From Chrysogorgia sp. JL179-B06 (taxonomy: Eukaryota; Cnidaria; Anthozoa; Scleralcyonacea; Chrysogorgiidae), in contig JAYKKM010000145.1 in the NCBI GenBank assembly GCA_035772405.1, forward strand, positions 1,337,001-1,401,000: a DNA stretch of 64,000 nucleotides, in the 5' to 3' direction. Of the stretch, positions 1 to 64,000 are shown piece after piece. The notes below the pieces were generated by a model. The model ran no database searches and had not been told where the DNA came from. It saw only the letters and a program-made list of their open reading frames with translations. Position numbers and translations under genes: made by a program. The first letter of the stretch is position 1; every line of letters begins with the position of its first letter.

Positions 1-1989
1 CCCTGTCTAGGTTCACCCGAGGGTTTCGTCAGGTTACTTCTAGGCAGTACTAAAGTTTTGCAATTTGTAACGAAACTAATTCCAATCTAACCAAAAGAGA
101 CCGCGTACATATACACTGCATATATAAATCACATTTCATACTGTCTGGAATGCAGGGCTTTAATATACAATTTAATATATAAATTAACACGACTCATTGT
201 TTATTATCCAAACCGAGTTTTCTGTTTAGTACATTGTCCATGAAATACAGTCATTATGTACTCACCTCAGGAGATGGAATATTGATGTACTGAAGTGTTT
301 CGATAATGGCCGTGCTTGGCCTTTTTTCCCCCTTGAAAGGCAGGTTGTCCGAACTATAGTTTTCACAATCTTCGTTAACTCCTTTCCTTGTAGCTGAGTT
401 AAAAGGCGTGTTTGTTCTGATAGTGTTAACGATTTGAGAATGAGCAAAAAGGCTGCAACGCTTTTTGTACATTCAAATTCAGCTCTCAATTCTTGTAATT
501 TTATCATCGGTTTCTTTTCGAGGGATGGACGAGCTTGGATTTGAACTCTGTTTCATTATCTGTGGTCGTACTGTATGAAAGACTACACTGTCGTCCACTC
601 TTGTCTTGTCTTAAATCTTTATTTTTGGCCAAGTGTGACAAACATTGCAAAATAACTTAGTCGCCCCTTTGTGTAATAATATATTTTGGATTGAGTAAGT
701 CCTCGAACAAACCGTGAAAGTAAGTAAAAAAAGATGTGACATAAAAGTAACACTAAAATCTGAAACTGTTAATGTCGAGCTATTTCACGTCCTCTCAAAT
801 ATGAGTTATGTGCAAATATAATCAATGATCGATCTTCGTCGTTCTCTTTATTGGCCTTTCATAATCACATCTCTGGTTCTCTTTATTGCCCAGTTAGTGT
901 AGTCCCTTAAAGTTTTGCATTCACTTTCATCATCATCGGACAGATTGCAGAAAATTCCCTTGCACATGCATGCACTATTAATTTTTAGGTGCACGAGTTT
1001 CTTCTATTTTACTACCGTTTCTATGCTGGTATAATCTGCCGACCAAAAATGTTGTAAAATCTGTTAATCCGCTGGAGGTCGTGGAGGATTCATTTTGAAG
1101 CATCACTAGATACAATAGTTCTGCGCCATTGTTGGGTGAAGAAAACCAGGTTCTCCCACGAATTTTGTATAGATAGAAAATATATTCTCGAGTTTCACAG
1201 CTCTTTGTTGTGGGGTTTTTCATAAAAACAAACTCGAACCAAGTTTAAGACACACCGAATAAACTCTTGTACGACATTACACTTGCTTGGATTACACTTG
1301 TTTGTTTATCCGTCAACTTCGTACGATAGATTTTTGTATAAAGGGTTTGCAGAAAAGACTTTAAATTCTCCAGTGATAGACCAGAACAGACAGTGGACGT
1401 GTCAACAGAGGACTGGTTGTAAAGCTCGGAAGAAACATATTCACTATCCGTATCGTCTAGCAAACTCAAGTTAGAGACCTCATCTAAATCAAATTTTATA
1501 CTCACCATTTTTGCCCCAGAAAAATGTCCCCAAAATGTTTATGGTCCCTCGCAGAATAAAGACTGGATCGAGCTCACAAAGCGAGCGAGGGTATACAGGT
1601 AAAAAAAACAACCCAAAAACACAACAATATAGTGGTATTAAAAAGTTAAAACGTTTAAACGTAAAATGCCTTCCTAAAAAGGAAAGTCTTCAATTGGTTT
1701 TTAAAAATCTCCACTGACGACGCCCTGCGAATGTCAACAGGAAGCTCATTCCACAAGGAGGGGCCATGGCCTTGGCAAAGGCTCTATATATCCCCAAACG
1801 TTTTCCGTATTGTCTTGGGAACCACCAACATATCCTGGCCATCAGAACGCAAGCTGTACCGACCAACTGCAGGCTTTGCCTTTAAAAGACCCCAGATTCG
1901 CATGCATATATAGCCTTGTACCAGCAGCAGTATCTTAAACATGATCTGATATTCTGAGTAAACTACATGGCTTCCTGTTCGGTGGGAGT
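1..1989. other. Sparse region, possible minus-strand exons
   Basis: No gene could be identified. On the minus strand an open stretch between about 266 and 450 ends at a strong splice donor (GAG followed by GTGAGTAC, donor at 260-265) and encodes a plausible peptide ending INIPSPE, so it may be an internal exon of an unknown gene. A second minus-strand open frame at 1245-1508 (87 codons, acidic and serine-rich) is also unrecognised. Plus-strand frames around 1590-1920 look like a degraded repeat lying next to the retrotransposon relic that follows. Confidence 0.3.
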
Positions 1990-2440
1990 GATATGGACGA
2001 ATTTAGGGACTAAGTATAGACCACACGTGCCGCTGCATTAAGAAAACTTTGTAAACGGTCATACTGATAACAGTAATGAGTTACAATAGTCGAGATGCGA
2101 GGTGACAAATACATGCACCAAAATCTTCGTTGTTTCTTCCGAAAGGAATTTCCTGATCTGCTGGATATTATAAAGGATGCGGAATGCCTTACTACACACT
2201 TTTTCAATGTGAGAATTCATTGACATGTGGGAATCAAACCATGCTCCAAGGTTACGCACCATCTTCACAGGTTCAATCGTAGACTCTCCAACTGTAATCT
2301 TATCGATCTGAATCTTGGACATTTGCTGCCGGGAACCGATGATTATAAACTCGGTCTTGGTGTCGTTGATCAGAAGGCGGTTAGAAAGCATCCAAGCACG
2401 GGCATCAGCAACACAGTTCTCGATACTCCCCAGCGCAGCA
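1990..2440 (-). pseudogene. Non-LTR retrotransposon reverse transcriptase relic (3' part)
   Basis: The minus-strand translation has the typical C-terminal half of a LINE reverse transcriptase: an AWMLSNRLLINDTKTEF segment, then VRNLGAWFD, then SHLDYCNSLL, the usual order in Jockey/CR1-like families. After about 2060 the frame breaks, and continuing homology (LQ..LNAAARVVYT) appears in another frame, so the copy is dead. The catalytic N-terminal half and the endonuclease are absent. Its 5' side runs straight into the GGCCGGCC satellite, which truncates it. Confidence 0.75.
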
Positions 2441-2456
2441 TCCTGAGACACAGGTG

Positions 2457-2775
2457 AACTCTCTCTTTGGCCAGTCAACTTACTCTCTTAGGCCGGCCAA
2501 CTCACTCTCTTTGGCCGGCGAACTTACTCTCTTTTGCCAACTAACTCACTCTCTTGGGCCGGTCAACTCTCTTTGGCCGGCCAACTCTCTTTGGCCGGCC
2601 AACTCTCTTTGGCCGGCCAACTCTCTTTGGCCGGTCAACTCTCTCTCTTTGGCCAGCAAACTCTCTTTTGCCGGCCAACTCACTCTATTTGGCCGGCCAA
2701 CTCTCTTTGGCGGTCAACTCTCTCTCTCTTTGCCAGCAAACTCTCTTTGGCTGGTCAACTCTCTTTGGCCGGCCA
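2457..2775. repeat. GGCCGGCC satellite, block 1
   Basis: Tandem copies of a unit of about 18-20 bp, consensus AACTCTCTTTGGCCGGCC. Variants replace GGCC by GGTC or CAGC and insert extra CT dinucleotides. Because the common unit is a multiple of three without stops, several frames stay open by chance; none is a gene. A second block starts 880 bp downstream. Confidence 0.9.
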
Positions 2776-3654
2776 CAGAGTGCAATATAACGGTCGGCCA
2801 CCGGCCATATTCCGCGCAAAACGCGGATATGGCCGTCCGATTGCTCTGCACGGACATTTTGGCCGACCATTTGGCCGCTGTAATATAGCGGAGCGCGTTA
2901 ATGCTATTTATAGAACGAAAACTCAGACAAACAAACCAAAATTGAATCTCAACTCAAGGGATTCCTAAATAGCCATTTTCTATTGTTGGGAATGCAAGAA
3001 TAAACAAGAATAAATTATAGACTCAGACAAACATGCATACTGACGTCATTGCCGCGCTTCGCTATTTCTCCCTCATTCTCGCAAAATCAAAAGGTAATCG
3101 GTTACGGATCTTTTCCCGAATTGAGCCAGCCTTTTCTAGCGCACTCTTCATGTTTTGAGTCGTTAAGTGCGAAATATCGCTTATTCGCTTGTTTTTAAAC
3201 TTCGAAGCTAATGTCTCAAACTGTCCGTATAATCTGCAGACTGCATATAACATGCATATTGGACCGGGGATATTTGCTACGATTTTTCTGAACCTTACGT
3301 ATGGGATATAGTGGATGACTCACTGACACTAAAGTATTGAACGTCATAGATCTGCACAAATGGTTCAAAACATTCGTAAGATAATCCATTCGATCGCATG
3401 TGTTAAAAAGAGAAAAATCGCAGCAAAAATATCCTGTGTAAACGGGCCTTTACAATGTGTGAATTCCAGGATATCTTAATTTGAAACCGAATAAATAATT
3501 TTTGAAGCAAAATCGAAGAGTACATAATTCGACAAAGACAACATTTAAAATTTAAAAAAATTTTCTTCATTGAATTCAAAAATAATTGGTGTCCGATCAT
3601 GTCCGACCAAACCTGGGTTGTCTGACATAATGTCAGACCAAGTTTTTGAATTAT
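2776..3654. other. Spacer between satellite blocks
   Basis: No coding evidence. GGCCG-rich sequence continues to about 2880 as a degraded edge of the satellite. The remainder is AT-rich unique-looking DNA. Confidence 0.5.
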
Positions 3655-4617
3655 ATTGCACTCTGGCCGGCCAAAGAGAGAGTTGGCTGGCCAAAGAGAG
3701 TTTGGCCGGTCAACTCTCTTTGGCCGGTCAGTTGACCGGTCAACTCTCTTTGGCCGGTCAACTCTCTTTGGCCGGCCAACTCTCTCTCTCTTTGGCCGGC
3801 CAACTCTCTCTTTGGCTGGTCAACTCTCCGTTTGGCCGGCCAACTCTCCGTTTGGCCGGCCAACTCTCCGTTTGGCCGGCCAACTCTCCGTTTGGCCGGC
3901 CAACTCTCTTTGGCCGGCCAACTCTCTCTTTGGCCGGCCAACTCTCTCTTTGGCCGGTCAACTCTCTTTGGTCGGTCAACTCTCTCTCTTTGGCCAGCAA
4001 ACTCTCTTTGGCCGGTCAACTCTCTTTGGCCGGCCAACTCTCTTTGGCCGGCCAACTCTCTTTGGCCGGCCAACTCTCTCTTTGGCCGGCATACTCTCTC
4101 TTTGGCCGGTCAACTCTCTTTGGCCGGTCAACTCTCTTTGGTCGGTCAACTCTCTCTCTTTGGCCAGCAAACTCTCTTTGGCCGGTCAACTCTCTTTGGC
4201 CGGCCAACTCTCTTTGGCCGGCCAACTCTCTTTGGCCGGCCAACTCTCTCTTTGGCCGGCCAACTCTCTCTTTGGCCGGCCAACTCTCTCTTTGGTCGGC
4301 CAACTCTCTTTGGCCGGTCAACTCTCTTGCTTTGGCCAGCCAACTCACTCTCTTTGGCCGGCCAACTCACTTTCTTTGGCCGGCCAACTCACTCTCTTTG
4401 GCCGGCCATCTCACTCTATTTGGCCTGCCATCTCACTCTATTTGGCCGGCCCAACTCACTGTAATTGGCCGGGCAACTCTCTTTTTCCGGGCAACTCTCT
4501 TTGGCCGGTCAATTCTCTCTCTTTGGCCGGCCAACTCACTCTCTTTGGCCGGCCAACTCACTCTCTTTGGCCGGCCAACTCACTCTCTTTGGCCGGCCAA
4601 CTCACTCTCTTTGGCCT
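3655..4617. repeat. GGCCGGCC satellite, block 2
   Basis: About 950 bp of the same satellite as at 2457-2775. The first roughly 70 bp (3663-3735) contain units in the opposite orientation (GGCCAAAGAGAG) before the array flips, making an inverted junction around GGTCAGTTGACCGG at 3725-3740. Subtypes occur in runs, for example four successive CAACTCTCCG units at 3822-3900, and a block of about 160 bp is repeated near 3955 and 4135, showing recent local duplications. Confidence 0.9.
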
Positions 4618-5544
4618 CATTTGGTGAAATGTTATGGATTTTTCACATCATGCCTTTTGTTCGCAGCAACTTTGGATTTTTATTAATTCAGCAATTTTAC
4701 GGATATGTATTCAATTTCATCTCAAAATCTTTAATCATATTTGTCATTTAGTTTTGACCGAGTAAGTTTAAAATTTGGTCCTTGTGACATTTTTTGGAGG
4801 GGCAAACAGCCAGGTTTATTTTTTGGCTATACAGATCTAAATTGTATGATTCATATATGTTTTCCAGTCATGTTTTAGTTTTTGAAGCACGCAGTTTCAG
4901 ATGGTCCCTTTCACAATTTTTTGTCTGATCGCTCTCTAAGACAAAGGTAATCAGTGACATGACGGTGGTTGTATATCTGATACAAAATTCTGCTGATTTA
5001 CATAAACCTTTACTTCGATTTACTCGGCTAAAATGGCTTGAATCTTCAATATTGTCGATGAACATGAACATTTAGATGTGACGAGTATCCTAAGCTACTG
5101 TACAATGTATCTCTCGTCTTCGGTTCAAGCTTGTATATCCGATAGAACACGGCCGCTTATGTTGTAAATAGTATACATATGTATACTATTTGGCTCAGAA
5201 CATGGAAAATGTTTCGCGCGCTTTTTCACAAGCTTTTCCTGATTGGTTAAATCATTATTCTCTTGTATTTCATTGGTTATATTTTCACTTGCGAAGAACC
5301 TTTACGCGATTTTTATTGGACGTATATCGCATTTTCACATGTGAAACTATATAAATTTTGACAACTGCAGGCTTTACGAAACAAAATTCTTATAATATAT
5401 GTAATGTACATGTCATGCGCATTCATATGAGCCTTGTCAGCTTCTGGTTGTTTCGAATTATAAACACAAGAACGAGTAAGAGGCTGCGGAAGCACGTGAA
5501 AGAATATTGTGTATATTATTAATTTTGCATTTCTCTTGCTTTAG
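4618..5544. other. Non-coding stretch upstream of PPOX exon
   Basis: No gene seen. It contains a perfect 26-bp palindrome at 5166-5191 centred on ATACATATGTAT. The sequence immediately before 5545 ends in a pyrimidine-rich tract and TTTAG, the acceptor of the first PPOX exon present in the window. Confidence 0.5.
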
Positions 5545-8500
5545 GCCTATGATCTTGGAATGGAAAAACAGATTATCGCTGTTTCTGCTGATCACGTCTC
5601 AGCAAAAAACAGATTTATTTTTGCTCACAATAAGCTTCACAAGTTACCATCTGACATTGTTGGTCTATTAAAACCCCAATCATTACTGTCGAAGAGCCTG
5701 TTATCAATTCTCCTTAAAGAACCATTTGTACCCAAAGAAACTGAATTGGATGACGAAAGCATTTATAATTTTATCTCCAGAAGATTTAACAGTGAGGTAA
5801 TTTCGTTACTTAATCTGCAGTTCTATAGGGTTTATGAGGCTGATTTCTCGAGTAGCTAATAATTTATTAAAATATTACTAATATTTTATTAAAATATTAC
5901 TAATATTTTATTAAAATATTACTAATATTTTATTAACTCTTTCCTGTCCGGCTGAAAAACATCCAAAATTGAACTACCTCTTTGTTCTATTGATATCTCG
6001 GGAAATATTCATAACTGTTGCGAAACCTATACCTTTCTGAAAGCCCAATAAACCGGCTGTTACCAATGCTTTTGAATTTTCCGAACAAGACACATTATGT
6101 TAATATCAATTAGCATAATTATCATAAATCAAGTTGAAAAACTTCCATTTTTCTAGAAAAGGCCATCTTGCACGCCCGCGTAGCGTCATGAAAATTCAAC
6201 ATGCCACCAATCGCAGAGTTGTTTATGAAATCAAATCAAATTTGGCGTGTGAGTGGATCTCATGTCCCTGGCGCTTGTCGAATTTCTAATCTTGCGTTAC
6301 GTGTGCCGTGTTTTTCGATTGACGACTTCGGGGTTCTTCTATGACCCCTTTTGACTGGGCCGGACAGGAAAGAGTTAAAATATTACTAATATTTTATTAA
6401 AATATTACTAATTTTTATTAAAATATTACTAATTTTTATTAAAATATTACTAATTTTTATTAAAATATTACTAATTTTTATTAAAATATAACTAATATTT
6501 TATTAAAATATTACTAATTTTTATTAAAATGTTACTAAAATTATATTAGTATATTAAAATATTACTAATATTTTATTAATATATTACTAATTTTTATTAA
6601 AATATTACTAATTTTTATTAAAATATTACTAATTTTTATTAAAATATTACTAATTTTTATTAAAATATTACTAATTTTTTATTAAATTATTACTAATATT
6701 TTATTAAAATATTACTAATATTTTATTAAAATATTACTAATATTTTATTAATATATTACTAATTTTTATTAAAATATTACTAATTTTTATTAAAATTTTA
6801 CTAATATTTTATTAAAATATTACTAATTTTTATTAAAATATTACTAATTTTTATTAAAATATTACTAATTTTTATTAAAATTTTACTAATATTTTATTAA
6901 AATATTACTAATTTTTATTAAAATATTACTAATTTTTATTAAAATATTATTTGTGTTGCACTAAGAATTACTTCTTATGGGTATAATGTTATGTTTGTTG
7001 AGAAGGCGACAGTTATCCGCAGAGTAACTATGGTGATCGCATTAATAGGAGCGCAATACGAGCTTTTTATCGAGGCGATACAGGATAACCCTATTATTAA
7101 TGTCAAAAACAACTCATCCTAATTCTGTGGAAATCCTTGTTCTGTTGATATCCTTTATATTTTTACTTGATTCTGGAATGAGATGTTGTTCATTGCGGAA
7201 TGAGTTCGTTCCTCGTATCCTATATTTACGTCACTGGTATCTCCGTCATATTGTACATAATAATAATAATAATAATAAAAACTTTACTTCCAGAGGGTAA
7301 CCAAGACACGTGAAGTAAACAAGGAGTTCACGAGTCGAGTGTGGCAAGGAGTGCTACGTCATCGCTCTGTTTAATTGCCCCAGTCTCGTGAACCATATTT
7401 CCAATACATGTATGGCCACTTTGTGAAGCGAAAATGCTGCTTTACGGTTCCCCCGTAATTTTCTTTTATTTTTATGTTTTATAGATAATTTTAAATAGAG
7501 TTTTTAGGTCGTAATATTGGTAGCGTCAATGCAAATTTTGTAAATATGTCGGTTGATTCCAAGGTAGTGGAATACATTGTCGATCCAATGTGTCGAGGGA
7601 TATTTGCTGGAGATATAAAGAAGCTAAGTATGAAGTCGTGTCTTCCTCCTGTTTATAACCTTGAAAAGGAATCCGGATCTGTTGTGAAAGGGATGTTAAT
7701 GACCAAAAGTGAGTACCTATTGAACATCTAATTATGAATTAAAATTAACCTTTTGAAAAGGTGTGTTCTTATTGAGGAAAAGTCGTATTTCTATAGGATT
7801 TTATCCAATACAGAATGCAAGTAAAACGAAAGTATGCTAAAACTTTTGTAAAAAGTTTTAAAAATGTCAAATTCTGATCTTTTAGGACAACATTTATGCA
7901 GTTAACGGCGATTTCTCCCTATTCCACTCGTGTTTCTATAACTGCATGTACGGAAACACGGAAAATGTTTAGTCTATTTCTTAATTGATAAAATGAAGTT
8001 GGTGTGTTTCATCATTGATTCCTCGTAATTGTTCAAAACTGATCATGAGCCTACATTGCATATGTCATCTAAAACAAATTTGCCTTGTTTTTCAACCCAT
8101 TTCTCATTCAGCTGGACTAATTAATTAACTGAAGGAGTGCGATTCATATTATTTTATCGTTAATAACGATTTTTGTCCTATTTGCAAGGCGAAATTGCAG
8201 CTTGGCATAAGACGCTCAACCCTCCTGCAGTTGAGAATCAGGCGAACTCAGATGGTAAAATGAACTGATAAGTGTCATAGCTGGATAGGCAAAATTTTAG
8301 CTTGGTAATGATATACTGATAGGAATCTGTGTATATATCCTTTGACGTGAATATCTGTATGGGTATATGCAGTGTATATATATATACATATCTAAGTACA
8401 TATAATTTATTATTTACCAAATAGGGCTTTTCGCGTAACTTCAGTGTAGATTATAACCGTCGACAATCGGCTATTTGCAAAGCAAGAGTATACCCAATGG

Positions 8501-11500
8501 CCGATCATTGTTCTCCACGGACATTTTTTACCGATCAAAAAATTCTACATTTTTCATCTATCTGAAAATTAAACCAATAATACTATCACCCAATTGCTAA
8601 TGTTTTTTGGGAGCAAAAAGCTTTTGTTCAGAACAAAAACAAACCTCGGACCTCGGCAAACTCAGACGGCGTCATATCGTGTAGAAATCGCCATTTTGAA
8701 TATTCATTTCCTCCACCCAGGCTACTTACATATATAGCAGAGGTAGTGGAGTACGCGCGAAACTACCTCTCAATCGTGAGAAAAACTTACCACAAAGTGT
8801 GGACCAGTGTGGTACAAGTTGCATATTTGTGCAGATGGTAGCAGATGAATAAATGTCCTAGTAATTTGTGAATAGTGCTTCAGCCTAGCTCCTTTTTCGA
8901 ATGGCAGTGTAGAAAGAATGTTCTCTTCACTGAAACGTATCAAGACTGACCGCAGGACAAGGCTTCATCGTGACACCTATAAGTGATCTCATGGAGATTC
9001 GAGTAGAAGGCCTCTCTCTTGGGAGTTTTGTGGAAAGACCCCATCAAAGTGTTCGCAAACAGTACACTCCACGAAAGACCATTCAGAAGGGTGCAAGTAC
9101 ATCCCCAAACCTTGATGCAGAAGGTGAACTGTCATATTCACTGTGTGTGAATGGATGCCTGGTTTAGAGACACGGACTCGTGCGAAAATTAAATATTCGA
9201 TGACGGAATGCATGCTGCCACGATCCACTCACTGGCTCCAGAACTGATTATAAATTATTGTCAAGACAATATTGTGTAACTTTGACTTTTTAGAAATACT
9301 TGTAGCCACCAGGGTTCCAGTCCCTGCAACTCCAAACCACACTTCGAATCATGTTCCTCTGGAAACTAATGACCGGGATATCCTCAATCCATCTGGACGG
9401 GTATCTCGTGATCAAGAAGAAGTAGGATCTACCCGGCTGTTGCAGTGCAAAAAACCTACAGTTTACAGTACATTCAACGTCCGAACAATATCGAAATCCA
9501 ATAGATACCTAAAATTTGTCAACTGCGCAAAACATCAAATGATTGACATAATCAGCATTTAAGAACACAGATTCTTCCACCCGTATTCCCAAACTGAGCA
9601 CAAAACTACTGATGGATACCATTCATACCAACTGATAACAGCATCAGCATGGAAAAATGAACACGGATCAACTGTGGGGGGAATTGGTCTACTACTCTCA
9701 CCGCGAGCTTTCGACAATCAAAGACGATACATGGGCGATCGTCAAGCTCGTATCCTCAGAAAAATGATTCTGAGTCCTGGACAGGAATCGAACCTGTAAC
9801 CTTCTGATTGCCGGTGAGACGCTCTAACCAATGAGCCACCGAGACTCGATGGAGAGTGAATTGTAACCTTCGTAATTGTAACATCATTGTAACCTTCGCT
9901 CTCCATCTGAGTCTCGGTGGCTCAATGCTTAAAGCGTCTCACCGGGACTTAGAATAATTTTTCTGAGGATACGAGCTTGACGATCGCCCATGTATCGACT
10001 GTCTACTCCAAGCTCTCCCACATTCACTACAGCAGTGTATATTAACAAATCTGTTGAAAGTTGAAAAAATCTCCCCACTCATAGTGATTGCAGAATTCAA
10101 CAGCAATGCGAAAACCACTGTAGTAGCATGTTATAGCATAAGTAATGTCAGCGACGAATCAGATGCAAACTAGTTCTACCAAGAGCTGAAAAGTGTCAAC
10201 GTTCACGCACATAACTTTCCAGTGGTCGCAGGCGACTTCAATGCTCAAACCGGACCGGTAGACGCACCTTATTCCAACTATAACAGTGACAAACAACAAA
10301 TTCATGTAACCTGCGAATAAACTGTGCACCTTTCAATATTCATCAGGAACATGGTCGCATGAGATAGACTACGTTCTCATTCGTAACAAGTGGAAGAACA
10401 GCGTTAGGAACGTTGAAACCATCTACAACAAGTTAATTGCAACAACATTACCAAAGAAGAAAAAGCAGAAACATAATGTCGTTAAGTACACATGCCTAGT
10501 GAAGGATACTCGAAAAGCTCTCCACTTAGCCCAAAAATATCATTAAGACAAGCCATCAACATTCTCACTCAATTCTCATTCTCATTCTGCTGATGAGCAG
10601 AGCACAGAAACGACTCGACGAAGCATATGCCAACGCGAGGCAGAGTACAATATACGAGTCAAATTGGCCAAATAACACATCTGCAATAGGCGTCAAAGCA
10701 ACATTCTGCCGCGTGGGCCACCATCAACGATTTCACAGGGCGAAAAAGTAAACCCTCAATTTGCATAAATGGGGACTCAGCAGAAACGCGTAAAGATAAT
10801 TGGCTGTCGCACTTCAAGAATCTTCTTGGTGAGGCTCCAAATACCACTGATAACCTGCAAGAGCGTAGCGAAGGTGTAGTAGTTCGTACGTGCGCCATAC
10901 GTACTGCTAAACAGCAGTCTCGATACAGTATGTCTGTATATTAAATATGACTTGCAGCTTATGGTTATCTCAATATAGTACACAACGTAGCCTTCGCTCT
11001 GCCATCTGAGTTCTGGTAGCTCAATGGTTAGAGCGTCTAACCGGAGATCAGAAGGTTACGGTCGATTCCTGTCTGGGGCTCTCAAAACAAATTTTCTGAG
11101 TTTACGTTAAAGCTTGAGTAGCAAATAGTTTACTATATTCATATTATGTATTTATTATAGATTAACATAAATGTTTCATGAGTTAACTATACAGTATACA
11201 TGCATAAAACATTGAATGGCTGGCCGACTAATCTCAGCTAATGTCCAAGCAACTTCATACATGTAGTTGGTCTGACCCAAGCGAAATCGATATAATCCAC
11301 ACTGGTAACTAATTTACAAGTGAATAAAATATATTGGAATTTACAATTTTAAGATATCAAGATACAATGTAAAACGTAAAATAAAATACAAAGGTATGCT
11401 AATAAAAAATATGAAACTTAAGGTACATGTAATCTAAGCAGAATAAAAAAACAGTCAAGTTGTCGCTTCTTCTGGCAATGTTTAAAGTTAGTGATAGTTC

Positions 11501-12526
11501 CATATTGAAATGCACGGTAACTGAAAGATCTCTGACCGGTTGAGGTTCTGCATTTTGGAATTTGGTATATGCACCATCTGACGGGAATCCCTCGCGCGCG
11601 TTTTCGCTCTTCTCCCCCCTCCTCCCCACCGAGAGCCGCTACGCAGGCTACCCTCTGACGGCATGTACACCCTCACTACATGTATATCTGTATGTATACA
11701 GTAGCCTCTAAGGGCATCTGTACATTATCTGACGGGAATATGTGTGTATGTACACCATCTGACGCTACCTATATTGAGTATAGCACATTCTCACCCTTTG
11801 TAACTGTTATTATGTAAATGATTTCTATAAGAATATTTACGACGTATACTGTTACTATATGTCATATTTATTAGATCCTGCTATTCCTCAAGATGCCAAC
11901 CCACTAGTCAAGAACGCCTCCGCAGAGCGATGGAGCCTCTGGACATTAGAGAACGGCCTGGAGTCATTGGTGGAAAGTTTGGAAACTGTGTTGGTTAAAA
12001 ACGGTGTTAACATTTTAAAAAACAGATCCTTAGTTACTCTGAAGTTCCTCTTAGATGGCGTGGTTGAAGCTCAGGGCGGTGAGGAGACTCTTTTAGCAGA
12101 TCATGTTATTAGTAGTATTCCGACGAATAGCCTTGCTGCACTCATGCCCAAAGAACATTCACCTTTGGCCAGTCAGCTTAGAAGGATTGATGCGGTTACA
12201 GTTGGTGTTGTCAACCTTGAGTTTGAAGGCTCTATTTCACAGCTCCAAGGATTTGGCGTCCTCTACCCTTCGAGTGAATCGAAAAAAGTGTTGGGCGTCA
12301 TTTTTGACTCTTCCACATTCCCTCAATGTGACTCTAAAACATCGCCTTCGACCCGTTATACAGTAAGTAAAACGACATCTGCTAATTATATCGTCTCGCG
12401 CCCACACTTGCTTGCTTGCTTGCTTGCTTCCTTCCTTGCTTCCTTCCTTCCTTGCTTCCTTCCTTGCTTCCTTCCTTGCTTCCTTCCTTGCTTGCTTGCT
12501 TGCTTGCTTCCTTGCTTCCTTGCTTC

Positions 12527-12597
<71 letters not shown>

Positions 12598-12674
12598 CCT
12601 TGCTTGTTTCCTTGCTTCCTTGTTTCCTTGCTTCCTTGCTTGCTTCCTATCTTGCTTCCTTCCTTCCTTGCTTC

Positions 12675-12733
<59 letters not shown>

Positions 12734-13395
12734 CCTTGCTTCCTTGTTTCCTTGTTTCCTTGCTTCCTTGCTTCCTTGCTTCCTTGCTTCCTTGCTTCCT
12801 TCCTTGCTACTGCTACTGCTACTACCTTGGACAAACATACGAAAATGGAAAAGCTGTGACTATATTGTGACTAAGCCGCTCACTCTTGCAACCAATCAAA
12901 ATACCGGAATGTAGGCTTGTGATCCCGCCGCTCCACTCGGTTAATCAGGAAAAAACTGTAAAGATATCTTCTGTACTTTTATCATTCCAATTTCCAAGTG
13001 GCAAAGCTTAACATCTTAATCAATATATTCATTTAATTAATTAACTCTAATTTATGTATTCATTCTAGGTCATGTTAGGAGGGAACCTGTTTCAAGATGA
13101 GTTTGGAGATCCTGACAAAGCAGATAAAGAGAAAATAAAGATCGAAGCACTTGATGCATTGCGGAATGCTCTTAATATTAAAGCTGAGCCAAGCAAAATC
13201 CACGTTTCTATTCATAAAGATTGTATTCCCCAATATTACGTTGGACACGGCGAGTTGCTTCGTTCAATTAGAAATTACGTCGCGAGAAACAACTTACCTC
13301 TCACTCTAATTGGCGCATGGTACGACGGTGTTGGATTAAATGATTGTATTCACCATTCCCAATCTAATGTCGACAAAATATTTGAAAATAAGTAG
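5545..13395 (+). CDS. PPOX: Protoporphyrinogen oxidase, exons 2 to last (5' exon missing)
   Basis: PPOX oxidises protoporphyrinogen IX to protoporphyrin IX, the penultimate step of heme synthesis, on the mitochondrial inner membrane using FAD. Four exons are inferred: 5545-5796, 7564-7708, 11875-12362 and 13069-13395, together 403 codons to the stop. All borders are AG..GT and the phases agree (0, 1, 0). Recognisable family segments are SAKNRFIF and LHKLPSDI (exon 1), MCRGIFAG (exon 2), ERWSLWTLENGLE and ADHVISSIP (exon 3), and VMLGG and CIPQYYVGH (exon 4). Animal PPOX is about 480 residues, so roughly 75 N-terminal residues with the Rossmann FAD motif are missing; I could not find them in 1-5544. 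The third intron holds a tetranucleotide array and the second is full of transposon debris. Confidence 0.9.
5860..6950. repeat. AT-rich tandem repeat in PPOX intron 1
   Basis: Array of a unit of about 21-22 bp, consensus AATATTACTAATATTTTATT with a shorter variant containing AATTTTTATT. It is interrupted at 5933-6378 by a TTAA-flanked miniature element. It lies wholly within the intron between the first two PPOX exons seen. Confidence 0.9.
5933..6378. mobile_element. TTAA-flanked miniature transposon, copy A
   Basis: A 438-bp element bounded by TTAA on both sides (5933-5936 and 6375-6378) with terminal inverted repeats of about 16 bp, CTCTTTCCTGTCCGGC at the left and its complement at the right. 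Removing it and one TTAA restores the uninterrupted 22-bp host repeat unit, so the insertion site is directly visible. TTAA targeting is the habit of piggyBac-type elements. It has no coding capacity. A second, inverted copy is at 43151-43605. Confidence 0.85.
7258..7279. repeat. (TAA)n microsatellite
   Basis: About seven AAT/TAA units in the PPOX intron. Confidence 0.9.
7709..8889. other. PPOX intron sequence
   Basis: No coding signal seen. Low-complexity TA-rich stretches (around 8375) and otherwise unique-looking intronic DNA. Confidence 0.5.
8890..9045 (+). pseudogene. hAT transposase C-terminal dimerisation fragment
   Basis: Plus-strand translation around 8897-8985 reads SNGSVERMFSSLKRIKTD, followed after a frameshift near 8975 by SDLMEIRVEG. 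This is the pattern of the C-terminal dimerisation region of hAT transposases (ER.FS.LK.IK...R). Stops and the frameshift make it a relic. It lies inside the large PPOX intron. Confidence 0.6.
9715..10005. repeat. Nested inverted repeat carrying tRNA-like sequence
   Basis: The arms 9715-9765 and 9945-10005 are complementary over about 50 bp (GATACATGGGCGATCGTCAA and complement). Each arm leads into a tRNA-like sequence, a complete one on the minus strand (9773-9845) and a deleted one on the plus strand (9905-9945). This looks like two head-to-head copies of a SINE inserted into the endonuclease relic. Confidence 0.6.
9773..9845 (-). repeat. tRNA-like sequence (tRNA-derived SINE)
   Basis: Minus strand has an A-box-like TGGCTCATTGG, a B box GGTTCGATTCC, a perfect D stem (GCTC/GAGC), a perfect T stem (ACAGG/CCTGT) and an acceptor stem with one C-A mismatch. 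The anticodon stem has a C-C mismatch and position 33 is C instead of the invariant T, which argues against a working tRNA. Two related copies nearby (9905-9945, 11010-11080) point to a repeat family. Confidence 0.55.
11010..11080 (+). repeat. tRNA-like sequence, second copy
   Basis: Plus-strand copy of the same family, with TAGCTCAATGG as A box and a B box damaged by a one-base deletion (ACGGTCGATTCC). The anticodon stem again carries a mismatch. It is probably the tRNA head of a SINE rather than a functional gene. Confidence 0.5.
11100..11874. other. PPOX intron sequence before exon 3
   Basis: No gene seen. Short fragments such as ACCATCTGACGG(G)AAT recur near 11573, 11727 and 11756. The acceptor TTTATTAG ends at 11874. 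Confidence 0.45.
12400..12815. repeat. CTTG/CTTC tetranucleotide array in PPOX intron
   Basis: About 400 bp of mixed TTGC and TTCC tetranucleotides with occasional TTTC, just 3' of a GTAAGT donor at 12363. Translations rich in Leu-Ala-Cys or Lys-Gln-Ala-Ser come from this array and are not genes. Confidence 0.95.
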
Positions 13396-14538
13396 GCAGC
13401 AATAGAGCTAGAACTTGGGATCAAGCAAACGGAAACGGTCCAAATTCTAAACAATTCCATCAGAATATTTACAATATGAAAAACAACAAAGGAAGATGGA
13501 TTTTCATGATGAGGAGATGAAGAGGAATTTTCATGATTAACCAACACTGTAGTCAACTTAAAAGGTTGACTGCAGCATGATTCGAACTCGAAACTTCGGG
13601 ATGCTTGATCGCTTCTCTACCAGTTGAGCTATAGAGTGACTGGGATCTCATTCTATTCTATGGATAATTTACTGAAATGCATAAGAAGTTCTCGTGATAT
13701 CTTAACACTTATCAACCTCATACCCAAACTCTGAGTGCGGGGTTGAACACTTATCCGTGAGGATAGCATGAGGAGGGCATGATATTCTATTTTTATAAAA
13801 TTTCTTTTATTTCAGTCATGCTTTCCCATACCATATTTCCCCCGAATACTTCGACGTTTGGTGGTGTCACCTCCCCCTCTCTCGTAGCGACGCCCCTGGT
13901 AGAGTGTCTCGATTCAAAATCAGGGTTACATAAAGAGAAATTTTCATGATTAACCATCTCAACTGCAGGTCGAGTTTCGGTACTGTGCAGGCCTGAATAT
14001 AATTTTTTGGAGCTCGCCGGACACGATGTCCGGCCACAGAGTAAATCGGCCGGACAAGACCACTTTTCTGTCGGACACGGTTTGTTAATTTTATCCCCGA
14101 ATCGTTTTAGCATGACACTGAAGCGTGCCGCACACAAATACATAATTTAGATGTCCAAAATTGCCAGTGTTATTACGATATATCTCTAACGTTACATAAG
14201 GTTTGCTTAATTATAAGACCTCGTTCGCGACCTTCAGCAAACTAACGCATTGTAATGCCAAGGGGAAACGTCATTGTTGGCAATGACGGACCAGTTGAGC
14301 AGTGCGAGAAATACCGTCTCGTCACCTTGAAACAAACTATTCGCATGTATTTTAATCTGGATAAATTTATTTACATTGATAACATTTCCGCTCGAATGAG
14401 TGAATGACGATCATAAAGCGGTTACAGGTCGTGACTGTGTTAACTGCGCATGGAATTCACACAATGCGTGATTCGTGGGGAAAATCATTTTGAGCCACAT
14501 GTCATGTGTACGTGGTCGATAAATATCAAAGTAGAATG
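13396..14538. other. PPOX 3' region and intergenic DNA
   Basis: The PPOX 3' untranslated region begins at 13396. A tRNA-like remnant is at about 13560-13640 on the minus strand (TAGCTCAACTGG and GTTCGAATC boxes, stems not preserved). Around 14020-14080 there are repeated GTCCGGC words. No convincing gene. Confidence 0.45.
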
Positions 14539-15129
14539 TACAGTGTGTACCAAAAAAAACTGAACCGGCATAAAATTAATTAACATTCCTTTCAAACAAC
14601 CTATTGTTACCTTGACACCTCTGAGCCACGGTGCGTAAAAAATATGGTTTTATACATCTCGGGCAATTAAGATAACTTTAAATGTATGCATGGTGAAAGT
14701 ATTTAAAAGCTTTTTCTCTTCTTGTCGCTTGGGCCAACACAATTATGTTCGTAACACTAAACCTTTTTTATTAATTATAATGCATGTAACAATAATTAAA
14801 TGATCAAGCGCCTTGTCCTTCAACGTGTCCACCATTTCTCGCAACATAAAGCATGGTTCGCCTTTGCATATCGCGCATCGCATTTCTAATAACGTCAGGC
14901 TGCTGTCGTAAAGCACTAACCTCGTCGACAATAAACACTCGTTGTTCAGTGGTAAGTTGAACCATTTTAATTTTAATCAAACTGATATGAATATATTTAA
15001 CATGTTTTTTTGCAGTTACGCTCCTTCATACGATTAGGAGTTATCTTAATTTCCCAGGTGTATAATACCGCGTTTTCAATTTCCCAGGAGTATAAGACCG
15101 TTTTCTAAGGGTTCAGTTTACACACTGTA
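14539..15129. mobile_element. Deleted Tc1/mariner-type element
   Basis: Inverted termini CAGTGTGTAC..CTGAACC (14541-14566) and complementary GGTTCAGTTTACACACTG (15110-15127) are flanked by TA on both sides, the target duplication of the Tc1/mariner superfamily. The 591-bp element keeps only the two ends of a transposase gene (see 14804-14965), so it is a non-autonomous deletion derivative. Confidence 0.7.
14804..14965 (-). pseudogene. Internally deleted transposase remnant, 53 codons
   Basis: An open frame of 53 codons starts MVQLTTEQRVFIV, like the helix-turn-helix start of some mariner-like transposases. It then jumps without a stop to RNAMRDMQRRTMLYV and ARNGGHVEGQGA, the typical last residues of such transposases. 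The whole DDE catalytic region is missing; the join is in frame, near residues 13-20. It cannot be a working transposase but could still be translated. Confidence 0.65.
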
Positions 15130-15171
15130 AAACTATAAATTCTAGTGCTTTCACGTCTCTGCTTGTTATAC

Positions 15172-15197
15172 CTGACGAAGAGGCGGTGCCTCGAAAC
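15172..15197 (+). other. Hammerhead-like core motif
   Basis: CTGACGA at 15172-15178 is followed by a GAGGC/GCCTC stem with a GGT loop and then GAAAC, matching the conserved core and stem II of hammerhead ribozymes as found in Penelope-like retroelements. Helix III would be minimal (AC/GT) and I could not find a convincing helix I, so activity is doubtful. It lies just left of the Polinton target microsatellite. Confidence 0.4.
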
Positions 15198-15235
15198 GTT
15201 GTAAATAAAGTTTTTATGCCGAGTTCCTCTTGTTC

Positions 15236-15251
15236 AATTTATATATATATA

Positions 15252-15282
<31 letters not shown>

Positions 15283-15295
15283 GTATATGTATATG
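15236..15295. repeat. TATATG microsatellite, Polinton target (left half)
   Basis: Tandem TA and TATATG units end exactly at the Polinton. Its last six bases (15290-15295, TATATG) match the six after the element's right end (33799-33804), giving the 6-bp target duplication typical of Polintons. Because the site is repetitive, the duplication alone would be weak evidence. Confidence 0.8.
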
Positions 15296-15696
15296 AGTAG
15301 TATAGCAACTAGGGCTGCGAGCTCAATCGACCTCAACCGTGAATATAAACACCAAAACGTCACCAAATTTGGCCAAGTCACGACTCGACAAATTTGGCGA
15401 TGTTTTGGTGTTTATATTCACGATTGACGTCGAATAAGCTCGCAGCCCTAGTTGCTATACTACTACAACGATCGTTAGTCAATCTAGACACCCTTCGCAC
15501 GTTTTCTACTAAATTGATGTCAAACACATGCGAGATTAGCGAAACAATACCAAATTTATACTAAATTTGACACCATTTCAGCCATATTTAAAAAAAAGAG
15601 AGTGTCGTTTCAAAATTCTCACAAATTACATTTAGGAAAAAATAGAAAGTGTCATTTCAACATTTTCGCGTGTTAAAAAATAAAATGTGGTACGAG
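15296..15696. repeat. Left terminal inverted repeat with tip palindrome
   Basis: By direct comparison it is identical to the reverse complement of 33398-33798. The outer 169 bp (15296-15464) are themselves an imperfect palindrome: arms of about 76 bp containing CTAGGGCTGCGAGCT and AATATAAACACCAAAAC, with a 17-nt centre, so each end could fold into a large hairpin. Beyond 15696 similarity drops sharply, though weaker homology continues for about 40 bp. Confidence 0.95.
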
Positions 15697-15699
15697 CGG

Positions 15700-15905
15700 T
15701 CTCACATATTAAAGAAAATAGAAAGTGTCATTTCAACATTTTCACAAATTTGTCAAATCACATTTAAAAAATAGAGAGCGCCGTCTTAACATTTTCACAA
15801 ATTTGTCAAATCACATTTAAAAAATAGAAAGTATTATTTCAACATTTTCACAAATTTGTCAAATCACATTTAAAAAAATAGTCATTTCAACATTTTTACA
15901 AATTT
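15700..15905. repeat. Subterminal direct repeats, about 55-60 bp
   Basis: Three to four imperfect tandem copies of a unit containing ATAGAAAGTGTCATTTCAAC and ACAAATTTGTCAAATCACAT, next to the left terminal repeat. The same words occur once inside the terminal repeat, suggesting expansion from it. A role in terminal protein or replication-factor binding is possible but not shown. Confidence 0.8.
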
Positions 15906-15986
15906 ATGTATCGTAAAAGTGTCTCACGCGTGATAAAATTGCCACCTGTTATGCAAATTAGGTTATTGCCACCTGTTAATAATAGA

Positions 15987-16499
15987 TTAGTCCGTTTGTT
16001 CACTATTTTCAGTGTTTGTTGCCTCTTTTCTAAAATGGTGATCGTACACATATTTCGACGTTGTGATTCCTCCCGACAGCAAGCCTAAGAAAGGCACGTA
16101 CGGCGTCACAATCGCGACAATGCTCTCAACGTCTTTCTTTAGTAGCGGGTCTTTTTGTAGTTCGTCGTTTAGTTCGTCAGGATTTTCAATAGCGTTCAAC
16201 CCATCTAGTAAGCTGGCGAATTTGCTGATTAACAAGTCGGTGAGAAAAGCGTTTGCGATCTCCATTCTCTTCAACTCGTATTGGCGCCATATCTTATCAA
16301 TAACTTTTGCGGACGCTTTTTTAATGTACGCTTCGGACTGACTCACCACACCATCACCAGACAGTCTAATAAGTTCAGATCTCCTAACGTCAATATTGTC
16401 TTCCACAGTTGAGGTGTCATCAGTCTCCTCAACTAACTCCTCAATCGTAGGATTTTCCTCACTTTTGCGTTTTACCATCACGCTATTACTTATACCCAT
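15987..16499 (-). CDS. Conserved small Polinton protein, unknown function
   Basis: A 170-residue protein, last gene of the leftward block, 3 bp after the ATPase. It has an acidic, Lys/Glu-rich N-terminus (residues 8-40), a charged helical middle (IKKASAKVIDKIWRQYE, KRMEIANAFLTDLLISK), and a hydrophobic segment near residues 128-148 (VAIVTPYVPFLGLLSGG) that could be a membrane or hairpin helix. It ends TENSEQTD, the same octapeptide that ends the PolB reading frame at the other side of the element. The arrangement recalls small helical proteins of other cnidarian Polintons; the function is not known to me. An alternative ATG seven codons downstream is possible. Confidence 0.8.
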   Translation of the reverse strand: MGISNSVMVKRKSEENPTIEELVEETDDTSTVEDNIDVRRSELIRLSGDGVVSQSEAYIKKASAKVIDKIWRQYELKRMEIANAFLTDLLISKFASLLDGLNAIENPDELNDELQKDPLLKKDVESIVAIVTPYVPFLGLLSGGITTSKYVYDHHFRKEATNTENSEQTD

Positions 16500-16502
16500 A
16501 TT

Positions 16503-17102
16503 TTATTGCGGAATAACAACTTCATGACTGTATGGGTAACGCAGCGAGATTTCGAGTCTAGCGTACTTATTATTTTTTAATGCGGTCACAATCGCCGACG
16601 ATTTTTCTCTGCTAATGTTTCCAAGGTAATCGTCGATAACGACCTTCATATCACTCCTACTTGGGCAGTAGAAGCAAACGAGCTTACTAATATTTTCTCT
16701 GTACGGTTTTGCGATCGACGTCAGTTGTTGTGTGATGACAATAACGCTCAGCGTAAAATGTCGCGCACTAAAAGCTAAGTTGACCAATTGACTAGTCCTA
16801 TTCTTAACATCTTGAGAGCTCGCACAGTCGTCCAACACAATCAGAGTGTTAGTGCCTTTAAAAACATTTGTTACACACTTGAGAACAGCGTCAACACTAT
16901 CCTGCGCGCAGTCTATCGCTAACACGTCAGGGTCGCGCACATATTTCCAATCTTGGTACGCTTTGTTCCACTCGAAAGTAGGACAAATCAACACAATGTA
17001 GTCAAATTTACTAAAGTACTCAGATTCCAATGTTTCCAACAAATAATGCGTCTTACCACAAGCTGTCATACCAACAATTAACATATTAAACGGAGTCTCC
17101 AT
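16503..17102 (-). CDS. DNA packaging ATPase (A32/FtsK-HerA-like)
   Basis: A 199-residue P-loop ATPase expected to pump genomic DNA into the capsid. Walker A is GMTACGKT at residues 11-18, close to the N-terminus as in Polinton and poxvirus A32-like ATPases. Walker B is TLIVLDDC around residues 86-93, and a polar ITQQ sensor-like motif follows near 123-126. The length is normal for Polinton ATPases. It starts at an ATG 15 bp after the major capsid stop, in the usual Polinton order MCP-ATPase. The small gene at 15987 follows directly. Confidence 0.93.
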   Translation of the reverse strand: METPFNMLIVGMTACGKTHYLLETLESEYFSKFDYIVLICPTFEWNKAYQDWKYVRDPDVLAIDCAQDSVDAVLKCVTNVFKGTNTLIVLDDCASSQDVKNRTSQLVNLAFSARHFTLSVIVITQQLTSIAKPYRENISKLVCFYCPSRSDMKVVIDDYLGNISREKSSAIVTALKNNKYARLEISLRYPYSHEVVIPQ

Positions 17103-17117
17103 TAACTCACGTTTGAT

Positions 17118-18356
17118 TTAATACTGGATTGATTGCAGCCCATTGTTCATGAAGTTGACCAACCCATCACTTATCACAAACACCCTGCACATGACATTTG
17201 CAGTCGTCACTTTTTTAGTGATTTCAAGAAGCACGCCAGATTGTGTGTTTACAATGTTCTTGCCAGTGGCGACATTGCGATTATCTTGAACGCTCCTCAA
17301 GTCAATGACCAACGCGAAGCCATCTTTATAGAACTTCTGTATGGTCATGAACTGAGCGTGTTCTTCACCCAACCCAAACAATCGTTTCGCTTCTGCATAG
17401 AACTTCGACTTTGGGATGCCTTGTGAGTACACACTATTTGGCACGCCTTCGATTGTGACTCTAACGCTCTCAATATTTGGGTAAAGAAACTCCTCACTGT
17501 CTGCTCGCACCTTATTCGTGAATAGCAACACAATTGCCTTCATGCTTTTTCTTGGTAGATTAACATTCTCGTTCACAATGGTCGTACCTTTATCCCATTC
17601 AGTGGTTTTCATCAACGTGATGTGCTCATATGACAAACTACGACCACTTGTATAGCCCGACGCTATTTCGTCAGCGAGCTCCTGATTATCAATCGTCTCA
17701 TACTCAAGCTCGAGGTTCTCCAGAGTGTATCCGCCCACAGCGCTACCGGATTGCGCCACCATGATGTCTGTGGCCTTCGGAAGTGTGATCACATACTGCA
17801 AGTTGTTGTTCATGCTAAAAGGAGCGTACAACCCGTGGTCGTTCATGATCTTGCCGAGCTTAATCCGCTGTTTCGTTCCAATCACACCAAACATTAACGC
17901 GTCGTTAACTTTAGCGACGTTTCCACTCGTCGCACCACTGTCATCCTTAGAAACTAGCTTTCTCAAGTTCTCACCACCAACACCATAGTCAATCATTTGG
18001 TCTCGCGCAGTAACACTTTCCCAAAGGTCGCGATAGACACCAGTGTAATTTTCCCCATTGTTGTCATACACAGTCTCCCCAGCTAGTTTCACAACAAGCT
18101 TCTCAACCAACAACTTGCTAACATTATTCAAGAACCAGCTTTTGGCGTTTGCATTCTTAAAGTCGAACACTAAACCCAACGATCCAGGCACCAAACAGCT
18201 ACTAACCTTAAGCTTTGGTATGTCAACGTAAAGTTCCTCACCAGGACTAACTTTATTGGGGTTCAACGTGATTACGTGTTGCGTTCTCACCCCTTTTATG
18301 CCACCCATGGTCGCTCGTCTAAAACCAGGGCTCAACTCTGCTGACGTGACGTTCAT
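17118..18356 (-). CDS. Major capsid protein, double jelly-roll
   Basis: A 412-residue protein matching Polinton major capsid proteins (the former PY) in length and context. It is expected to form trimeric capsomers of an icosahedral shell. Features are a beta-rich sequence with few charged helices, GGIKGVRTQHVITLNP near the N-terminus, SWFLNNVSKLLVEKLVVKLAGE around residues 72-93, which corresponds to the first jelly-roll, and a C-terminal half with KAIVLLFTNKVRADSEEFLYPNI (second jelly-roll). It sits between the 479-residue membrane protein and the ATPase. Assignment rests on sequence style and synteny, not on a structural comparison. Confidence 0.88.
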   Translation of the reverse strand: MNVTSAELSPGFRRATMGGIKGVRTQHVITLNPNKVSPGEELYVDIPKLKVSSCLVPGSLGLVFDFKNANAKSWFLNNVSKLLVEKLVVKLAGETVYDNNGENYTGVYRDLWESVTARDQMIDYGVGGENLRKLVSKDDSGATSGNVAKVNDALMFGVIGTKQRIKLGKIMNDHGLYAPFSMNNNLQYVITLPKATDIMVAQSGSAVGGYTLENLELEYETIDNQELADEIASGYTSGRSLSYEHITLMKTTEWDKGTTIVNENVNLPRKSMKAIVLLFTNKVRADSEEFLYPNIESVRVTIEGVPNSVYSQGIPKSKFYAEAKRLFGLGEEHAQFMTIQKFYKDGFALVIDLRSVQDNRNVATGKNIVNTQSGVLLEITKKVTTANVMCRVFVISDGLVNFMNNGLQSIQY

Positions 18357-18378
18357 ATACTTTACATATGTTTTGTCA

Positions 18379-19818
18379 CTACCGTTTTAGCTTGTAATAA
18401 TCATAAGCGAACCACGCAAGTACCACCGCGAGTACCCATAGATTTTGAGCCAACCAAGCGAGACCCTTTACACCCAACGTCAACATATTGTAAACTAAAT
18501 TAGCCAACCCAACAGCCCATGGACCCATCTTCGTTATCGCGTTCTTAACAGCCTGTGCGAATGACCTCGTAGCCATAGCGCCCCTCATAACAGCAGACCT
18601 CCCAGCGATAATAATAGTTGTTATAATCCCAGCCACTGAAATTGCCACAGCGCTCAACCCGACTACATTTTCTTTAGCCCATTCCTTGAATCTCTGAAAC
18701 CTGTCAATGTCGATCTCTTGTTGCTCTCTAACTTCCTCTACTTGTCGCTGCTCAATAGTTCTGTCTCTGGCTTGCTTGAGTCCTGACTCTCTTTCAACCA
18801 AACCAACGTGCTCTCGCTCTTCGTCGGGCGTGAGACCAGTTTGGTTAGTTTTTTTATCAAGCTTTGCCAATCTCCCACTCGTCTCATCTATCGTCTCTTG
18901 AAAGTGGTCTACCTGCGCTTGCAACGCACCATCGTCACCTGTTCTTGACTCAGGCACCACACTATCGCTTGGATTAACCACACCACTCAGATCACGGTTC
19001 TCGTCTGGTGATAACCCAGGTATGTCGTCGTGATCCACTCTTGTCTCAATCACTGGGAGGTCGTCTGAGGTCACTTCTGTTGTGACAACTGTTGTTTCTA
19101 CATTCTCAGGGATTTGACTAACTAACTTTTTGAACTGCTCGATCGCGTTTTTACTACTCGCGTCTTTACTGTAGATCAAACCTTTTTTCCTAGGTTTTAG
19201 AATTAGTTTGGGTTTTCCATATTTACCATCTTTGTTTATCGGTTTGAAAAGAATAACCCCTGAGTCCGTAACCTGCGACCTGTTGACTATTTTCCTTGAC
19301 GCGTCGTCTTGACCGAGTGCCTTTTTGCTTAATTTACGTATTTTCTTGTTTATTAGCTTGATTCTTTTTACGTTGTTTTCTGTTAGCTTTTTGTTGGATG
19401 CTTTTAGCTCGCCCAGCCTTCTCTCAATTTCTCTCTCCTCTTCAAAAGCTATACTAAAACTCTCGTCATTGACATCACCATATGACTCCTGCTCAACAAA
19501 CTCCACTGCAGGGACTTCTGTGTTGGTTCCCCTTATCGTCACCGTCTTACCATCATCAGTATCAATAAATGACGTCTCTTTTTGCCCACCTCGCCTCACG
19601 TCTAGCTCACTCAGTATCTTTTTCGCTAAGTCTTGATAGTCGTTGTAATTAACACGAACGTCTTCCGGCATGTTGTCTTCAGTGTACTTACCGTACATGC
19701 CTTCAATAACGTCTTCAACATCGACGAGCGTCTTTTCTAATTGCTCATTACTCATGTCTTCGTACTTATTGAGGGTTTCCATCTCGATCTCGTCAAAAAC
19801 TTCCCCACCTTCAGCCAT
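18379..19818 (-). CDS. Membrane protein, long paralogue of a tandem pair
   Basis: A 479-residue protein of unknown function. The first 380 residues are hydrophilic, acidic and probably coiled-coil (REIERRLGELKASNKKLTE; VEEVREQQEIDIDRFQRF). The last 95 are hydrophobic, with likely membrane segments at about 385-406 and 450-472 separated by RSFAQAVKNA and KMGPWAVGLANLVY. The last 130 residues and the N-terminal KYEDMSNEQLEKTL are closely matched by the adjacent 335-residue protein, so the two arose by tandem duplication; the extra 140 residues here include a Lys-rich stretch. It is probably a virion or membrane-remodelling protein, because it lies between the integrase and the capsid gene. Confidence 0.8.
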   Translation of the reverse strand: MAEGGEVFDEIEMETLNKYEDMSNEQLEKTLVDVEDVIEGMYGKYTEDNMPEDVRVNYNDYQDLAKKILSELDVRRGGQKETSFIDTDDGKTVTIRGTNTEVPAVEFVEQESYGDVNDESFSIAFEEEREIERRLGELKASNKKLTENNVKRIKLINKKIRKLSKKALGQDDASRKIVNRSQVTDSGVILFKPINKDGKYGKPKLILKPRKKGLIYSKDASSKNAIEQFKKLVSQIPENVETTVVTTEVTSDDLPVIETRVDHDDIPGLSPDENRDLSGVVNPSDSVVPESRTGDDGALQAQVDHFQETIDETSGRLAKLDKKTNQTGLTPDEEREHVGLVERESGLKQARDRTIEQRQVEEVREQQEIDIDRFQRFKEWAKENVVGLSAVAISVAGIITTIIIAGRSAVMRGAMATRSFAQAVKNAITKMGPWAVGLANLVYNMLTLGVKGLAWLAQNLWVLAVVLAWFAYDYYKLKR

Positions 19819-19876
19819 ATTACATTAGCTCACATTTTGAATATCGCTCTCTGACTCCCACGAATCACATTTGCTT
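19819..19876 (-). pseudogene. Relic of integrase 3' end between the paralogues
   Basis: This 58-bp spacer, read on the minus strand, encodes a decayed copy of the integrase C-terminus: DSW..ESDIQNV followed by a stop, matching NSWIPESDIQNV-stop of the integrase at 20891. It shows that the duplicated unit was [integrase tail + membrane protein gene]. Confidence 0.8.
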
Positions 19877-20884
19877 TTAGTTTAGATAATTGTACGCAAG
19901 CCACGCGAATGTCACCGCAAACACCCACAGATTTTGAGCTAGCCAAGCGAGACCCTTTGCACCTGTCACCAGCGCGTCATAAACTAAGTTAGCCAACCCA
20001 ACAGCCCATGGACCCATCTTCATTATCGCGTTCTTAACAGCCTGTGCGAATGACCTCGTAGTCATAGCGCCTTTCATAACGTTAGACCTCCCAGCGATAA
20101 TAACAGTCGTCATAATCGCAGCTACTGAGATCGCTAAAGCACTCATCCCAACCATATTTTCTCTAGCCCATTTCTTGAACTTCTGCAATCTGTTAATGTC
20201 GACTTCCTGCTGCTCTCTAACCTCTTCTATTTCCCGCTGCTCAATAAGCATGTCTCTAGCTTTTTTAAGTCCAATCACTCTTTCAGCTAGATTGATGAAC
20301 TCTTTATCCTCCACAGCCGTGAGGTCTTTTACTGCAAGCTCCGCTATTCTTTTGTTCACTTCACTTATCAAGTTTTGAAAACGGTCCGCTCGTATTTGCA
20401 ATGTACCAGTGTCGCCTATTCTAGACTCACGCAGCACGTTCTTGCTTGGGTTGAGTAGCGCGCTCAACTCGTGGTTCTCGATTGGTGTTAGTTCAGGTAT
20501 GTTGACGTACTCTACGTGTGTGGTGTCTAACAATGGCGCACTCCTCACAATGTCTTCACGATCTCTCACATTGTCAATAGTCTGCGTTGCGAGATCACTA
20601 AAAACCCTCTCCACATGTTGATACACTCCTCCACCACTCCGCGTTACGAGATCGCTAGTAGTCTCCCCCATGTGTTGACGAAGTCTTATGTCGTGTTCGC
20701 GCTTCAGTCCACTCTCCACTCTAGTTAGTCTAGTTTCCTCATCGGCTGTGACGCCTAGATCGCCCCGAGCTAGCTCAAGATCTTGAGTGGCTCTTTCGAG
20801 ACTGCGATCTAGTTCATCATTACTCATATCTTTGTATTCATCAAAGCCCTCCGTCTCGAAGTCGTCGAAGCCACTCTTAGCCAT
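19877..20884 (-). CDS. Membrane protein, short paralogue of a tandem pair
   Basis: A 335-residue relative of the gene at 18379. Shared features are an N-terminal EYKDMSNDELDRSL, coiled-coil EVREQQEVDINRLQKF, a first hydrophobic segment (VGMSALAISVAAIMTTVII), RSFAQAVKNAIMKMGPW and a second hydrophobic segment at the C-terminus. Being adjacent to the integrase, as the duplication relic implies, it probably keeps the ancestral position. Start at ATG 20884, 6 bp after the integrase stop. Function unknown; a structural or membrane-active virion role is an inference. Confidence 0.8.
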   Translation of the reverse strand: MAKSGFDDFETEGFDEYKDMSNDELDRSLERATQDLELARGDLGVTADEETRLTRVESGLKREHDIRLRQHMGETTSDLVTRSGGGVYQHVERVFSDLATQTIDNVRDREDIVRSAPLLDTTHVEYVNIPELTPIENHELSALLNPSKNVLRESRIGDTGTLQIRADRFQNLISEVNKRIAELAVKDLTAVEDKEFINLAERVIGLKKARDMLIEQREIEEVREQQEVDINRLQKFKKWARENMVGMSALAISVAAIMTTVIIAGRSNVMKGAMTTRSFAQAVKNAIMKMGPWAVGLANLVYDALVTGAKGLAWLAQNLWVFAVTFAWLAYNYLN

Positions 20885-20890
20885 ATTACA

Positions 20891-21994
20891 CTAACCTACA
20901 TTTTGAATGTCGCTTTCTGGTATCCATGAGTTATGTTTGCTCTCATAACCCAACCATTTGACCAACGCCATCTTCTTCCCTCCGACTCTCTTTCTTTTCA
21001 ACACCTTTTCAACTCTGTACACATCGTCACCAGGTTTCTTATTGACTAGCGATAATTCCTGTTCATAAAATTTACCAATAATCTGTTCACCGCTTATATC
21101 CTCAATTTCGTACACATTCGGATCGTCACGAATAACCTTCACCACTTTAAACAGCTCCTCAGTGAAGTTGGCTTCGTAGCCCTTTGTGAACACACTCTTG
21201 TATTTACTAATTCTCACCGATTCACCAACTCTAAACTTTGGCAATGGGTTGTCTGCAAATTGATGACCAAACAAAGTGGTCCACACTTCGCGTTCATTTG
21301 ACTTATTGACATCCTTCGGTTTCATCATAACGCTTCGGTTCACATTGCTATTGTAATTGCTTACAAACTGGTCAAGAACGTTAATCCATTTGTACGTTCC
21401 ACGGGTATAAAAGTACTTCCACATAATGCTCTTCAAGCTTCTATTAAAACGCTCAACAACAGCGGCCTTTTTATCGCTCTTAGTGCTGAAATATTCAACA
21501 CCATGCTCTTTCAACAAACTTTTCACACCAACGTTGTAGAACTCGAGCCCATCGTCAAATTGCGCTAACTTAGGTGTGGTTCCAAACCGATCTTTAAAGT
21601 CATTCAACAATTTTCCAACAGCCTTAGTCATGTTCTTAGTGTCTTTTCTATAAACTGCAATGCCAAAAGCGTATCTACTCAATATTTCAATACCTGTCAA
21701 TATCCAATAATATCCACCATTCTGTTTTGAATACTTACTCATGTCCACTAAGTCCATTTGGAGCTCTTCACCAAGAAATCCAACAAAAGTCGCACGGAAC
21801 TTGTGCCTTCTCACAATAGGTTTGTACCTAGTGTAGGTGTCCTGCGCTGTCAACCATTCTTTCACTGTTTTTCTAGTCACTTTCAATCCGTCTCCCAATG
21901 CACTTTGATACAACCTCTCTACACCACTGTACCCTGTCTTAGGGTTGTAATAGATGTCTCTCAACCCCTGCTCTGTTTCCACACCAAGCTCCAT
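20891..21994 (-). CDS. Retroviral-type integrase with chromodomain
   Basis: A 367-residue integrase that should insert the linear element and create the 6-bp target duplication. The rve catalytic triad is visible as D81 (QMDLVDMSKYS), D147 (QFDDGLEF) and E181 (AAVVERFNRSLK), with the D,D-about-35-E spacing. An N-terminal helical region (residues 1-60) precedes it. A C-terminal chromodomain spans about residues 315-363 (YRVEKVLKRKR, ALVKWLGYESKHNSWIPES), a known Polinton trait that may tether integration to modified histones. The open frame extends upstream to a GTG, but ATG at 21994 is the likely start, 5 bp after the penton-like gene's stop. Confidence 0.95.
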   Translation of the reverse strand: MELGVETEQGLRDIYYNPKTGYSGVERLYQSALGDGLKVTRKTVKEWLTAQDTYTRYKPIVRRHKFRATFVGFLGEELQMDLVDMSKYSKQNGGYYWILTGIEILSRYAFGIAVYRKDTKNMTKAVGKLLNDFKDRFGTTPKLAQFDDGLEFYNVGVKSLLKEHGVEYFSTKSDKKAAVVERFNRSLKSIMWKYFYTRGTYKWINVLDQFVSNYNSNVNRSVMMKPKDVNKSNEREVWTTLFGHQFADNPLPKFRVGESVRISKYKSVFTKGYEANFTEELFKVVKVIRDDPNVYEIEDISGEQIIGKFYEQELSLVNKKPGDDVYRVEKVLKRKRVGGKKMALVKWLGYESKHNSWIPESDIQNVG

Positions 21995-21999
21995 ATAAT

Positions 22000-22698
22000 T
22001 CACACAATATACAGTTCCAATAGCACCGCACCAATTTTAGTATCGCCGTTATTTGGTTTGACGCGAAATGTCATACTTGAGTAAACACCTTTTTTAATAC
22101 CCACCTTGGACTCAATGTCCACATGGCGTTGCACTGACCCACTCAAAGACTGTTCAGTGGGTATTGGCAACGTCGCGATCACACTGCTTCGCTTCCCATC
22201 AATACCCACATTGCTCTCGGTTTCAACAATATCACATAAGATTTCTATGTACTTCAGACCTCTAAGCATGTCGACCTCGTTTGGGCTGATGTGCCACTTC
22301 GAGTCACCCTTAATCACCCTGTGCAACGCGAAACCAAGTAGAGGCCCAATGAGTTTAAGTCTAAGTGGAGTGCTAGCCTTAATCCTACATCTACTTGTGA
22401 GCGGCAATCTCTCTATCTCAATGTCCTCCCCACCATTTTTTTTATTCACTTCTTTTATTAATTTGACCAGTGCGTCGAAGTTAGCGTACCCCCCACTCGT
22501 TATCGTGCTTTTAAGATCACTCGAAGGGTGACTTAGCGCGTGGATAAGTACGGCGATATTATTATGTATGTTATAGTAGTCCCAAAACACAGTGGCTGTC
22601 TTGACCATAATGCATGGGTTATCGTGCGTGACCATTATTGCGTTGTCAAAGGACACAACTTTTTCTGCGCCTTCAATGAATACCGTCAACTTTCGCAT
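22000..22698 (-). CDS. Penton-like minor capsid protein (single jelly-roll)
   Basis: A 232-residue protein that I assign to the Polinton minor capsid family (former PX), expected at the five-fold vertices. Evidence is the C-terminal pattern KYIEILCDIVETESNVG ... SSVIATLPIP ... GVYSSMTFRVKP ... AVLLELYIV, with the beta-strand spacing seen in such proteins, and its place just upstream of the integrase. The frame is open further upstream, but that part would overlap the divergent gene at 22723; ATG 22698 (MRKLTVFIEG) is therefore preferred and leaves a 24-bp divergent promoter region. Confidence 0.75.
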   Translation of the reverse strand: MRKLTVFIEGAEKVVSFDNAIMVTHDNPCIMVKTATVFWDYYNIHNNIAVLIHALSHPSSDLKSTITSGGYANFDALVKLIKEVNKKNGGEDIEIERLPLTSRCRIKASTPLRLKLIGPLLGFALHRVIKGDSKWHISPNEVDMLRGLKYIEILCDIVETESNVGIDGKRSSVIATLPIPTEQSLSGSVQRHVDIESKVGIKKGVYSSMTFRVKPNNGDTKIGAVLLELYIV

Positions 22699-22722
22699 TA
22701 TGTATAACATACAGTATATTAT
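22699..22722. promoter_or_regulatory. Compact divergent promoter
   Basis: Only 24 bp separate the two start codons. They contain GTATAAC (22702-22708) and TATATTATA, TATA-like words usable in both directions. Confidence 0.5.
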
Positions 22723-24213
22723 ATGCAGAAAGCCCTTCGTGAGTACTATGGAAAGTACTACAAACATGCGATGGCTAACACATCGAAGGCTGCACATGAC
22801 GCAAAGGCAGACCTCATCAAAAAGTACCCCCACGCTACTTTAAGCAAATTCGAGTTCTATCCAAATATTTTGCAAGATGGTAAGATCATGAGTGTCGATG
22901 TGTATTTCAGAAACAATGACATCCTTAGCACAGACATAACCAGCACAACCTTCAAAAATGATAAAAGCATGTGGAAGTGGTTACACAATAGTAAGTTCCC
23001 AATAATATGGCAAGGTGGTGGAACTATCCAACCACTACCAAAAGGTCATAAAAACCACTGGGGGCTTTGGGATGGCTACCCAACAGAAAATGTGTTGGAT
23101 TATCCAGTGAATAACTTCAAAGTCTTTGTTAACCAAAACAGTTACTTCATGTCAAAGCTACCAGTCCTACAAATCACTACGTCAAAGACAAAATCAGAGT
23201 GGGATGACAGCGAATCTTACTACCGTGTTGTGTTTGCGACGTATTGTGCAAGTTTCTGTTGTGGGGTCTCATTGCAACATTTATCAGTGTCACAAGAAGT
23301 TCACCCCGTGGTCACAAGTGTGATGAGATTTCATTTGTACTTCACCATTAGAAGACTTCTGAGAAGAATGGAGGGTGGTGAGACCATGAAATCAATAAGT
23401 AGAGAATTCAACGCTTATGAGTTGTATGGCAAGACTTCCAAAATTCCCAGAAGGCACTACTACCAGAATAAAGTCCTGAGCGATGGCACTTTAGGTGAAT
23501 CCAGAGTGTTCACACTCAACGACGTTCAGAACGATTACAAACGATACGTCGCGCGACTCTCAGACGGCTTTACCAACATTGGGTTGCAATATCTAAACCA
23601 GTCCATAGAAGCCTTTGTGTACTCCACACTTGGTGCGCAAGCGAGAACACGTGTATCAGTCGTTGGTGGCTCTGCAGGAAGTCTAGAAACCCAACAAGAA
23701 TTCCGAAAGTTGTTCGCTGACAGTGTTATCAACTACGACGTATCAACATGGATTCTCAACATGAATAAATCGATTAGAGACACCAACGTTGTCCAAAATC
23801 TCGCAGTGTCGCCAAGTACATGGTTAATGCCGAGTAATGTGGTGATTCTCAAGAATAAAATCGCTGGGTACAACAACTTATTAAAGATTGCCACAGAGTC
23901 CATGAGATTTGGAGTGAACACTAGCTTGAATGCAACAACACCAACGATTACGGCTAAAAAAGTCCACCAAGAAAATGTGGTGACTCACTCCCTAGTAGCG
24001 CCAACGACTGTGAAGAGAAAAGCTCACCAAGAAAGTGTGGTGGTACCAACGAATCTTGTGGCTAAAAAAGTTCACCAAGAAAACGTGACACCACTTCCTG
24101 TGAGAAAAACAGTGGCCACCACCACAAGTAAGTCAGACACGACAACATTGGCGATAGTGTTAGGGTTCTCAGCAGTCTCTGGCTATCTGCTAACCAAATA
24201 CACCTTGAAGTAG
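22723..24213 (+). CDS. Membrane-anchored virion candidate, unknown
   Basis: A 496-residue protein, first gene of the rightward block. No family was recognised with confidence. The N-terminus is helical and basic, residues 60-330 look globular (WQGGGTIQPLP, LGAQARTRVSVVGG), and residues about 410-455 carry three copies of a [KA]HQE[NS]V motif (KKVHQENV, RKAHQESV, KKVHQENV) separated by Thr/Val-rich linkers. A single C-terminal hydrophobic anchor lies at about 473-492 (TLAIVLGFSAVSGYLL). The protein is followed after 2 bp by the fibre-like gene, which supports a structural role. MANTSKAAHD, 16 codons in, is an alternative start. Confidence 0.8.
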   Translation: MQKALREYYGKYYKHAMANTSKAAHDAKADLIKKYPHATLSKFEFYPNILQDGKIMSVDVYFRNNDILSTDITSTTFKNDKSMWKWLHNSKFPIIWQGGGTIQPLPKGHKNHWGLWDGYPTENVLDYPVNNFKVFVNQNSYFMSKLPVLQITTSKTKSEWDDSESYYRVVFATYCASFCCGVSLQHLSVSQEVHPVVTSVMRFHLYFTIRRLLRRMEGGETMKSISREFNAYELYGKTSKIPRRHYYQNKVLSDGTLGESRVFTLNDVQNDYKRYVARLSDGFTNIGLQYLNQSIEAFVYSTLGAQARTRVSVVGGSAGSLETQQEFRKLFADSVINYDVSTWILNMNKSIRDTNVVQNLAVSPSTWLMPSNVVILKNKIAGYNNLLKIATESMRFGVNTSLNATTPTITAKKVHQENVVTHSLVAPTTVKRKAHQESVVVPTNLVAKKVHQENVTPLPVRKTVATTTSKSDTTTLAIVLGFSAVSGYLLTKYTLK

Positions 24214-24215
24214 TA

Positions 24216-25166
24216 ATGAGTCTAAACTATGGGTATGAGTCTGACGACCCTCACGATAAAATACTAAAGAGAACGAAAAGGCATCTGGACGAAGATCCTA
24301 AATTAAGCGCGACCGGTGGAAGGATGTCTGGAATAATAGACATGCAAGGCTCAGCGATAAAAAACGTAGCAGACCCAGTCGATGACTCAGATGCTACCAA
24401 TAAAAGAACTCTAGAGCAATTGCTGTCAGGCTACCTCAAGAGTCAGTCCTATAATGTTATGCTCGACTTCAACGTTAGCACACACGCCTTGAAAAACGTG
24501 GAATTTCACACCAATGGTTCAAACAAAGTGAAAGCCATTGGTGAAACAAGTAAATTAGTGCAAAACAACCCGGCTTATGGTCCTATTGTCGGCATCAGCG
24601 GTGTGAGTCAAAGTTTTCTATCACCTGTGTTAACACCAATCCCACTTGAGTCAGGTCTCCATTTTAACTGCCCCAGTATGCAATGGTGTGATCTCTCTAT
24701 TTTTGTCGTGGTGAGGTTACCTACTCGCACCGCTGGATCAAATTGGGAGACAATTATATCAAACGATGACGGTCAGTGGGATAAGTTCATAGGGTACAAG
24801 ACTGGTGTGACTAATGGACTCGCGTATGGTGGTAGCATCCCAGCGATGGAGAGCATATGCACTATTCCAAGTGGTGTCGACCTCACAAAAATGCATATGA
24901 TATCAATACACTGGCAAATGGACAATTCACACGTCAGGGTCAACAACGTCAAGTCAACCGATTCAGACTTCATAGCGAATATGAAAAAGATAGGCACACC
25001 CTATGGAACAATTTTTGGAATACATCGACCAAGAATACCACTCGCACCTTATGCATACCCATCACTGATAGAATTCTACGGTGTGAAAATTGTGAGTGGC
25101 TACATGACGAACCGAGACATCATAATCATGGGTGGAGAAATGATGAAGGAATATGGTGTAAAGTAA
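24216..25166 (+). CDS. Fibre-like attachment protein candidate
   Basis: A 316-residue protein. Residues 34-68 (GGRMSGIIDMQ, IKNVADPVDDSDATNK) have the repeat found in bacteriophage tail-fibre shafts: Gly-Gly-x-Met-ser-Gly-x-Ile-x-Met, then Ile-x-Asn-x-x-x-Pro, then Asp-Ala-x-Asn-Lys. The C-terminal 200 residues are beta-rich and resemble a concanavalin/LamG-like sandwich (WETIISNDDGQWDKFIGYKTG, IEFYGVKIVSG). Together this suggests a receptor- or glycan-binding fibre mounted on the penton. The coding context (capsid-associated block, 2 bp after the previous stop, stop abutting the next ATG) fits. The function is inferred. Confidence 0.75.
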   Translation: MSLNYGYESDDPHDKILKRTKRHLDEDPKLSATGGRMSGIIDMQGSAIKNVADPVDDSDATNKRTLEQLLSGYLKSQSYNVMLDFNVSTHALKNVEFHTNGSNKVKAIGETSKLVQNNPAYGPIVGISGVSQSFLSPVLTPIPLESGLHFNCPSMQWCDLSIFVVVRLPTRTAGSNWETIISNDDGQWDKFIGYKTGVTNGLAYGGSIPAMESICTIPSGVDLTKMHMISIHWQMDNSHVRVNNVKSTDSDFIANMKKIGTPYGTIFGIHRPRIPLAPYAYPSLIEFYGVKIVSGYMTNRDIIIMGGEMMKEYGVK

Positions 25167-25373
25167 ATGGGAGCATGTATTTCGAGACCTCATGAAATAT
25201 ATAAGATAAATAAGACGACTGATCACATGTTCAAAGCTGGTGGGTCATTTGGTCGCGGTGACGTTACTCTCGAGCTCCACGCTGAGATTGGTATGAGGTC
25301 TAAAAAGACTTACGGCAAACCTATTACGTTACCAGAGTCAGACAAAGTAGGAGTGGTGGGAGACGTGACCTAA
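25167..25373 (+). CDS. Small putative N-myristoylated protein
   Basis: A 68-residue protein whose ATG directly follows the fibre-like stop. It begins MGACISRP, matching the N-myristoylation consensus (Gly2, Ser6) with Cys4 as a possible palmitoylation site. The rest is polar and basic without a membrane segment (GGSFGRGDVTLELHAEIGMR). A membrane-attached virion or assembly role is plausible. No homologue recognised. Confidence 0.65.
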   Translation: MGACISRPHEIYKINKTTDHMFKAGGSFGRGDVTLELHAEIGMRSKKTYGKPITLPESDKVGVVGDVT

Positions 25374-25379
25374 GTTAAA

Positions 25380-25520
25380 ATGGGTTGGCTTAGAAAACTG
25401 GTTCGTAACATTAGAAACTTTTTCAGACGACGTAGAAAACTGAAGACTAATAAAACACACCTGCTGCATTGGTACACAACAAACCAGATCTATAAAAAAC
25501 CCGACACCTATGTCGAGTAG
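25380..25520 (+). CDS. Arginine-rich 46-residue peptide
   Basis: A short open frame starting MGWLRKLVRNIRNFFRRRRK, an amphipathic, strongly basic helix, and ending ...KKPDTYVE. It lies 6 bp after the previous stop in the same direction and fills the gap up to a hairpin and T-run. Small basic proteins in related viruses condense DNA or act on membranes; which applies here is unknown. Confidence 0.55.
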   Translation: MGWLRKLVRNIRNFFRRRRKLKTNKTHLLHWYTTNQIYKKPDTYVE

Positions 25521-25529
25521 TTTTTTTTT
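25502..25529 (+). terminator. Hairpin plus T9 tract
   Basis: CGACA-CCTA-TGTCG (25502-25515) followed by the stop codon and nine Ts (25521-25529), ending the middle transcription block. It looks like an intrinsic or viral T-rich termination signal; function is inferred. Confidence 0.4.
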
Positions 25530-25550
25530 GTAGGAGACTATAATATAGTG
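25530..25550 (+). promoter_or_regulatory. TATA-like element before BRO gene
   Basis: ACTATAATATAG lies at 25537-25548, immediately before ATG 25551. Confidence 0.4.
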
Positions 25551-26318
25551 ATGACCTCCACAGTGCTTCGATTATTCGACTTCGATGACCACCAAATCAC
25601 GACGGTCATGGACAACGGCGATATATGGTTCAAAGCAAGAGAAGTCGCAAGCGCTCTAGGCTATGCTAGACCAAAAGATGCAGTCAACGACCACGTCGAA
25701 CCTGATTGTAAAATGAAGGTAGAGCAGGCCTCGTTTATTAACGAACTTGGGGTCTACTCATTGGTGTTCTCAAGTAAAATGGAGCGTGCGAAACACTTCG
25801 GAAGGTGGGTGCACTCAGAGGTCTTACCAAGCGTTAGAAAAAGTTTAGCTGACGTTGGTCTCAAACACAATCAGTTTAAAATGATCACCGAGTTCGACCT
25901 TCATACGAAAGTTGTTGGGTTTCTTAGGAAATATTATCCAGAAGCTATTTTGATAGCCGCTTGTGGTGAGAATCAAGACACTTCGAGTAAAAGAATAAAT
26001 TCGTGGAAAAAAGGTTACCAACGTGGGACGCCTGACTTGATTATTGCCAATGCAAACCGACAGCATAGCGGGCTCGTGATTGAGTTCAAGAATCCAGGTG
26101 GCACAGGCAAGACATCCAAAGAGCAGGAGTCTCTGTTGCTCAGATATAAATCCGCTGGTTATCTAACACTCTTGTGCGACTCGTACGACGACGCTATTAC
26201 CACGGTAGTAAAATATCTCTTTGACGTTGGGTTTCAGTGCTCTCACTGCCTTCGTAAATTTAAAAATAAATCAGCGTTGAGTAACCATGAGATACGTTAT
26301 TGTAAAGAGACTTTTTAG
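25551..26318 (+). CDS. BRO-N / VRR-NUC nuclease / zinc-finger fusion
   Basis: A 255-residue three-part protein. Residues 3-102 are a BRO-N (antirepressor-like) DNA-binding domain (GDIWFKAREVASALGYARPK, WVHSEVLPSVRKS). Residues about 113-222 match a VRR-NUC endonuclease of the PD-(D/E)XK fold: GTPDLII at 149-155, the IEFK core at 167-170, and a Lys-x-Gln-like KEQES near 180-184. A C-terminal Cys2-His-Cys finger spans 229-251 (CSHCLRKF..HEIRYC). It could cut or resolve replication intermediates, or act on host DNA. GTG at 25548 is upstream, but ATG 25551 is the likely start. It is convergent with thymidine kinase. Confidence 0.88.
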   Translation: MTSTVLRLFDFDDHQITTVMDNGDIWFKAREVASALGYARPKDAVNDHVEPDCKMKVEQASFINELGVYSLVFSSKMERAKHFGRWVHSEVLPSVRKSLADVGLKHNQFKMITEFDLHTKVVGFLRKYYPEAILIAACGENQDTSSKRINSWKKGYQRGTPDLIIANANRQHSGLVIEFKNPGGTGKTSKEQESLLLRYKSAGYLTLLCDSYDDAITTVVKYLFDVGFQCSHCLRKFKNKSALSNHEIRYCKETF

Positions 26319-26554
26319 ACAGCGAGTAATAAGTCGAATTAGCACTCGTTCTCGTTGTTGAGACGACGTTTGAAGCGACAACTGCTCTAGCATTTTTTAA
26401 AGACGTTTTTAACTTGGTGAAAAATATCTGCGAAACTTTCTCTCTTTATTTCACGAACCTTCTGACCACTGTGTGAAAAAATGTTTCCATGAGACATTGG
26501 ACGCTTCATGTGACCAATGTCTAAATTTAAAAAGTGGGGTATCCGAGAACACCC
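26319..26554. other. Convergent spacer between BRO and TK genes
   Basis: Contains a 9-bp stem hairpin (AGACATTGG/CCAATGTCT) at about 26491-26521 and GGGGT/ACCCC at 26536-26555, the latter overlapping the TK stop and followed in TK direction by a short T-run. These probably form the 3' ends of both transcripts. Confidence 0.4.
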
Positions 26555-27124
26555 CTAATTTTGTGTGGAAGGATGATGACGTCTGCACACTGCGCGATAT
26601 TGCTCAGCACCACCAACGAATGATGGCCCTGGGTTGTATCTCCAATTGAATGGCGCTTCGACAGTCGTTCCGTAAGTGTCACGACAAACGGCGCAATACG
26701 CTTTTAGAAATGTGATGTCGTCTGCTACTGGGAAGAGCGTGTCGAGTTCACCAAGTCTTTTTAAATGCTCTGTTGTTATGAGACCACAAATAATGACGTG
26801 AATGCCAGCTTTAATGTATTCACGGGTAACTGACAGATCAGAGTACCAATGGCCCTCATCAATGCCAATGACGTCATAATCGGCTATCTCGGAAGAACTC
26901 GGAAGGTTGGTGATTAACTTCGCAGGTAAACTGTCTGATCCGACAACAATGGTCTGACGATGTGTGGAGAACACGTGGTCAGTTCGCCTGGTGTCACCTG
27001 CGTTGTTCATGTAGAGGACTTTTAGCCCTGACTTACTTAACGCGACTAACCTGCGGAGAGTCTCTGTCGTTTTCCCTGCGAACATGGGACCAATCACGAT
27101 TTCTAGTTTACCGATTTTCTTCAT
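26555..27124 (-). CDS. tk: Thymidine kinase, type II
   Basis: A 189-residue enzyme that phosphorylates thymidine with ATP, raising dTTP for DNA synthesis. Walker A is GPMFAGKT at residues 12-19, in the family form GPMFSGKT. The Walker B/catalytic segment is GIDEGHWYSD around 87-96. A C-terminal zinc site is formed by CAVC and CRRH. Length is typical for cellular and viral TK1-like enzymes. It is not part of the Polinton core set, so it was probably acquired from a host or another virus. Start at ATG 27124, overlapping the end of the upstream gene by 17 bp, which suggests co-expression. Confidence 0.93.
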   Translation of the reverse strand: MKKIGKLEIVIGPMFAGKTTETLRRLVALSKSGLKVLYMNNAGDTRRTDHVFSTHRQTIVVGSDSLPAKLITNLPSSSEIADYDVIGIDEGHWYSDLSVTREYIKAGIHVIICGLITTEHLKRLGELDTLFPVADDITFLKAYCAVCRDTYGTTVEAPFNWRYNPGPSFVGGAEQYRAVCRRHHPSTQN

Positions 27125-27842
27125 GATTACTATACCTCCAGAGAAATGCTCTCTCCTGTTGCGGCAACTGTTGTTCGTTGTTAAATATCCGCTGAAGCTC
27201 TAAGTTTTTAAGATGAGTCTGCGAGCTCTCATGTCTTAAGCGATGCAGTGGGTCGTTGGTGACCACACCGCACGGGTGACAGGTGTACGCGTTTTCGTCT
27301 CTCGCAAAGTGTCTGTGAGCGGGCGAGAGTACGTGGTCCCTGATATCGTCCGCACCTAGTATCTCATTACACCCAACCTTGCAAACGTGAACGTCGCGGT
27401 TTGCGGCGAGCTCTAGCCACGCTTTGGCTTTGGTTGGGCATGGTTTCCACATAAGGGTCGCTAAGAACACTTGGAGGAAATTACCGAGTAATGTGGCTGT
27501 GGACTCACAAGGGTTGTTCAAGTAGACATCACTCGCTAACATAAGGTATTTGAATGGTGAGTAACACCACACAGGGATTATGTCAGATAACATACCAGCA
27601 AGCTCGTTGGCTCTGTCTTCTCGAAGATCGATCCAAGCGTCGAGAAGATACCTCGTATGGCGGATCTGAGAGCCAAGCCGTTTTGGTGGCCCTTCAGGGT
27701 CGGGGTCGAACATTGTGTATGTTGAGAAGTACTCGTTTAAGACGGTAGGTCCAGAGGCGCCTTGTAGGGTGGGCACACTGATAAAGGCTGTTCTCAACAT
27801 GTTGGTAATATCTTCTTCGCTGATTTCTCTGGCTTGAGTCAT
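27108..27842 (-). CDS. Zinc-finger protein, unknown
   Basis: A 244-residue protein without recognised relatives. The N-terminal 150 residues are helical. The C-terminal part holds two Cys/His clusters: CKVGC followed by HVLSPAHRH, and CHPCGVV followed by HRLRHESSQTH, spaced like C2H2 fingers, so nucleic-acid binding is likely. GTATAAC lies 3 bp before the ATG. It is the first gene of a two-gene leftward accessory unit with TK. Confidence 0.75.
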   Translation of the reverse strand: MTQAREISEEDITNMLRTAFISVPTLQGASGPTVLNEYFSTYTMFDPDPEGPPKRLGSQIRHTRYLLDAWIDLREDRANELAGMLSDIIPVWCYSPFKYLMLASDVYLNNPCESTATLLGNFLQVFLATLMWKPCPTKAKAWLELAANRDVHVCKVGCNEILGADDIRDHVLSPAHRHFARDENAYTCHPCGVVTNDPLHRLRHESSQTHLKNLELQRIFNNEQQLPQQERAFLWRYSNHEENR

Positions 27843-27973
27843 TATGTTATACTCCCAGAAAAAATCCTAATTTTTTAGTGCGTTTGGTCTGGAACTGTGA
27901 GATACCTGTGAGGTCATCTGTGAGACACCTGTGAGGTCATCTGTGAGTAAGATAACACGTGATAGTGTATTAG
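27843..27973. promoter_or_regulatory. Divergent promoter with 23-bp tandem repeat
   Basis: Between the zinc-finger gene and the 114-residue gene. It includes GTATAAC on the minus strand at 27846-27852, and 2.3 copies of a 23-bp unit (27895-27947) made of CTGTGAGAYA and CCTGTGAGGTCAT, which could bind a regulator repeatedly. Confidence 0.55.
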
Positions 27974-28318
27974 ATGGTTGAGGACCCACAGACGGCTGTT
28001 GAAGCGAAGATTACGGCTGATGTGAAAAGTGTTAAGGTGAAGGACCCAAAGCGTGTCGCTGCTGGTAAGAAGTTGGCTGAGATATCGAAAGCTGCGAAAG
28101 AAAAGAAAATGCGCGAAATGATAGTTAACGAAGAGCAGGGTGGTGAGTGGAGCTATGGATATGTTGTCGGAACACTTGGTGTAATCATCGCTGGTGCTTC
28201 GTTATGGTACACAATTAGCAGTGAAAAAGAGACACGACTAGAGCCTGTGAGTACTGCACCAGCTGTGTCAGAAAGTTGTAGAACTCGTCGTCCAACACTT
28301 GACACATTTGATTCTTGA
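27974..28318 (+). CDS. Small single-pass membrane protein
   Basis: A 114-residue protein. A Lys-rich N-terminal region (VKDPKRVAAGKKLAEISKAAKEKKMRE, residues 23-50) is followed by one hydrophobic segment at about 60-80 (YGYVVGTLGVIIAGASLWY) and a Ser/Thr/Arg-rich tail. The basic plus transmembrane layout is common in small virion proteins of cnidarian Polintons. The exact role is unknown. Its stop lies 23 bp before the next ATG. Confidence 0.7.
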   Translation: MVEDPQTAVEAKITADVKSVKVKDPKRVAAGKKLAEISKAAKEKKMREMIVNEEQGGEWSYGYVVGTLGVIIAGASLWYTISSEKETRLEPVSTAPAVSESCRTRRPTLDTFDS

Positions 28319-28341
28319 ACAAAACACACGACAATGTATAT

Positions 28342-28578
28342 ATGTCCGCGATCGATCGAAAAGAACTTATGAACGAACTGTACGATGCGCTACTTGTTAC
28401 GACTGGTGCTGTGGTAGTGAGTATGATTTCTAAAAAGGCTTTGGGAGAACCATTGGGAACACCAGAGACTGTGAAAGGCACAGTGAAACTTGCTGCGGCT
28501 GTTGGCGCGGGAACGCTGCTAGTAAAATGGATGCAATCGAAAAAGTGGATACCGACAGACCCATTCAAATCAACGTAA
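28342..28578 (+). CDS. Small membrane protein
   Basis: A 78-residue protein with two hydrophobic segments (ALLVTTGAVVVSMIS; LAAAVGAGTLLVKWM). The open frame extends nine codons upstream to a TTG, but ATG 28342 (MSAIDRKEL), preceded by GTATAT, is the likely start. Membrane topology suggests a virion membrane or entry role; not established. Confidence 0.65.
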   Translation: MSAIDRKELMNELYDALLVTTGAVVVSMISKKALGEPLGTPETVKGTVKLAAAVGAGTLLVKWMQSKKWIPTDPFKST

Positions 28579-28582
28579 GTTA

Positions 28583-29002
28583 ATGGTGAGTGTCGTGGCT
28601 GGAGGGATATTTAATGCAGTGGCTTTTGCAGGCGCTGGCTTTATGTTTTCGAAGTTTAATCACTCAGGCTATGAGACCGAGATGAAAAGGCACAACCATG
28701 CGTTGGAGCAGTTAGCCAGTGCGAAAGAAGTGTGGTATGAGAATGAGGTCGCTAAGAAAGATAAGATCCAGCGTTTGCGACAACGGCTCTCTGATGCTAA
28801 TGCTGACATCAATGACACAAACCATGCGTTGGAAGAACTTAGAAGCGTAATGACCATACAGTACAGCGGACGAGTGTTCACTGACCTCCCGAAGATTGCG
28901 GATTACTACCAACCGAGTGCGGAAATGAAGGAATACCAATTGTTGTTTGTTGGCGCGCTAGGTTTGAGTAGTGGAATAGCAGTGTGGGTGCTAGTTCGGT
29001 GA
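28583..29002 (+). CDS. Membrane / coiled-coil protein
   Basis: A 139-residue protein with an N-terminal hydrophobic segment (residues 2-21), a charged coiled coil from about 28 to 90 (EMKRHNHALEQLASAKEVW, IQRLRQRLSDANADI) and a C-terminal hydrophobic segment (YQLLFVGALGLSSGIAVWVL). The two halves of the coil repeat a HNHALE[QE]L motif (HNHALEQL, TNHALEEL). It follows the previous gene after 4 bp. It is similar in layout to small structural proteins of other Polintons. Confidence 0.7.
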   Translation: MVSVVAGGIFNAVAFAGAGFMFSKFNHSGYETEMKRHNHALEQLASAKEVWYENEVAKKDKIQRLRQRLSDANADINDTNHALEELRSVMTIQYSGRVFTDLPKIADYYQPSAEMKEYQLLFVGALGLSSGIAVWVLVR

Positions 29003-29027
29003 AAAAAATGTTGGGGTAGTATAAGCG

Positions 29028-29591
29028 ATGGACAAACTTATGAGGCAGATGAGCTACGGTTACACAATTGACGAAATCGCGAGTGAGACGCAAACTGAGT
29101 GTGGAGACACCTTCAGAATTCACCACTGCTCGGATTGTGAGGTTGTGAAAAGTGTGACTGAATGTGGTGGGTACGCGTGTCCAAAGTGTGGTGACACCGA
29201 ATGGGGTTACACTCAGAGTTACAGCGACATGAGACTCACGCGACTAAAAAGCGTTCACAAACGGTCTTGGTGGATGGGGAGGAGACTACGGAACGTTGTG
29301 AAGGGTGAGCACCTTGAGTTGATAAAAGAGGACTTCTTGAAAGTTGTCAACGCATTGTACTCATGCAATTTGGTAAAGGGTAGAAATGTCAGCAGATATG
29401 GATACTACATTATTAGGTTGTGCCATAGAAGACGAGTCGAGACACTCAAGAAGGTGTCAGACCTCAAAGACGGGAAGGTGAAAGACTTGTTCGACGATAA
29501 TTTGTTTGGGGTGGTGTACCCAAAGCTAGGGTGGTGTGAGAGTGGTGATATTTATTACAATGAGTGGGCTAAGAAAAAAAGTGTAGTGTAA
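29028..29591 (+). CDS. Zinc-ribbon protein, possible late transcription factor
   Basis: A 187-residue protein. A zinc ribbon is formed by HCSDC (Cys34, Cys37) and CPKC (Cys51, Cys54). It is followed by a basic helical domain (LKSVHKRSWWMGRRLRNVVK, DFLKVVNAL, YGYYIIRLCHRRRVE) and a hydrophobic end with LGW. The order zinc ribbon plus about 120 helical residues recalls the poxvirus/NCLDV VLTF3 family, but the match is by eye and tentative. GTATAAG lies 2 bp before the ATG. It is directly upstream of PolB. Confidence 0.7.
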   Translation: MDKLMRQMSYGYTIDEIASETQTECGDTFRIHHCSDCEVVKSVTECGGYACPKCGDTEWGYTQSYSDMRLTRLKSVHKRSWWMGRRLRNVVKGEHLELIKEDFLKVVNALYSCNLVKGRNVSRYGYYIIRLCHRRRVETLKKVSDLKDGKVKDLFDDNLFGVVYPKLGWCESGDIYYNEWAKKKSVV

Positions 29592-29601
29592 GTATAAGCC
29601 A

Positions 29602-32600
29602 ATGAGTCGGACTGTGAAAAACCCGCTGAAAAAAAGACGGGCGCATAAGACGAGTGCAGCCGTTGTCGATTCACTAACAGATGAAGCGATCAACGTTCAC
29701 GGCTTCTTTAGAGATCAAGAAACACAACCTGTAGCCCAAGACCTCACACCGCCAACACATTTGTTGGATCGAGCACTGAGAGGGTTCACAAGGTCTTATG
29801 GAGTCGAAGTAATCGACGACAGAGACATCAATCAGGTAAATGGTAGTAGAAGTGTTGTCACTAACCTTTTGAGACGTGAATTAGGTGAGGCCAACGGAAT
29901 GAAAGTGGTGGAGACAGTCAAGGTCACTTTTGAGAAGGCTTTAGAACTCAATAAGACCACATACAAAACTGCCTACTTTAACAGCGAAACGTTCGTCGTC
30001 ATTAATGACCACGACATCGAGGGTGTTGCCAATCGCGGGTCGGAGCAGATTTTGACGCGGATAGCTGGGTGGCTATCTGAGGGGTCTGGATGGACTATCG
30101 ACAAAATAGATGCACACTACGTTAACGTCGCTATTTACAGACCTTTGCATGGGAGTAGCTACATTGTGTTGCCAAAGGAGCTGCGCAACAGTATGAAGGG
30201 TCTGATAAACGTAAATAACGACGATGACAACGAGTGCTTTAGATGGTGTCACCTAGCGCACAAGTTTCCTGTTGGAAAAAACTCTGACAGAACGTCAAAA
30301 TACGTCAGACATGTCAGTAAGCTGAATTATGACGGAATCGACTTCCCAGTATCAGTCAAAGACTACAACAAGATCGAAAAGGCGAACGATATTAGCATAA
30401 ATGTTTTTGGGTACGAAAATAAGCAGCCATTCCCTGTGTACGTTTCTAAGGAGACGTATCCTGACCATATGGACCTACTGTTGATAACTAATGACGTGGG
30501 CAACAAGCATTATGTGTACATTCGCGATTTCGACAAATTCATGTACCGTCAGACAAAGTATAAGGCGAGAAAGCACTTTTGTAGATATTGCTTGCAGTGT
30601 TTTACCCGAGCGGACGTGCTTGAAAGTCATATTGAAGTGTGTTTGGTCATCAATGGGAAGCAAGCTATTAAAATGCCACAAAAAGGTGCGAAAGTGAAAT
30701 ATGAGAATTTTAGCAGACAATTAAATGTACCATTTGTGGTGTATGCAGACTTCGAGGCTATCACACAGAAGGTGCACACAGCGACACCATCAAGCGAGTG
30801 TAGCTACACAAATGCTTACCAGAGGCACGTTGACTGCGGTTATGGGTATAAATTAGTTTGTTGTTATGACAACGAGCACAGTAAGCCAGTGAAAGTGTAT
30901 CGCGGTGAAAATGCAGTCAACAAGTTCATTGGGGAGATGTTAGAAATTGTCGAATATTGTAAAGAGACATCTGAGAGTCACTTTAACAAAGAAATGATAC
31001 TGACTGATGCCGATAAGAGGAACTTTGACGAGGCTAAAAGTTGTCATATTTGCAGTGTTGAGTACACTGGCGCTGACGTTAGAGTGAGAGACCACTGTCA
31101 TGTCTCAGGTGAGTACAGAGGGTCCGCACATCGTCAGTGTAACGTGAACTTTAAGTTGACTGACAAAATTCCCGTGATCTTTCATAACTTACGTGGCTAC
31201 GATAGTCATTTCATTATGCAGGAGATTGGTAAGTTTGGCCAAGACATAAACGTGATACCAAACAACATGGAGAAGTACATGGCGTTCATGCTTGGAAAAA
31301 ACTTAGTATTTTTGGACAGCTTTCAGTTCATGAGTAGTGGTCTAGACAACTTGGTGAGGAACCTACCAAGGGACGCTTTCAAATACACGTCAGAAGTGTT
31401 TCGCGACGAGGGGTTGGCACTTATGACAAGAAAGGGGGTCTATCCCTACGATTATATGAACTCCTTTGAAAAATTCGACGAATGCGAGCTACCCTCCAAA
31501 AAAGATTTCTACAATATTCTGAATGATGAGCATATCACGGAGGAAATGCACGAGCGCGCCATCGATGTGTGGGACTACTTCGACGTTGAAAATATGGGTG
31601 GGTATCACGACCTGTATTTGAAAAGTGATGTGCTCTTGCTCGCCGACGTTTTTGAGAACTTTAGAAAGACATGCCATCGTGAGTATAAATTAGACCCGTG
31701 TCACTATTTCACATCGCCTGGATTGGCTTGGGACGCCATGTTAAAGATGACTGGAGTAGAACTTGATTTATTGTCTGACATTGACATGTTCCAGTTCGTA
31801 GAATTAGGTATGCGTGGTGGTGTGAGCTACATATGCAACAGACATGGCGTGGCGAATAATAAGTACATGGAAGGGTATGACAAAAAGCAAGAGTCGAAGT
31901 ATTTGATGTACCTTGACGCCAACAACTTGTATGGATGGGCAATGAGTCGAAGTCTACCCACGGGCGGCTTCAAGTGGTTGACTGAGAAAGAAATAGAAAA
32001 AGTTAATCTATGTGACTATCACAACAATAGTAAAAAAGGTTTACTGCTCGAGGTCGACTTGGAGTACCCAACCCATTTGCATGACCTACACAATGATTAC
32101 CCGTTGGCTCCCGAGAAGATGGAGATAACCGTTGACATGTTGTCGGAGTACTGCACGAAAATCAAAAATAAGTTTAATGTGAGTGTTGGTGGTGTGAAGA
32201 AGCTGGTGACTAATTTGATGGACAAAAAAAAGTATGTGTGTCACTACGGAAATCTGCAGTTGTACATGGATCTTGGATTAAAAATCAATAAGATTCATAG
32301 GGTCCTGCAGTTTGACCAGTCCAAGTGGCTAGGCAAGTACATCGACTTTAACACAGTCAAAAGAACCGCGGCTAAGAACGCTTTTGAGAAGGACTTCTTC
32401 AAGTTGATGAACAACAGTGTGTTCGGAAAAACGATGGAAAACTTGAGGAAGCGTGTGGACGTAAGATTAGTGACCACTGCGAAGAAATTAGAAAAGCTCG
32501 TCTCAAAGCCGACGTTTGTGTCTTGCAAAATATTTAGCGAGAACTTAGTCGCTGTCCATAAGGTTAAAGAAACGCTGACACTAAATAGGCCCGCATATGT

Positions 32601-32634
32601 GCATACTAGACTTGAGCAAAACGCTGATGTATGA
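29602..32634 (+). CDS. polB: Protein-primed family B DNA polymerase, main part
   Basis: The first 1010 codons of the Polinton replicative polymerase. An N-terminal region includes PKELRNSMKGLIN and a C2H2-like finger (CRYCLQCF, about residues 325-350). Exonuclease motifs are YADFEA (I, about 380), HNLRGYDSH (II, about 530) and YLKSDVLLLADVF (III, about 675). An endonuclease VII-like Cys/His insertion lies at about 480-515 (CHICSVEY..CHVSGEYRG..HRQC). Polymerase motif A is LDANNLYGWAM (about 770) and motif B KLMNNSVFGKTM (about 940). The frame then stops at 32634; motif C is in the next frame. A net frameshift of +1 (for example an 8-bp loss) occurs at about 32597-32602, so this copy is probably defective. 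GTATAAG precedes the ATG. Confidence 0.95.
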   Translation: MSRTVKNPLKKRRAHKTSAAVVDSLTDEAINVHGFFRDQETQPVAQDLTPPTHLLDRALRGFTRSYGVEVIDDRDINQVNGSRSVVTNLLRRELGEANGMKVVETVKVTFEKALELNKTTYKTAYFNSETFVVINDHDIEGVANRGSEQILTRIAGWLSEGSGWTIDKIDAHYVNVAIYRPLHGSSYIVLPKELRNSMKGLINVNNDDDNECFRWCHLAHKFPVGKNSDRTSKYVRHVSKLNYDGIDFPVSVKDYNKIEKANDISINVFGYENKQPFPVYVSKETYPDHMDLLLITNDVGNKHYVYIRDFDKFMYRQTKYKARKHFCRYCLQCFTRADVLESHIEVCLVINGKQAIKMPQKGAKVKYENFSRQLNVPFVVYADFEAITQKVHTATPSSECSYTNAYQRHVDCGYGYKLVCCYDNEHSKPVKVYRGENAVNKFIGEMLEIVEYCKETSESHFNKEMILTDADKRNFDEAKSCHICSVEYTGADVRVRDHCHVSGEYRGSAHRQCNVNFKLTDKIPVIFHNLRGYDSHFIMQEIGKFGQDINVIPNNMEKYMAFMLGKNLVFLDSFQFMSSGLDNLVRNLPRDAFKYTSEVFRDEGLALMTRKGVYPYDYMNSFEKFDECELPSKKDFYNILNDEHITEEMHERAIDVWDYFDVENMGGYHDLYLKSDVLLLADVFENFRKTCHREYKLDPCHYFTSPGLAWDAMLKMTGVELDLLSDIDMFQFVELGMRGGVSYICNRHGVANNKYMEGYDKKQESKYLMYLDANNLYGWAMSRSLPTGGFKWLTEKEIEKVNLCDYHNNSKKGLLLEVDLEYPTHLHDLHNDYPLAPEKMEITVDMLSEYCTKIKNKFNVSVGGVKKLVTNLMDKKKYVCHYGNLQLYMDLGLKINKIHRVLQFDQSKWLGKYIDFNTVKRTAAKNAFEKDFFKLMNNSVFGKTMENLRKRVDVRLVTTAKKLEKLVSKPTFVSCKIFSENLVAVHKVKETLTLNRPAYVHTRLEQNADV

Positions 32635-33205
32635 CTTCCACTACAACTATATCATGAAAAAGTACTCTAGCGACACCTGCAGACTACACTTCACCGACAC
32701 TGACAGTCTGCTGTACTCAATCAAAACCGATGACGTTTATTCCGACTTTATGATGGAGTGCGAAAAGTTTGACAATAGCGACTACCCTGCAGACAGCCCA
32801 TTCTTTTTTAGAGAGAATAAGAAAGTTATTGGGAAGATGAAGGACGAGTGCGCTGGAACGCCAATTGTCGAGTTCGTCGGGTTGCGCAGTAAAATGTACA
32901 GCTATTTGAAAGAGGGTGGAGGCGGCGGGAGAACCGCTAAAGGTATTAGAAAGAATATAATTAAAAAAGTGATCAGACACGAAGATTACAAAAGTGTGTT
33001 ACTTGAGCAGAAACAATTGCGACACATAATGAAGACCATTAGAAGTGTCAAACATCAGCTCGGTAGCTACGAAATTAATAAAGTATCGCTATCCTGCTTC
33101 GACGATAAACGACACCTTTTAGAAAATGGTATTGACTCCTACGCATATGGTCACAAAAACATTGTAGTGAGAGACACCACTGAAAACAGTGAGCAAACGG
33201 ACTAA
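32597..33205 (+). CDS. polB: PolB C-terminal part in shifted frame
   Basis: About 200 codons continuing PolB in the +1 frame. They carry polymerase motif C (FTDTDSLLY), KSKDEC-like DECAGTPIVEFVGLRSKMYSY and the thumb region, ending ...RDTTENSEQTD. Homology begins almost exactly where the upstream frame loses it, so the break is a small deletion (or an assembly error) rather than a separate gene. The last eight residues equal those of the protein at 15987-16499. Confidence 0.9.
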   Translation: MCILDLSKTLMYDFHYNYIMKKYSSDTCRLHFTDTDSLLYSIKTDDVYSDFMMECEKFDNSDYPADSPFFFRENKKVIGKMKDECAGTPIVEFVGLRSKMYSYLKEGGGGGRTAKGIRKNIIKKVIRHEDYKSVLLEQKQLRHIMKTIRSVKHQLGSYEINKVSLSCFDDKRHLLENGIDSYAYGHKNIVVRDTTENSEQTD

Positions 33206-33397
33206 TTCGCAAAACGACTGGCTATTTGTTAGTCAATGTTGTTAGCCAATCAAAAGAGCGCCATTTCGCTATCCACTTGGATAAAACATCACCACTAGAA
33301 TCAAAATCTAGTGGTTTTTTTTCGCGCGTGAATTGAGACAACAGCAGAACGCGTCGGTTGAAACGACACTCTCTATTCTCTAATATGTGGGAGTGAG
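33206..33397 (+). terminator. PolB 3' region with hairpin and T-run
   Basis: A 9-bp stem (ACCACTAGA/TCTAGTGGT, 33291-33315) with a 7-nt loop is followed by a run of Ts to 33322, a strong intrinsic-type terminator shape unusual for animal DNA. After it, sequence related to the left subterminal repeats leads into the right terminal repeat. Confidence 0.5.
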
Positions 33398-33798
33398 CTC
33401 GTACCACATTTTATTTTTTAACACGCGAAAATGTTGAAATGACACTTTCTATTTTTTCCTAAATGTAATTTGTGAGAATTTTGAAACGACACTCTCTTTT
33501 TTTTAAATATGGCTGAAATGGTGTCAAATTTAGTATAAATTTGGTATTGTTTCGCTAATCTCGCATGTGTTTGACATCAATTTAGTAGAAAACGTGCGAA
33601 GGGTGTCTAGATTGACTAACGATCGTTGTAGTAGTATAGCAACTAGGGCTGCGAGCTTATTCGACGTCAATCGTGAATATAAACACCAAAACATCGCCAA
33701 ATTTGTCGAGTCGTGACTTGGCCAAATTTGGTGACGTTTTGGTGTTTATATTCACGGTTGAGGTCGATTGAGCTCGCAGCCCTAGTTGCTATACTACT
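33398..33798. repeat. Right terminal inverted repeat with tip palindrome
   Basis: Mirror copy of 15296-15696. The palindrome occupies 33630-33798. The inner border lies in CTCGTACCAC at 33398. The element is followed by the TATATG duplication (33799-33804). Confidence 0.95.
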
Positions 33799-33860
33799 TA
33801 TATGTATATGTATATGTGTATAATGTATATGTATGTGTGTATGTATATGTGTATATATAT
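33799..33860. repeat. TATATG microsatellite, Polinton target (right half)
   Basis: Continuation of the microsatellite interrupted by the Polinton. The first six bases are the target duplication. Confidence 0.85.
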
Positions 33861-34001
33861 ATTTTTAATGCCAAACATGACCTATACGCAGATTTTCGTA
33901 ACGCAATACATGTTTGATTCGACATAGCAATGCTGCATTTTGATTCGTGATTCGACACATGACTACTGAGCAAATATTATATGTATTAAACTGTCAGTGT
34001 C

Positions 34002-34506
34002 TTAGGCTGTTTCACATTAGACTGTTTCACTTTAGGCTCAGTATTTCACATTAGGCTATTTCACATTAGGCTATTTCACATTAGGCTATTTCACTTTAGG
34101 CTATTTCACATTAGGCTATTTCACATTAGGTTATTTCACATTAGGCTATTTCACATTAGGCTATTTCACTTTAGGCTATTTCACATTAGGCTATTTCACA
34201 TTAGGCTATTTCACATTAGGCTATTTCACATTAGGCTATTTCACTTTAGGCTATTTCACATTAGGCTATTTCACTTTAGGCTATTTCACTTTAGGCTATT
34301 TCACATTAGGCTATTTCACATTAGGCTATTTCACATTAGGCTATTTCACTTTAGGCTATTTCACATTAGGCTATTTCACATTAGGCTATTTCACTTTAGG
34401 CTATTTCACTTTAGGCTATTTCACATTAGGCTATTTCACATTAGGCTATTTCACTTTAGGCTATTTCACTTTAGGCTATTTCACATTAGGCTATTTCACA
34501 TTAGGC
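34002..34506. repeat. 15-bp satellite with 60-bp higher-order pattern
   Basis: About 33 copies of TATTTCACATTAGGC, with a second version containing CACTTTAGG. In the right half the two versions alternate in a TTAA-type order, giving a 60-bp higher-order period; lines starting 34261, 34381 and 34441 carry the same order. Confidence 0.95.
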
Positions 34507-34644
34507 TTTATAAAATAACAAATTAAAAACGCACGCGCTGATTGGCTGAAAGCCGTGTTTCTATAACTCGATGGAAAACATGGATTTTTCCCGCCATTTT
34601 TATAAAATAGACGCATGTAAGACGAACCTACTGAGAAAATACTG

Positions 34645-34696
34645 GGGGTTAGGGTTAGAAAACTCGCTAGGCGGGGGGTTAGGGTTAGGGTTAGGA
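34645..34696. repeat. Short interstitial TTAGGG-like repeats
   Basis: Two blocks, GGGGGTTAGGGTTAG and GGTTAGGGTTAGGGTTAGG, separated by about 20 bp. This is the animal telomere motif in an internal position. Confidence 0.8.
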
Positions 34697-35466
34697 TAAA
34701 AGTTGTTTCGGGTAACCAATCAGATTGCTTCCCATGGCAAGTGATCCCCAAAAAAATTTCTGCTGCGCGGGGCCCCTGGCATATTTTCGGTTGCAGCGCA
34801 GAAAAGAAAACAAGTCAGAGGGACGCTAGAAAAATCGAGGGAAATTAATTAAAAAAAATGCGCGTAGTAATGTAATCTTTGGTTTGGCCATTCATTTCAT
34901 TAGTTGTATTAAAATGTGAGAGCCGTGGCCGGGACCCCTGCACTACATGTGTCCCACAAACAGCCAGAAAATGCGGGGTACCTAAATTAGAAACACAAGG
35001 CCCTAAATAAACGTGAGGCACAAAAAAGCTGCGGCCCTCCTCCCCCTTGATCCGCCCCTGATTTAGATATAGTGGCATCGACTTGCTTGGTAACCATACT
35101 TGTTTCAGCTCCGGTGTCGAGGGTAAGTAGTATTGTGTGTTGTTTATAGAACACTTTTAAGTGAGGAGACCGTTTTGTGCGAACACGGCACGCTGTTGAC
35201 TTAACGCGGTAGTTATGGCAACCAGGATTGTCTTCCGGTCTGTGCGCCTGCTTGCATGTTAGCCTTTGGCATGTTTTGGGAGATCAATGCGATGATCACG
35301 GTTTTGGTGAGGATGTTATTTGACTTATTTCTTTGCAGTCTTGAAATCGAGGAAGAGTGCGTCAGTTGATTGGACGAATTGACTGGCAGGTTGTTCTCAT
35401 GGACGTTGAGCTTTTTGTATCTGCGCGAAGCGCAGATATATTGCTGTCGTGTCTGTTAGGTTTGTT
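34697..35466. other. Intergenic repeat debris
   Basis: No gene seen. The stretch near 35030-35065 (CCTCCTCCCCCTTGATCCGC) resembles the end of an old dispersed repeat. Confidence 0.4.
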
Positions 35467-36248
35467 AACCACGAAACAGCGAAACAGCTATTTTTTGTTT
35501 ATCCTTTTAACAAATCTCATGGGAAGTGATACATGGAGGTCGTGGAAGGTCAGGACGTCTTCGTGGAGGGGAGGGTCAACTTCGGAAGTGCTCGGCCCAT
35601 CTTCGGAAGCCATCGGAAGTTGTCGGAACAACTTGAATCCGTTGGAGCGACTTCGGATTTGGTCGGAGAAACTTCGGAAGTGGTCGGAAGGTCGGAGGGT
35701 CGTCGGTATCCATCGACGATCGGTCGGAGGTGGTGGGTGACGTGGTTTCGCTGCTGGGAGTGGGATATCAATGGTTGTCCGCCAAAGAGCAAGCCGCCGC
35801 TGACTATACCCACCAGGGCGCTTATATATATAAGCGCCCTGATACCCACCATTGATATCCCACCCACGTACCAGCGCAAGACCTTGGTACTACCAATTTA
35901 AAACCACCGGCCCACTCCCCTCCAACAGATCCCTACCGCTTCGAGATGTCCTTACGAAGACCTTCCGACCCCATCTGACCACCTTTCGACGACCCACGAG
36001 AGTTGACCACCTCGAAGTATATCCGACCACTTCCGAAGTCGCTCCGATGAATTCTGAAGTTATTCCGACAACTTCCAATGATGTTCCGACGGCTTCCGAA
36101 GATATGCCGAGCACTTCCGAAGTTGGTCCGACCCTCCACGAAGACGTCCTGACCTTCCACGACCTCCATGTATCACTTCCCGTGAGATTTGTTAAAAGGA
36201 TAAACAAAAAATAGCTGTTTCGCTGTTCGCTGTTCGCTGTTCGTGGTT
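35467..36248. mobile_element. Foldback element, about 780 bp
   Basis: Two arms of about 370 bp are inverted copies: AACCACGAAACAGCGAAACA at the left and its variant complement at the right, with TGATACATGGAGGTCGTGG and complement further in. They meet at a perfect 28-bp palindrome (35814-35841). Each arm carries a degenerate array around CTTCGGAAGT. Coding capacity is absent; frames seen in the arms mirror each other. Confidence 0.8.
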
Positions 36249-37855
36249 TAGCACAGTTCTTTAAGTTAGATTTGTTAACTCGGTTAGCCAATCAGGTTAA
36301 GTTTGTTAACTTTGACGACAACGTACGACTGTTAGCCGATCAGTACTCGAAGTTGACGCCAGGGAAGCGAATTGCAGTGAATTAAACATACCGCAGTTTT
36401 CGAAGGTTATACCACTGATACCATGTCGTTGAAATTATGATGACAAAATGTTTTCAAATGAGTCCTTTACTAATGGAGGTGCTCTTCGATCTGAACTTTA
36501 CATAAATGTGTAATCGAACAGCTTGGCACTGTAAAACCTACAAAAATTGTGGTAGATCACACTTGCAAATTTACTGCAATTCATATTAAAAATACTTACA
36601 ATTTGTAATTCTGCTGGTTGTACACCTTGCACACCCTGAGGCAATCATTTAGGCCTGCTTGTCTCTCAGTTACATTGTTTGACAAATTTGTTTTTGTTAT
36701 GTGAAGAGGGGCAGTCCTCCTTGGCAGGATCTCACTCCCCAAGGTTTAAAATATTTGTTAACCCTGAGTATGAATTAACGTCGAAAATATTTGGTTTTTT
36801 AACAATTTCTCACTTTGAGGCTGTCCTTTAATTGGCGAGTAAAATCATCTGGCATTGGACATAGTAAAATAACAAAGAGAGAGAGAGGGCGGTTTTGCTG
36901 GTTTAGAAGGGAAAGGGTTAACGAAGAGAGATGGGCAGATACAATATAGGCCCAGTTAACCCTCTCCCACCTAGAGGCTCTCCCTTGATGTGTAAAATCG
37001 TCTGGCATTTAACAGAGTAAAATAACAGCGGTTTTGGCTGTTCTACGGGGAAAGGGTTAATATCATTGTATACATGACTTTTTATATTTGATAGTGAACA
37101 TAACAACACAGTACAGTACAACTTTATCAATTAAACAACAATGTTGCAAGAAATAAAATACGACCCTGTAATTAGCAATATGCAATTCAAGAGAAGAAGG
37201 AGGATAATTCCTTTGTATTTTAAGATTTGAATAATTTAAATAATGTTTTTTTGAGCTATAACAGCTTGTGTACTATAAATATATATGTCTGGCATTTTCT
37301 TAAATAAATTTAATATATTATTTGGTAGAAACTTGTACATATGATACAAATCAAACATAGCACATTTTGTACAGACACATCAAACATAGCACTTGCTAAA
37401 TATTCAAAATATAAGCATTTAATTGGTAAGATCTTTTTATTCCAAGGACAAAGCGTGGTGTTTATAATTAGCAAAATATATTATATGCAATGCTCTAGAA
37501 TAAGAATTATTTTTCTAATTTGTGTAATTTCCTTGTCCCCTGTCATAATTAAAATATGGTCTTACAAGCGTGCATATTAGCATCTGGTCACAGACATTGT
37601 CCAGTACAAAATTGTGATTTCCAAAATTGTGATTTATTTTGTGTGTTAGTTCAAATGACTCAGCTAAGCAAACCAGATGATGTAGGAGGAGTGGTACTGG
37701 TATTTCAAAATCCAGCCCTCTTACTGGTTGCAATTTGTGATCTACAAATACACTGCGTGCGAGGTCTGGGGACGATCGATAGGGAAAATCCCACAGGGGG
37801 TTGGGATGAAACTCTAGGGGAGATAGAACAGGTGGGCTGTATTATACGCTTCCTG
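36249..37855. other. Intergenic DNA
   Basis: No gene recognised. Two related segments containing GTAAAATCRTCTGGCATT are at about 36838 and 36992, each near TCTCCCTTGATG- or TGTCCTTTAATT-like words, a possible old duplication. Confidence 0.4.
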
Positions 37856-38684
37856 TTTTAAAGTGCACCTAACCCCCAAAACGATAATGCTATGCATGAA
37901 AGGGCACTTAAAATGATGAAGAATGACACTAACAGTTCTTCAATATCTATTTTCGTTCTTGAGGTATTCAGTTATATGTGATATGTTAATGAGGTTATAG
38001 CAGGCAAACAACGTCGTTGCAATTCTAAAATTTGTGCATATCTTCAAAGTTATCCAACGAAATTACTTGAAATTGTGCATGTGGATACATACCACCAAAC
38101 TAAAGAACATGGTTCAAGTTATGTTGTCACCATAGTAACAGATTAGCTTCCAAACCTCTCCATTCCCATACAGAAATCTTCATTTTCTGTCGTCGCAAGC
38201 AACGTTTTCGATTTCAAACTTGGGTATTGCATTATAAAAGTTATTGCAATTAAAAATTATTGAGAACTGCCAATCTCAACATGTTCTGCATTTGAGAGAA
38301 AACAAATTATTTTGTTTTAGAGATTAGGAGGTCTGGAAGCTAATCTGTTACTATGGTGACAACATAACTTGAACCATGTTCTTTAGTTTGGTGGTATGCA
38401 TCCACGTGCAAAGTTTCAAGTAATTTCGTTGGATAATCTTGAAGATACACACAAATTTTAGAATTGCAACAATGTTGTTATGACGTCATCCTGTGCCTCA
38501 TTAACATATAACTACCCTGTGAGCAGAGGGAAACAAAGGAAAAGAAGGCTCTGCTCGCAGTTTAACACTTAACTGAATACCTCAAGAACGAAAATAGATA
38601 TTGAAGAACTGTTAGTGTCATTCTTCATCATTTTAAGTGCCCTTTCAAAGCATTATCATTTTTGGGATTGGGTGTACTTTAAAA
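37856..38684. mobile_element. Inverted-repeat (MITE-like) element, about 830 bp
   Basis: Arms of about 300 bp (37856-38155 and 38335-38684) are inverted copies, with outer ends TTTTAAAGTGCACC and complement of TTTTAAAGTACACC, containing AATATCTATTTTCGTTCTTG and complement. The centre of about 180 bp is unique. No ORF of note. Confidence 0.75.
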
Positions 38685-38799
38685 TTATTAGCGCATATAC
38701 ATGTACGCCTGAGTGTACCTATTTTTATATGATAGTGTTTCGGGAGATGACAGGCCAATAATAGCCCTTTAAGCGGTTGCTATTAATAGCTGAAAATGC

Positions 38800-39414
38800 G
38801 GACAAACAAACCAAATTTGACTCGAACTTGTCTATGGGAGAGCATATCACCAAGACGAGTTCTGCTGCATTTTATCATCTGTATAACATCAGAAGGATAA
38901 GGAAATATTTGTCTAGAGTATGCACAGAAACCATTATACATGCTTTCATATCCAGCCGTCTGGATTATTGTAATAGTCTGTTGTATGGGACACCTGGTTA
39001 TCAACTGCAGAAATTACAGAGAGTCCAGAATGCAGCCGCGCGGTTGGTCTTCCAGGAAAGCAAGTTCTGTCATATTACACCTCTGTTAAAGTCCTTGCAC
39101 TGACTTCCTGTGAAATATCGCATAGATTTTAAAATTTTATTAATTACTTTTAAAGCGAACATGCAGGTTTGGCTCCTACCTACATCAGCGAACTTATATC
39201 AGTTAGATACACTGGAAGATACAACCTTCGTTCGAACAATAGTTTAATACTAAACTATTCTACATGTAAATCTCGTGTTACGCTGGGGGATCGCTCTTTT
39301 CACGTGGCTGCCCCCAAGCTATGGAACGATCTTCCTAGCTCCATAAGAAATATGTTATCAGTAGATAGTTTTAAAAGAGCTGTTAAGACTTATTTATTTA
39401 GGAAAGCTTTTTAA
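38800..39414 (+). pseudogene. Non-LTR reverse transcriptase 3' relic with tail
   Basis: The translation shows HLYNIRRIRKYLSR, SSRLDYCNSLLYG, LQRVQNAAARLVF, then a stop at 39101 and a frame change, then YNLRSNNSLIL, FHVAAPKLWNDLPSSIR and FKRAVKTYLFRKAF, the standard C-terminus of L2/CR1-like elements. An AATAAATAAATATTATTATT tail near 39538-39560 marks the 3' end. The 5' part is missing (5' truncation). Confidence 0.85.
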
Positions 39415-39560
39415 ATTTTAGATCACGTTTTTGTAGTAGCCTGTAACTTTTATTAATATTTATTTTTATATTTATAAATTTTATCTTATTTGATGTAATC
39501 TGTAATGCGCAATTGAAAATTTTTAATTGATACAATATAAATAAATAAATATTATTATTA

Positions 39561-40959
39561 TCGTTATAAGTTAAACTAAAACTCTCAAAAAAACAACAGA
39601 ATATAATTTTTGTATTGTGAGAAAACTATCACCGAGAAAACTGATCGTCTGATCCATTTTGTGTTCAATAGCGGAGTTAATAAACAAAACAACGAGGTTT
39701 TAAAAAGGCATGTTTTGAGAGTGACAGTTGCTGCCCATAATATCTGTCTGTTCGCTTTGAAACAACAAGCCAAACCCTGAGATGGCTGATTCCAGTAATG
39801 ATTAAGCTTTTGCCTAAAACTAGTCAGTATTTTTGATACTCAAAGTCGAGTTTTTTATCCATATTCTTCTCTTTGTTGTCGGATTTGTCGGGAAAACAAA
39901 TTTCAAATTTCGACTGCTATTCTTGGGAGAATTTGTATTCTCGTCATATTATTTTTGGATAAAATTCGTTATTTCTCTGTCGTTATTTTATAAAATAAAT
40001 ACCAAATGGTTTACCGTGCAGGATACTGTGATCCAAACACTTGGGATGTTGCTCGACTTCCAAAAACTAAAAACACTCGCCACGGAAAACCATTTGGTAT
40101 TCCTTTACTAAATTCAGTAAATTACATAGGGAAAAGGGGCCCTTTACATACTTTGCTCCAGTAGTCATAATTCCTTAAAAAATGCACTGCACTAGAGCGC
40201 AATCGGATTCGTATTGTTTTTTACTCTCACGAGGATGCAAAACAATGTGAATCCGGTTACGTTTGTTCCGGTGTAAACGCAGCCAGAGATGGCTAATTCA
40301 TAGAAAAGGCTGGTCGTAAAGTGCCATATTATTCATGCATGGCAATCCTGTACTACCTTCGGTAATTCCGCCATTTGAAAATCGTGGTCAATTAGCTTTA
40401 GTTACCAAGTAGGCCTCCAGGCGGCCAAAAGGCTGGTGATGGTGAAATGTCCTACATGGAAAATGTTAGTTATATCACTCAACCTTGGGCTTTCATTTAA
40501 TCATTTCTAAACCTTTAAACTGGAGATGTGCGTCGACTCATAACCAGCATAAATAAAGCTAAATATATGCATGGCTTGAATTATTTGCTATGAGTTTTTT
40601 TCTTCTTGGCCACCACCAAAATCTGGAGGTATATACCCACATCCACTCGCATGTATTAACCCCATGCCACTGTCTATACATCTAGCTAGTTCATAAAACT
40701 TACCGCAATTAACAACAAAATTCACCGCAATCAACAGAAAAAGTTCTCGGTAATGACAACTGGAGTCTGGGGACTAGACACAACCAAACGCACATTCGCC
40801 TTTATACAACGAAATTTTCATGTGATAAACCGATTTGAAAAATTCCACATAGTTTTCACTCTATGGCGTGTCGAAGTTTGGAAATTTTACACTTTGATAG
40901 CGAAATAGACGTCACAACTCACGATGAGTCGCTGATAATTTGGCACATCGTGCGTCGCT
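39561..40959. other. Intergenic DNA
   Basis: No gene seen. A short foldback (AATACCAAATGGTTTACCGTG at 39998 and complement at 40080-40102) explains the open frame at 39833-40111. Confidence 0.4.
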
Positions 40960-41545
40960 GGAACCATGGATAGTAAATAGACTGGATAGGAAACTGGTTG
41001 ACGTCAGCGTGAAAACCTAGTTGCAATTCGTGATGTCACGAAGATGTCACGAGTACACAGATTTTGCTGAGTTTCTCTTCGACTTCTCCATATTTTCGTA
41101 TTCAAGTAGCTATATTGAGATTCCAAAATGTTTCATCGTCTTACAAACCTGCCTAAGCCACGACCAAATGATCGAGGTAAATGTTGTTCGTCTTTGTTTC
41201 AGCTGTTTTCGTTTTGTGGTGAAGAAACTGGCGTCGCAAAACTACCGTTGTTTTAGTTGAAATTTGGGACGCGTTTTTCACCGTCTAAAGTTGGATCTTT
41301 TCGCCTAAAATGAGTAATAGTAGTCGGATATTCCATCGTAAAGTGGCATTGTGATATTTTTTGGTAGTTTGACTATCATTTTTAGCTATATTATTGCTAA
41401 ACGTTGCGATTTATGGTGATTTTGTGACATCACGATTTGCAACTAGGTTTTCACGCGACCAACTGGTGCCTAAACCAATCAGCATGCTGGAAACGTCGCA
41501 CGTGATCTTAGTTTCCTATCCAGTCTATTTACTATCCATGCTGGA
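40960..41545. mobile_element. Foldback MITE-like element, about 590 bp
   Basis: Outer arms CATGGATAGTAAATAGACTG (about 40966) and complement (about 41520-41540), and inner GAAAACCTAGTTGCAA with complement near 41440, are inverted. No coding content. Confidence 0.7.
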
Positions 41546-42049
41546 ACCTATTAATGGGGGGACCAGTTGTACAAACACGCAGTTTACAAATGATGTCTCC
41601 TTACATTATTTCCCTGACAATGAGAAAGATTCTAAAAGACATTAACAGTGCAGGGTGCGTTTTGTTCAGAGGCACATACCTCGTCAGTGCTCCGTTCACT
41701 CATTTCGCTTTGGTGAGAGCTGTTTACTTGCAGCTGGGGATGTAACCGCACAGATGAAGAACGACGCGACAAGCACTATTTATATATATGCTGCTACTGA
41801 TACAACCACCGATACAGCCACCGCGATACAGCCACCGATACACCACTATTAGACAAAAGTGGAAATCGGTATATGTCACCAATAATCAATATTTATTTTC
41901 GAATATTTTTACATCAGAATTATGCGAAATTGTGTTACCACGAAAATGTTATCAGAAGATAAGTATATAACCTGTGGTTGCCTTTATAAATTAGTCAGTA
42001 TTGAAACAATTATTTGGTTAATAAATTACTTATATTGATAGAATTTGTC

Positions 42050-42770
42050 GTAGAATGCTTTATCAAACCCAGCAATTATCACAGTTGTGGATCCGCGCCA
42101 ATATGGTACAGTATCAAAATCATCCACCACCATTGCCCTGATTGGGATATCTGGTTCACCAGATATCAAAGTCTACCGACGGTAACGGAGCGCTTATGCG
42201 ACTGGCCTTGCTCGATTTTAGAAACGCTTTTGACCTAATTAACCACCATATTCTTGTGTCAAAGCGCCACTCATAATTAGATATCCCCTCTGGTATTGTC
42301 AAGTGAGTAATTGACTTTCTAACTATTCGCCAACAAATTAAAAGCTGGCTATTGACTCATGGGCAAAAGTTCTGGTGGGCAAAAGTTTCGAGTGGGCAAA
42401 AGTTCAGTCCTGCTGGCGTTCCACAAACTTGATAACTATCACTTGCGATTTAAAATGGAATAGTCATGTGGAATCTATTATTAAAAAATCTTCCAAGAGA
42501 TTGTATTGTTTGCGCCAATTTAAACGAGCAAAAGTACCTGTAGAAGACCTTGTACAATTTTATTGCACGTGTATTAGACCAATTTTGGAATATGCTGCCC
42601 CAGTTTTCTATCACTGCTCTCCCATTATATAGCGTTCAAAAGCGTGCATTACCGAACTATCTGTTCTGGAAAATCTTACGAAGAAGCCATGTCATTAGCT
42701 GGCTGATTACCACGCTAAAAGAGAGACGTCAGATTGCGTGTGACAAGACATTTCGTTCAATCATATAGAC
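42050..42770 (+). pseudogene. Non-LTR reverse transcriptase relic, second family
   Basis: Decayed RT with a catalytic-region piece LALLDFRNAFDLINHHILV (about 42199-42260), then a deletion, then LKWNSHVESIIKKSSKRLY, FYCTCIRPILEYAAPVF and LPLYSVQKRAL. Frames change several times. A (TTA)n stretch at 43010-43045 may mark its tail. Confidence 0.75.
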
Positions 42771-43009
42771 AACCCTAATCATAAACCTTTCGTTAACCTT
42801 TTACCAAGATTGAATTGCCGCACCAAAACTGTGGAATTCATTCTTAAGACTTTTCTTTTTTAAAATTAATAGTTTTTTGTTCATAGTGGAAATATATGGA
42901 GTAATAGGCTTTATCTTATAATGAAGCTGTAATTAGTTTTTTAGTAACGTTAATAATATATTGTTGTAAGAGCATTGAGACTATTGTATAATGCTCCTAA
43001 TACGTCTTT

Positions 43010-43050
43010 ATTATTATTATTATTATTATTATTATTGAATAATAATAATA
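43010..43050. repeat. (TTA)n / (AAT)n microsatellite
   Basis: TTATTA repeats followed by AATAATAATAATA, forming an inverted pair. Confidence 0.85.
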
Positions 43051-43150
43051 GACACTCACTAAGAAAGACATCGTAGGCTTTTTCATATTCCTAAATGCAA
43101 GACTAATACTAGATATAAAAACTCAGTTTATTATTGCAAGTGCTAGTTTT

Positions 43151-43605
43151 TTAACTCTTTCCTGACCGGCACAGTCAAAATGGGTCGTAGAAGACCCGCA
43201 AAGTCGTCAATCGAAAAACACGGCACACGGTAACGCAAGATTAAAAATTGAAATTCGACAAGCGCCAGGCACATGAGATCCACTCATACGCCAAGTTTGA
43301 TTTGATTTCATAAACAACTCTGCGATTGGTGGCATTTTGAGTTTTCAAAATGCTACGCGGGCGTGCAAGATGGCCTTTTCTAGAAAAATGTAAAATTTTC
43401 AACCTGATTTATGATAATTAATGCTAATTTATATTAACATAATGTGTTTTGTTCGGGAAATTTAAAAGCACAAGTAAAAGCCGGTTTATTGGGCTTTCAA
43501 AAAATGTATAGCTTTCGCAACAGTTATGGTTATTTCAAGAGATATCAATAGAACAAAGAGGTGGTTCAATTTTGGATGTTTTTCAGCTTGTCAGGAAAGA
43601 GTTAA
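43151..43605. mobile_element. TTAA-flanked miniature transposon, copy B (inverted)
   Basis: A 447-bp copy of the element at 5933-6378 in the opposite orientation, flanked by TTAA (43151-43154, 43602-43605). Shared sequence includes the CTCTTTCCTG ends, CGAAAAACACGGCAC, CTCTGCGATTGGTGGCAT and CAATTTTGGATGTTTTTCAG. Confidence 0.85.
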
Positions 43606-44800
43606 ACAACCAGTGAGTGTAAATTAGTGTATTTTAGCATTTATATCATTACATTTTAGACTTATTTGATTATTGTAGGTTATTTAATGTTGTTTCTAAA
43701 TAAGTTTTTTTGATAATTTCTTGAGCAGATAGTCAACGAGGGCGAAACATTGTTCTAAATTTTCAGATAGTTTCAGCTTTTTCTTGTAGAAGTCTCCCCA
43801 TTCAAAATGTACAGTAGCTCGATGGCATATGATAAACTCGCTCACAAAAAACGAGATTGTAATTACTTTGCTTCAAATTTGGTGTAGATTACTCCATAGG
43901 CATAAGCGAATTCATTTTCCTATTCGAAAATGTCAAACTCATGAACAATTTTCCATTACTTTGCGGACACCATGTTTGGCCTAGATTTCAGGTTTTGCTT
44001 GCAGTGTGAATATGTCGTGGCTTCTGATTGGTCAGGATAGGAATATTAATATCCATTTCCCGTATCCGGACCGCTGTCCCGGATGTTGAATTTGCTGGCG
44101 TAAATTTCTAATGTTTTCACATTAATAACTTGGGTTACAGGCATTTCTGTATTTATTACTCGGGCTAACTGTGGTAGCCCGAGTCTAGGTTTCGGCTTTT
44201 TAATTTTTGGGGGTTGAGATTTGGCCCCAACAGGCTTTGCGAAACTGAGGCATGTGACTATATCTATGCATGTGACCTAGCCTTCTCCGCCAAAAATGGT
44301 CAAAACAGCGTTGGAAGCTATTTGACTCGGGAAAAAGAAGAGCCACAGAGTTGCTTGCGGAGGAGGCTAGATGTGACCAGTGTCTTCTTTCTTTCGTGAT
44401 TCGAATCTGTTCGAATCGAAGCGAAGTGTTTTTGCCAGCGATTGCTTGGGAAGTATCTTGTTCTTGAATACGCTCACAATGCTTACAAACGCACACGCCG
44501 ATCGCGGACTTTCGTTTTATTGGCAACGAATCGCAGTTGAAAACGTTATTGACACTTCAATAAAGTTATTCATTCATTCATTCATACCGAGACCTGTACT
44601 CAAACCATTGCAAAGATTCTCTCCAAGATGAGAGAAACACAGATGAGAGATCAATCATGAAGACGGAATGGATAGCTTCCGAAGGACAGGGAAATATTAT
44701 GCTGTGTTGACATTTATCCCTCGATTTATCCCGTGAAACTCCGTAATACTTGGCTAGTACTAATTCATGATACAGCGATACAGAACCTGGAATCGGAATC
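43606..44800. other. Intergenic DNA
   Basis: No gene recognised; overlapping open frames at about 44200-44630 on both strands lack any family signature. Confidence 0.4.
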
Positions 44801-45984
44801 GAACGCTAATTTATACTAATTTATGCTGGTTATTCAAATTACATATTACAGAAGTTACTAACTATTACTCGTCCAGGGGCTGCTTTTGATATTAATATAC
44901 TGTTCATAGTTAGAAAACAAATTAAGAAATATTTCAATTTAGAATGAACACTAATACGCACGAACTCAACTTTGTAAAGTTTATCTGTTTAGCATCCGCG
45001 GCAGCACGCAGTAGTGTCGTCAAGAATACTAGTACAGTCTACGACTACCCGCGCGGCGGCCAACATGGCAAATTGACAGCGCGCTTTTTCGACGTAGTTA
45101 TAATATCCCAATGTGGGAAGCTCAAATGTTACAAAAAACGGCCCTCAATTGAAGTGCAACTAACAGTCGAGAATAATCGGACGCAAGGACAATTCTCGAC
45201 GTGTACAGCGCGACTATTTCCAGATTTCCTGTCTTTACAGATACACATACATAGCACGACAAAACGAGCATTATTATATATTGATTTATTGATTATTATA
45301 TAGCCATAGATGCGATCGTTTGTACTTTATGGCTATTACTACTCTAGTGTTGCGTTATCCGTCACGTGAATCTTAAAGAGAGATTCAATCCAGACTGAGA
45401 TCATCAAGTTTATAATAGTTGGTGTTAAGCTGTCACATGTTTTTTTGTTTTGTTTTTGCCCATATATTATAAATTATAAAATATTTACATTATTATTTTT
45501 AATTAATGATATGGCTAGGGGCCTACCAGAAACCTGGACAGGCTTTTATTTAAGACCCCTGCTATCGTTTATTCCAAGTGGCCATCAGTAAATTTGTCCT
45601 CAAACAAACGCGTCCGATTATTCTCGACTGTCGCACTTCGATCGAGGGCCGTTTCTTGTAACATGTTTCTTCCCACATTGGGATAACTACGTCGAAAAAG
45701 CGCGTTGTCTATTTGACAATTTGCCATGTTGGCCGCGGGTACTTCGTTAGTGCGTGCTACCGCGGATGATAAACGGATAAATTTTACAAATTTGAGTTAG
45801 TGCGTATATATTTAACGTAGCTCTAAATCGTTGTTCATTCAAAATTGAAATATTTCTTAATTTGCGGTTATATTTCTTAGTTTCTTATCTTACTATGAAC
45901 AGTATATTGATATCAAACGCGCACCCGTATCTTCTGTAATATGTAATTTGAATAACCAGCATAAATTAGTATAAATTAGCGTTC
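44801..45984. mobile_element. Long foldback element, about 1.2 kb
   Basis: The ends GAACGCTAATTTATACTAAT (44801) and complement (to 45984) lead into arms of nearly 400 bp that are inverted copies with about 85-90% similarity by eye (for example CGACGTAGTTATAATATCCC against GGGATAACTACGTCG). The centre at 45240-45560 is AT-rich. The 119-codon frame at 44944 lies in one arm and is not supported as a gene. Confidence 0.75.
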
Positions 45985-46650
45985 GGAATTAGTCCTAGCC
46001 GTAATATTTATCATTATAAAACGTTGTGTTTTTGTCCGATTTAAATCAATTCTATATCGAAATGATCCCTTGAATCGTGCGAATCGAACGCTGTAGGTTT
46101 CGTCTACTTGAAATGTGAAGATCAGATGTTATATGAGAAAATGTGTAAGCGAAATCAAAGGACATTGATTCAAATAACAGATATGTTTCGTATCACCTTG
46201 CCGTTGATTTTATATAAGTTTTGACACACGAAGACATTCAATCGAACAGATATTAGAAAAAATAGCATTGCCGTGGCCCTGGCGCTGTTTAGTGCAGGAG
46301 TGGCGCCAGGAATTCCCCGACGCAGGGGCTAAAGGGTCCGGGGCATGCACCCCCGGGGAATTTCTGATTTTCCAAGCCTCTGAAACGCTATTTCCTGTAT
46401 TTTGGAGGTTGTTTTTTATTTTAATTTTTTTGTTAAACTGAAAATCACGATTTTATAGTCAGTATTTCCACTAGATGACAGTGAGCGCGCGAAACATAGG
46501 TGATAGATTTGTGCCAGAGATGAAAGTTGATTACCTTTGACGTTGTTTAGCGAAACGTTTGTTAATGCGTAAAAAAACTTTTACGATTTTAAGAAAACAA
46601 AAGACGAACTTTTTTTAACTTTTTTCTTTCAGCCGACAGGGGGCTAAGGT

Positions 46651-46690
<40 letters not shown>

Positions 46691-48611
46691 TACCCCCTCT
46701 GGCGCCACCCCAGGTCTTGTTTTTTTATTTTTTGGGTCGACAAATTACAATTACTGCATCATCCCGATAGCTTTGCGAAACCAGGCGCCGTGCTCATCTT
46801 ATTGGCTCACCTCCATGCGCCATCTTCTTTGATCGCTATTGCTCGAGTGTTCATATAATCATTTGTGATCTTAAAATATTTCGAGCAAATGCATGTAACC
46901 TGTGGCGAGATTTGGTCTCACATTTCTCCCGAGATTTCGAACGGAAATATAAAGCCAATTGTGTCGGGTCGGTCGGGTATAAGGATAAAACGCGGATGAG
47001 TAAAAGGCGGATGGAGGATAAAAAGCGGATGGAGGATAAAAGGCGGATTAAAAATATAAAGTAGGTCTGTCATCTGTGTCTAGAAATTTATAATTAACTC
47101 TATAAAGTAAATTAAGATGAAAGCTTCACTATACGAGTAACTCGATTCAGGCCGCTCAGCGCGTCGTAAATATACTGACTTATCACAGCTTGTCAGTTAT
47201 ACTGCATTTTACACAGTTTTTTACTTAGCTGTACCTTATCTAGGGTTACAAATCGCGGATTTGCAAAGAGAACATTGATTTGTCTATTCTATTTGTGTGT
47301 TTATATACAATACAGGACACAATTAACCGCAAGTATAGCCTGAGTTAACTCCTAGCGGGCGTCTTGTTTTGATACAAGATATATTATCGAAAAACTTGAA
47401 TAGCCATATAATAAACGATTTATTAACCTCGTTTACTCGATCTGTACGAGAAAATATCAGACGTCGGTTTATTTGTACGACCGTCGCCTGCGGTTCGGTC
47501 CATACTGTACAGACTTCGTTCTCGGTAAATAATCTCTTATTCTTGAACCCAGTGTAATTCAGCTCTTTACGGCTGGAATATTGGAGTTGTTAATATTAAT
47601 AAACCATTATTATTATTATATGCAGCTTGGGTTTGATGTGAAGCTCGAAGAGTCTGCCGATAGATGACAATTTTGTGAGTATTGAGCTGCGTCGCAGGTT
47701 GCCAGGTATAGTGTTGAACGACGTTTCAGTTAGCCGGCATGGTGGAAAACGCGGGTAGCGACTGGAATACTAAACCACGGAGTCGTATATCTGTAAAACC
47801 TGGACTATTATGAGAATTCAGAAGAAATATTTAACGTTGAATGTTGTAGTTTTTGGCTGAAGGGAAAGGCTAAATACTAAAGTTACATTTTATGTCAGCA
47901 TGACGTGCCAAGCTGGCAGCGAGTTAATATCATTAATTATGACTCGTATTCCATTCTATTTCATTTTGTATGGCACGACTGTATATTAAAATGATTGTAT
48001 AGAACAGGTTATATGACTCGTGTTCCATTCTATTTGTATGGAACGACTGTATATTAAATTATTGTATATAGCCGCATTTTTCCGCGCCACTACCCGGCAT
48101 GGTGGAAAACGCGGGTAGCGGGTGCGAGTTAGCCTGCATGTAGACGTTGTATTTTTACAACTCTCGACAATATACTTAATTCAGCACTCGCACTTTTTCC
48201 TCTACCAGAGATCTACATAAAAAACCAATAATAATAATAATAACCAATTATTATATATGTTGGTCCAGCTATCTGTTATAACTTATACGCTTTTGTGATT
48301 GTATCTTTTCCCTTCAGACAACATAACTATAGATCGAGAGGAACATTCCGAGTGGACTTATGGCAATTAAACCTCGGTGGTTCGATCGCTGCCAGCCAAT
48401 CGAAATCGACGCATCAGTCGGGTACAGTCAGTTAATAGTTGGGGCTCTAATTGTCAATACTTCAGACACTCAGATTGTAGCCATAAGGCATGAGTGTCTT
48501 ACAACATACGTATGACAATTTTTTTAAAAATGAATAAACTTTCAAACTTAATTGGGTTACTTGTAATATACATGCACATTTATACGTGATTAACACTCTC
48601 TGGTATTCGTC
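45985..48611. other. Intergenic DNA upstream of SLC16 exon
   Basis: Contains a 39-base pure C tract at 46652-46690 within a segment with GGCGCCA inverted ends (about 46305 and 46700), and GCGGATGGAGGATAAAA direct repeats near 47000. A segment duplicated in tandem at 47940-48070 contains TTCCATTCTATTT. A 28-bp word beginning CCGGCATGGTGG occurs at 47734 and 48094. No gene seen. Confidence 0.45.
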
Positions 48612-48817
48612 ATGGAGGAGAAGGATAAAGCCGAAAAAACTGAAAATGTATGCGTGAATAATAGTGATACAAGAACGGTTCCCGACGGTGGATGGGGCTG
48701 GTTTGTCAGTGTCGCAGGCTTTATCGTACAATTCGTGATTCTGGGTCTTCAGAACAACCTTGGCTTATTCCACGCAGCTCATCTGGAACACTTCAAAAAG
48801 TCGAAGCTAGAGACAGG
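48612..48817 (+). CDS. Monocarboxylate transporter (SLC16-like), first coding exon
   Basis: An ATG opens a polar cytosolic N-terminus followed by PDGGWGWFVSVAGFIVQF, the conserved signature at the start of transmembrane helix 1 in monocarboxylate transporters (MCT/SLC16, [D/E]GGWGW). The homologous segment goes on to LETG and then stops at a probable donor (CAG/GTATCG, 48818). Such transporters move lactate, pyruvate or related acids with protons across the plasma membrane. Later exons were not found in the remaining 15 kb on this strand, so the gene either has a long first intron or is a fragment. Confidence 0.75.
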
Positions 48818-48841
48818 TATCGTGCTTCTTCTTGCATTTTA

Positions 48842-50650
48842 ACGAGTTCGAAAATGTCCTTGACCGGTTAAAGTTGCATAAAAGAAGGAAAGAAGGTGCG
48901 GATAGCCAGCCCGGCCCAACCGACTCGTCGTATATATATCTATAGTATTTCGCATGTCTCGACGCATTTACTTTTAGCAATCAGCAATGTAATTAAAATA
49001 TTCATGAAAATGTATCTTCATGTTAACCTGAACATGATTCTAAAATTGCGCACATCTTAATGGTCTGCAAATATTTCGTGGGCGTAGACATCAACTGGTA
49101 GCCGAGTGATTTCAAATGCCGCTCGTTCTTTTCGTTGGTTCTATAAGCAGTGTGTATAGGATGCTCATAAGGTATTTATCGCCATACAATGGATGTAATG
49201 TTACCCTGGGTATGATTTTAAGATTGCATGTTCATATATGCAGGGAGCAGCATATGACATGTGGAAATACCGTGCTATCAGCGGCTGAAGAATGGAATGT
49301 CCGGACTGTGATTGATTTACTTTGGCTTCGAGTATATAATTATTTCTTTATAGAATATGGTCGAACCATAGTAACCGCTAAACAGTTGGACGAATTATCG
49401 ATATAAGAGTATCGTTTAGTAGAGAATGCATCAGAAGACGCATATGCTCCAACATAGTTGTAGATTAGCTCCAAGTGCAACAATGCTCCAACAATTAAAA
49501 CAATCATGTTGGCAACATGATTGTTTTAACATAAACCAGATATAAAATTAATATAAATCAGACAAAACATGCAGATATCTGAAAATCCCAAGTCAGTAAC
49601 ATAATCAGGAAAATTTAAGAATATAATTCATGTTTCGACTTTCCATTGTCTTCATTTAATTGAAGTATTTTCTTTTTGCTATTTAATAACCGTTGGTGTT
49701 TTACCAGCGCTGAATGATATTGTTATCGAAACCACGACGTTGAACCGGTTGTCGGTTGGACGGTTGATGAATCATTACAGCATTAATATGTCCAGTGCTC
49801 GAAATTCAACATGGTAACACCATGATATATGTAACAGCTATGCGCGTGTGCACGAATAGAATGATATTGAAATTGTATTTTCGTATGCAGGGGAATGTGT
49901 CGGCCACAGTACTTTAAATAGGGCTAATCACGAACAATAACATCGGACAATGGACTATGACATCGGACGTCAAGTAGCGCGGATAAGGCTTGGCTCATTT
50001 GTACAAAATGAACGAACAAAGCAAAATATTCGAACAAAATTTGGCACTCTGCCACCCACCATCTCACCACTTTTTCCAACATTACCTCAGTTCATAAAAT
50101 TATCAAAACTGGTGTTTGAAGGGTACAGGTAAAGTGTTAGCTTGCTGCAGGCTAGTAAATTAGTCCGACTGGTAATCGCATCAAGATTATCGATTGTCCC
50201 AAGCACCAAGCAGCGGGGTTTATATATATTATAGAAAAATTCCACCAGAGCCTGAAATTTATTAGAAATCTAATCTTCATAGATGTTTTGGATTAGCTTT
50301 GATAATTCTTTCTGATTAAAGTTTCTGTTTGTCTTAGAGAGTTGAGTTCTATTTTCAACTAGACACCTTTGTCTTAGTAATCTGAGGCAAATCATCGCTC
50401 GCAACTCATGATTATAACGGCACCCTTTGGTAATTTAGATCCATTTAATCCTGTCCCATTTCCAGAGCAAAAACCTTCATTCCTTTTGTCCTAATTGACG
50501 AATTAATTCGTGAGATAACTCTTTGGTAATAATTCTACTAACGCAGATCAACAAAAATCCCTATTTTTAAATGTGATGTGGTTAAATATATTAATTAACT
50601 ACATGTAGTGGCAGCCCAAAAATCTACATATTGGACAGCAAGCTTTAAGC
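48842..50650. other. Intron or intergenic DNA
   Basis: No further SLC16 exon found. A 35-bp perfect palindrome around ACAATCATGTTGGCAACATG lies at about 49492-49527. Confidence 0.4.
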
Positions 50651-51920
50651 AACCTCGTTCCCAGGGCCTTATCTCCGCTCGCCACCCGCCCACGCTCGCT
50701 GCGAAAAGACCCTGGTCTGGGCTGGTCACGTGTATCCCATATTCTGGGATACTTTTACCGAGTGTCGTTAGGGAGGGTAGGAGGGTTGTTCTCACATGGT
50801 GTTTCGTGCTGCGTGTTTTTTCTACATTCTATTTTCTTTTGACGCGTTTCAAATTTCGTATTAAGTGTTGGTTGTCACAAGAGCAAAATAAGTATTTGAC
50901 ATGATCGATTGGGCTCGCCTTTTTCTTTTGTTGCGAGGATTACAATGTTATGTTTTGTTAGTTTTGATTATCGACGTTTTCCGCTGCCAAAATATCAACC
51001 TTGCAAGTTATAGACTATAGTACTAAAAAGCCGTCTGTGGTTATGTCGAAATAACTAAGTTCTTCAAAGAAGTGTTATAGTTCTGGGAGTTCAAATTCAC
51101 GTTGTCATGCCTCAACTAATTTGCGATGCGAATCACAGTACTGAACATTTTTTGTCGAGGCAATTCTCACATACTTAAATAAGAATTTATACTCGTTCAA
51201 GACCACAATTTCTGACGTACAATCGTCATTGATAAAGTTCAAGAGGTAGTCTCAAAATTTCAAAGACAAAGCTGGTATTCCACGCCAACGACTCAGCTTC
51301 GCGCACCCTTCGAGCGGAAATCAAGATTGTTTGTTGTTTTAGGCCCGCGCTAGATTATTTCAATCATAATTTATTATTATCCTAGCACAGAACGATCCTA
51401 GGATATATAATATACCGGTATTACTTTGTCACGCGTAATGTGTTTTATTTTGGTATTTAGTTAGAACGTTTTATCATTTTTTCAGAATGACAGATCAGAA
51501 ATTTTGGAAACAGCGGCAATATTAACAATGAAATAGGTTTCGCCGCGATGTTAATTTCAGTCTGGGCCGGCATGTTTATTTACCTCCCTAAACAAAACGT
51601 CTTCCATTTTCTTTAACATGTATAAGCGCATTTAGCGGAGACACCGAGGGAGACATTACAATAATTACGGGGTGAACTACCGAGTTGTCGCCTGTCGTCC
51701 ATAGTTTATCTTGTCGTGGAAGGTGAAAGATAATCGACTTTCCATAACCCGTTAGAAGCACAGCTACAACAACTTTTATACCAAAGTAGACTGCCTTTAA
51801 ACAATTAACTTACTTAGGTTTCACTTTATAACTTGAATAGCTGCTATTGACGATTGCAAACTGAAGACTACTTAAAAACATCGATACTCCTCCCTGAGAT
51901 AAGGCCCTGGGAACGAGGTT
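50651..51920. mobile_element. Non-autonomous DNA transposon, 1.27 kb
   Basis: Perfect 25-bp terminal inverted repeats starting AACCTCGTTCCCAGGG (50651-50675) and ending with the complement at 51920. No transposase-like frame between them. Confidence 0.7.
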
Positions 51921-52221
51921 GAGGTTTAAGCTGTTCACGTGCAAAGCAACGTCACTCGCGTGCGTCTTATCTAATTCAAAATTTCATTGGCTGAAGTACA
52001 TTCTTGCAAATGGTGTGATTTTTTTCGAATGTGTACCTTGTACCTTGGAGTTGACAAATTGATATCAATTGTTTGTAATAGCACTCCGTCGAGATGACGT
52101 CAGTAGCCATGTCTGTCCACATGCGGCCATAACAAAAGAAAATAGCTCATTTGTTTCGTTTGTCCGCATTTTGAGCTATTAATAGCAGTCAGACGCTACG
52201 CTATTGGTCGTCGCGCTTTCT

Positions 52222-52535
52222 GTAGCCTGCGTAGCAGACGGTTGTTTGGGGGGAGGGGGTTATATTCGGAGGAGGGGTTATATTCGGCACGCGGAATGCA
52301 GCGCCCGGCGAGGCGGAAAACTGGCGAGGCGGAAAACTGGCGAGGCGGAAAACCCGCGAGGCGGAAAACCCGCTCCTCGCCCTCCTCGCGGGTTTTCCGC
52401 CTCGCGGGTTTTCCGCCTCGCGGGTTTTCCGCCTCGCGGGTTTTCCGCCTCGCCAGTTTTCCGCCTCGACGGGCGCTGTTCCGCGTGCCGAATATAACCC
52501 CCTCCCCCCAAACAACCGTCTGCTACGCAGGCTAC
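52222..52535. mobile_element. Palindromic GC-rich MITE, 314 bp
   Basis: Inverted ends GTAGCCTGCGTAGCAGACGG and complement, then GGTTATATTCGG, then tandem 17-bp units (GGCGAGGCGGAAAACCC) in opposite directions on the two sides of a CTCGCCCTCCTCG centre. Nearly the whole element can fold on itself. Confidence 0.85.
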
Positions 52536-53630
52536 GCTTTCTGGGGCCCCGCACGCTGTGAGCGTGCGCAAGTATATCTCTCTCCTCCGCAGAGGTAGCC
52601 TGTGCACAGCCGCGAACCTCCCGGATTCCCGTCTGTGAACAAGCCGGCGTTAGCGGAGATTTGTATAACAGACTGTTATTGGTTCGTTGTATATCAGGTG
52701 TTTTGATTGGCCCATGTATCTGTAATTATAATTAATTATGCGATAACATGCTGCGAGAAAAACGCAAAATGGCGGATGCAAAGCGAAGGAAATACTCTTT
52801 GGAATAAAGCAGTTGAACAGGTCTTAAACGTGTTCAGGATATCTTCTTTGTATGAAGAACAAAGAGGCATTAAGTCAGTTCTTTTCAAAGCGAGATGTTT
52901 TCGTTAATATCTTCCGACTTGCTACGGAAAATCCCTCTTATTTCAAGCTACACCAATTATTGCGGGTCATACTAATTACCGACAAAAACCGACAAAAACC
53001 GACAAAAACCGACAAAAGCCGACAAAAAGGCAAACAAATACCGACAAAAAAGCAGACAACTACCGACAAAACTATAAAAGGCTTCATATGATCTAGCTTT
53101 TGGTATGATCTAGCTTCTCAAAGGTAAAATTTTGTTGTTTGGATAACAAAATCTCTCTAAAATGCACCTCCATCTATGAGAACTTTCAATGCATGTATTA
53201 TTAAAAACAGAACTCAGAAGCATGGTTGTTCTTTGAACACTGTCGTATAAAAGATAAACAGGTAAGAATTGTCTTGGATTTGTTTAACAACTTTCTCAAT
53301 TGTAGTTAAAAATGTTTGCTGCATACAACTTTAATACAACAATTCTTTAGTTTATAATAAAATTTTGGTGCACCACTTGGATACTTTATAATTTTGTGCA
53401 CCAAGTTGTGCACCAACTTTAGTCGCTGTGCACTGCACAGCGACATGGCGATCACCAACATTCCATACTGGTTGATACTAATATATTTGCACATTGTATT
53501 TGTTTTATTTAACAAGTTAAATTACACATAAAGATACACAAGTTAAATTACACATAAAGATACACATGTACATTATATACAATTTTATACAGAAAACTAA
53601 GTTACATATTTTACATTTAAATGTTGAATT

Positions 53631-55262
53631 TCATGTCTGTGTCAATTTAGGTCTCTTTTCTTGAGTTCTGGTTCTCTCAGCACGGACACGTTTACGTTGC
53701 CCGGGTTTCCTTGCTACCGAGCGTGCCACTGGTATCTCCAAATCACCGTCAGTTGATGTAACTGTTTTTTTCTTTTTTGCAGCAGTGGTGGACATAAACT
53801 TCTGAAAATGACTGTGTTTCTCACTTTCGTTTTTTTGACTCCATACGTTGTGGGGCAATACCAAACGTTTTAATTTGGGAATCAGTTCATAGTTCCCATG
53901 TCCATGGAGCGCACGTCTCATGTCTGCATACTGGATCTTCACAATTGAATATAACTTCTCAATTAAATCTGGTAATTTGAGTACTTTCCAGTTAGTTGAG
54001 AGCTTCAAAATATTGTTCATTGATTCACAGTTGTTGTTCGTCCAATTCAGCGGAATACAATTTCCAGATATTCTGGGCTTGTAAATGTGATCTCGAACTC
54101 GTGGCACAAGAGAATTGTCAAAATAGGACACAAAGTTAGGAGCGATTTCCAAGAACGTGTTAGACATTTCCATTGACGTGATTTCAAATTCAAGAAGATC
54201 TTTTGAATTGATCAATCCATCTTTGCCAAAGATTGAAGAAGTTATTTCGTTTTTCAACTTGTCAGCTACTCCTACTTTGTGTTGCAAATACCGTCTGACA
54301 TTCTGTTCTAGGTGGCGTTGGCACAGGAGCTGGGTGGCATTCGGAAACCTTTGTTGCACTGCTTTCATGATTGCCTTTTCCTCATCCGATCCAATAACAA
54401 GGTCACAAAGGCCAACCTCTGTGTTGATGTTAGCATCAAATTTTGTTCGCAGATGTGAAAAGAAGCGTTGGTAGGTTTGGCATGTACCATCCCAGTGAAG
54501 GAACAAAGGACCAAGCATTATCGGAGACAACTGGGTTGAACGTCGCAGCAAGTAGCTATTTTTAAAAACTGTCAGAGTTACAAAACACGCCCCAAGGTTA
54601 AACGTGCGATCAACTCCAAGAATGGAAGTGTTCCCAGTTAAACAAAACTTTGTGACATCTTTCAATTGGTCGTCTGTGTATAAGATAACCATCGGTGGCT
54701 TCCCCTTCATTTGAACAATTTCCTGGATGTATGGGTGATCATTCATCATGTTCATAATTGTTTGCACATCATCAGCAGTGTTTTTTCTGTTTGCACCAGG
54801 TAACTTGTTTTCTCTAGCCTGTGCTTGTCTGTAGTTTTGCACCTGTTTTAGATTCCTTGGAGCATCCATGGAACCATCTAATACCATGCCACAATATACA
54901 TTTCTTGCAGGTTCGTTTTTTACTCTGTCATTGATTTTCTCTGTTGTGGCTGCGGAAGTCCTCACATACTCGCTGCAGACGCCTTTTTTGCTGTTTCCAT
55001 GCACACTTGTTGTTGGAGGAAATGTTCCGAGATACTCAACAATTGCTTTACCCATACTGGTAACGCCCATTGCTGCAGATGCTTTTTCAATCCAAGTAAC
55101 TCTTTTTTTATAGTCCGATTTTCTTTTTAGCGATGTATAGAACCGCCTCATTATCATCATGTCTTCGTCAACTGGTTGAGGTTCCAGCGGCACCCATTCG
55201 TTCTTTCGTTTAGTGGCGTACTGCCCATTCTTTTTTTCAACAACTTTGAATGTCCCATTCAC
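53631..55262 (-). CDS. MULE transposase
   Basis: A 543-codon frame with the MULE catalytic domain: first Asp in LGVDRTFNLG, second Asp in VIGSDEEKAI, the CQRHLEQN zinc/helix signature, and a Glu in NNNCESMNN. The C-terminus is Lys/Arg-rich (RKPGQRKRVRAERTR), likely nuclear localisation or DNA binding. The 5' end is unclear: the frame begins with a GTG codon and stays open upstream to about 55440 without an ATG, while a separate ATG-started frame (55400-55849) reads into the same place in another frame. A frameshift or an unrecognised intron therefore separates the N-terminus. The first internal ATGs are near codon 35. Confidence 0.85.
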   Translation of the reverse strand: MNGTFKVVEKKNGQYATKRKNEWVPLEPQPVDEDMMIMRRFYTSLKRKSDYKKRVTWIEKASAAMGVTSMGKAIVEYLGTFPPTTSVHGNSKKGVCSEYVRTSAATTEKINDRVKNEPARNVYCGMVLDGSMDAPRNLKQVQNYRQAQARENKLPGANRKNTADDVQTIMNMMNDHPYIQEIVQMKGKPPMVILYTDDQLKDVTKFCLTGNTSILGVDRTFNLGACFVTLTVFKNSYLLRRSTQLSPIMLGPLFLHWDGTCQTYQRFFSHLRTKFDANINTEVGLCDLVIGSDEEKAIMKAVQQRFPNATQLLCQRHLEQNVRRYLQHKVGVADKLKNEITSSIFGKDGLINSKDLLEFEITSMEMSNTFLEIAPNFVSYFDNSLVPRVRDHIYKPRISGNCIPLNWTNNNCESMNNILKLSTNWKVLKLPDLIEKLYSIVKIQYADMRRALHGHGNYELIPKLKRLVLPHNVWSQKNESEKHSHFQKFMSTTAAKKKKTVTSTDGDLEIPVARSVARKPGQRKRVRAERTRTQEKRPKLTQT

Positions 55263-55399
55263 ACAATGAAATAAAGTCTTTTTGGTTGAAGATGCTTTCG
55301 ATAGCCATACTCCACAATCATCTTCAAAATTGCTTTTTTCTCCGCGCCTCCTTTTTGTAACGTTTTTGTCGTTGTTTGCAACAAAGTAAACATTTTCTT

Positions 55400-55849
55400 T
55401 TACACCTTTTGGGAGTGTGGAGATTGTGACAGTTTCATTCTCAACAACTCACACAGCGATCCAACGTCTAAAAAACGTCCTGGTAATATTTGCTCTGTTG
55501 AAGGGTTTTTGGAATGGTTGCTGGCCGATTGGTGATTCTCCGAGTCGCGGGATCTCACTGACAATGGTTGCTTCTGGTCGAACACTTCGCTGCTGGTGGA
55601 TTGGTTGATCTCAGAGTTACAAGGAGATCTATCTGGAGGTGGTACTGTTGGTTGCTGTTGGTCTAACACTTCGCTGCTGGTGGATTGGTTGATCTCAGAG
55701 TTACAAGGAGATCTATATGGCGATGGTATCAATGGTTCCACGTCATCCATCCATGACCCTTTTGGTGGCGGGACGGTTGGTGAGTGTTCATCAGTTATCA
55801 CACTCGGTGGTGAATTCTTCCCTTTTTGCCACCACGAACGAATTGCCAT
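55400..55849 (-). CDS. MULE N-terminal ORF with internal repeats
   Basis: 149 codons, Pro/Ser-rich and low in complexity, with two copies of CNSEINQSTSSEV[LF]DQ from a 72-bp tandem duplication at about 55573-55715. It ends where the transposase frame opens, so it probably forms the N-terminal extension of the transposase, broken by a frameshift near 55400-55440 or joined by splicing. Confidence 0.5.
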   Translation of the reverse strand: MAIRSWWQKGKNSPPSVITDEHSPTVPPPKGSWMDDVEPLIPSPYRSPCNSEINQSTSSEVLDQQQPTVPPPDRSPCNSEINQSTSSEVFDQKQPLSVRSRDSENHQSASNHSKNPSTEQILPGRFLDVGSLCELLRMKLSQSPHSQKV

Positions 55850-57210
55850 TTTCCAGCCATGTCAGAAGCGATACAAATTTCGAATCGATTTCGGAGAACT
55901 CGTGAGAAGTCGTGAGTGTGAGCAGTGTCAAGATGACAGTAGGAATGAATACGACATTCTGAACCTTTTATAGCCATCGATGTAACGATGACTAATGCTT
56001 CACTCATCCATAACATTCTTTTTTTAGACAATTTGCATGACTATGAATGCGCTATTCAAAACGCTTTCATTTATGATGTCACTATATATGAAACATACTT
56101 TTTACAAAACAAGAACAGTGACAGTACTTCAGTTCAGTATTTCTTAACAAATCCTTCGATATCTATAAGAAGAACAGATTTATGCCAGTTTCACATATAT
56201 TGATCGTAGTAGAATCATTTAAATGTCTTTTTGTCAGTTTTTGTCGGTATTTGTTTGCCATTTGTCGGCTTTTTTTTAGACAATTTGCATGACTATGAAT
56301 GCGCTATTCAAAACGCTTTCATTTATGATGTCACTATATATGAAACATACTTTTTTAGAAGATTATCATTGCACAATAAAAACATTGCGAGACAAGTCCC
56401 AAAAAAAAAATTTACCGCTTATCGTTGCGAAAAGTAGAACCTGGTTGCAATTTTGCGTTATCTATAAAAGCGCCTTAAAAAACTGATATGGATTTCGTTT
56501 TTCATTTCTCAGTATCCTTTCATTTTCTTGTGTCTGAAACAATAGCGGTTTCACACTTGACACTTCCTTTTATACTCTCCCACTTGATATTTAATCCCCC
56601 AGGGCCTCCGGCTTTAGCTTTGTTGAGGACTCTAAAATTAGCTATTACCATCTACGTTTGTTTGATCACAGTAGAAATTTTGCATAGCCTTGGTAATTCT
56701 AAGGTTTCGAAAATTTTACTAGAAAGTAGAAATGTTTTACAAAACAAGAACAGTGACAGTACTTCAGTTCAGTATTTCTTAACAAATCCGGAGCGATTGC
56801 AGAATACCCCGCCACTTTTGAAACCGCATTTAAAGACAGAAATACAAACCAGGTTGCTCCAAAATCTCTTTAAATATAATGCCGAAGGTTTATATTGTGT
56901 GTACTTGTTGATAGTTATCAAATTAAATGGGGTTTTAAAATAGAACGAAGCAATTGTATATGATGAACTTTCCGTAATTTGACCCTTAGTATATATGCAA
57001 ATAGTAAGTGGCGGGGTATTCTACAATTAAGCGACAAATCCTTCGATATCTATAAGAAGAACAGATTTATGCCAGTTTCACATATATTGATCGTAGTAGA
57101 ATCATTTAAATGTCTTTTTGTCAGTTTTTGTTGGTATTTGTTTGCCTTTTTGTCGGCTTTTGTCGGTTTTTGTCGGCTTTTGTCGGTTTTTGTCGGTAAT
57201 TAGTACGACC

Positions 57211-58039
57211 GATTATTGCAGATGAAGTACGAGAACTAGCATCGTGGTTGTTATTTCTCCGCTAAAAGCTCTCATGGAGGACCAAGTTCGCTACCTAAAG
57301 AAGATAAATTTATCGGCAGTCTGTGTAACAGATGAACATAACGATGAACTTGTTCGAGATATATAAATTAATGTCGATTACATTTTATGGTTCCCTGAAT
57401 ATTTTCGAGAAGAATATTTTCGAGCAAGCAATTTAGAGCGTCTTTGGTCTGCGTTGCTGTGGTTGAAGCGCATTACAATAGTTAATGGTAAGTGTGGATT
57501 GATGTTATTTTTCTTTGTATCTGCAATATTTCATTGTAGGGGATTGCCTCAGCAGACCATAGCCTTTATTTAATATAGAATAAAAAGTGTCCTTTAATAT
57601 CATAGAAATATTGTTATTTTGAGTCGATATCAATACCTAATTAGATTTTGTAAGGTAACCTAATCTTCTGCAATAACAATTTAGATTTAATATGTAGCTC
57701 TTACATCTGTTTCTCAAGGGGTCTGCCTGGTGCTAGAAGAGGTTAACTTCCATTCCGAACGTGGTATGGCAATCTTAGTGAATTAATATATCTCTTGTTC
57801 CTGATGATGATGCTTGTACTGTAGTAACAGCATCAGCTACCAAAAAGGCCAGATCTGTTATCTTTGAAAGTCTGAAGTTGACCAATAATACTTCAGTGGT
57901 GTCAAAGTCTCCAGACTGATCAAACCTGCAATACTGTTTACATTATGTAGATAAGGATATTCCACTGGATTTGCTATTTGCAGAAATAATAGAGGATGTC
58001 AAAGGACAATTATTTACTGCCAGACCCGGAAACAGTGTG
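57211..58039. other. Degenerate coding debris downstream of MULE
   Basis: No intact gene. Short coding-like pieces precede the helicase relic, probably from the same old gene. Confidence 0.35.
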
Positions 58040-58312
58040 CAATTTTGTACCGAGTATTTGAAACCGCTCTGAGCAACTCATTTTATAAGGATGCTGTGCC
58101 AAAGTGTAAAACCTGTTTGGTAGAAATCTACGATGCTGGATCACCCCAAGCGGTAAAACTCCACATTTCTAAAAACTTGAAATCAAAAGACAAAGCCTGG
58201 TCATATTAGACTAGAGTATTGATCTCAACCATCGCATTTGGAATGGGCATAGATTGCAAGAAAGTTAACAAAATCATTCACTTTGAACCAAACAAGAATA
58301 TTGAGTGTTAAG
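58040..58312 (+). pseudogene. RecQ-like helicase fragment
   Basis: Plus-strand pieces FYKDAVPKCKTCLVEIYDAG, VKLHISKNLKSKD and, after a stop, [20 protein letters not shown] match the second RecA domain of RecQ-family helicases (motif V region, AFGMGID). In-frame stops at 58206 and beyond show it is dead. It may be a processed or transposon-captured copy. Confidence 0.7.
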
Positions 58313-58399
58313 AAATTCTTCAAGCTGAAACCAGATACAGAACTGCTTATGAAAGCCTTTGGATTCATCCATGTTACAGCAAACAATGAACACAGTTGT

Positions 58400-59604
58400 T
58401 GTGAATGTTGGTCTTAATGTTCCCAAGACAACATTTAACTGTACTGTGTAGTTATACTGATTGGTTAACTAATTCACCGCCTAGATGGGCTTTTATAAGT
58501 TTACTCTTGCTAACACCAGACAAATTTACCCATGAAAGGAGAGCTATATGGGGGGAAATGGGTTACTGTTATAGTTTACTTACTCGGTCAGCCAACAAGA
58601 CTTGTGAACCATGTAGAGGACATATGTACCATGCAGTGTATTTTACCCACACGGTTCATACTTTCTGGTACACAGTGCCTGTTAGCCAATCAGAAACCAT
58701 TATTTGGTAGAATTTACACATTATTGACAAAAGTGCATTACAATATCTTATTATACAATTATTGGACGAGGTTAATAATATCTTGTGTTATCAATGCCAA
58801 AGTTTGTGATATCTGCCGAAGCTGAAGGCTGATTGTGATAACACAAGATATCATACGAAAACCGAATATTATAAATGTAGAAGCCTTTAAGCTAATGAAA
58901 GCTTGTAAAAATTATAAATTCGGATCATTAATAATCACGTCACCTACAGACAATTTCTGATATTTAGTATGTGGCAAGACATCAAGAATTGTCTGTAGGT
59001 TTTTTAGCCAATCAAAATTGAGATTGTATGGGTATTGTATAATAATGTTGCTTTATAAACATCAGTCAGTTTAATTTTATAAATAACTATCACATAACTG
59101 AAAATTTACGTACCGACCAACTTGAATGGTACAGAAAGATACTCAGCATTAATTGTACTGCATTCAAACGAGATGACCTATTCCTTAGGATTACAGCTGC
59201 AGCCATGCCAAGAGATTGCACCCACTCATTTCTTTTATTTGAGTTTCTTTTGTTGACACAAGCTGTACGTAAAATGGCTTGGGTAAACGCTGCTCTATTC
59301 TTTAGTTCATTCTCAAACCTTTCAAAGGAAAAGCCTAGCAGTTGATCTTTATTTGGAGACCGCAGACAACTTGGTTGTTTCTTTGAGCATACTCACAATC
59401 TATCTGCTTCAGTGCAGTTGCTAAGAATCTGCAGTTGCTTGCGAAGGATAGCATTTTTCCAAGCAGCATTTGATATCTGTTTATAAGTTCCACGTACAAG
59501 CATTTTACCGAGATATTGTAATTCAGGAGCAATTATAGAATACCCCGTCCACTTTTGAAACCAACGTTTAAAGCCAGAAATACAAGCAATGTAATTGATT
59601 GTTA
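58400..59604. other. Intergenic DNA with hairpins
   Basis: Inverted pairs at 58768-58845 (TATCTTGTGTTATCA and complement) and 58951-59003 (CCTACAGACAATT and complement). The segment 59530-59640 is a diverged copy of MULE-internal sequence (56806-56950), sharing CAAATTAAATGGGGTTTTAA. Confidence 0.5.
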
Positions 59605-60083
59605 TCAAATTAAATGGGGTTTTAAAATAGAACGAAGCAATGAGGATTTGCTCGTTGGTTGTTGTTTTTTCGGTGTAGAGTGGCCAACATGTAACGACTT
59701 CGCCGGTAATGAAACCGTAGGGGTATCTACACTATCCTGCCGCACAGAAGCTGCTGACGAACAGCTGGTTTTCTCTGATGATACAGATGATGTGAACAGA
59801 GGATCCAAGTGCGGTCTTTTCCCGCTTTCACGAGTATCCGCGACGCGTTCACACGAACTAGATAGCTTCTCTAGTGTACCAAGAAGTTCTTGTTCCTGCC
59901 TTTTAAGATTATCGAGCTTCTTAAGCTTATCCAAACAAGATTTACATATGTAAACAGAGTTAATCTCTACGCTGAAGGGCAGTTTGGATAAAGAAGTACA
60001 GTACGCAGTAAACGTTGCCTTCCATCGACCAGATAGCGTTGATAAGGCTTCTTAATCACATCATGACAAAGAACACAACTCAT
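59605..60083 (-). pseudogene. Zinc-finger N-terminus of a transposon protein
   Basis: Minus-strand frame from ATG 60083 reads MSCVLCHDVIKKPYQRYLVDG, breaks by frameshift, and continues as VYICKSCLDKLKKLDNLKRQ EQELLGTLEKL to an Ser/Thr/Pro-rich tail containing HSTPKKQQ. Two CxxC pairs followed by a coiled coil resemble ZAD-like zinc domains seen at the start of cnidarian transposon proteins. The frameshift marks a relic; the downstream part is missing. Confidence 0.5.
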
Positions 60084-60223
60084 GTAGGTAAAATAAAAAC
60101 ACAATAACAGGAAAAGATCACCAAAGCCAATAGTAATTTTTCACTCGAACAAGACGCCATTTTGTGTTGTTTACAATTATTATGTAAATAATTATGCAAA
60201 AATTATGCAAATGTCCCGGCAAG

Positions 60224-60404
60224 CATTCCGTCGATTGTTCACAGACTGGATATAGCACAGGCTACCGCAGAGGCTTCTCTTTTTTTTTTGGAAGGCGAAG
60301 GCGCGCGCGAGCAGCATTCCGTCGATTGTTCACAGACTGGATATAGCACAGGCTACCGCAGAGGCTTCTCTTTTTTTTTTGGAAGGCGAAGGCGCGCGCG
60401 AGCC
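60224..60404. repeat. 91-bp tandem duplication
   Basis: Two adjacent copies beginning CATTCCGTCGATTGTTCACA, each ending in GGCGAAGGCGCGCGCGAG. A partial inverted copy of the GC-rich end follows at about 60470-60500, so the locus is part of an inverted GC-rich repeat. Confidence 0.9.
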
Positions 60405-62110
60405 GCTGCTCGCCGCCTTCGTCCCGCGCGCTTTAGTATTGCCCGCGCCCGTTTATTCCCTGTCGCGCCTCCCTCGCGCGCGCCTTCACCTTCCAAAGAG
60501 CAAGTATATCGCAATAAACCACACATGCAATGAATCACACTGAAAAATATTGGATTCTAAAATGGTTGGAGACAAACGTTGATGACGTTGCAGTCACTAA
60601 CAATAAAAACGGTATTTTCCTAACACTGTGATTAATTTGCGCATTTACATGTACCTGCGTCTCATGAGTAGGTATGGTGCACTTATAGAACCCTTAGTCA
60701 GCATTTTTTCAAGTGGCTCTTACCTTAGTTACCAGGTTGGCCGTGAGACCCTGTGCACGCGCATGTTAACCGGAAAAGACGTCATGAAGTATCGATTTGT
60801 TTTTATTGGTTGGAAACAAGTTATTAAACAGGTTTTTATGTAAACAGGTAAAACGTAAACGAAATTTGTATTGGAAAAGCGCGCGTGTGTTGACCGGAAA
60901 AAACGTTATACGTGAAAACACGTTTGACAATGTTTCGGACGGTTTTTCTCTTTATAATTAACGTCGCATAAGTCGAGGGAGATGATCGTTGTTTATTATG
61001 GCTTTCCAAAGAGGTTTGTCTAAACTCTCCGTACCTATACTGACATTGGGGATGAGGGAAAAATTCTGAGCCACCGTCAAAAGCTTGATTGAAGATAAAC
61101 TATTAAAATGTTATGCCGAAGAAGTTTCAATAGTCATTTCTACTTTGGTGTTGGAAAATTGTGAAGGCTGCCGTATTAGTCATTCGTCTCAAAGACAACA
61201 CGATTGTCTAATGATGGAAGACGACCAGAACATGTGGTTGTATTTTGACAGCGCTTTAGAAAAAGTGTCGGAGGCAAAGATTGTCGAGGTTTTCATGAAC
61301 AGTTTACGAAACGTCAGACCAACTGTGAACGGTCTTGAACTATGAAGACTGGAGAACGCTGTTTTGCGCAAAGAATAGAGGACTTCTTAAACGTCAGACA
61401 CTTGCGATCATGTAATAATAATTAACATTTGCAATCATGTGATAATAATTAACAATGTTATTTGAAATAAAGTTGATTGGAATAATTTGACAAGTTTTTG
61501 TTTTGTTGACTGAACAGAGTAAAGCAATGCGAAAGGTGAAAATTTGTTTTGACCCTTTATTTTACAAAATGTACACACACACACACATATGATAGCCTGC
61601 GACGCAGACGTCCTGCACATATGATAAGGAACACATGAATAATCTGAAACGATACAAAAGGAAATTGGATCTACAATCAAATGAGTATAGTCTATAGATT
61701 ATTAATATGTATAGTTTACCACATTATGTATAACTTACCACGGAGGAAGGACATAAACTTTCAATCTGTTTAAGCCACAGACCTTAGGAACCTGTTAAAA
61801 GAAGATTTTGGAAATTGTTCAATATGTATACGTGTTTGTATGTGATCACTTTTATTCGACGTGAGCTACTTACGCATAACGTTCCTGTTTACGATACTCG
61901 GGAAATTGCCCGAGGTATTCATCCAAACAGCGTCAGGTGTTCTATGAAGAGTTATAAAATAATTTTACTCTATGCACGCTGTGATCGGGCTACGGAGACC
62001 GGAATGACGTCAGTAACTAATGAGAATTCGCATTAAATCAAAATCAAAAGAGTTATATATCGTAATTATTCAAAGTATAAGCAATTGCTTCTGAATTATT
62101 TTATAAAAAT
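60405..62110. other. Mostly non-coding; one unrecognised ORF
   Basis: An 86-codon plus-strand frame at 61085-61345 is protein-like (NCEGCRISHSSQRQHDCLM, then ALEKVSEAKIVEVF), with a Cys/His cluster reminiscent of proteins encoded by cnidarian repeats. It has no promoter or neighbours that identify it. A (CA)n run lies near 61573. Confidence 0.35.
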
Positions 62111-62295
62111 AATAGAATACGTTTACCTGCATGGGTCTCTATAACGTTATCGAAACCCTCGTGAAGTAATAAAAACACTCGAGAAGTTGGGAAAGCACTC
62201 GCCTCGGCGGCTCGTGCTTTTCCCTACACTCGTGTGTTTATTACGTCACTCGGGTTTCGATAACGTTGTAGAGACCCGGGCAAACGTATTCTATT
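62111..62295. repeat. 185-bp imperfect palindrome
   Basis: Arms starting AATAGAATACGTTTACCTGC and ending with its complement, containing TCGATAACGTT in both, around a CTCGCCTCGGCGGCTCG centre; MITE-like. Confidence 0.8.
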
Positions 62296-64000
62296 GTTTA
62301 AATAGAGAGCGCGCGAGGTTAGAATGATGAAATGTGTCCAAAGATAGAGATTTGGGTTTAGTACTTACTTGCATATAGGGGAACACCATTGCCTCCTATA
62401 TACACGTAATGTGGACAGATGTGTCCACTGTCCACATTGAAGTTGGTAAACCTCCTCGTCACAATCTATATCATCACACGGCTTTTTTACTAGAGAATAT
62501 TAGATATGAAAAAAAAATATGATATTATGACTAGAAGATATTTGTGTATTTTGAGTATTAGTTATGAATAGGATAACTAAGTGAAATATGTAAGCTTTGA
62601 GTGATTTTACTTACCCACAGCAGCACGTGAAGCCATTTTCGTTGTGACCTGTTAACGCGTAAATAGCTGGATGTCTTATATACTGTCAGAAGCGTAGACA
62701 AAAACATATGGCCATATGTAAAACACGACAAAGCTTATGGAGTGTGCTGCGTAATTTGTCTGTAGCATTGACAATGATAAGAGTAAACGGACACGAACCC
62801 TTAACCGTAGCGTTGGTGACGGGAAATGGTAACTTTGTTCTTGAGAAGAGTAACAGGATCGGAACACTTGACTGCGTAGAATCGTGACTACGAAATATCG
62901 TACAGAATCTTTTTATTACACCTAGACTTCCATCCTAATACTCTGCAGGGGAATTTCCCGTCATGATTAAGAAATAAATATAGAAGACAATATTATAGTA
63001 TATACCGTGATGTCAATCCATCCTGTCCTTACACTTGAATCAAGTGACGTATCTGGGAGACTGAAAACTGGTGTATATTATATATTTTTTATATGATGAG
63101 TGTCGAGACATTCTGTCTGATGGTTTTTTTTTCGTTTTACAATTAGAGTGTGAGATAGTGAGCACCATAAAATGAGATATTTAACGGGAAATTGTACAAC
63201 AGACTTCGTGCAAAGCTAATTAGATTATATAACGATTAAATATATTGTAACGTCTAGTGTTCGCTAAAGGACTAAGGTTACATTGCTCAGGGTGTAAATC
63301 GAAGGAACAAATAGTGGTGTTTTAGAAATGAAAGAAGTAAACATGTAAAAAGTATTCGTAAACGCAGAAAAGAACACTTGAAAATGCGTTCTGTTTCCAT
63401 CACTACAAAAGACTAGAGTGTTCTGCACTTTGTATGAGCACAGCAAAGAATATAACTAACCAACACAAAGCAATTAATAACTGCAACTTCTCTCGTCATA
63501 CCGTAGAATCCCGCTTATAAGCCCCCGATTATAAGCCCGCGGGTTATAAGCACATCTGTTTGGTAACAGAACATACCTTCCGGTTATAAGCCCCCCCCCC
63601 CCCGGATAGAAGCCTGTAGAATCGCACGTGTTCTCAGTATACTCTCTATTCATCTAGTCCCGTATCTTACATGAAGTATCTACATATATACATATATACA
63701 ATTAGCCAATCACGACACTACATCTCTCCCCACCTTGTTCTATAAAGTAAAGTGTCTAAAACAGTAAAACCATAGGTAGCCCAAATGTTGTTATAATTTC
63801 TTATTTTGTTCATCAAAGAACGTTTACCGAACGACGAAAGACGACAAACAGCCGATCCACGAGCGAAATGAAAACTCGCCCCATTCCCCTCATTCACTAT
63901 AGCTACGCGCGACACAATTTACTGCAAGCTGACGTGATGCTTTCACTATACGTATATTATGATAAGGTTGGCAAGTAAATTCCAACATTCACAACAAACA
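62296..64000. other. Non-coding end of window
   Basis: No gene recognised. Five TTATAAGCCC-type units at about 63513-63600, with a C run at 63588-63603, form a small palindromic repeat typical of transposon ends. Confidence 0.4.

What the first reader, a model, noticed from the sequence alone, without database searches (positions are those of the whole stretch)
15296..33798. Near-intact Polinton/adintovirus-like provirus in an animal genome
Identical 401-bp ends, a 6-bp target duplication and about 18 mostly open genes, including both capsid proteins, packaging ATPase, integrase and PolB. With thymidine kinase, a nuclease fusion and a fibre-like gene it looks like a virus genome with an enlarged accessory set rather than a plain transposon.
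Basis: partly seen in the sequence, partly recalled or inferred. Interest (0 to 1): 0.85.

Follow-up and report, generated by a model that had tools for sequence, protein, structure and literature searches.

The report
Recombining Polinton family, variable vertex genes
This is one young copy of a virus-like mobile element (a Polinton) that is present many times in a large, probably animal, genome; its copies look like a shuffled virus population that keeps its core genes fixed while swapping versions of the genes for its capsid corners and surface-like proteins.

Summary
15296-33798 is an 18.5-kb Polinton/Maverick (adintovirus-like) element: 401-bp inverted ends without a mismatch, AGTAGT//ACTACT termini, about 17 genes. 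The capsid model has the double jelly-roll fold; a low-confidence model of the 22.0-22.7 kb protein matches mavirus penton best. It is no lone provirus: end and capsid searches give at least 65 close loci in this 781-Mb genome. PolB is broken in this copy, in one frame in 9 of 10 others. Its TATATG duplication lies in a microsatellite, but 9 of 10 other copies have perfect 6-bp duplications.

Core genes, capsid and thymidine kinase included, are conserved (dN/dS 0.05-0.23), while penton, two membrane-anchored proteins and a zinc-finger-like gene come in divergent alleles. Nine of 15 copies have two pentons; the variable one bears the fibre's N-terminal tail, shared at DNA level. Each end is a 169-bp palindrome. 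No protease gene was recognised. Particles are not shown. New variant of a known kind.

The parts
15296..15696 (+). left terminal inverted repeat (401 bp identical to the right one)
33398..33798 (-). right terminal inverted repeat
15296..15464 (.). terminal palindrome of the left end (76-nt arms, 17-nt spacer), begins AGTAGT and ends ACTACT
   Evidence: I2; DNA fold -74.1 kcal/mol, z -21.6 against 200 shuffles
33630..33798 (.). terminal palindrome of the right end
   Evidence: I3
15592..15905 (.). subterminal tandem repeats of about 53 bp
   Evidence: D3, D5
15987..16499 (-). 170-aa protein with one weak hydrophobic stretch, function unknown
16503..17102 (-). genome-packaging ATPase (A32/FtsK type)
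   Evidence: Pfam Pox_A32 2.7e-16; dN/dS 0.05
17118..18356 (-). major capsid protein, 412 aa, double jelly-roll
18379..19818 (-). 479-aa protein, variable N-terminal part, conserved C-terminal hydrophobic anchor (tm479)
19877..20884 (-). 335-aa paralogue of the preceding gene (tm335); full-length open in 7 of 10 other copies
   Evidence: (D2, 82% over 300 nt)
20891..22003 (-). RVE-type integrase with C-terminal chromodomain
   Evidence: Pfam rve 3e-6, Chromo 1.7e-10
22003..22710 (-). penton (minor capsid) protein, single-gene form; hypervariable between copies
   Evidence: Foldseek top five all mavirus penton, best 2.6e-6, (model pLDDT 51.5)
22723..24213 (+). 496-aa protein of a large anonymous family, function unknown (p496)
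   Evidence: 151 homologues; no PDB sequence match
24216..25166 (+). fibre-like protein with conserved N-terminal tail MSLNYGYES
   Evidence: PHROG tail fibre 4.7e-4
25548..26318 (+). BRO-N / VRR-NUC nuclease / C2H2-like finger fusion
   Evidence: scored open full-length in 8 of 10 other copies
26555..27124 (-). thymidine kinase
   Evidence: Pfam TK 7.4e-28; scored open full-length in 10 of 10 other copies, (one with a stop in the aligned stretch)
27108..27842 (-). zinc-finger-like 244-aa protein, hypervariable between copies
   Evidence: zf-DBF E 0.018 (weak)
27974..29002 (+). three small proteins (114, 87, 139 aa), two with hydrophobic stretches
29028..29591 (+). 187-aa protein with a cysteine-rich stretch, function unknown
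29602..33205 (+). PolB region in two ORFs (29602-32634 and 32597-33205): exonuclease motifs and motifs A and B in the first, motif C in the second; Endonuclease VII-like insert; upstream a C...H pair as in polinton vOTU domains. Frame broken in this copy near 32.6 kb

Best explanation
A recently inserted member of a large Polinton/adintovirus-like family that behaves like a recombining DNA virus population stored in one host genome. Inferred cycle: the genome is copied from its ends by the protein-primed PolB (the AGTAGT repeat fits a slide-back start), packaged by the ATPase into an icosahedral shell of double jelly-roll capsid protein with single jelly-roll pentons at the corners, and integrated by the RVE-chromodomain integrase with a 6-bp duplication. 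When several genomes replicate in one nucleus they recombine, so each new copy is a mosaic. The core is held by purifying selection; the corner and surface-like genes (penton, two anchored tm proteins) and a zinc-finger-like gene are kept as divergent alleles that are exchanged as cassettes. In two-penton copies the variable penton carries the tail that also begins the fibre, which suggests that both dock at one site. Shown: anatomy, copies, 6-bp duplications, selection, mosaicism, allele classes, shared tail. Inferred: virion formation, co-replication as the place of recombination, receptor- or competition-driven allele diversity, docking role of the tail.
For: Polinton anatomy; end motif and two-module plan as in vertebrate Mavericks (PMC8097293). 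Copies: 26 loci by TIR and 40 by capsid gene, one shared. Youth: no TIR mismatch over 401 bp in 8 of 11 copies although the copies differ from each other by 5.7-7.7%. Selection: dN/dS ATPase 0.05, MCP 0.05, INT 0.08, PolB 0.08, BRO 0.11, TK 0.12. Mosaicism: correlation of pairwise divergence between genes, median r 0.001, 2 of 45 gene pairs at p<0.05, about what chance gives (500 permutations); incompatible sites clustered in 3 of 4 genes tested (p 0.002, 0.001, 0.001; INT 0.18); tile correlation 0.40 (median) inside a tile, 0.11 at 600 bp, near zero beyond with scatter from -0.30 to 0.21; 40 star-tree simulations give on average 33 informative sites and 36% incompatibility per capsid-sized gene against 126 and 61% observed. 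Cassettes. Shared tail, 24-26 of 27 nt in eight copies.
Confidence: 0.68

Rival explanations
1. A plain self-synthesising transposon: capsids, if made, only move DNA between nuclei of the same host line; mosaicism comes from ectopic gene conversion between chromosomal copies and the variable genes are simply under weaker constraint.
For: At least 65 close loci in one genome; variable genes have dN/dS below 1.
Against: TIR pairs inside copies are identical in 8 of 11, which leaves little time after insertion for fine mosaics to build up by conversion, unless the ends are themselves converted; over all penton forms the synonymous divergence (0.81 in the N-terminal half, 0.54 in the rest) exceeds that of core genes (0.21-0.34), which weaker constraint alone does not give, though the N-terminal alignment is uncertain and within one form the values are 0.19-0.33; capsid and ATPase are the most constrained genes.
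Confidence: 0.22
2. A virophage-like or antiviral role: the element uses, or defends against, a large DNA virus of the same host, from which TK and BRO genes and perhaps the capsid module came.
Against: No helper virus known here; it has its own PolB-like gene; fold ranking does not show ancestry.
Confidence: 0.06
3. Assembly artefact: mosaics and identical ends come from collapsed or mis-joined repeat copies.
For: High copy number and near-identical ends are hard to assemble; no reads could be examined.
Against: Different flanks with matching 6-bp duplications at 9 of 10 copies; contigs up to 18 Mb; relatedness is lost within about 1 kb, while mis-joins would swap long blocks.
Confidence: 0.04

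Closest known systems
Vertebrate Mavericks/Polintons (PMC8097293; passages and section 7 seen)
   Same: (AGT)2//(ACT)2 ends, 6-bp duplications, TIR length (mean 402 bp there), two gene modules on opposite strands, PolB/integrase/ATPase/both capsid genes, purifying selection on core genes
   Different: ATPase sits beside the capsid gene instead of beside PolB; penton lies upstream of integrase; modules run outward from the centre (reported there only for the cane toad); no recognised protease; TK, BRO-VRR and fibre-like genes; penton alleles and duplication; terminal palindromes
Adintoviruses incl. Stylophora coral adintovirus StCAV (PMC11071296, section 16 and passages; PMC11071308, passages)
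   Same: integrase with C-terminal chromodomain; C...H pair upstream of the PolB exonuclease as in vOTU domains; duplicate pentons are reported for a few adintoviruses
   Different: many integrated copies compared within one genome; penton dimorphism and shared fibre tail; hexon-type membership could not be tested
Mavirus and other virophages (PDB 6g41/6g42 penton, 6g45 capsid)
   Same: penton and capsid folds; RVE integrase (of mavirus, recalled)
   Different: no helper virus known; PolB with exonuclease motifs; Maverick-type ends
Meldvirus chimeras with large-virus-like capsids (PMC11071296, Figure 7 legend passage)
   Same: adintovirus-like PolB and integrase beside a compact capsid protein whose model resembles those of large DNA viruses
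   Different: relation not tested by sequence; one 420-aa 'MELD virus sp.' protein is among the fold matches (E 6.4e-12)

Membership tests
Polinton/Maverick | terminal inverted repeats with the (AGT)2//(ACT)2 motif | tested here: met
   motif from PMC8097293
Polinton/Maverick | 6-bp target-site duplication | tested here: met
   9 of 10 other copies perfect; in the window copy not diagnostic because of the microsatellite
Polinton/Maverick | RVE-family integrase | tested here: met
   rve 3e-6 (27.8 bits, Pfam cut-off 32.6) and PHROG transposase 4.3e-10
Polinton/Maverick | A32/FtsK-like packaging ATPase | tested here: met
   2.7e-16
Polinton/Maverick | double jelly-roll major capsid protein | tested here: met
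Polinton/Maverick | single jelly-roll penton | tested here: met
[quoted passage not shown]
   six motifs in order (motifs recalled) but no profile match even for unbroken versions
Polinton/Maverick | Ulp1/adenovirus-like cysteine protease | tested here: inconclusive
   no Pfam protease match among the 19 ORFs scanned at E up to 1; no fold tested; in PMC4028283 it was identifiable in 74% of Polintons (passages)
Adintovirus | rve integrase with C-terminal chromodomain | tested here: met
   1.7e-10
Adintovirus | PolB with N-terminal OTU-like domain | tested here: inconclusive
   NxCFRWC...KHYVYI pair in one 98-residue stretch in 11 of 11 copies; no fold comparison made
Adintovirus | hexon recognisable by BLASTp against adintovirus references | not tested
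   no reference hexon sequences at hand; only a fold match to an Adintovirus sp. capsid protein, E 1e-14

The most novel reading that the evidence does not exclude
A Polinton family that lives as a serotype-like virus population inside one animal genome: a near-panmictic core with balanced alleles of penton and anchored surface-like proteins, a switch between one-penton and two-penton capsids, and a fibre tail moved onto a penton so that alternative corner proteins can occupy the same dock.
Probability: 0.3. Interest if true: 0.82.

Novelty: new variant of a known kind. Interest (0 to 1): 0.62.

Why it matters
Whether Polintons still make infectious particles in animals is open. Diversity concentrated in corner and surface-like genes, with a constrained capsid and free recombination of the core, is what an active, competing virus population would leave behind, and it gives concrete, testable predictions (particles with alternative corners, allele sharing between hosts). 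One genome holding many young, mosaic copies is also a ready population-genetic sample of such an element.

Tried and rejected
Hairpin-telomere replication (parvovirus/poxvirus style): the 169-bp terminal palindrome suggested it, but 22 of 22 ends of 11 copies show it in one orientation, whereas hairpin transfer should give both. Two further rows there (L006, L007) read as the other orientation only because those loci lie unturned; I dropped them; two more (L005, L008) agree with the 22. Fossil copy: rejected by open frames and low dN/dS. Star phylogeny without recombination: rejected by a simulation with parameters of my choosing. Relatives in viral contigs: none confirmed for PolB, capsid (single and alignment) or p496; none in phage records with PolB. 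Host identity: the GFP family gave nothing, but the 14 control genomes were silent too, so this says nothing; the COX1 request did not complete. Copy number by pattern: not completed. The fibre and p496 had no meaningful PDB sequence match. The penton profile against PDB sequences gave only chance-like kinase rows, the capsid profile only two lysozyme rows at E 1.5. Of 15 copies, the single-penton ones are grouped A/B by eye. In one search rows near piece ends (fibre, p496) look incomplete only because the pieces were cut there; they are not counted as losses; the low tiles at 24296-24546 have the same cause. The printout says 2000 permutations; the script ran 500 (1000 for the site test). Print searches (all 10 used): adintovirus; Polinton with thymidine kinase; with minor capsid/fibre/BRO; with cnidaria; with coral; with penton/recombination/receptor; with Stylophora; Maverick with mosaic/recombination; Polinton with hairpin/palindrome; adintovirus with penton/recombination. 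No listed title or start of abstract reports penton allele cassettes or terminal palindromes in Polintons; only open-licence papers are held, lists are capped, and I saw only parts of four papers.
Full report
What is there. The stretch 15296-33798 is bounded by inverted repeats of 401 bp without a mismatch; beyond base 402 the two sides differ near a block of tandem repeats of about 53 bp. The outermost bases are AGTAGT and ACTACT, the commonest end motif of vertebrate Mavericks (PMC8097293, section 7). TATATG stands on both sides, but within a TATATG/TA microsatellite, so the target duplication of this copy is not diagnostic.

Genes. On the minus strand of the left half, reading outward: penton, integrase, two paralogous membrane-anchored proteins, major capsid protein, packaging ATPase and a 170-aa protein. 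In the right half: p496, fibre-like protein, BRO-N/VRR-NUC/finger fusion, then thymidine kinase and a zinc-finger-like protein on the minus strand, then small proteins, a 187-aa protein and PolB. In vertebrate Mavericks the ATPase sits with PolB and a protease with the capsid gene; here the ATPase is next to the capsid gene and none of 19 ORFs scanned matches a protease family. PolB is in two ORFs in this copy: exonuclease motifs and motifs A and B in the first, motif C in the second (motifs recalled). In 9 of 10 other copies the gene is one frame of 1196-1205 aa; in the tenth it is broken elsewhere. No profile library recognised it as a polymerase, even unbroken (two versions by Pfam; one by PDB sequences and PHROGs); a C...H pair like that of polinton vOTU domains (PMC11071308, passages) is present in 11 of 11 copies.

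Copies in the same genome. The window lies in a 781-Mb, 522-contig genome. The end sequence gave 40 scored full-length matches of at least 95%, which I read as 14 pairs and 12 single ends, 26 loci. The capsid gene gave 40 scored matches, all full length at 95% or more; only the window is in both lists, so at least 65 loci exist, and both lists are capped at 40 of more than 2,500 first-look candidates. I fetched ten other paired copies as separate halves. Nine of ten have a perfect 6-bp duplication, each of another sequence. In 8 of 11 copies, window included, the two ends do not differ in 401 bp; two others differ by an indel and at most one substitution, and one (C213) at 15 aligned sites.

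Selection. Mean pairwise dN/dS across copies with open frames (6 to 11 sequences per gene): ATPase 0.05, capsid 0.05, t170 0.07, integrase 0.08, PolB 0.08, s139 0.10, BRO fusion 0.11, thymidine kinase 0.12, p496 0.14, s114 0.15, p187 0.23; tm335 0.41, tm479 0.41, zinc-finger-like 0.53. Of the ten other copies, frames were scored open and full length in 10 for ATPase, integrase and TK, 9 for capsid and PolB, 8 for BRO; TK in one of these carries a stop in the aligned stretch by tblastn. The penton, s87 and fibre rows are not usable: the window's listed start codons of the first two are not shared, and the fibre is cut by my piece boundaries.

Mosaics. All 55 pairs of eleven copies differ by 5.7-7.7% over the 20 of 28 tiles in which all copies align; the eight dropped tiles include the variable genes and the piece boundaries. 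Pairwise divergence in one gene does not predict that in another (45 gene pairs, median r 0.001, two with p below 0.05, about what chance gives; 500 permutations). Interleaved halves of one 600-bp tile correlate at 0.40 (median; range 0.03 to 0.98), neighbouring tiles at 0.11, farther tiles near zero with scatter from -0.30 to 0.21. Site incompatibility is lower at short range than expected in three of four genes (capsid p 0.002, p496 and PolB 0.001; integrase not, 0.18). In 40 star-tree simulations without recombination there were 33 informative sites and 36% incompatible pairs on average, and none clustered at p below 0.01, against 126 and 61% in the capsid gene. The copies are therefore mosaics from a diverse pool.

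Cassettes. Against a background of about 94%, identity falls sharply in the penton, in tm479/tm335 and, in some copies, in the zinc-finger-like gene, the end of p496 and the end of PolB. The tm proteins vary in their N-terminal parts and keep a nearly constant C-terminal anchor. Among 15 copies whose penton region I saw (11 plus four more; three of these four only in part), six have one penton gene (window, C122, C362; C209, C475b, C292) and nine have two. In the two-gene form one penton is constrained (dN/dS 0.09, n=6) and the other is variable (0.50, n=7); the single-gene form is variable too (0.54, n=6). Over all 13 variable pentons the synonymous divergence averages 0.81 in the N-terminal and 0.54 in the C-terminal half, against 0.21-0.34 in core genes, though within one form it is 0.19 or 0.33 and the N-terminal alignment is uncertain; so the forms may be older than the core or have come from outside. 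The variable penton of the two-gene form begins MSLNYG(Y/F)DS in the eight such copies whose start I read; the fibre begins MSLNYGYES, its first 45 residues being identical in 10 of 11 copies, the eleventh cut. The 27 coding bases agree with the window fibre at 24-26 positions while the 40 bases upstream do not (12-15 of 40). So the tail appears to have been copied between two unrelated genes; a docking peptide is the simplest reading, by analogy with adenovirus fibre tails that bind the penton base (recalled), but a shared expression signal over the start codon is not excluded. The single penton has the leader region of one and the body of the other penton gene, as if one form arose from the other by recombination (inferred).

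Ends. The outer 169 bp fold back on themselves almost completely. All 22 ends of eleven copies have the palindrome in the same orientation, which speaks against hairpin-transfer replication and fits protein-primed replication with, perhaps, a structural or packaging role of the palindrome (inferred).

How it fits. I file it as a Polinton/Maverick with adintovirus traits. What I did not find in the ten print searches is a within-genome population of such elements with a shuffled core and allele cassettes at the capsid corners. Duplicate pentons in a few adintoviruses (PMC11071296) and a coral adintovirus (PMC11071308) are in print. Whether particles form is untested.

Noticed in passing
window 15296-15464 and 33630-33798: Each end of the element is a 169-bp near-perfect palindrome that itself begins AGTAGT and ends ACTACT, so it looks like a miniature element; whether solo 169-bp units exist in the genome was not tested.
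   Followed up: partly
window 33937-34596: Minisatellite with a 15-bp period just outside the right end of the element.
   Followed up: no
window 11859-13392: Exon of a host flavin amine oxidoreductase-type gene (Pfam Amino_oxidase 1e-10 at 11859-12911; looks like protoporphyrinogen oxidase by eye, as does the ORF at 13072-13392, which has no Pfam match), about 2 kb left of the insertion.
   Followed up: no
window 53631-55262: Open 543-aa protein with a MULE transposase domain (6e-7), a second, unrelated mobile element.
   Followed up: no
window 9773-9845 (-) and 11010-11080 (+): Two Rfam tRNA matches (53 and 32.9 bits) in the left flank.
   Followed up: no
L012:8380-8577 and L024:8520-8804: In two copies (C77, C362) the 3' part of the 170-aa gene is repeated at the PolB end, i.e. 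the inverted repeat reaches into the gene; its boundary shifts between copies. In the window the two outermost ORFs share their last residues.
   Followed up: partly
window 22723-24213: p496 belongs to a large, anonymous family (151 homologues, some on contigs of over 1 Mb) with a few near-invariant residues and no solved relative by sequence; a good target for structure work.
   Followed up: partly
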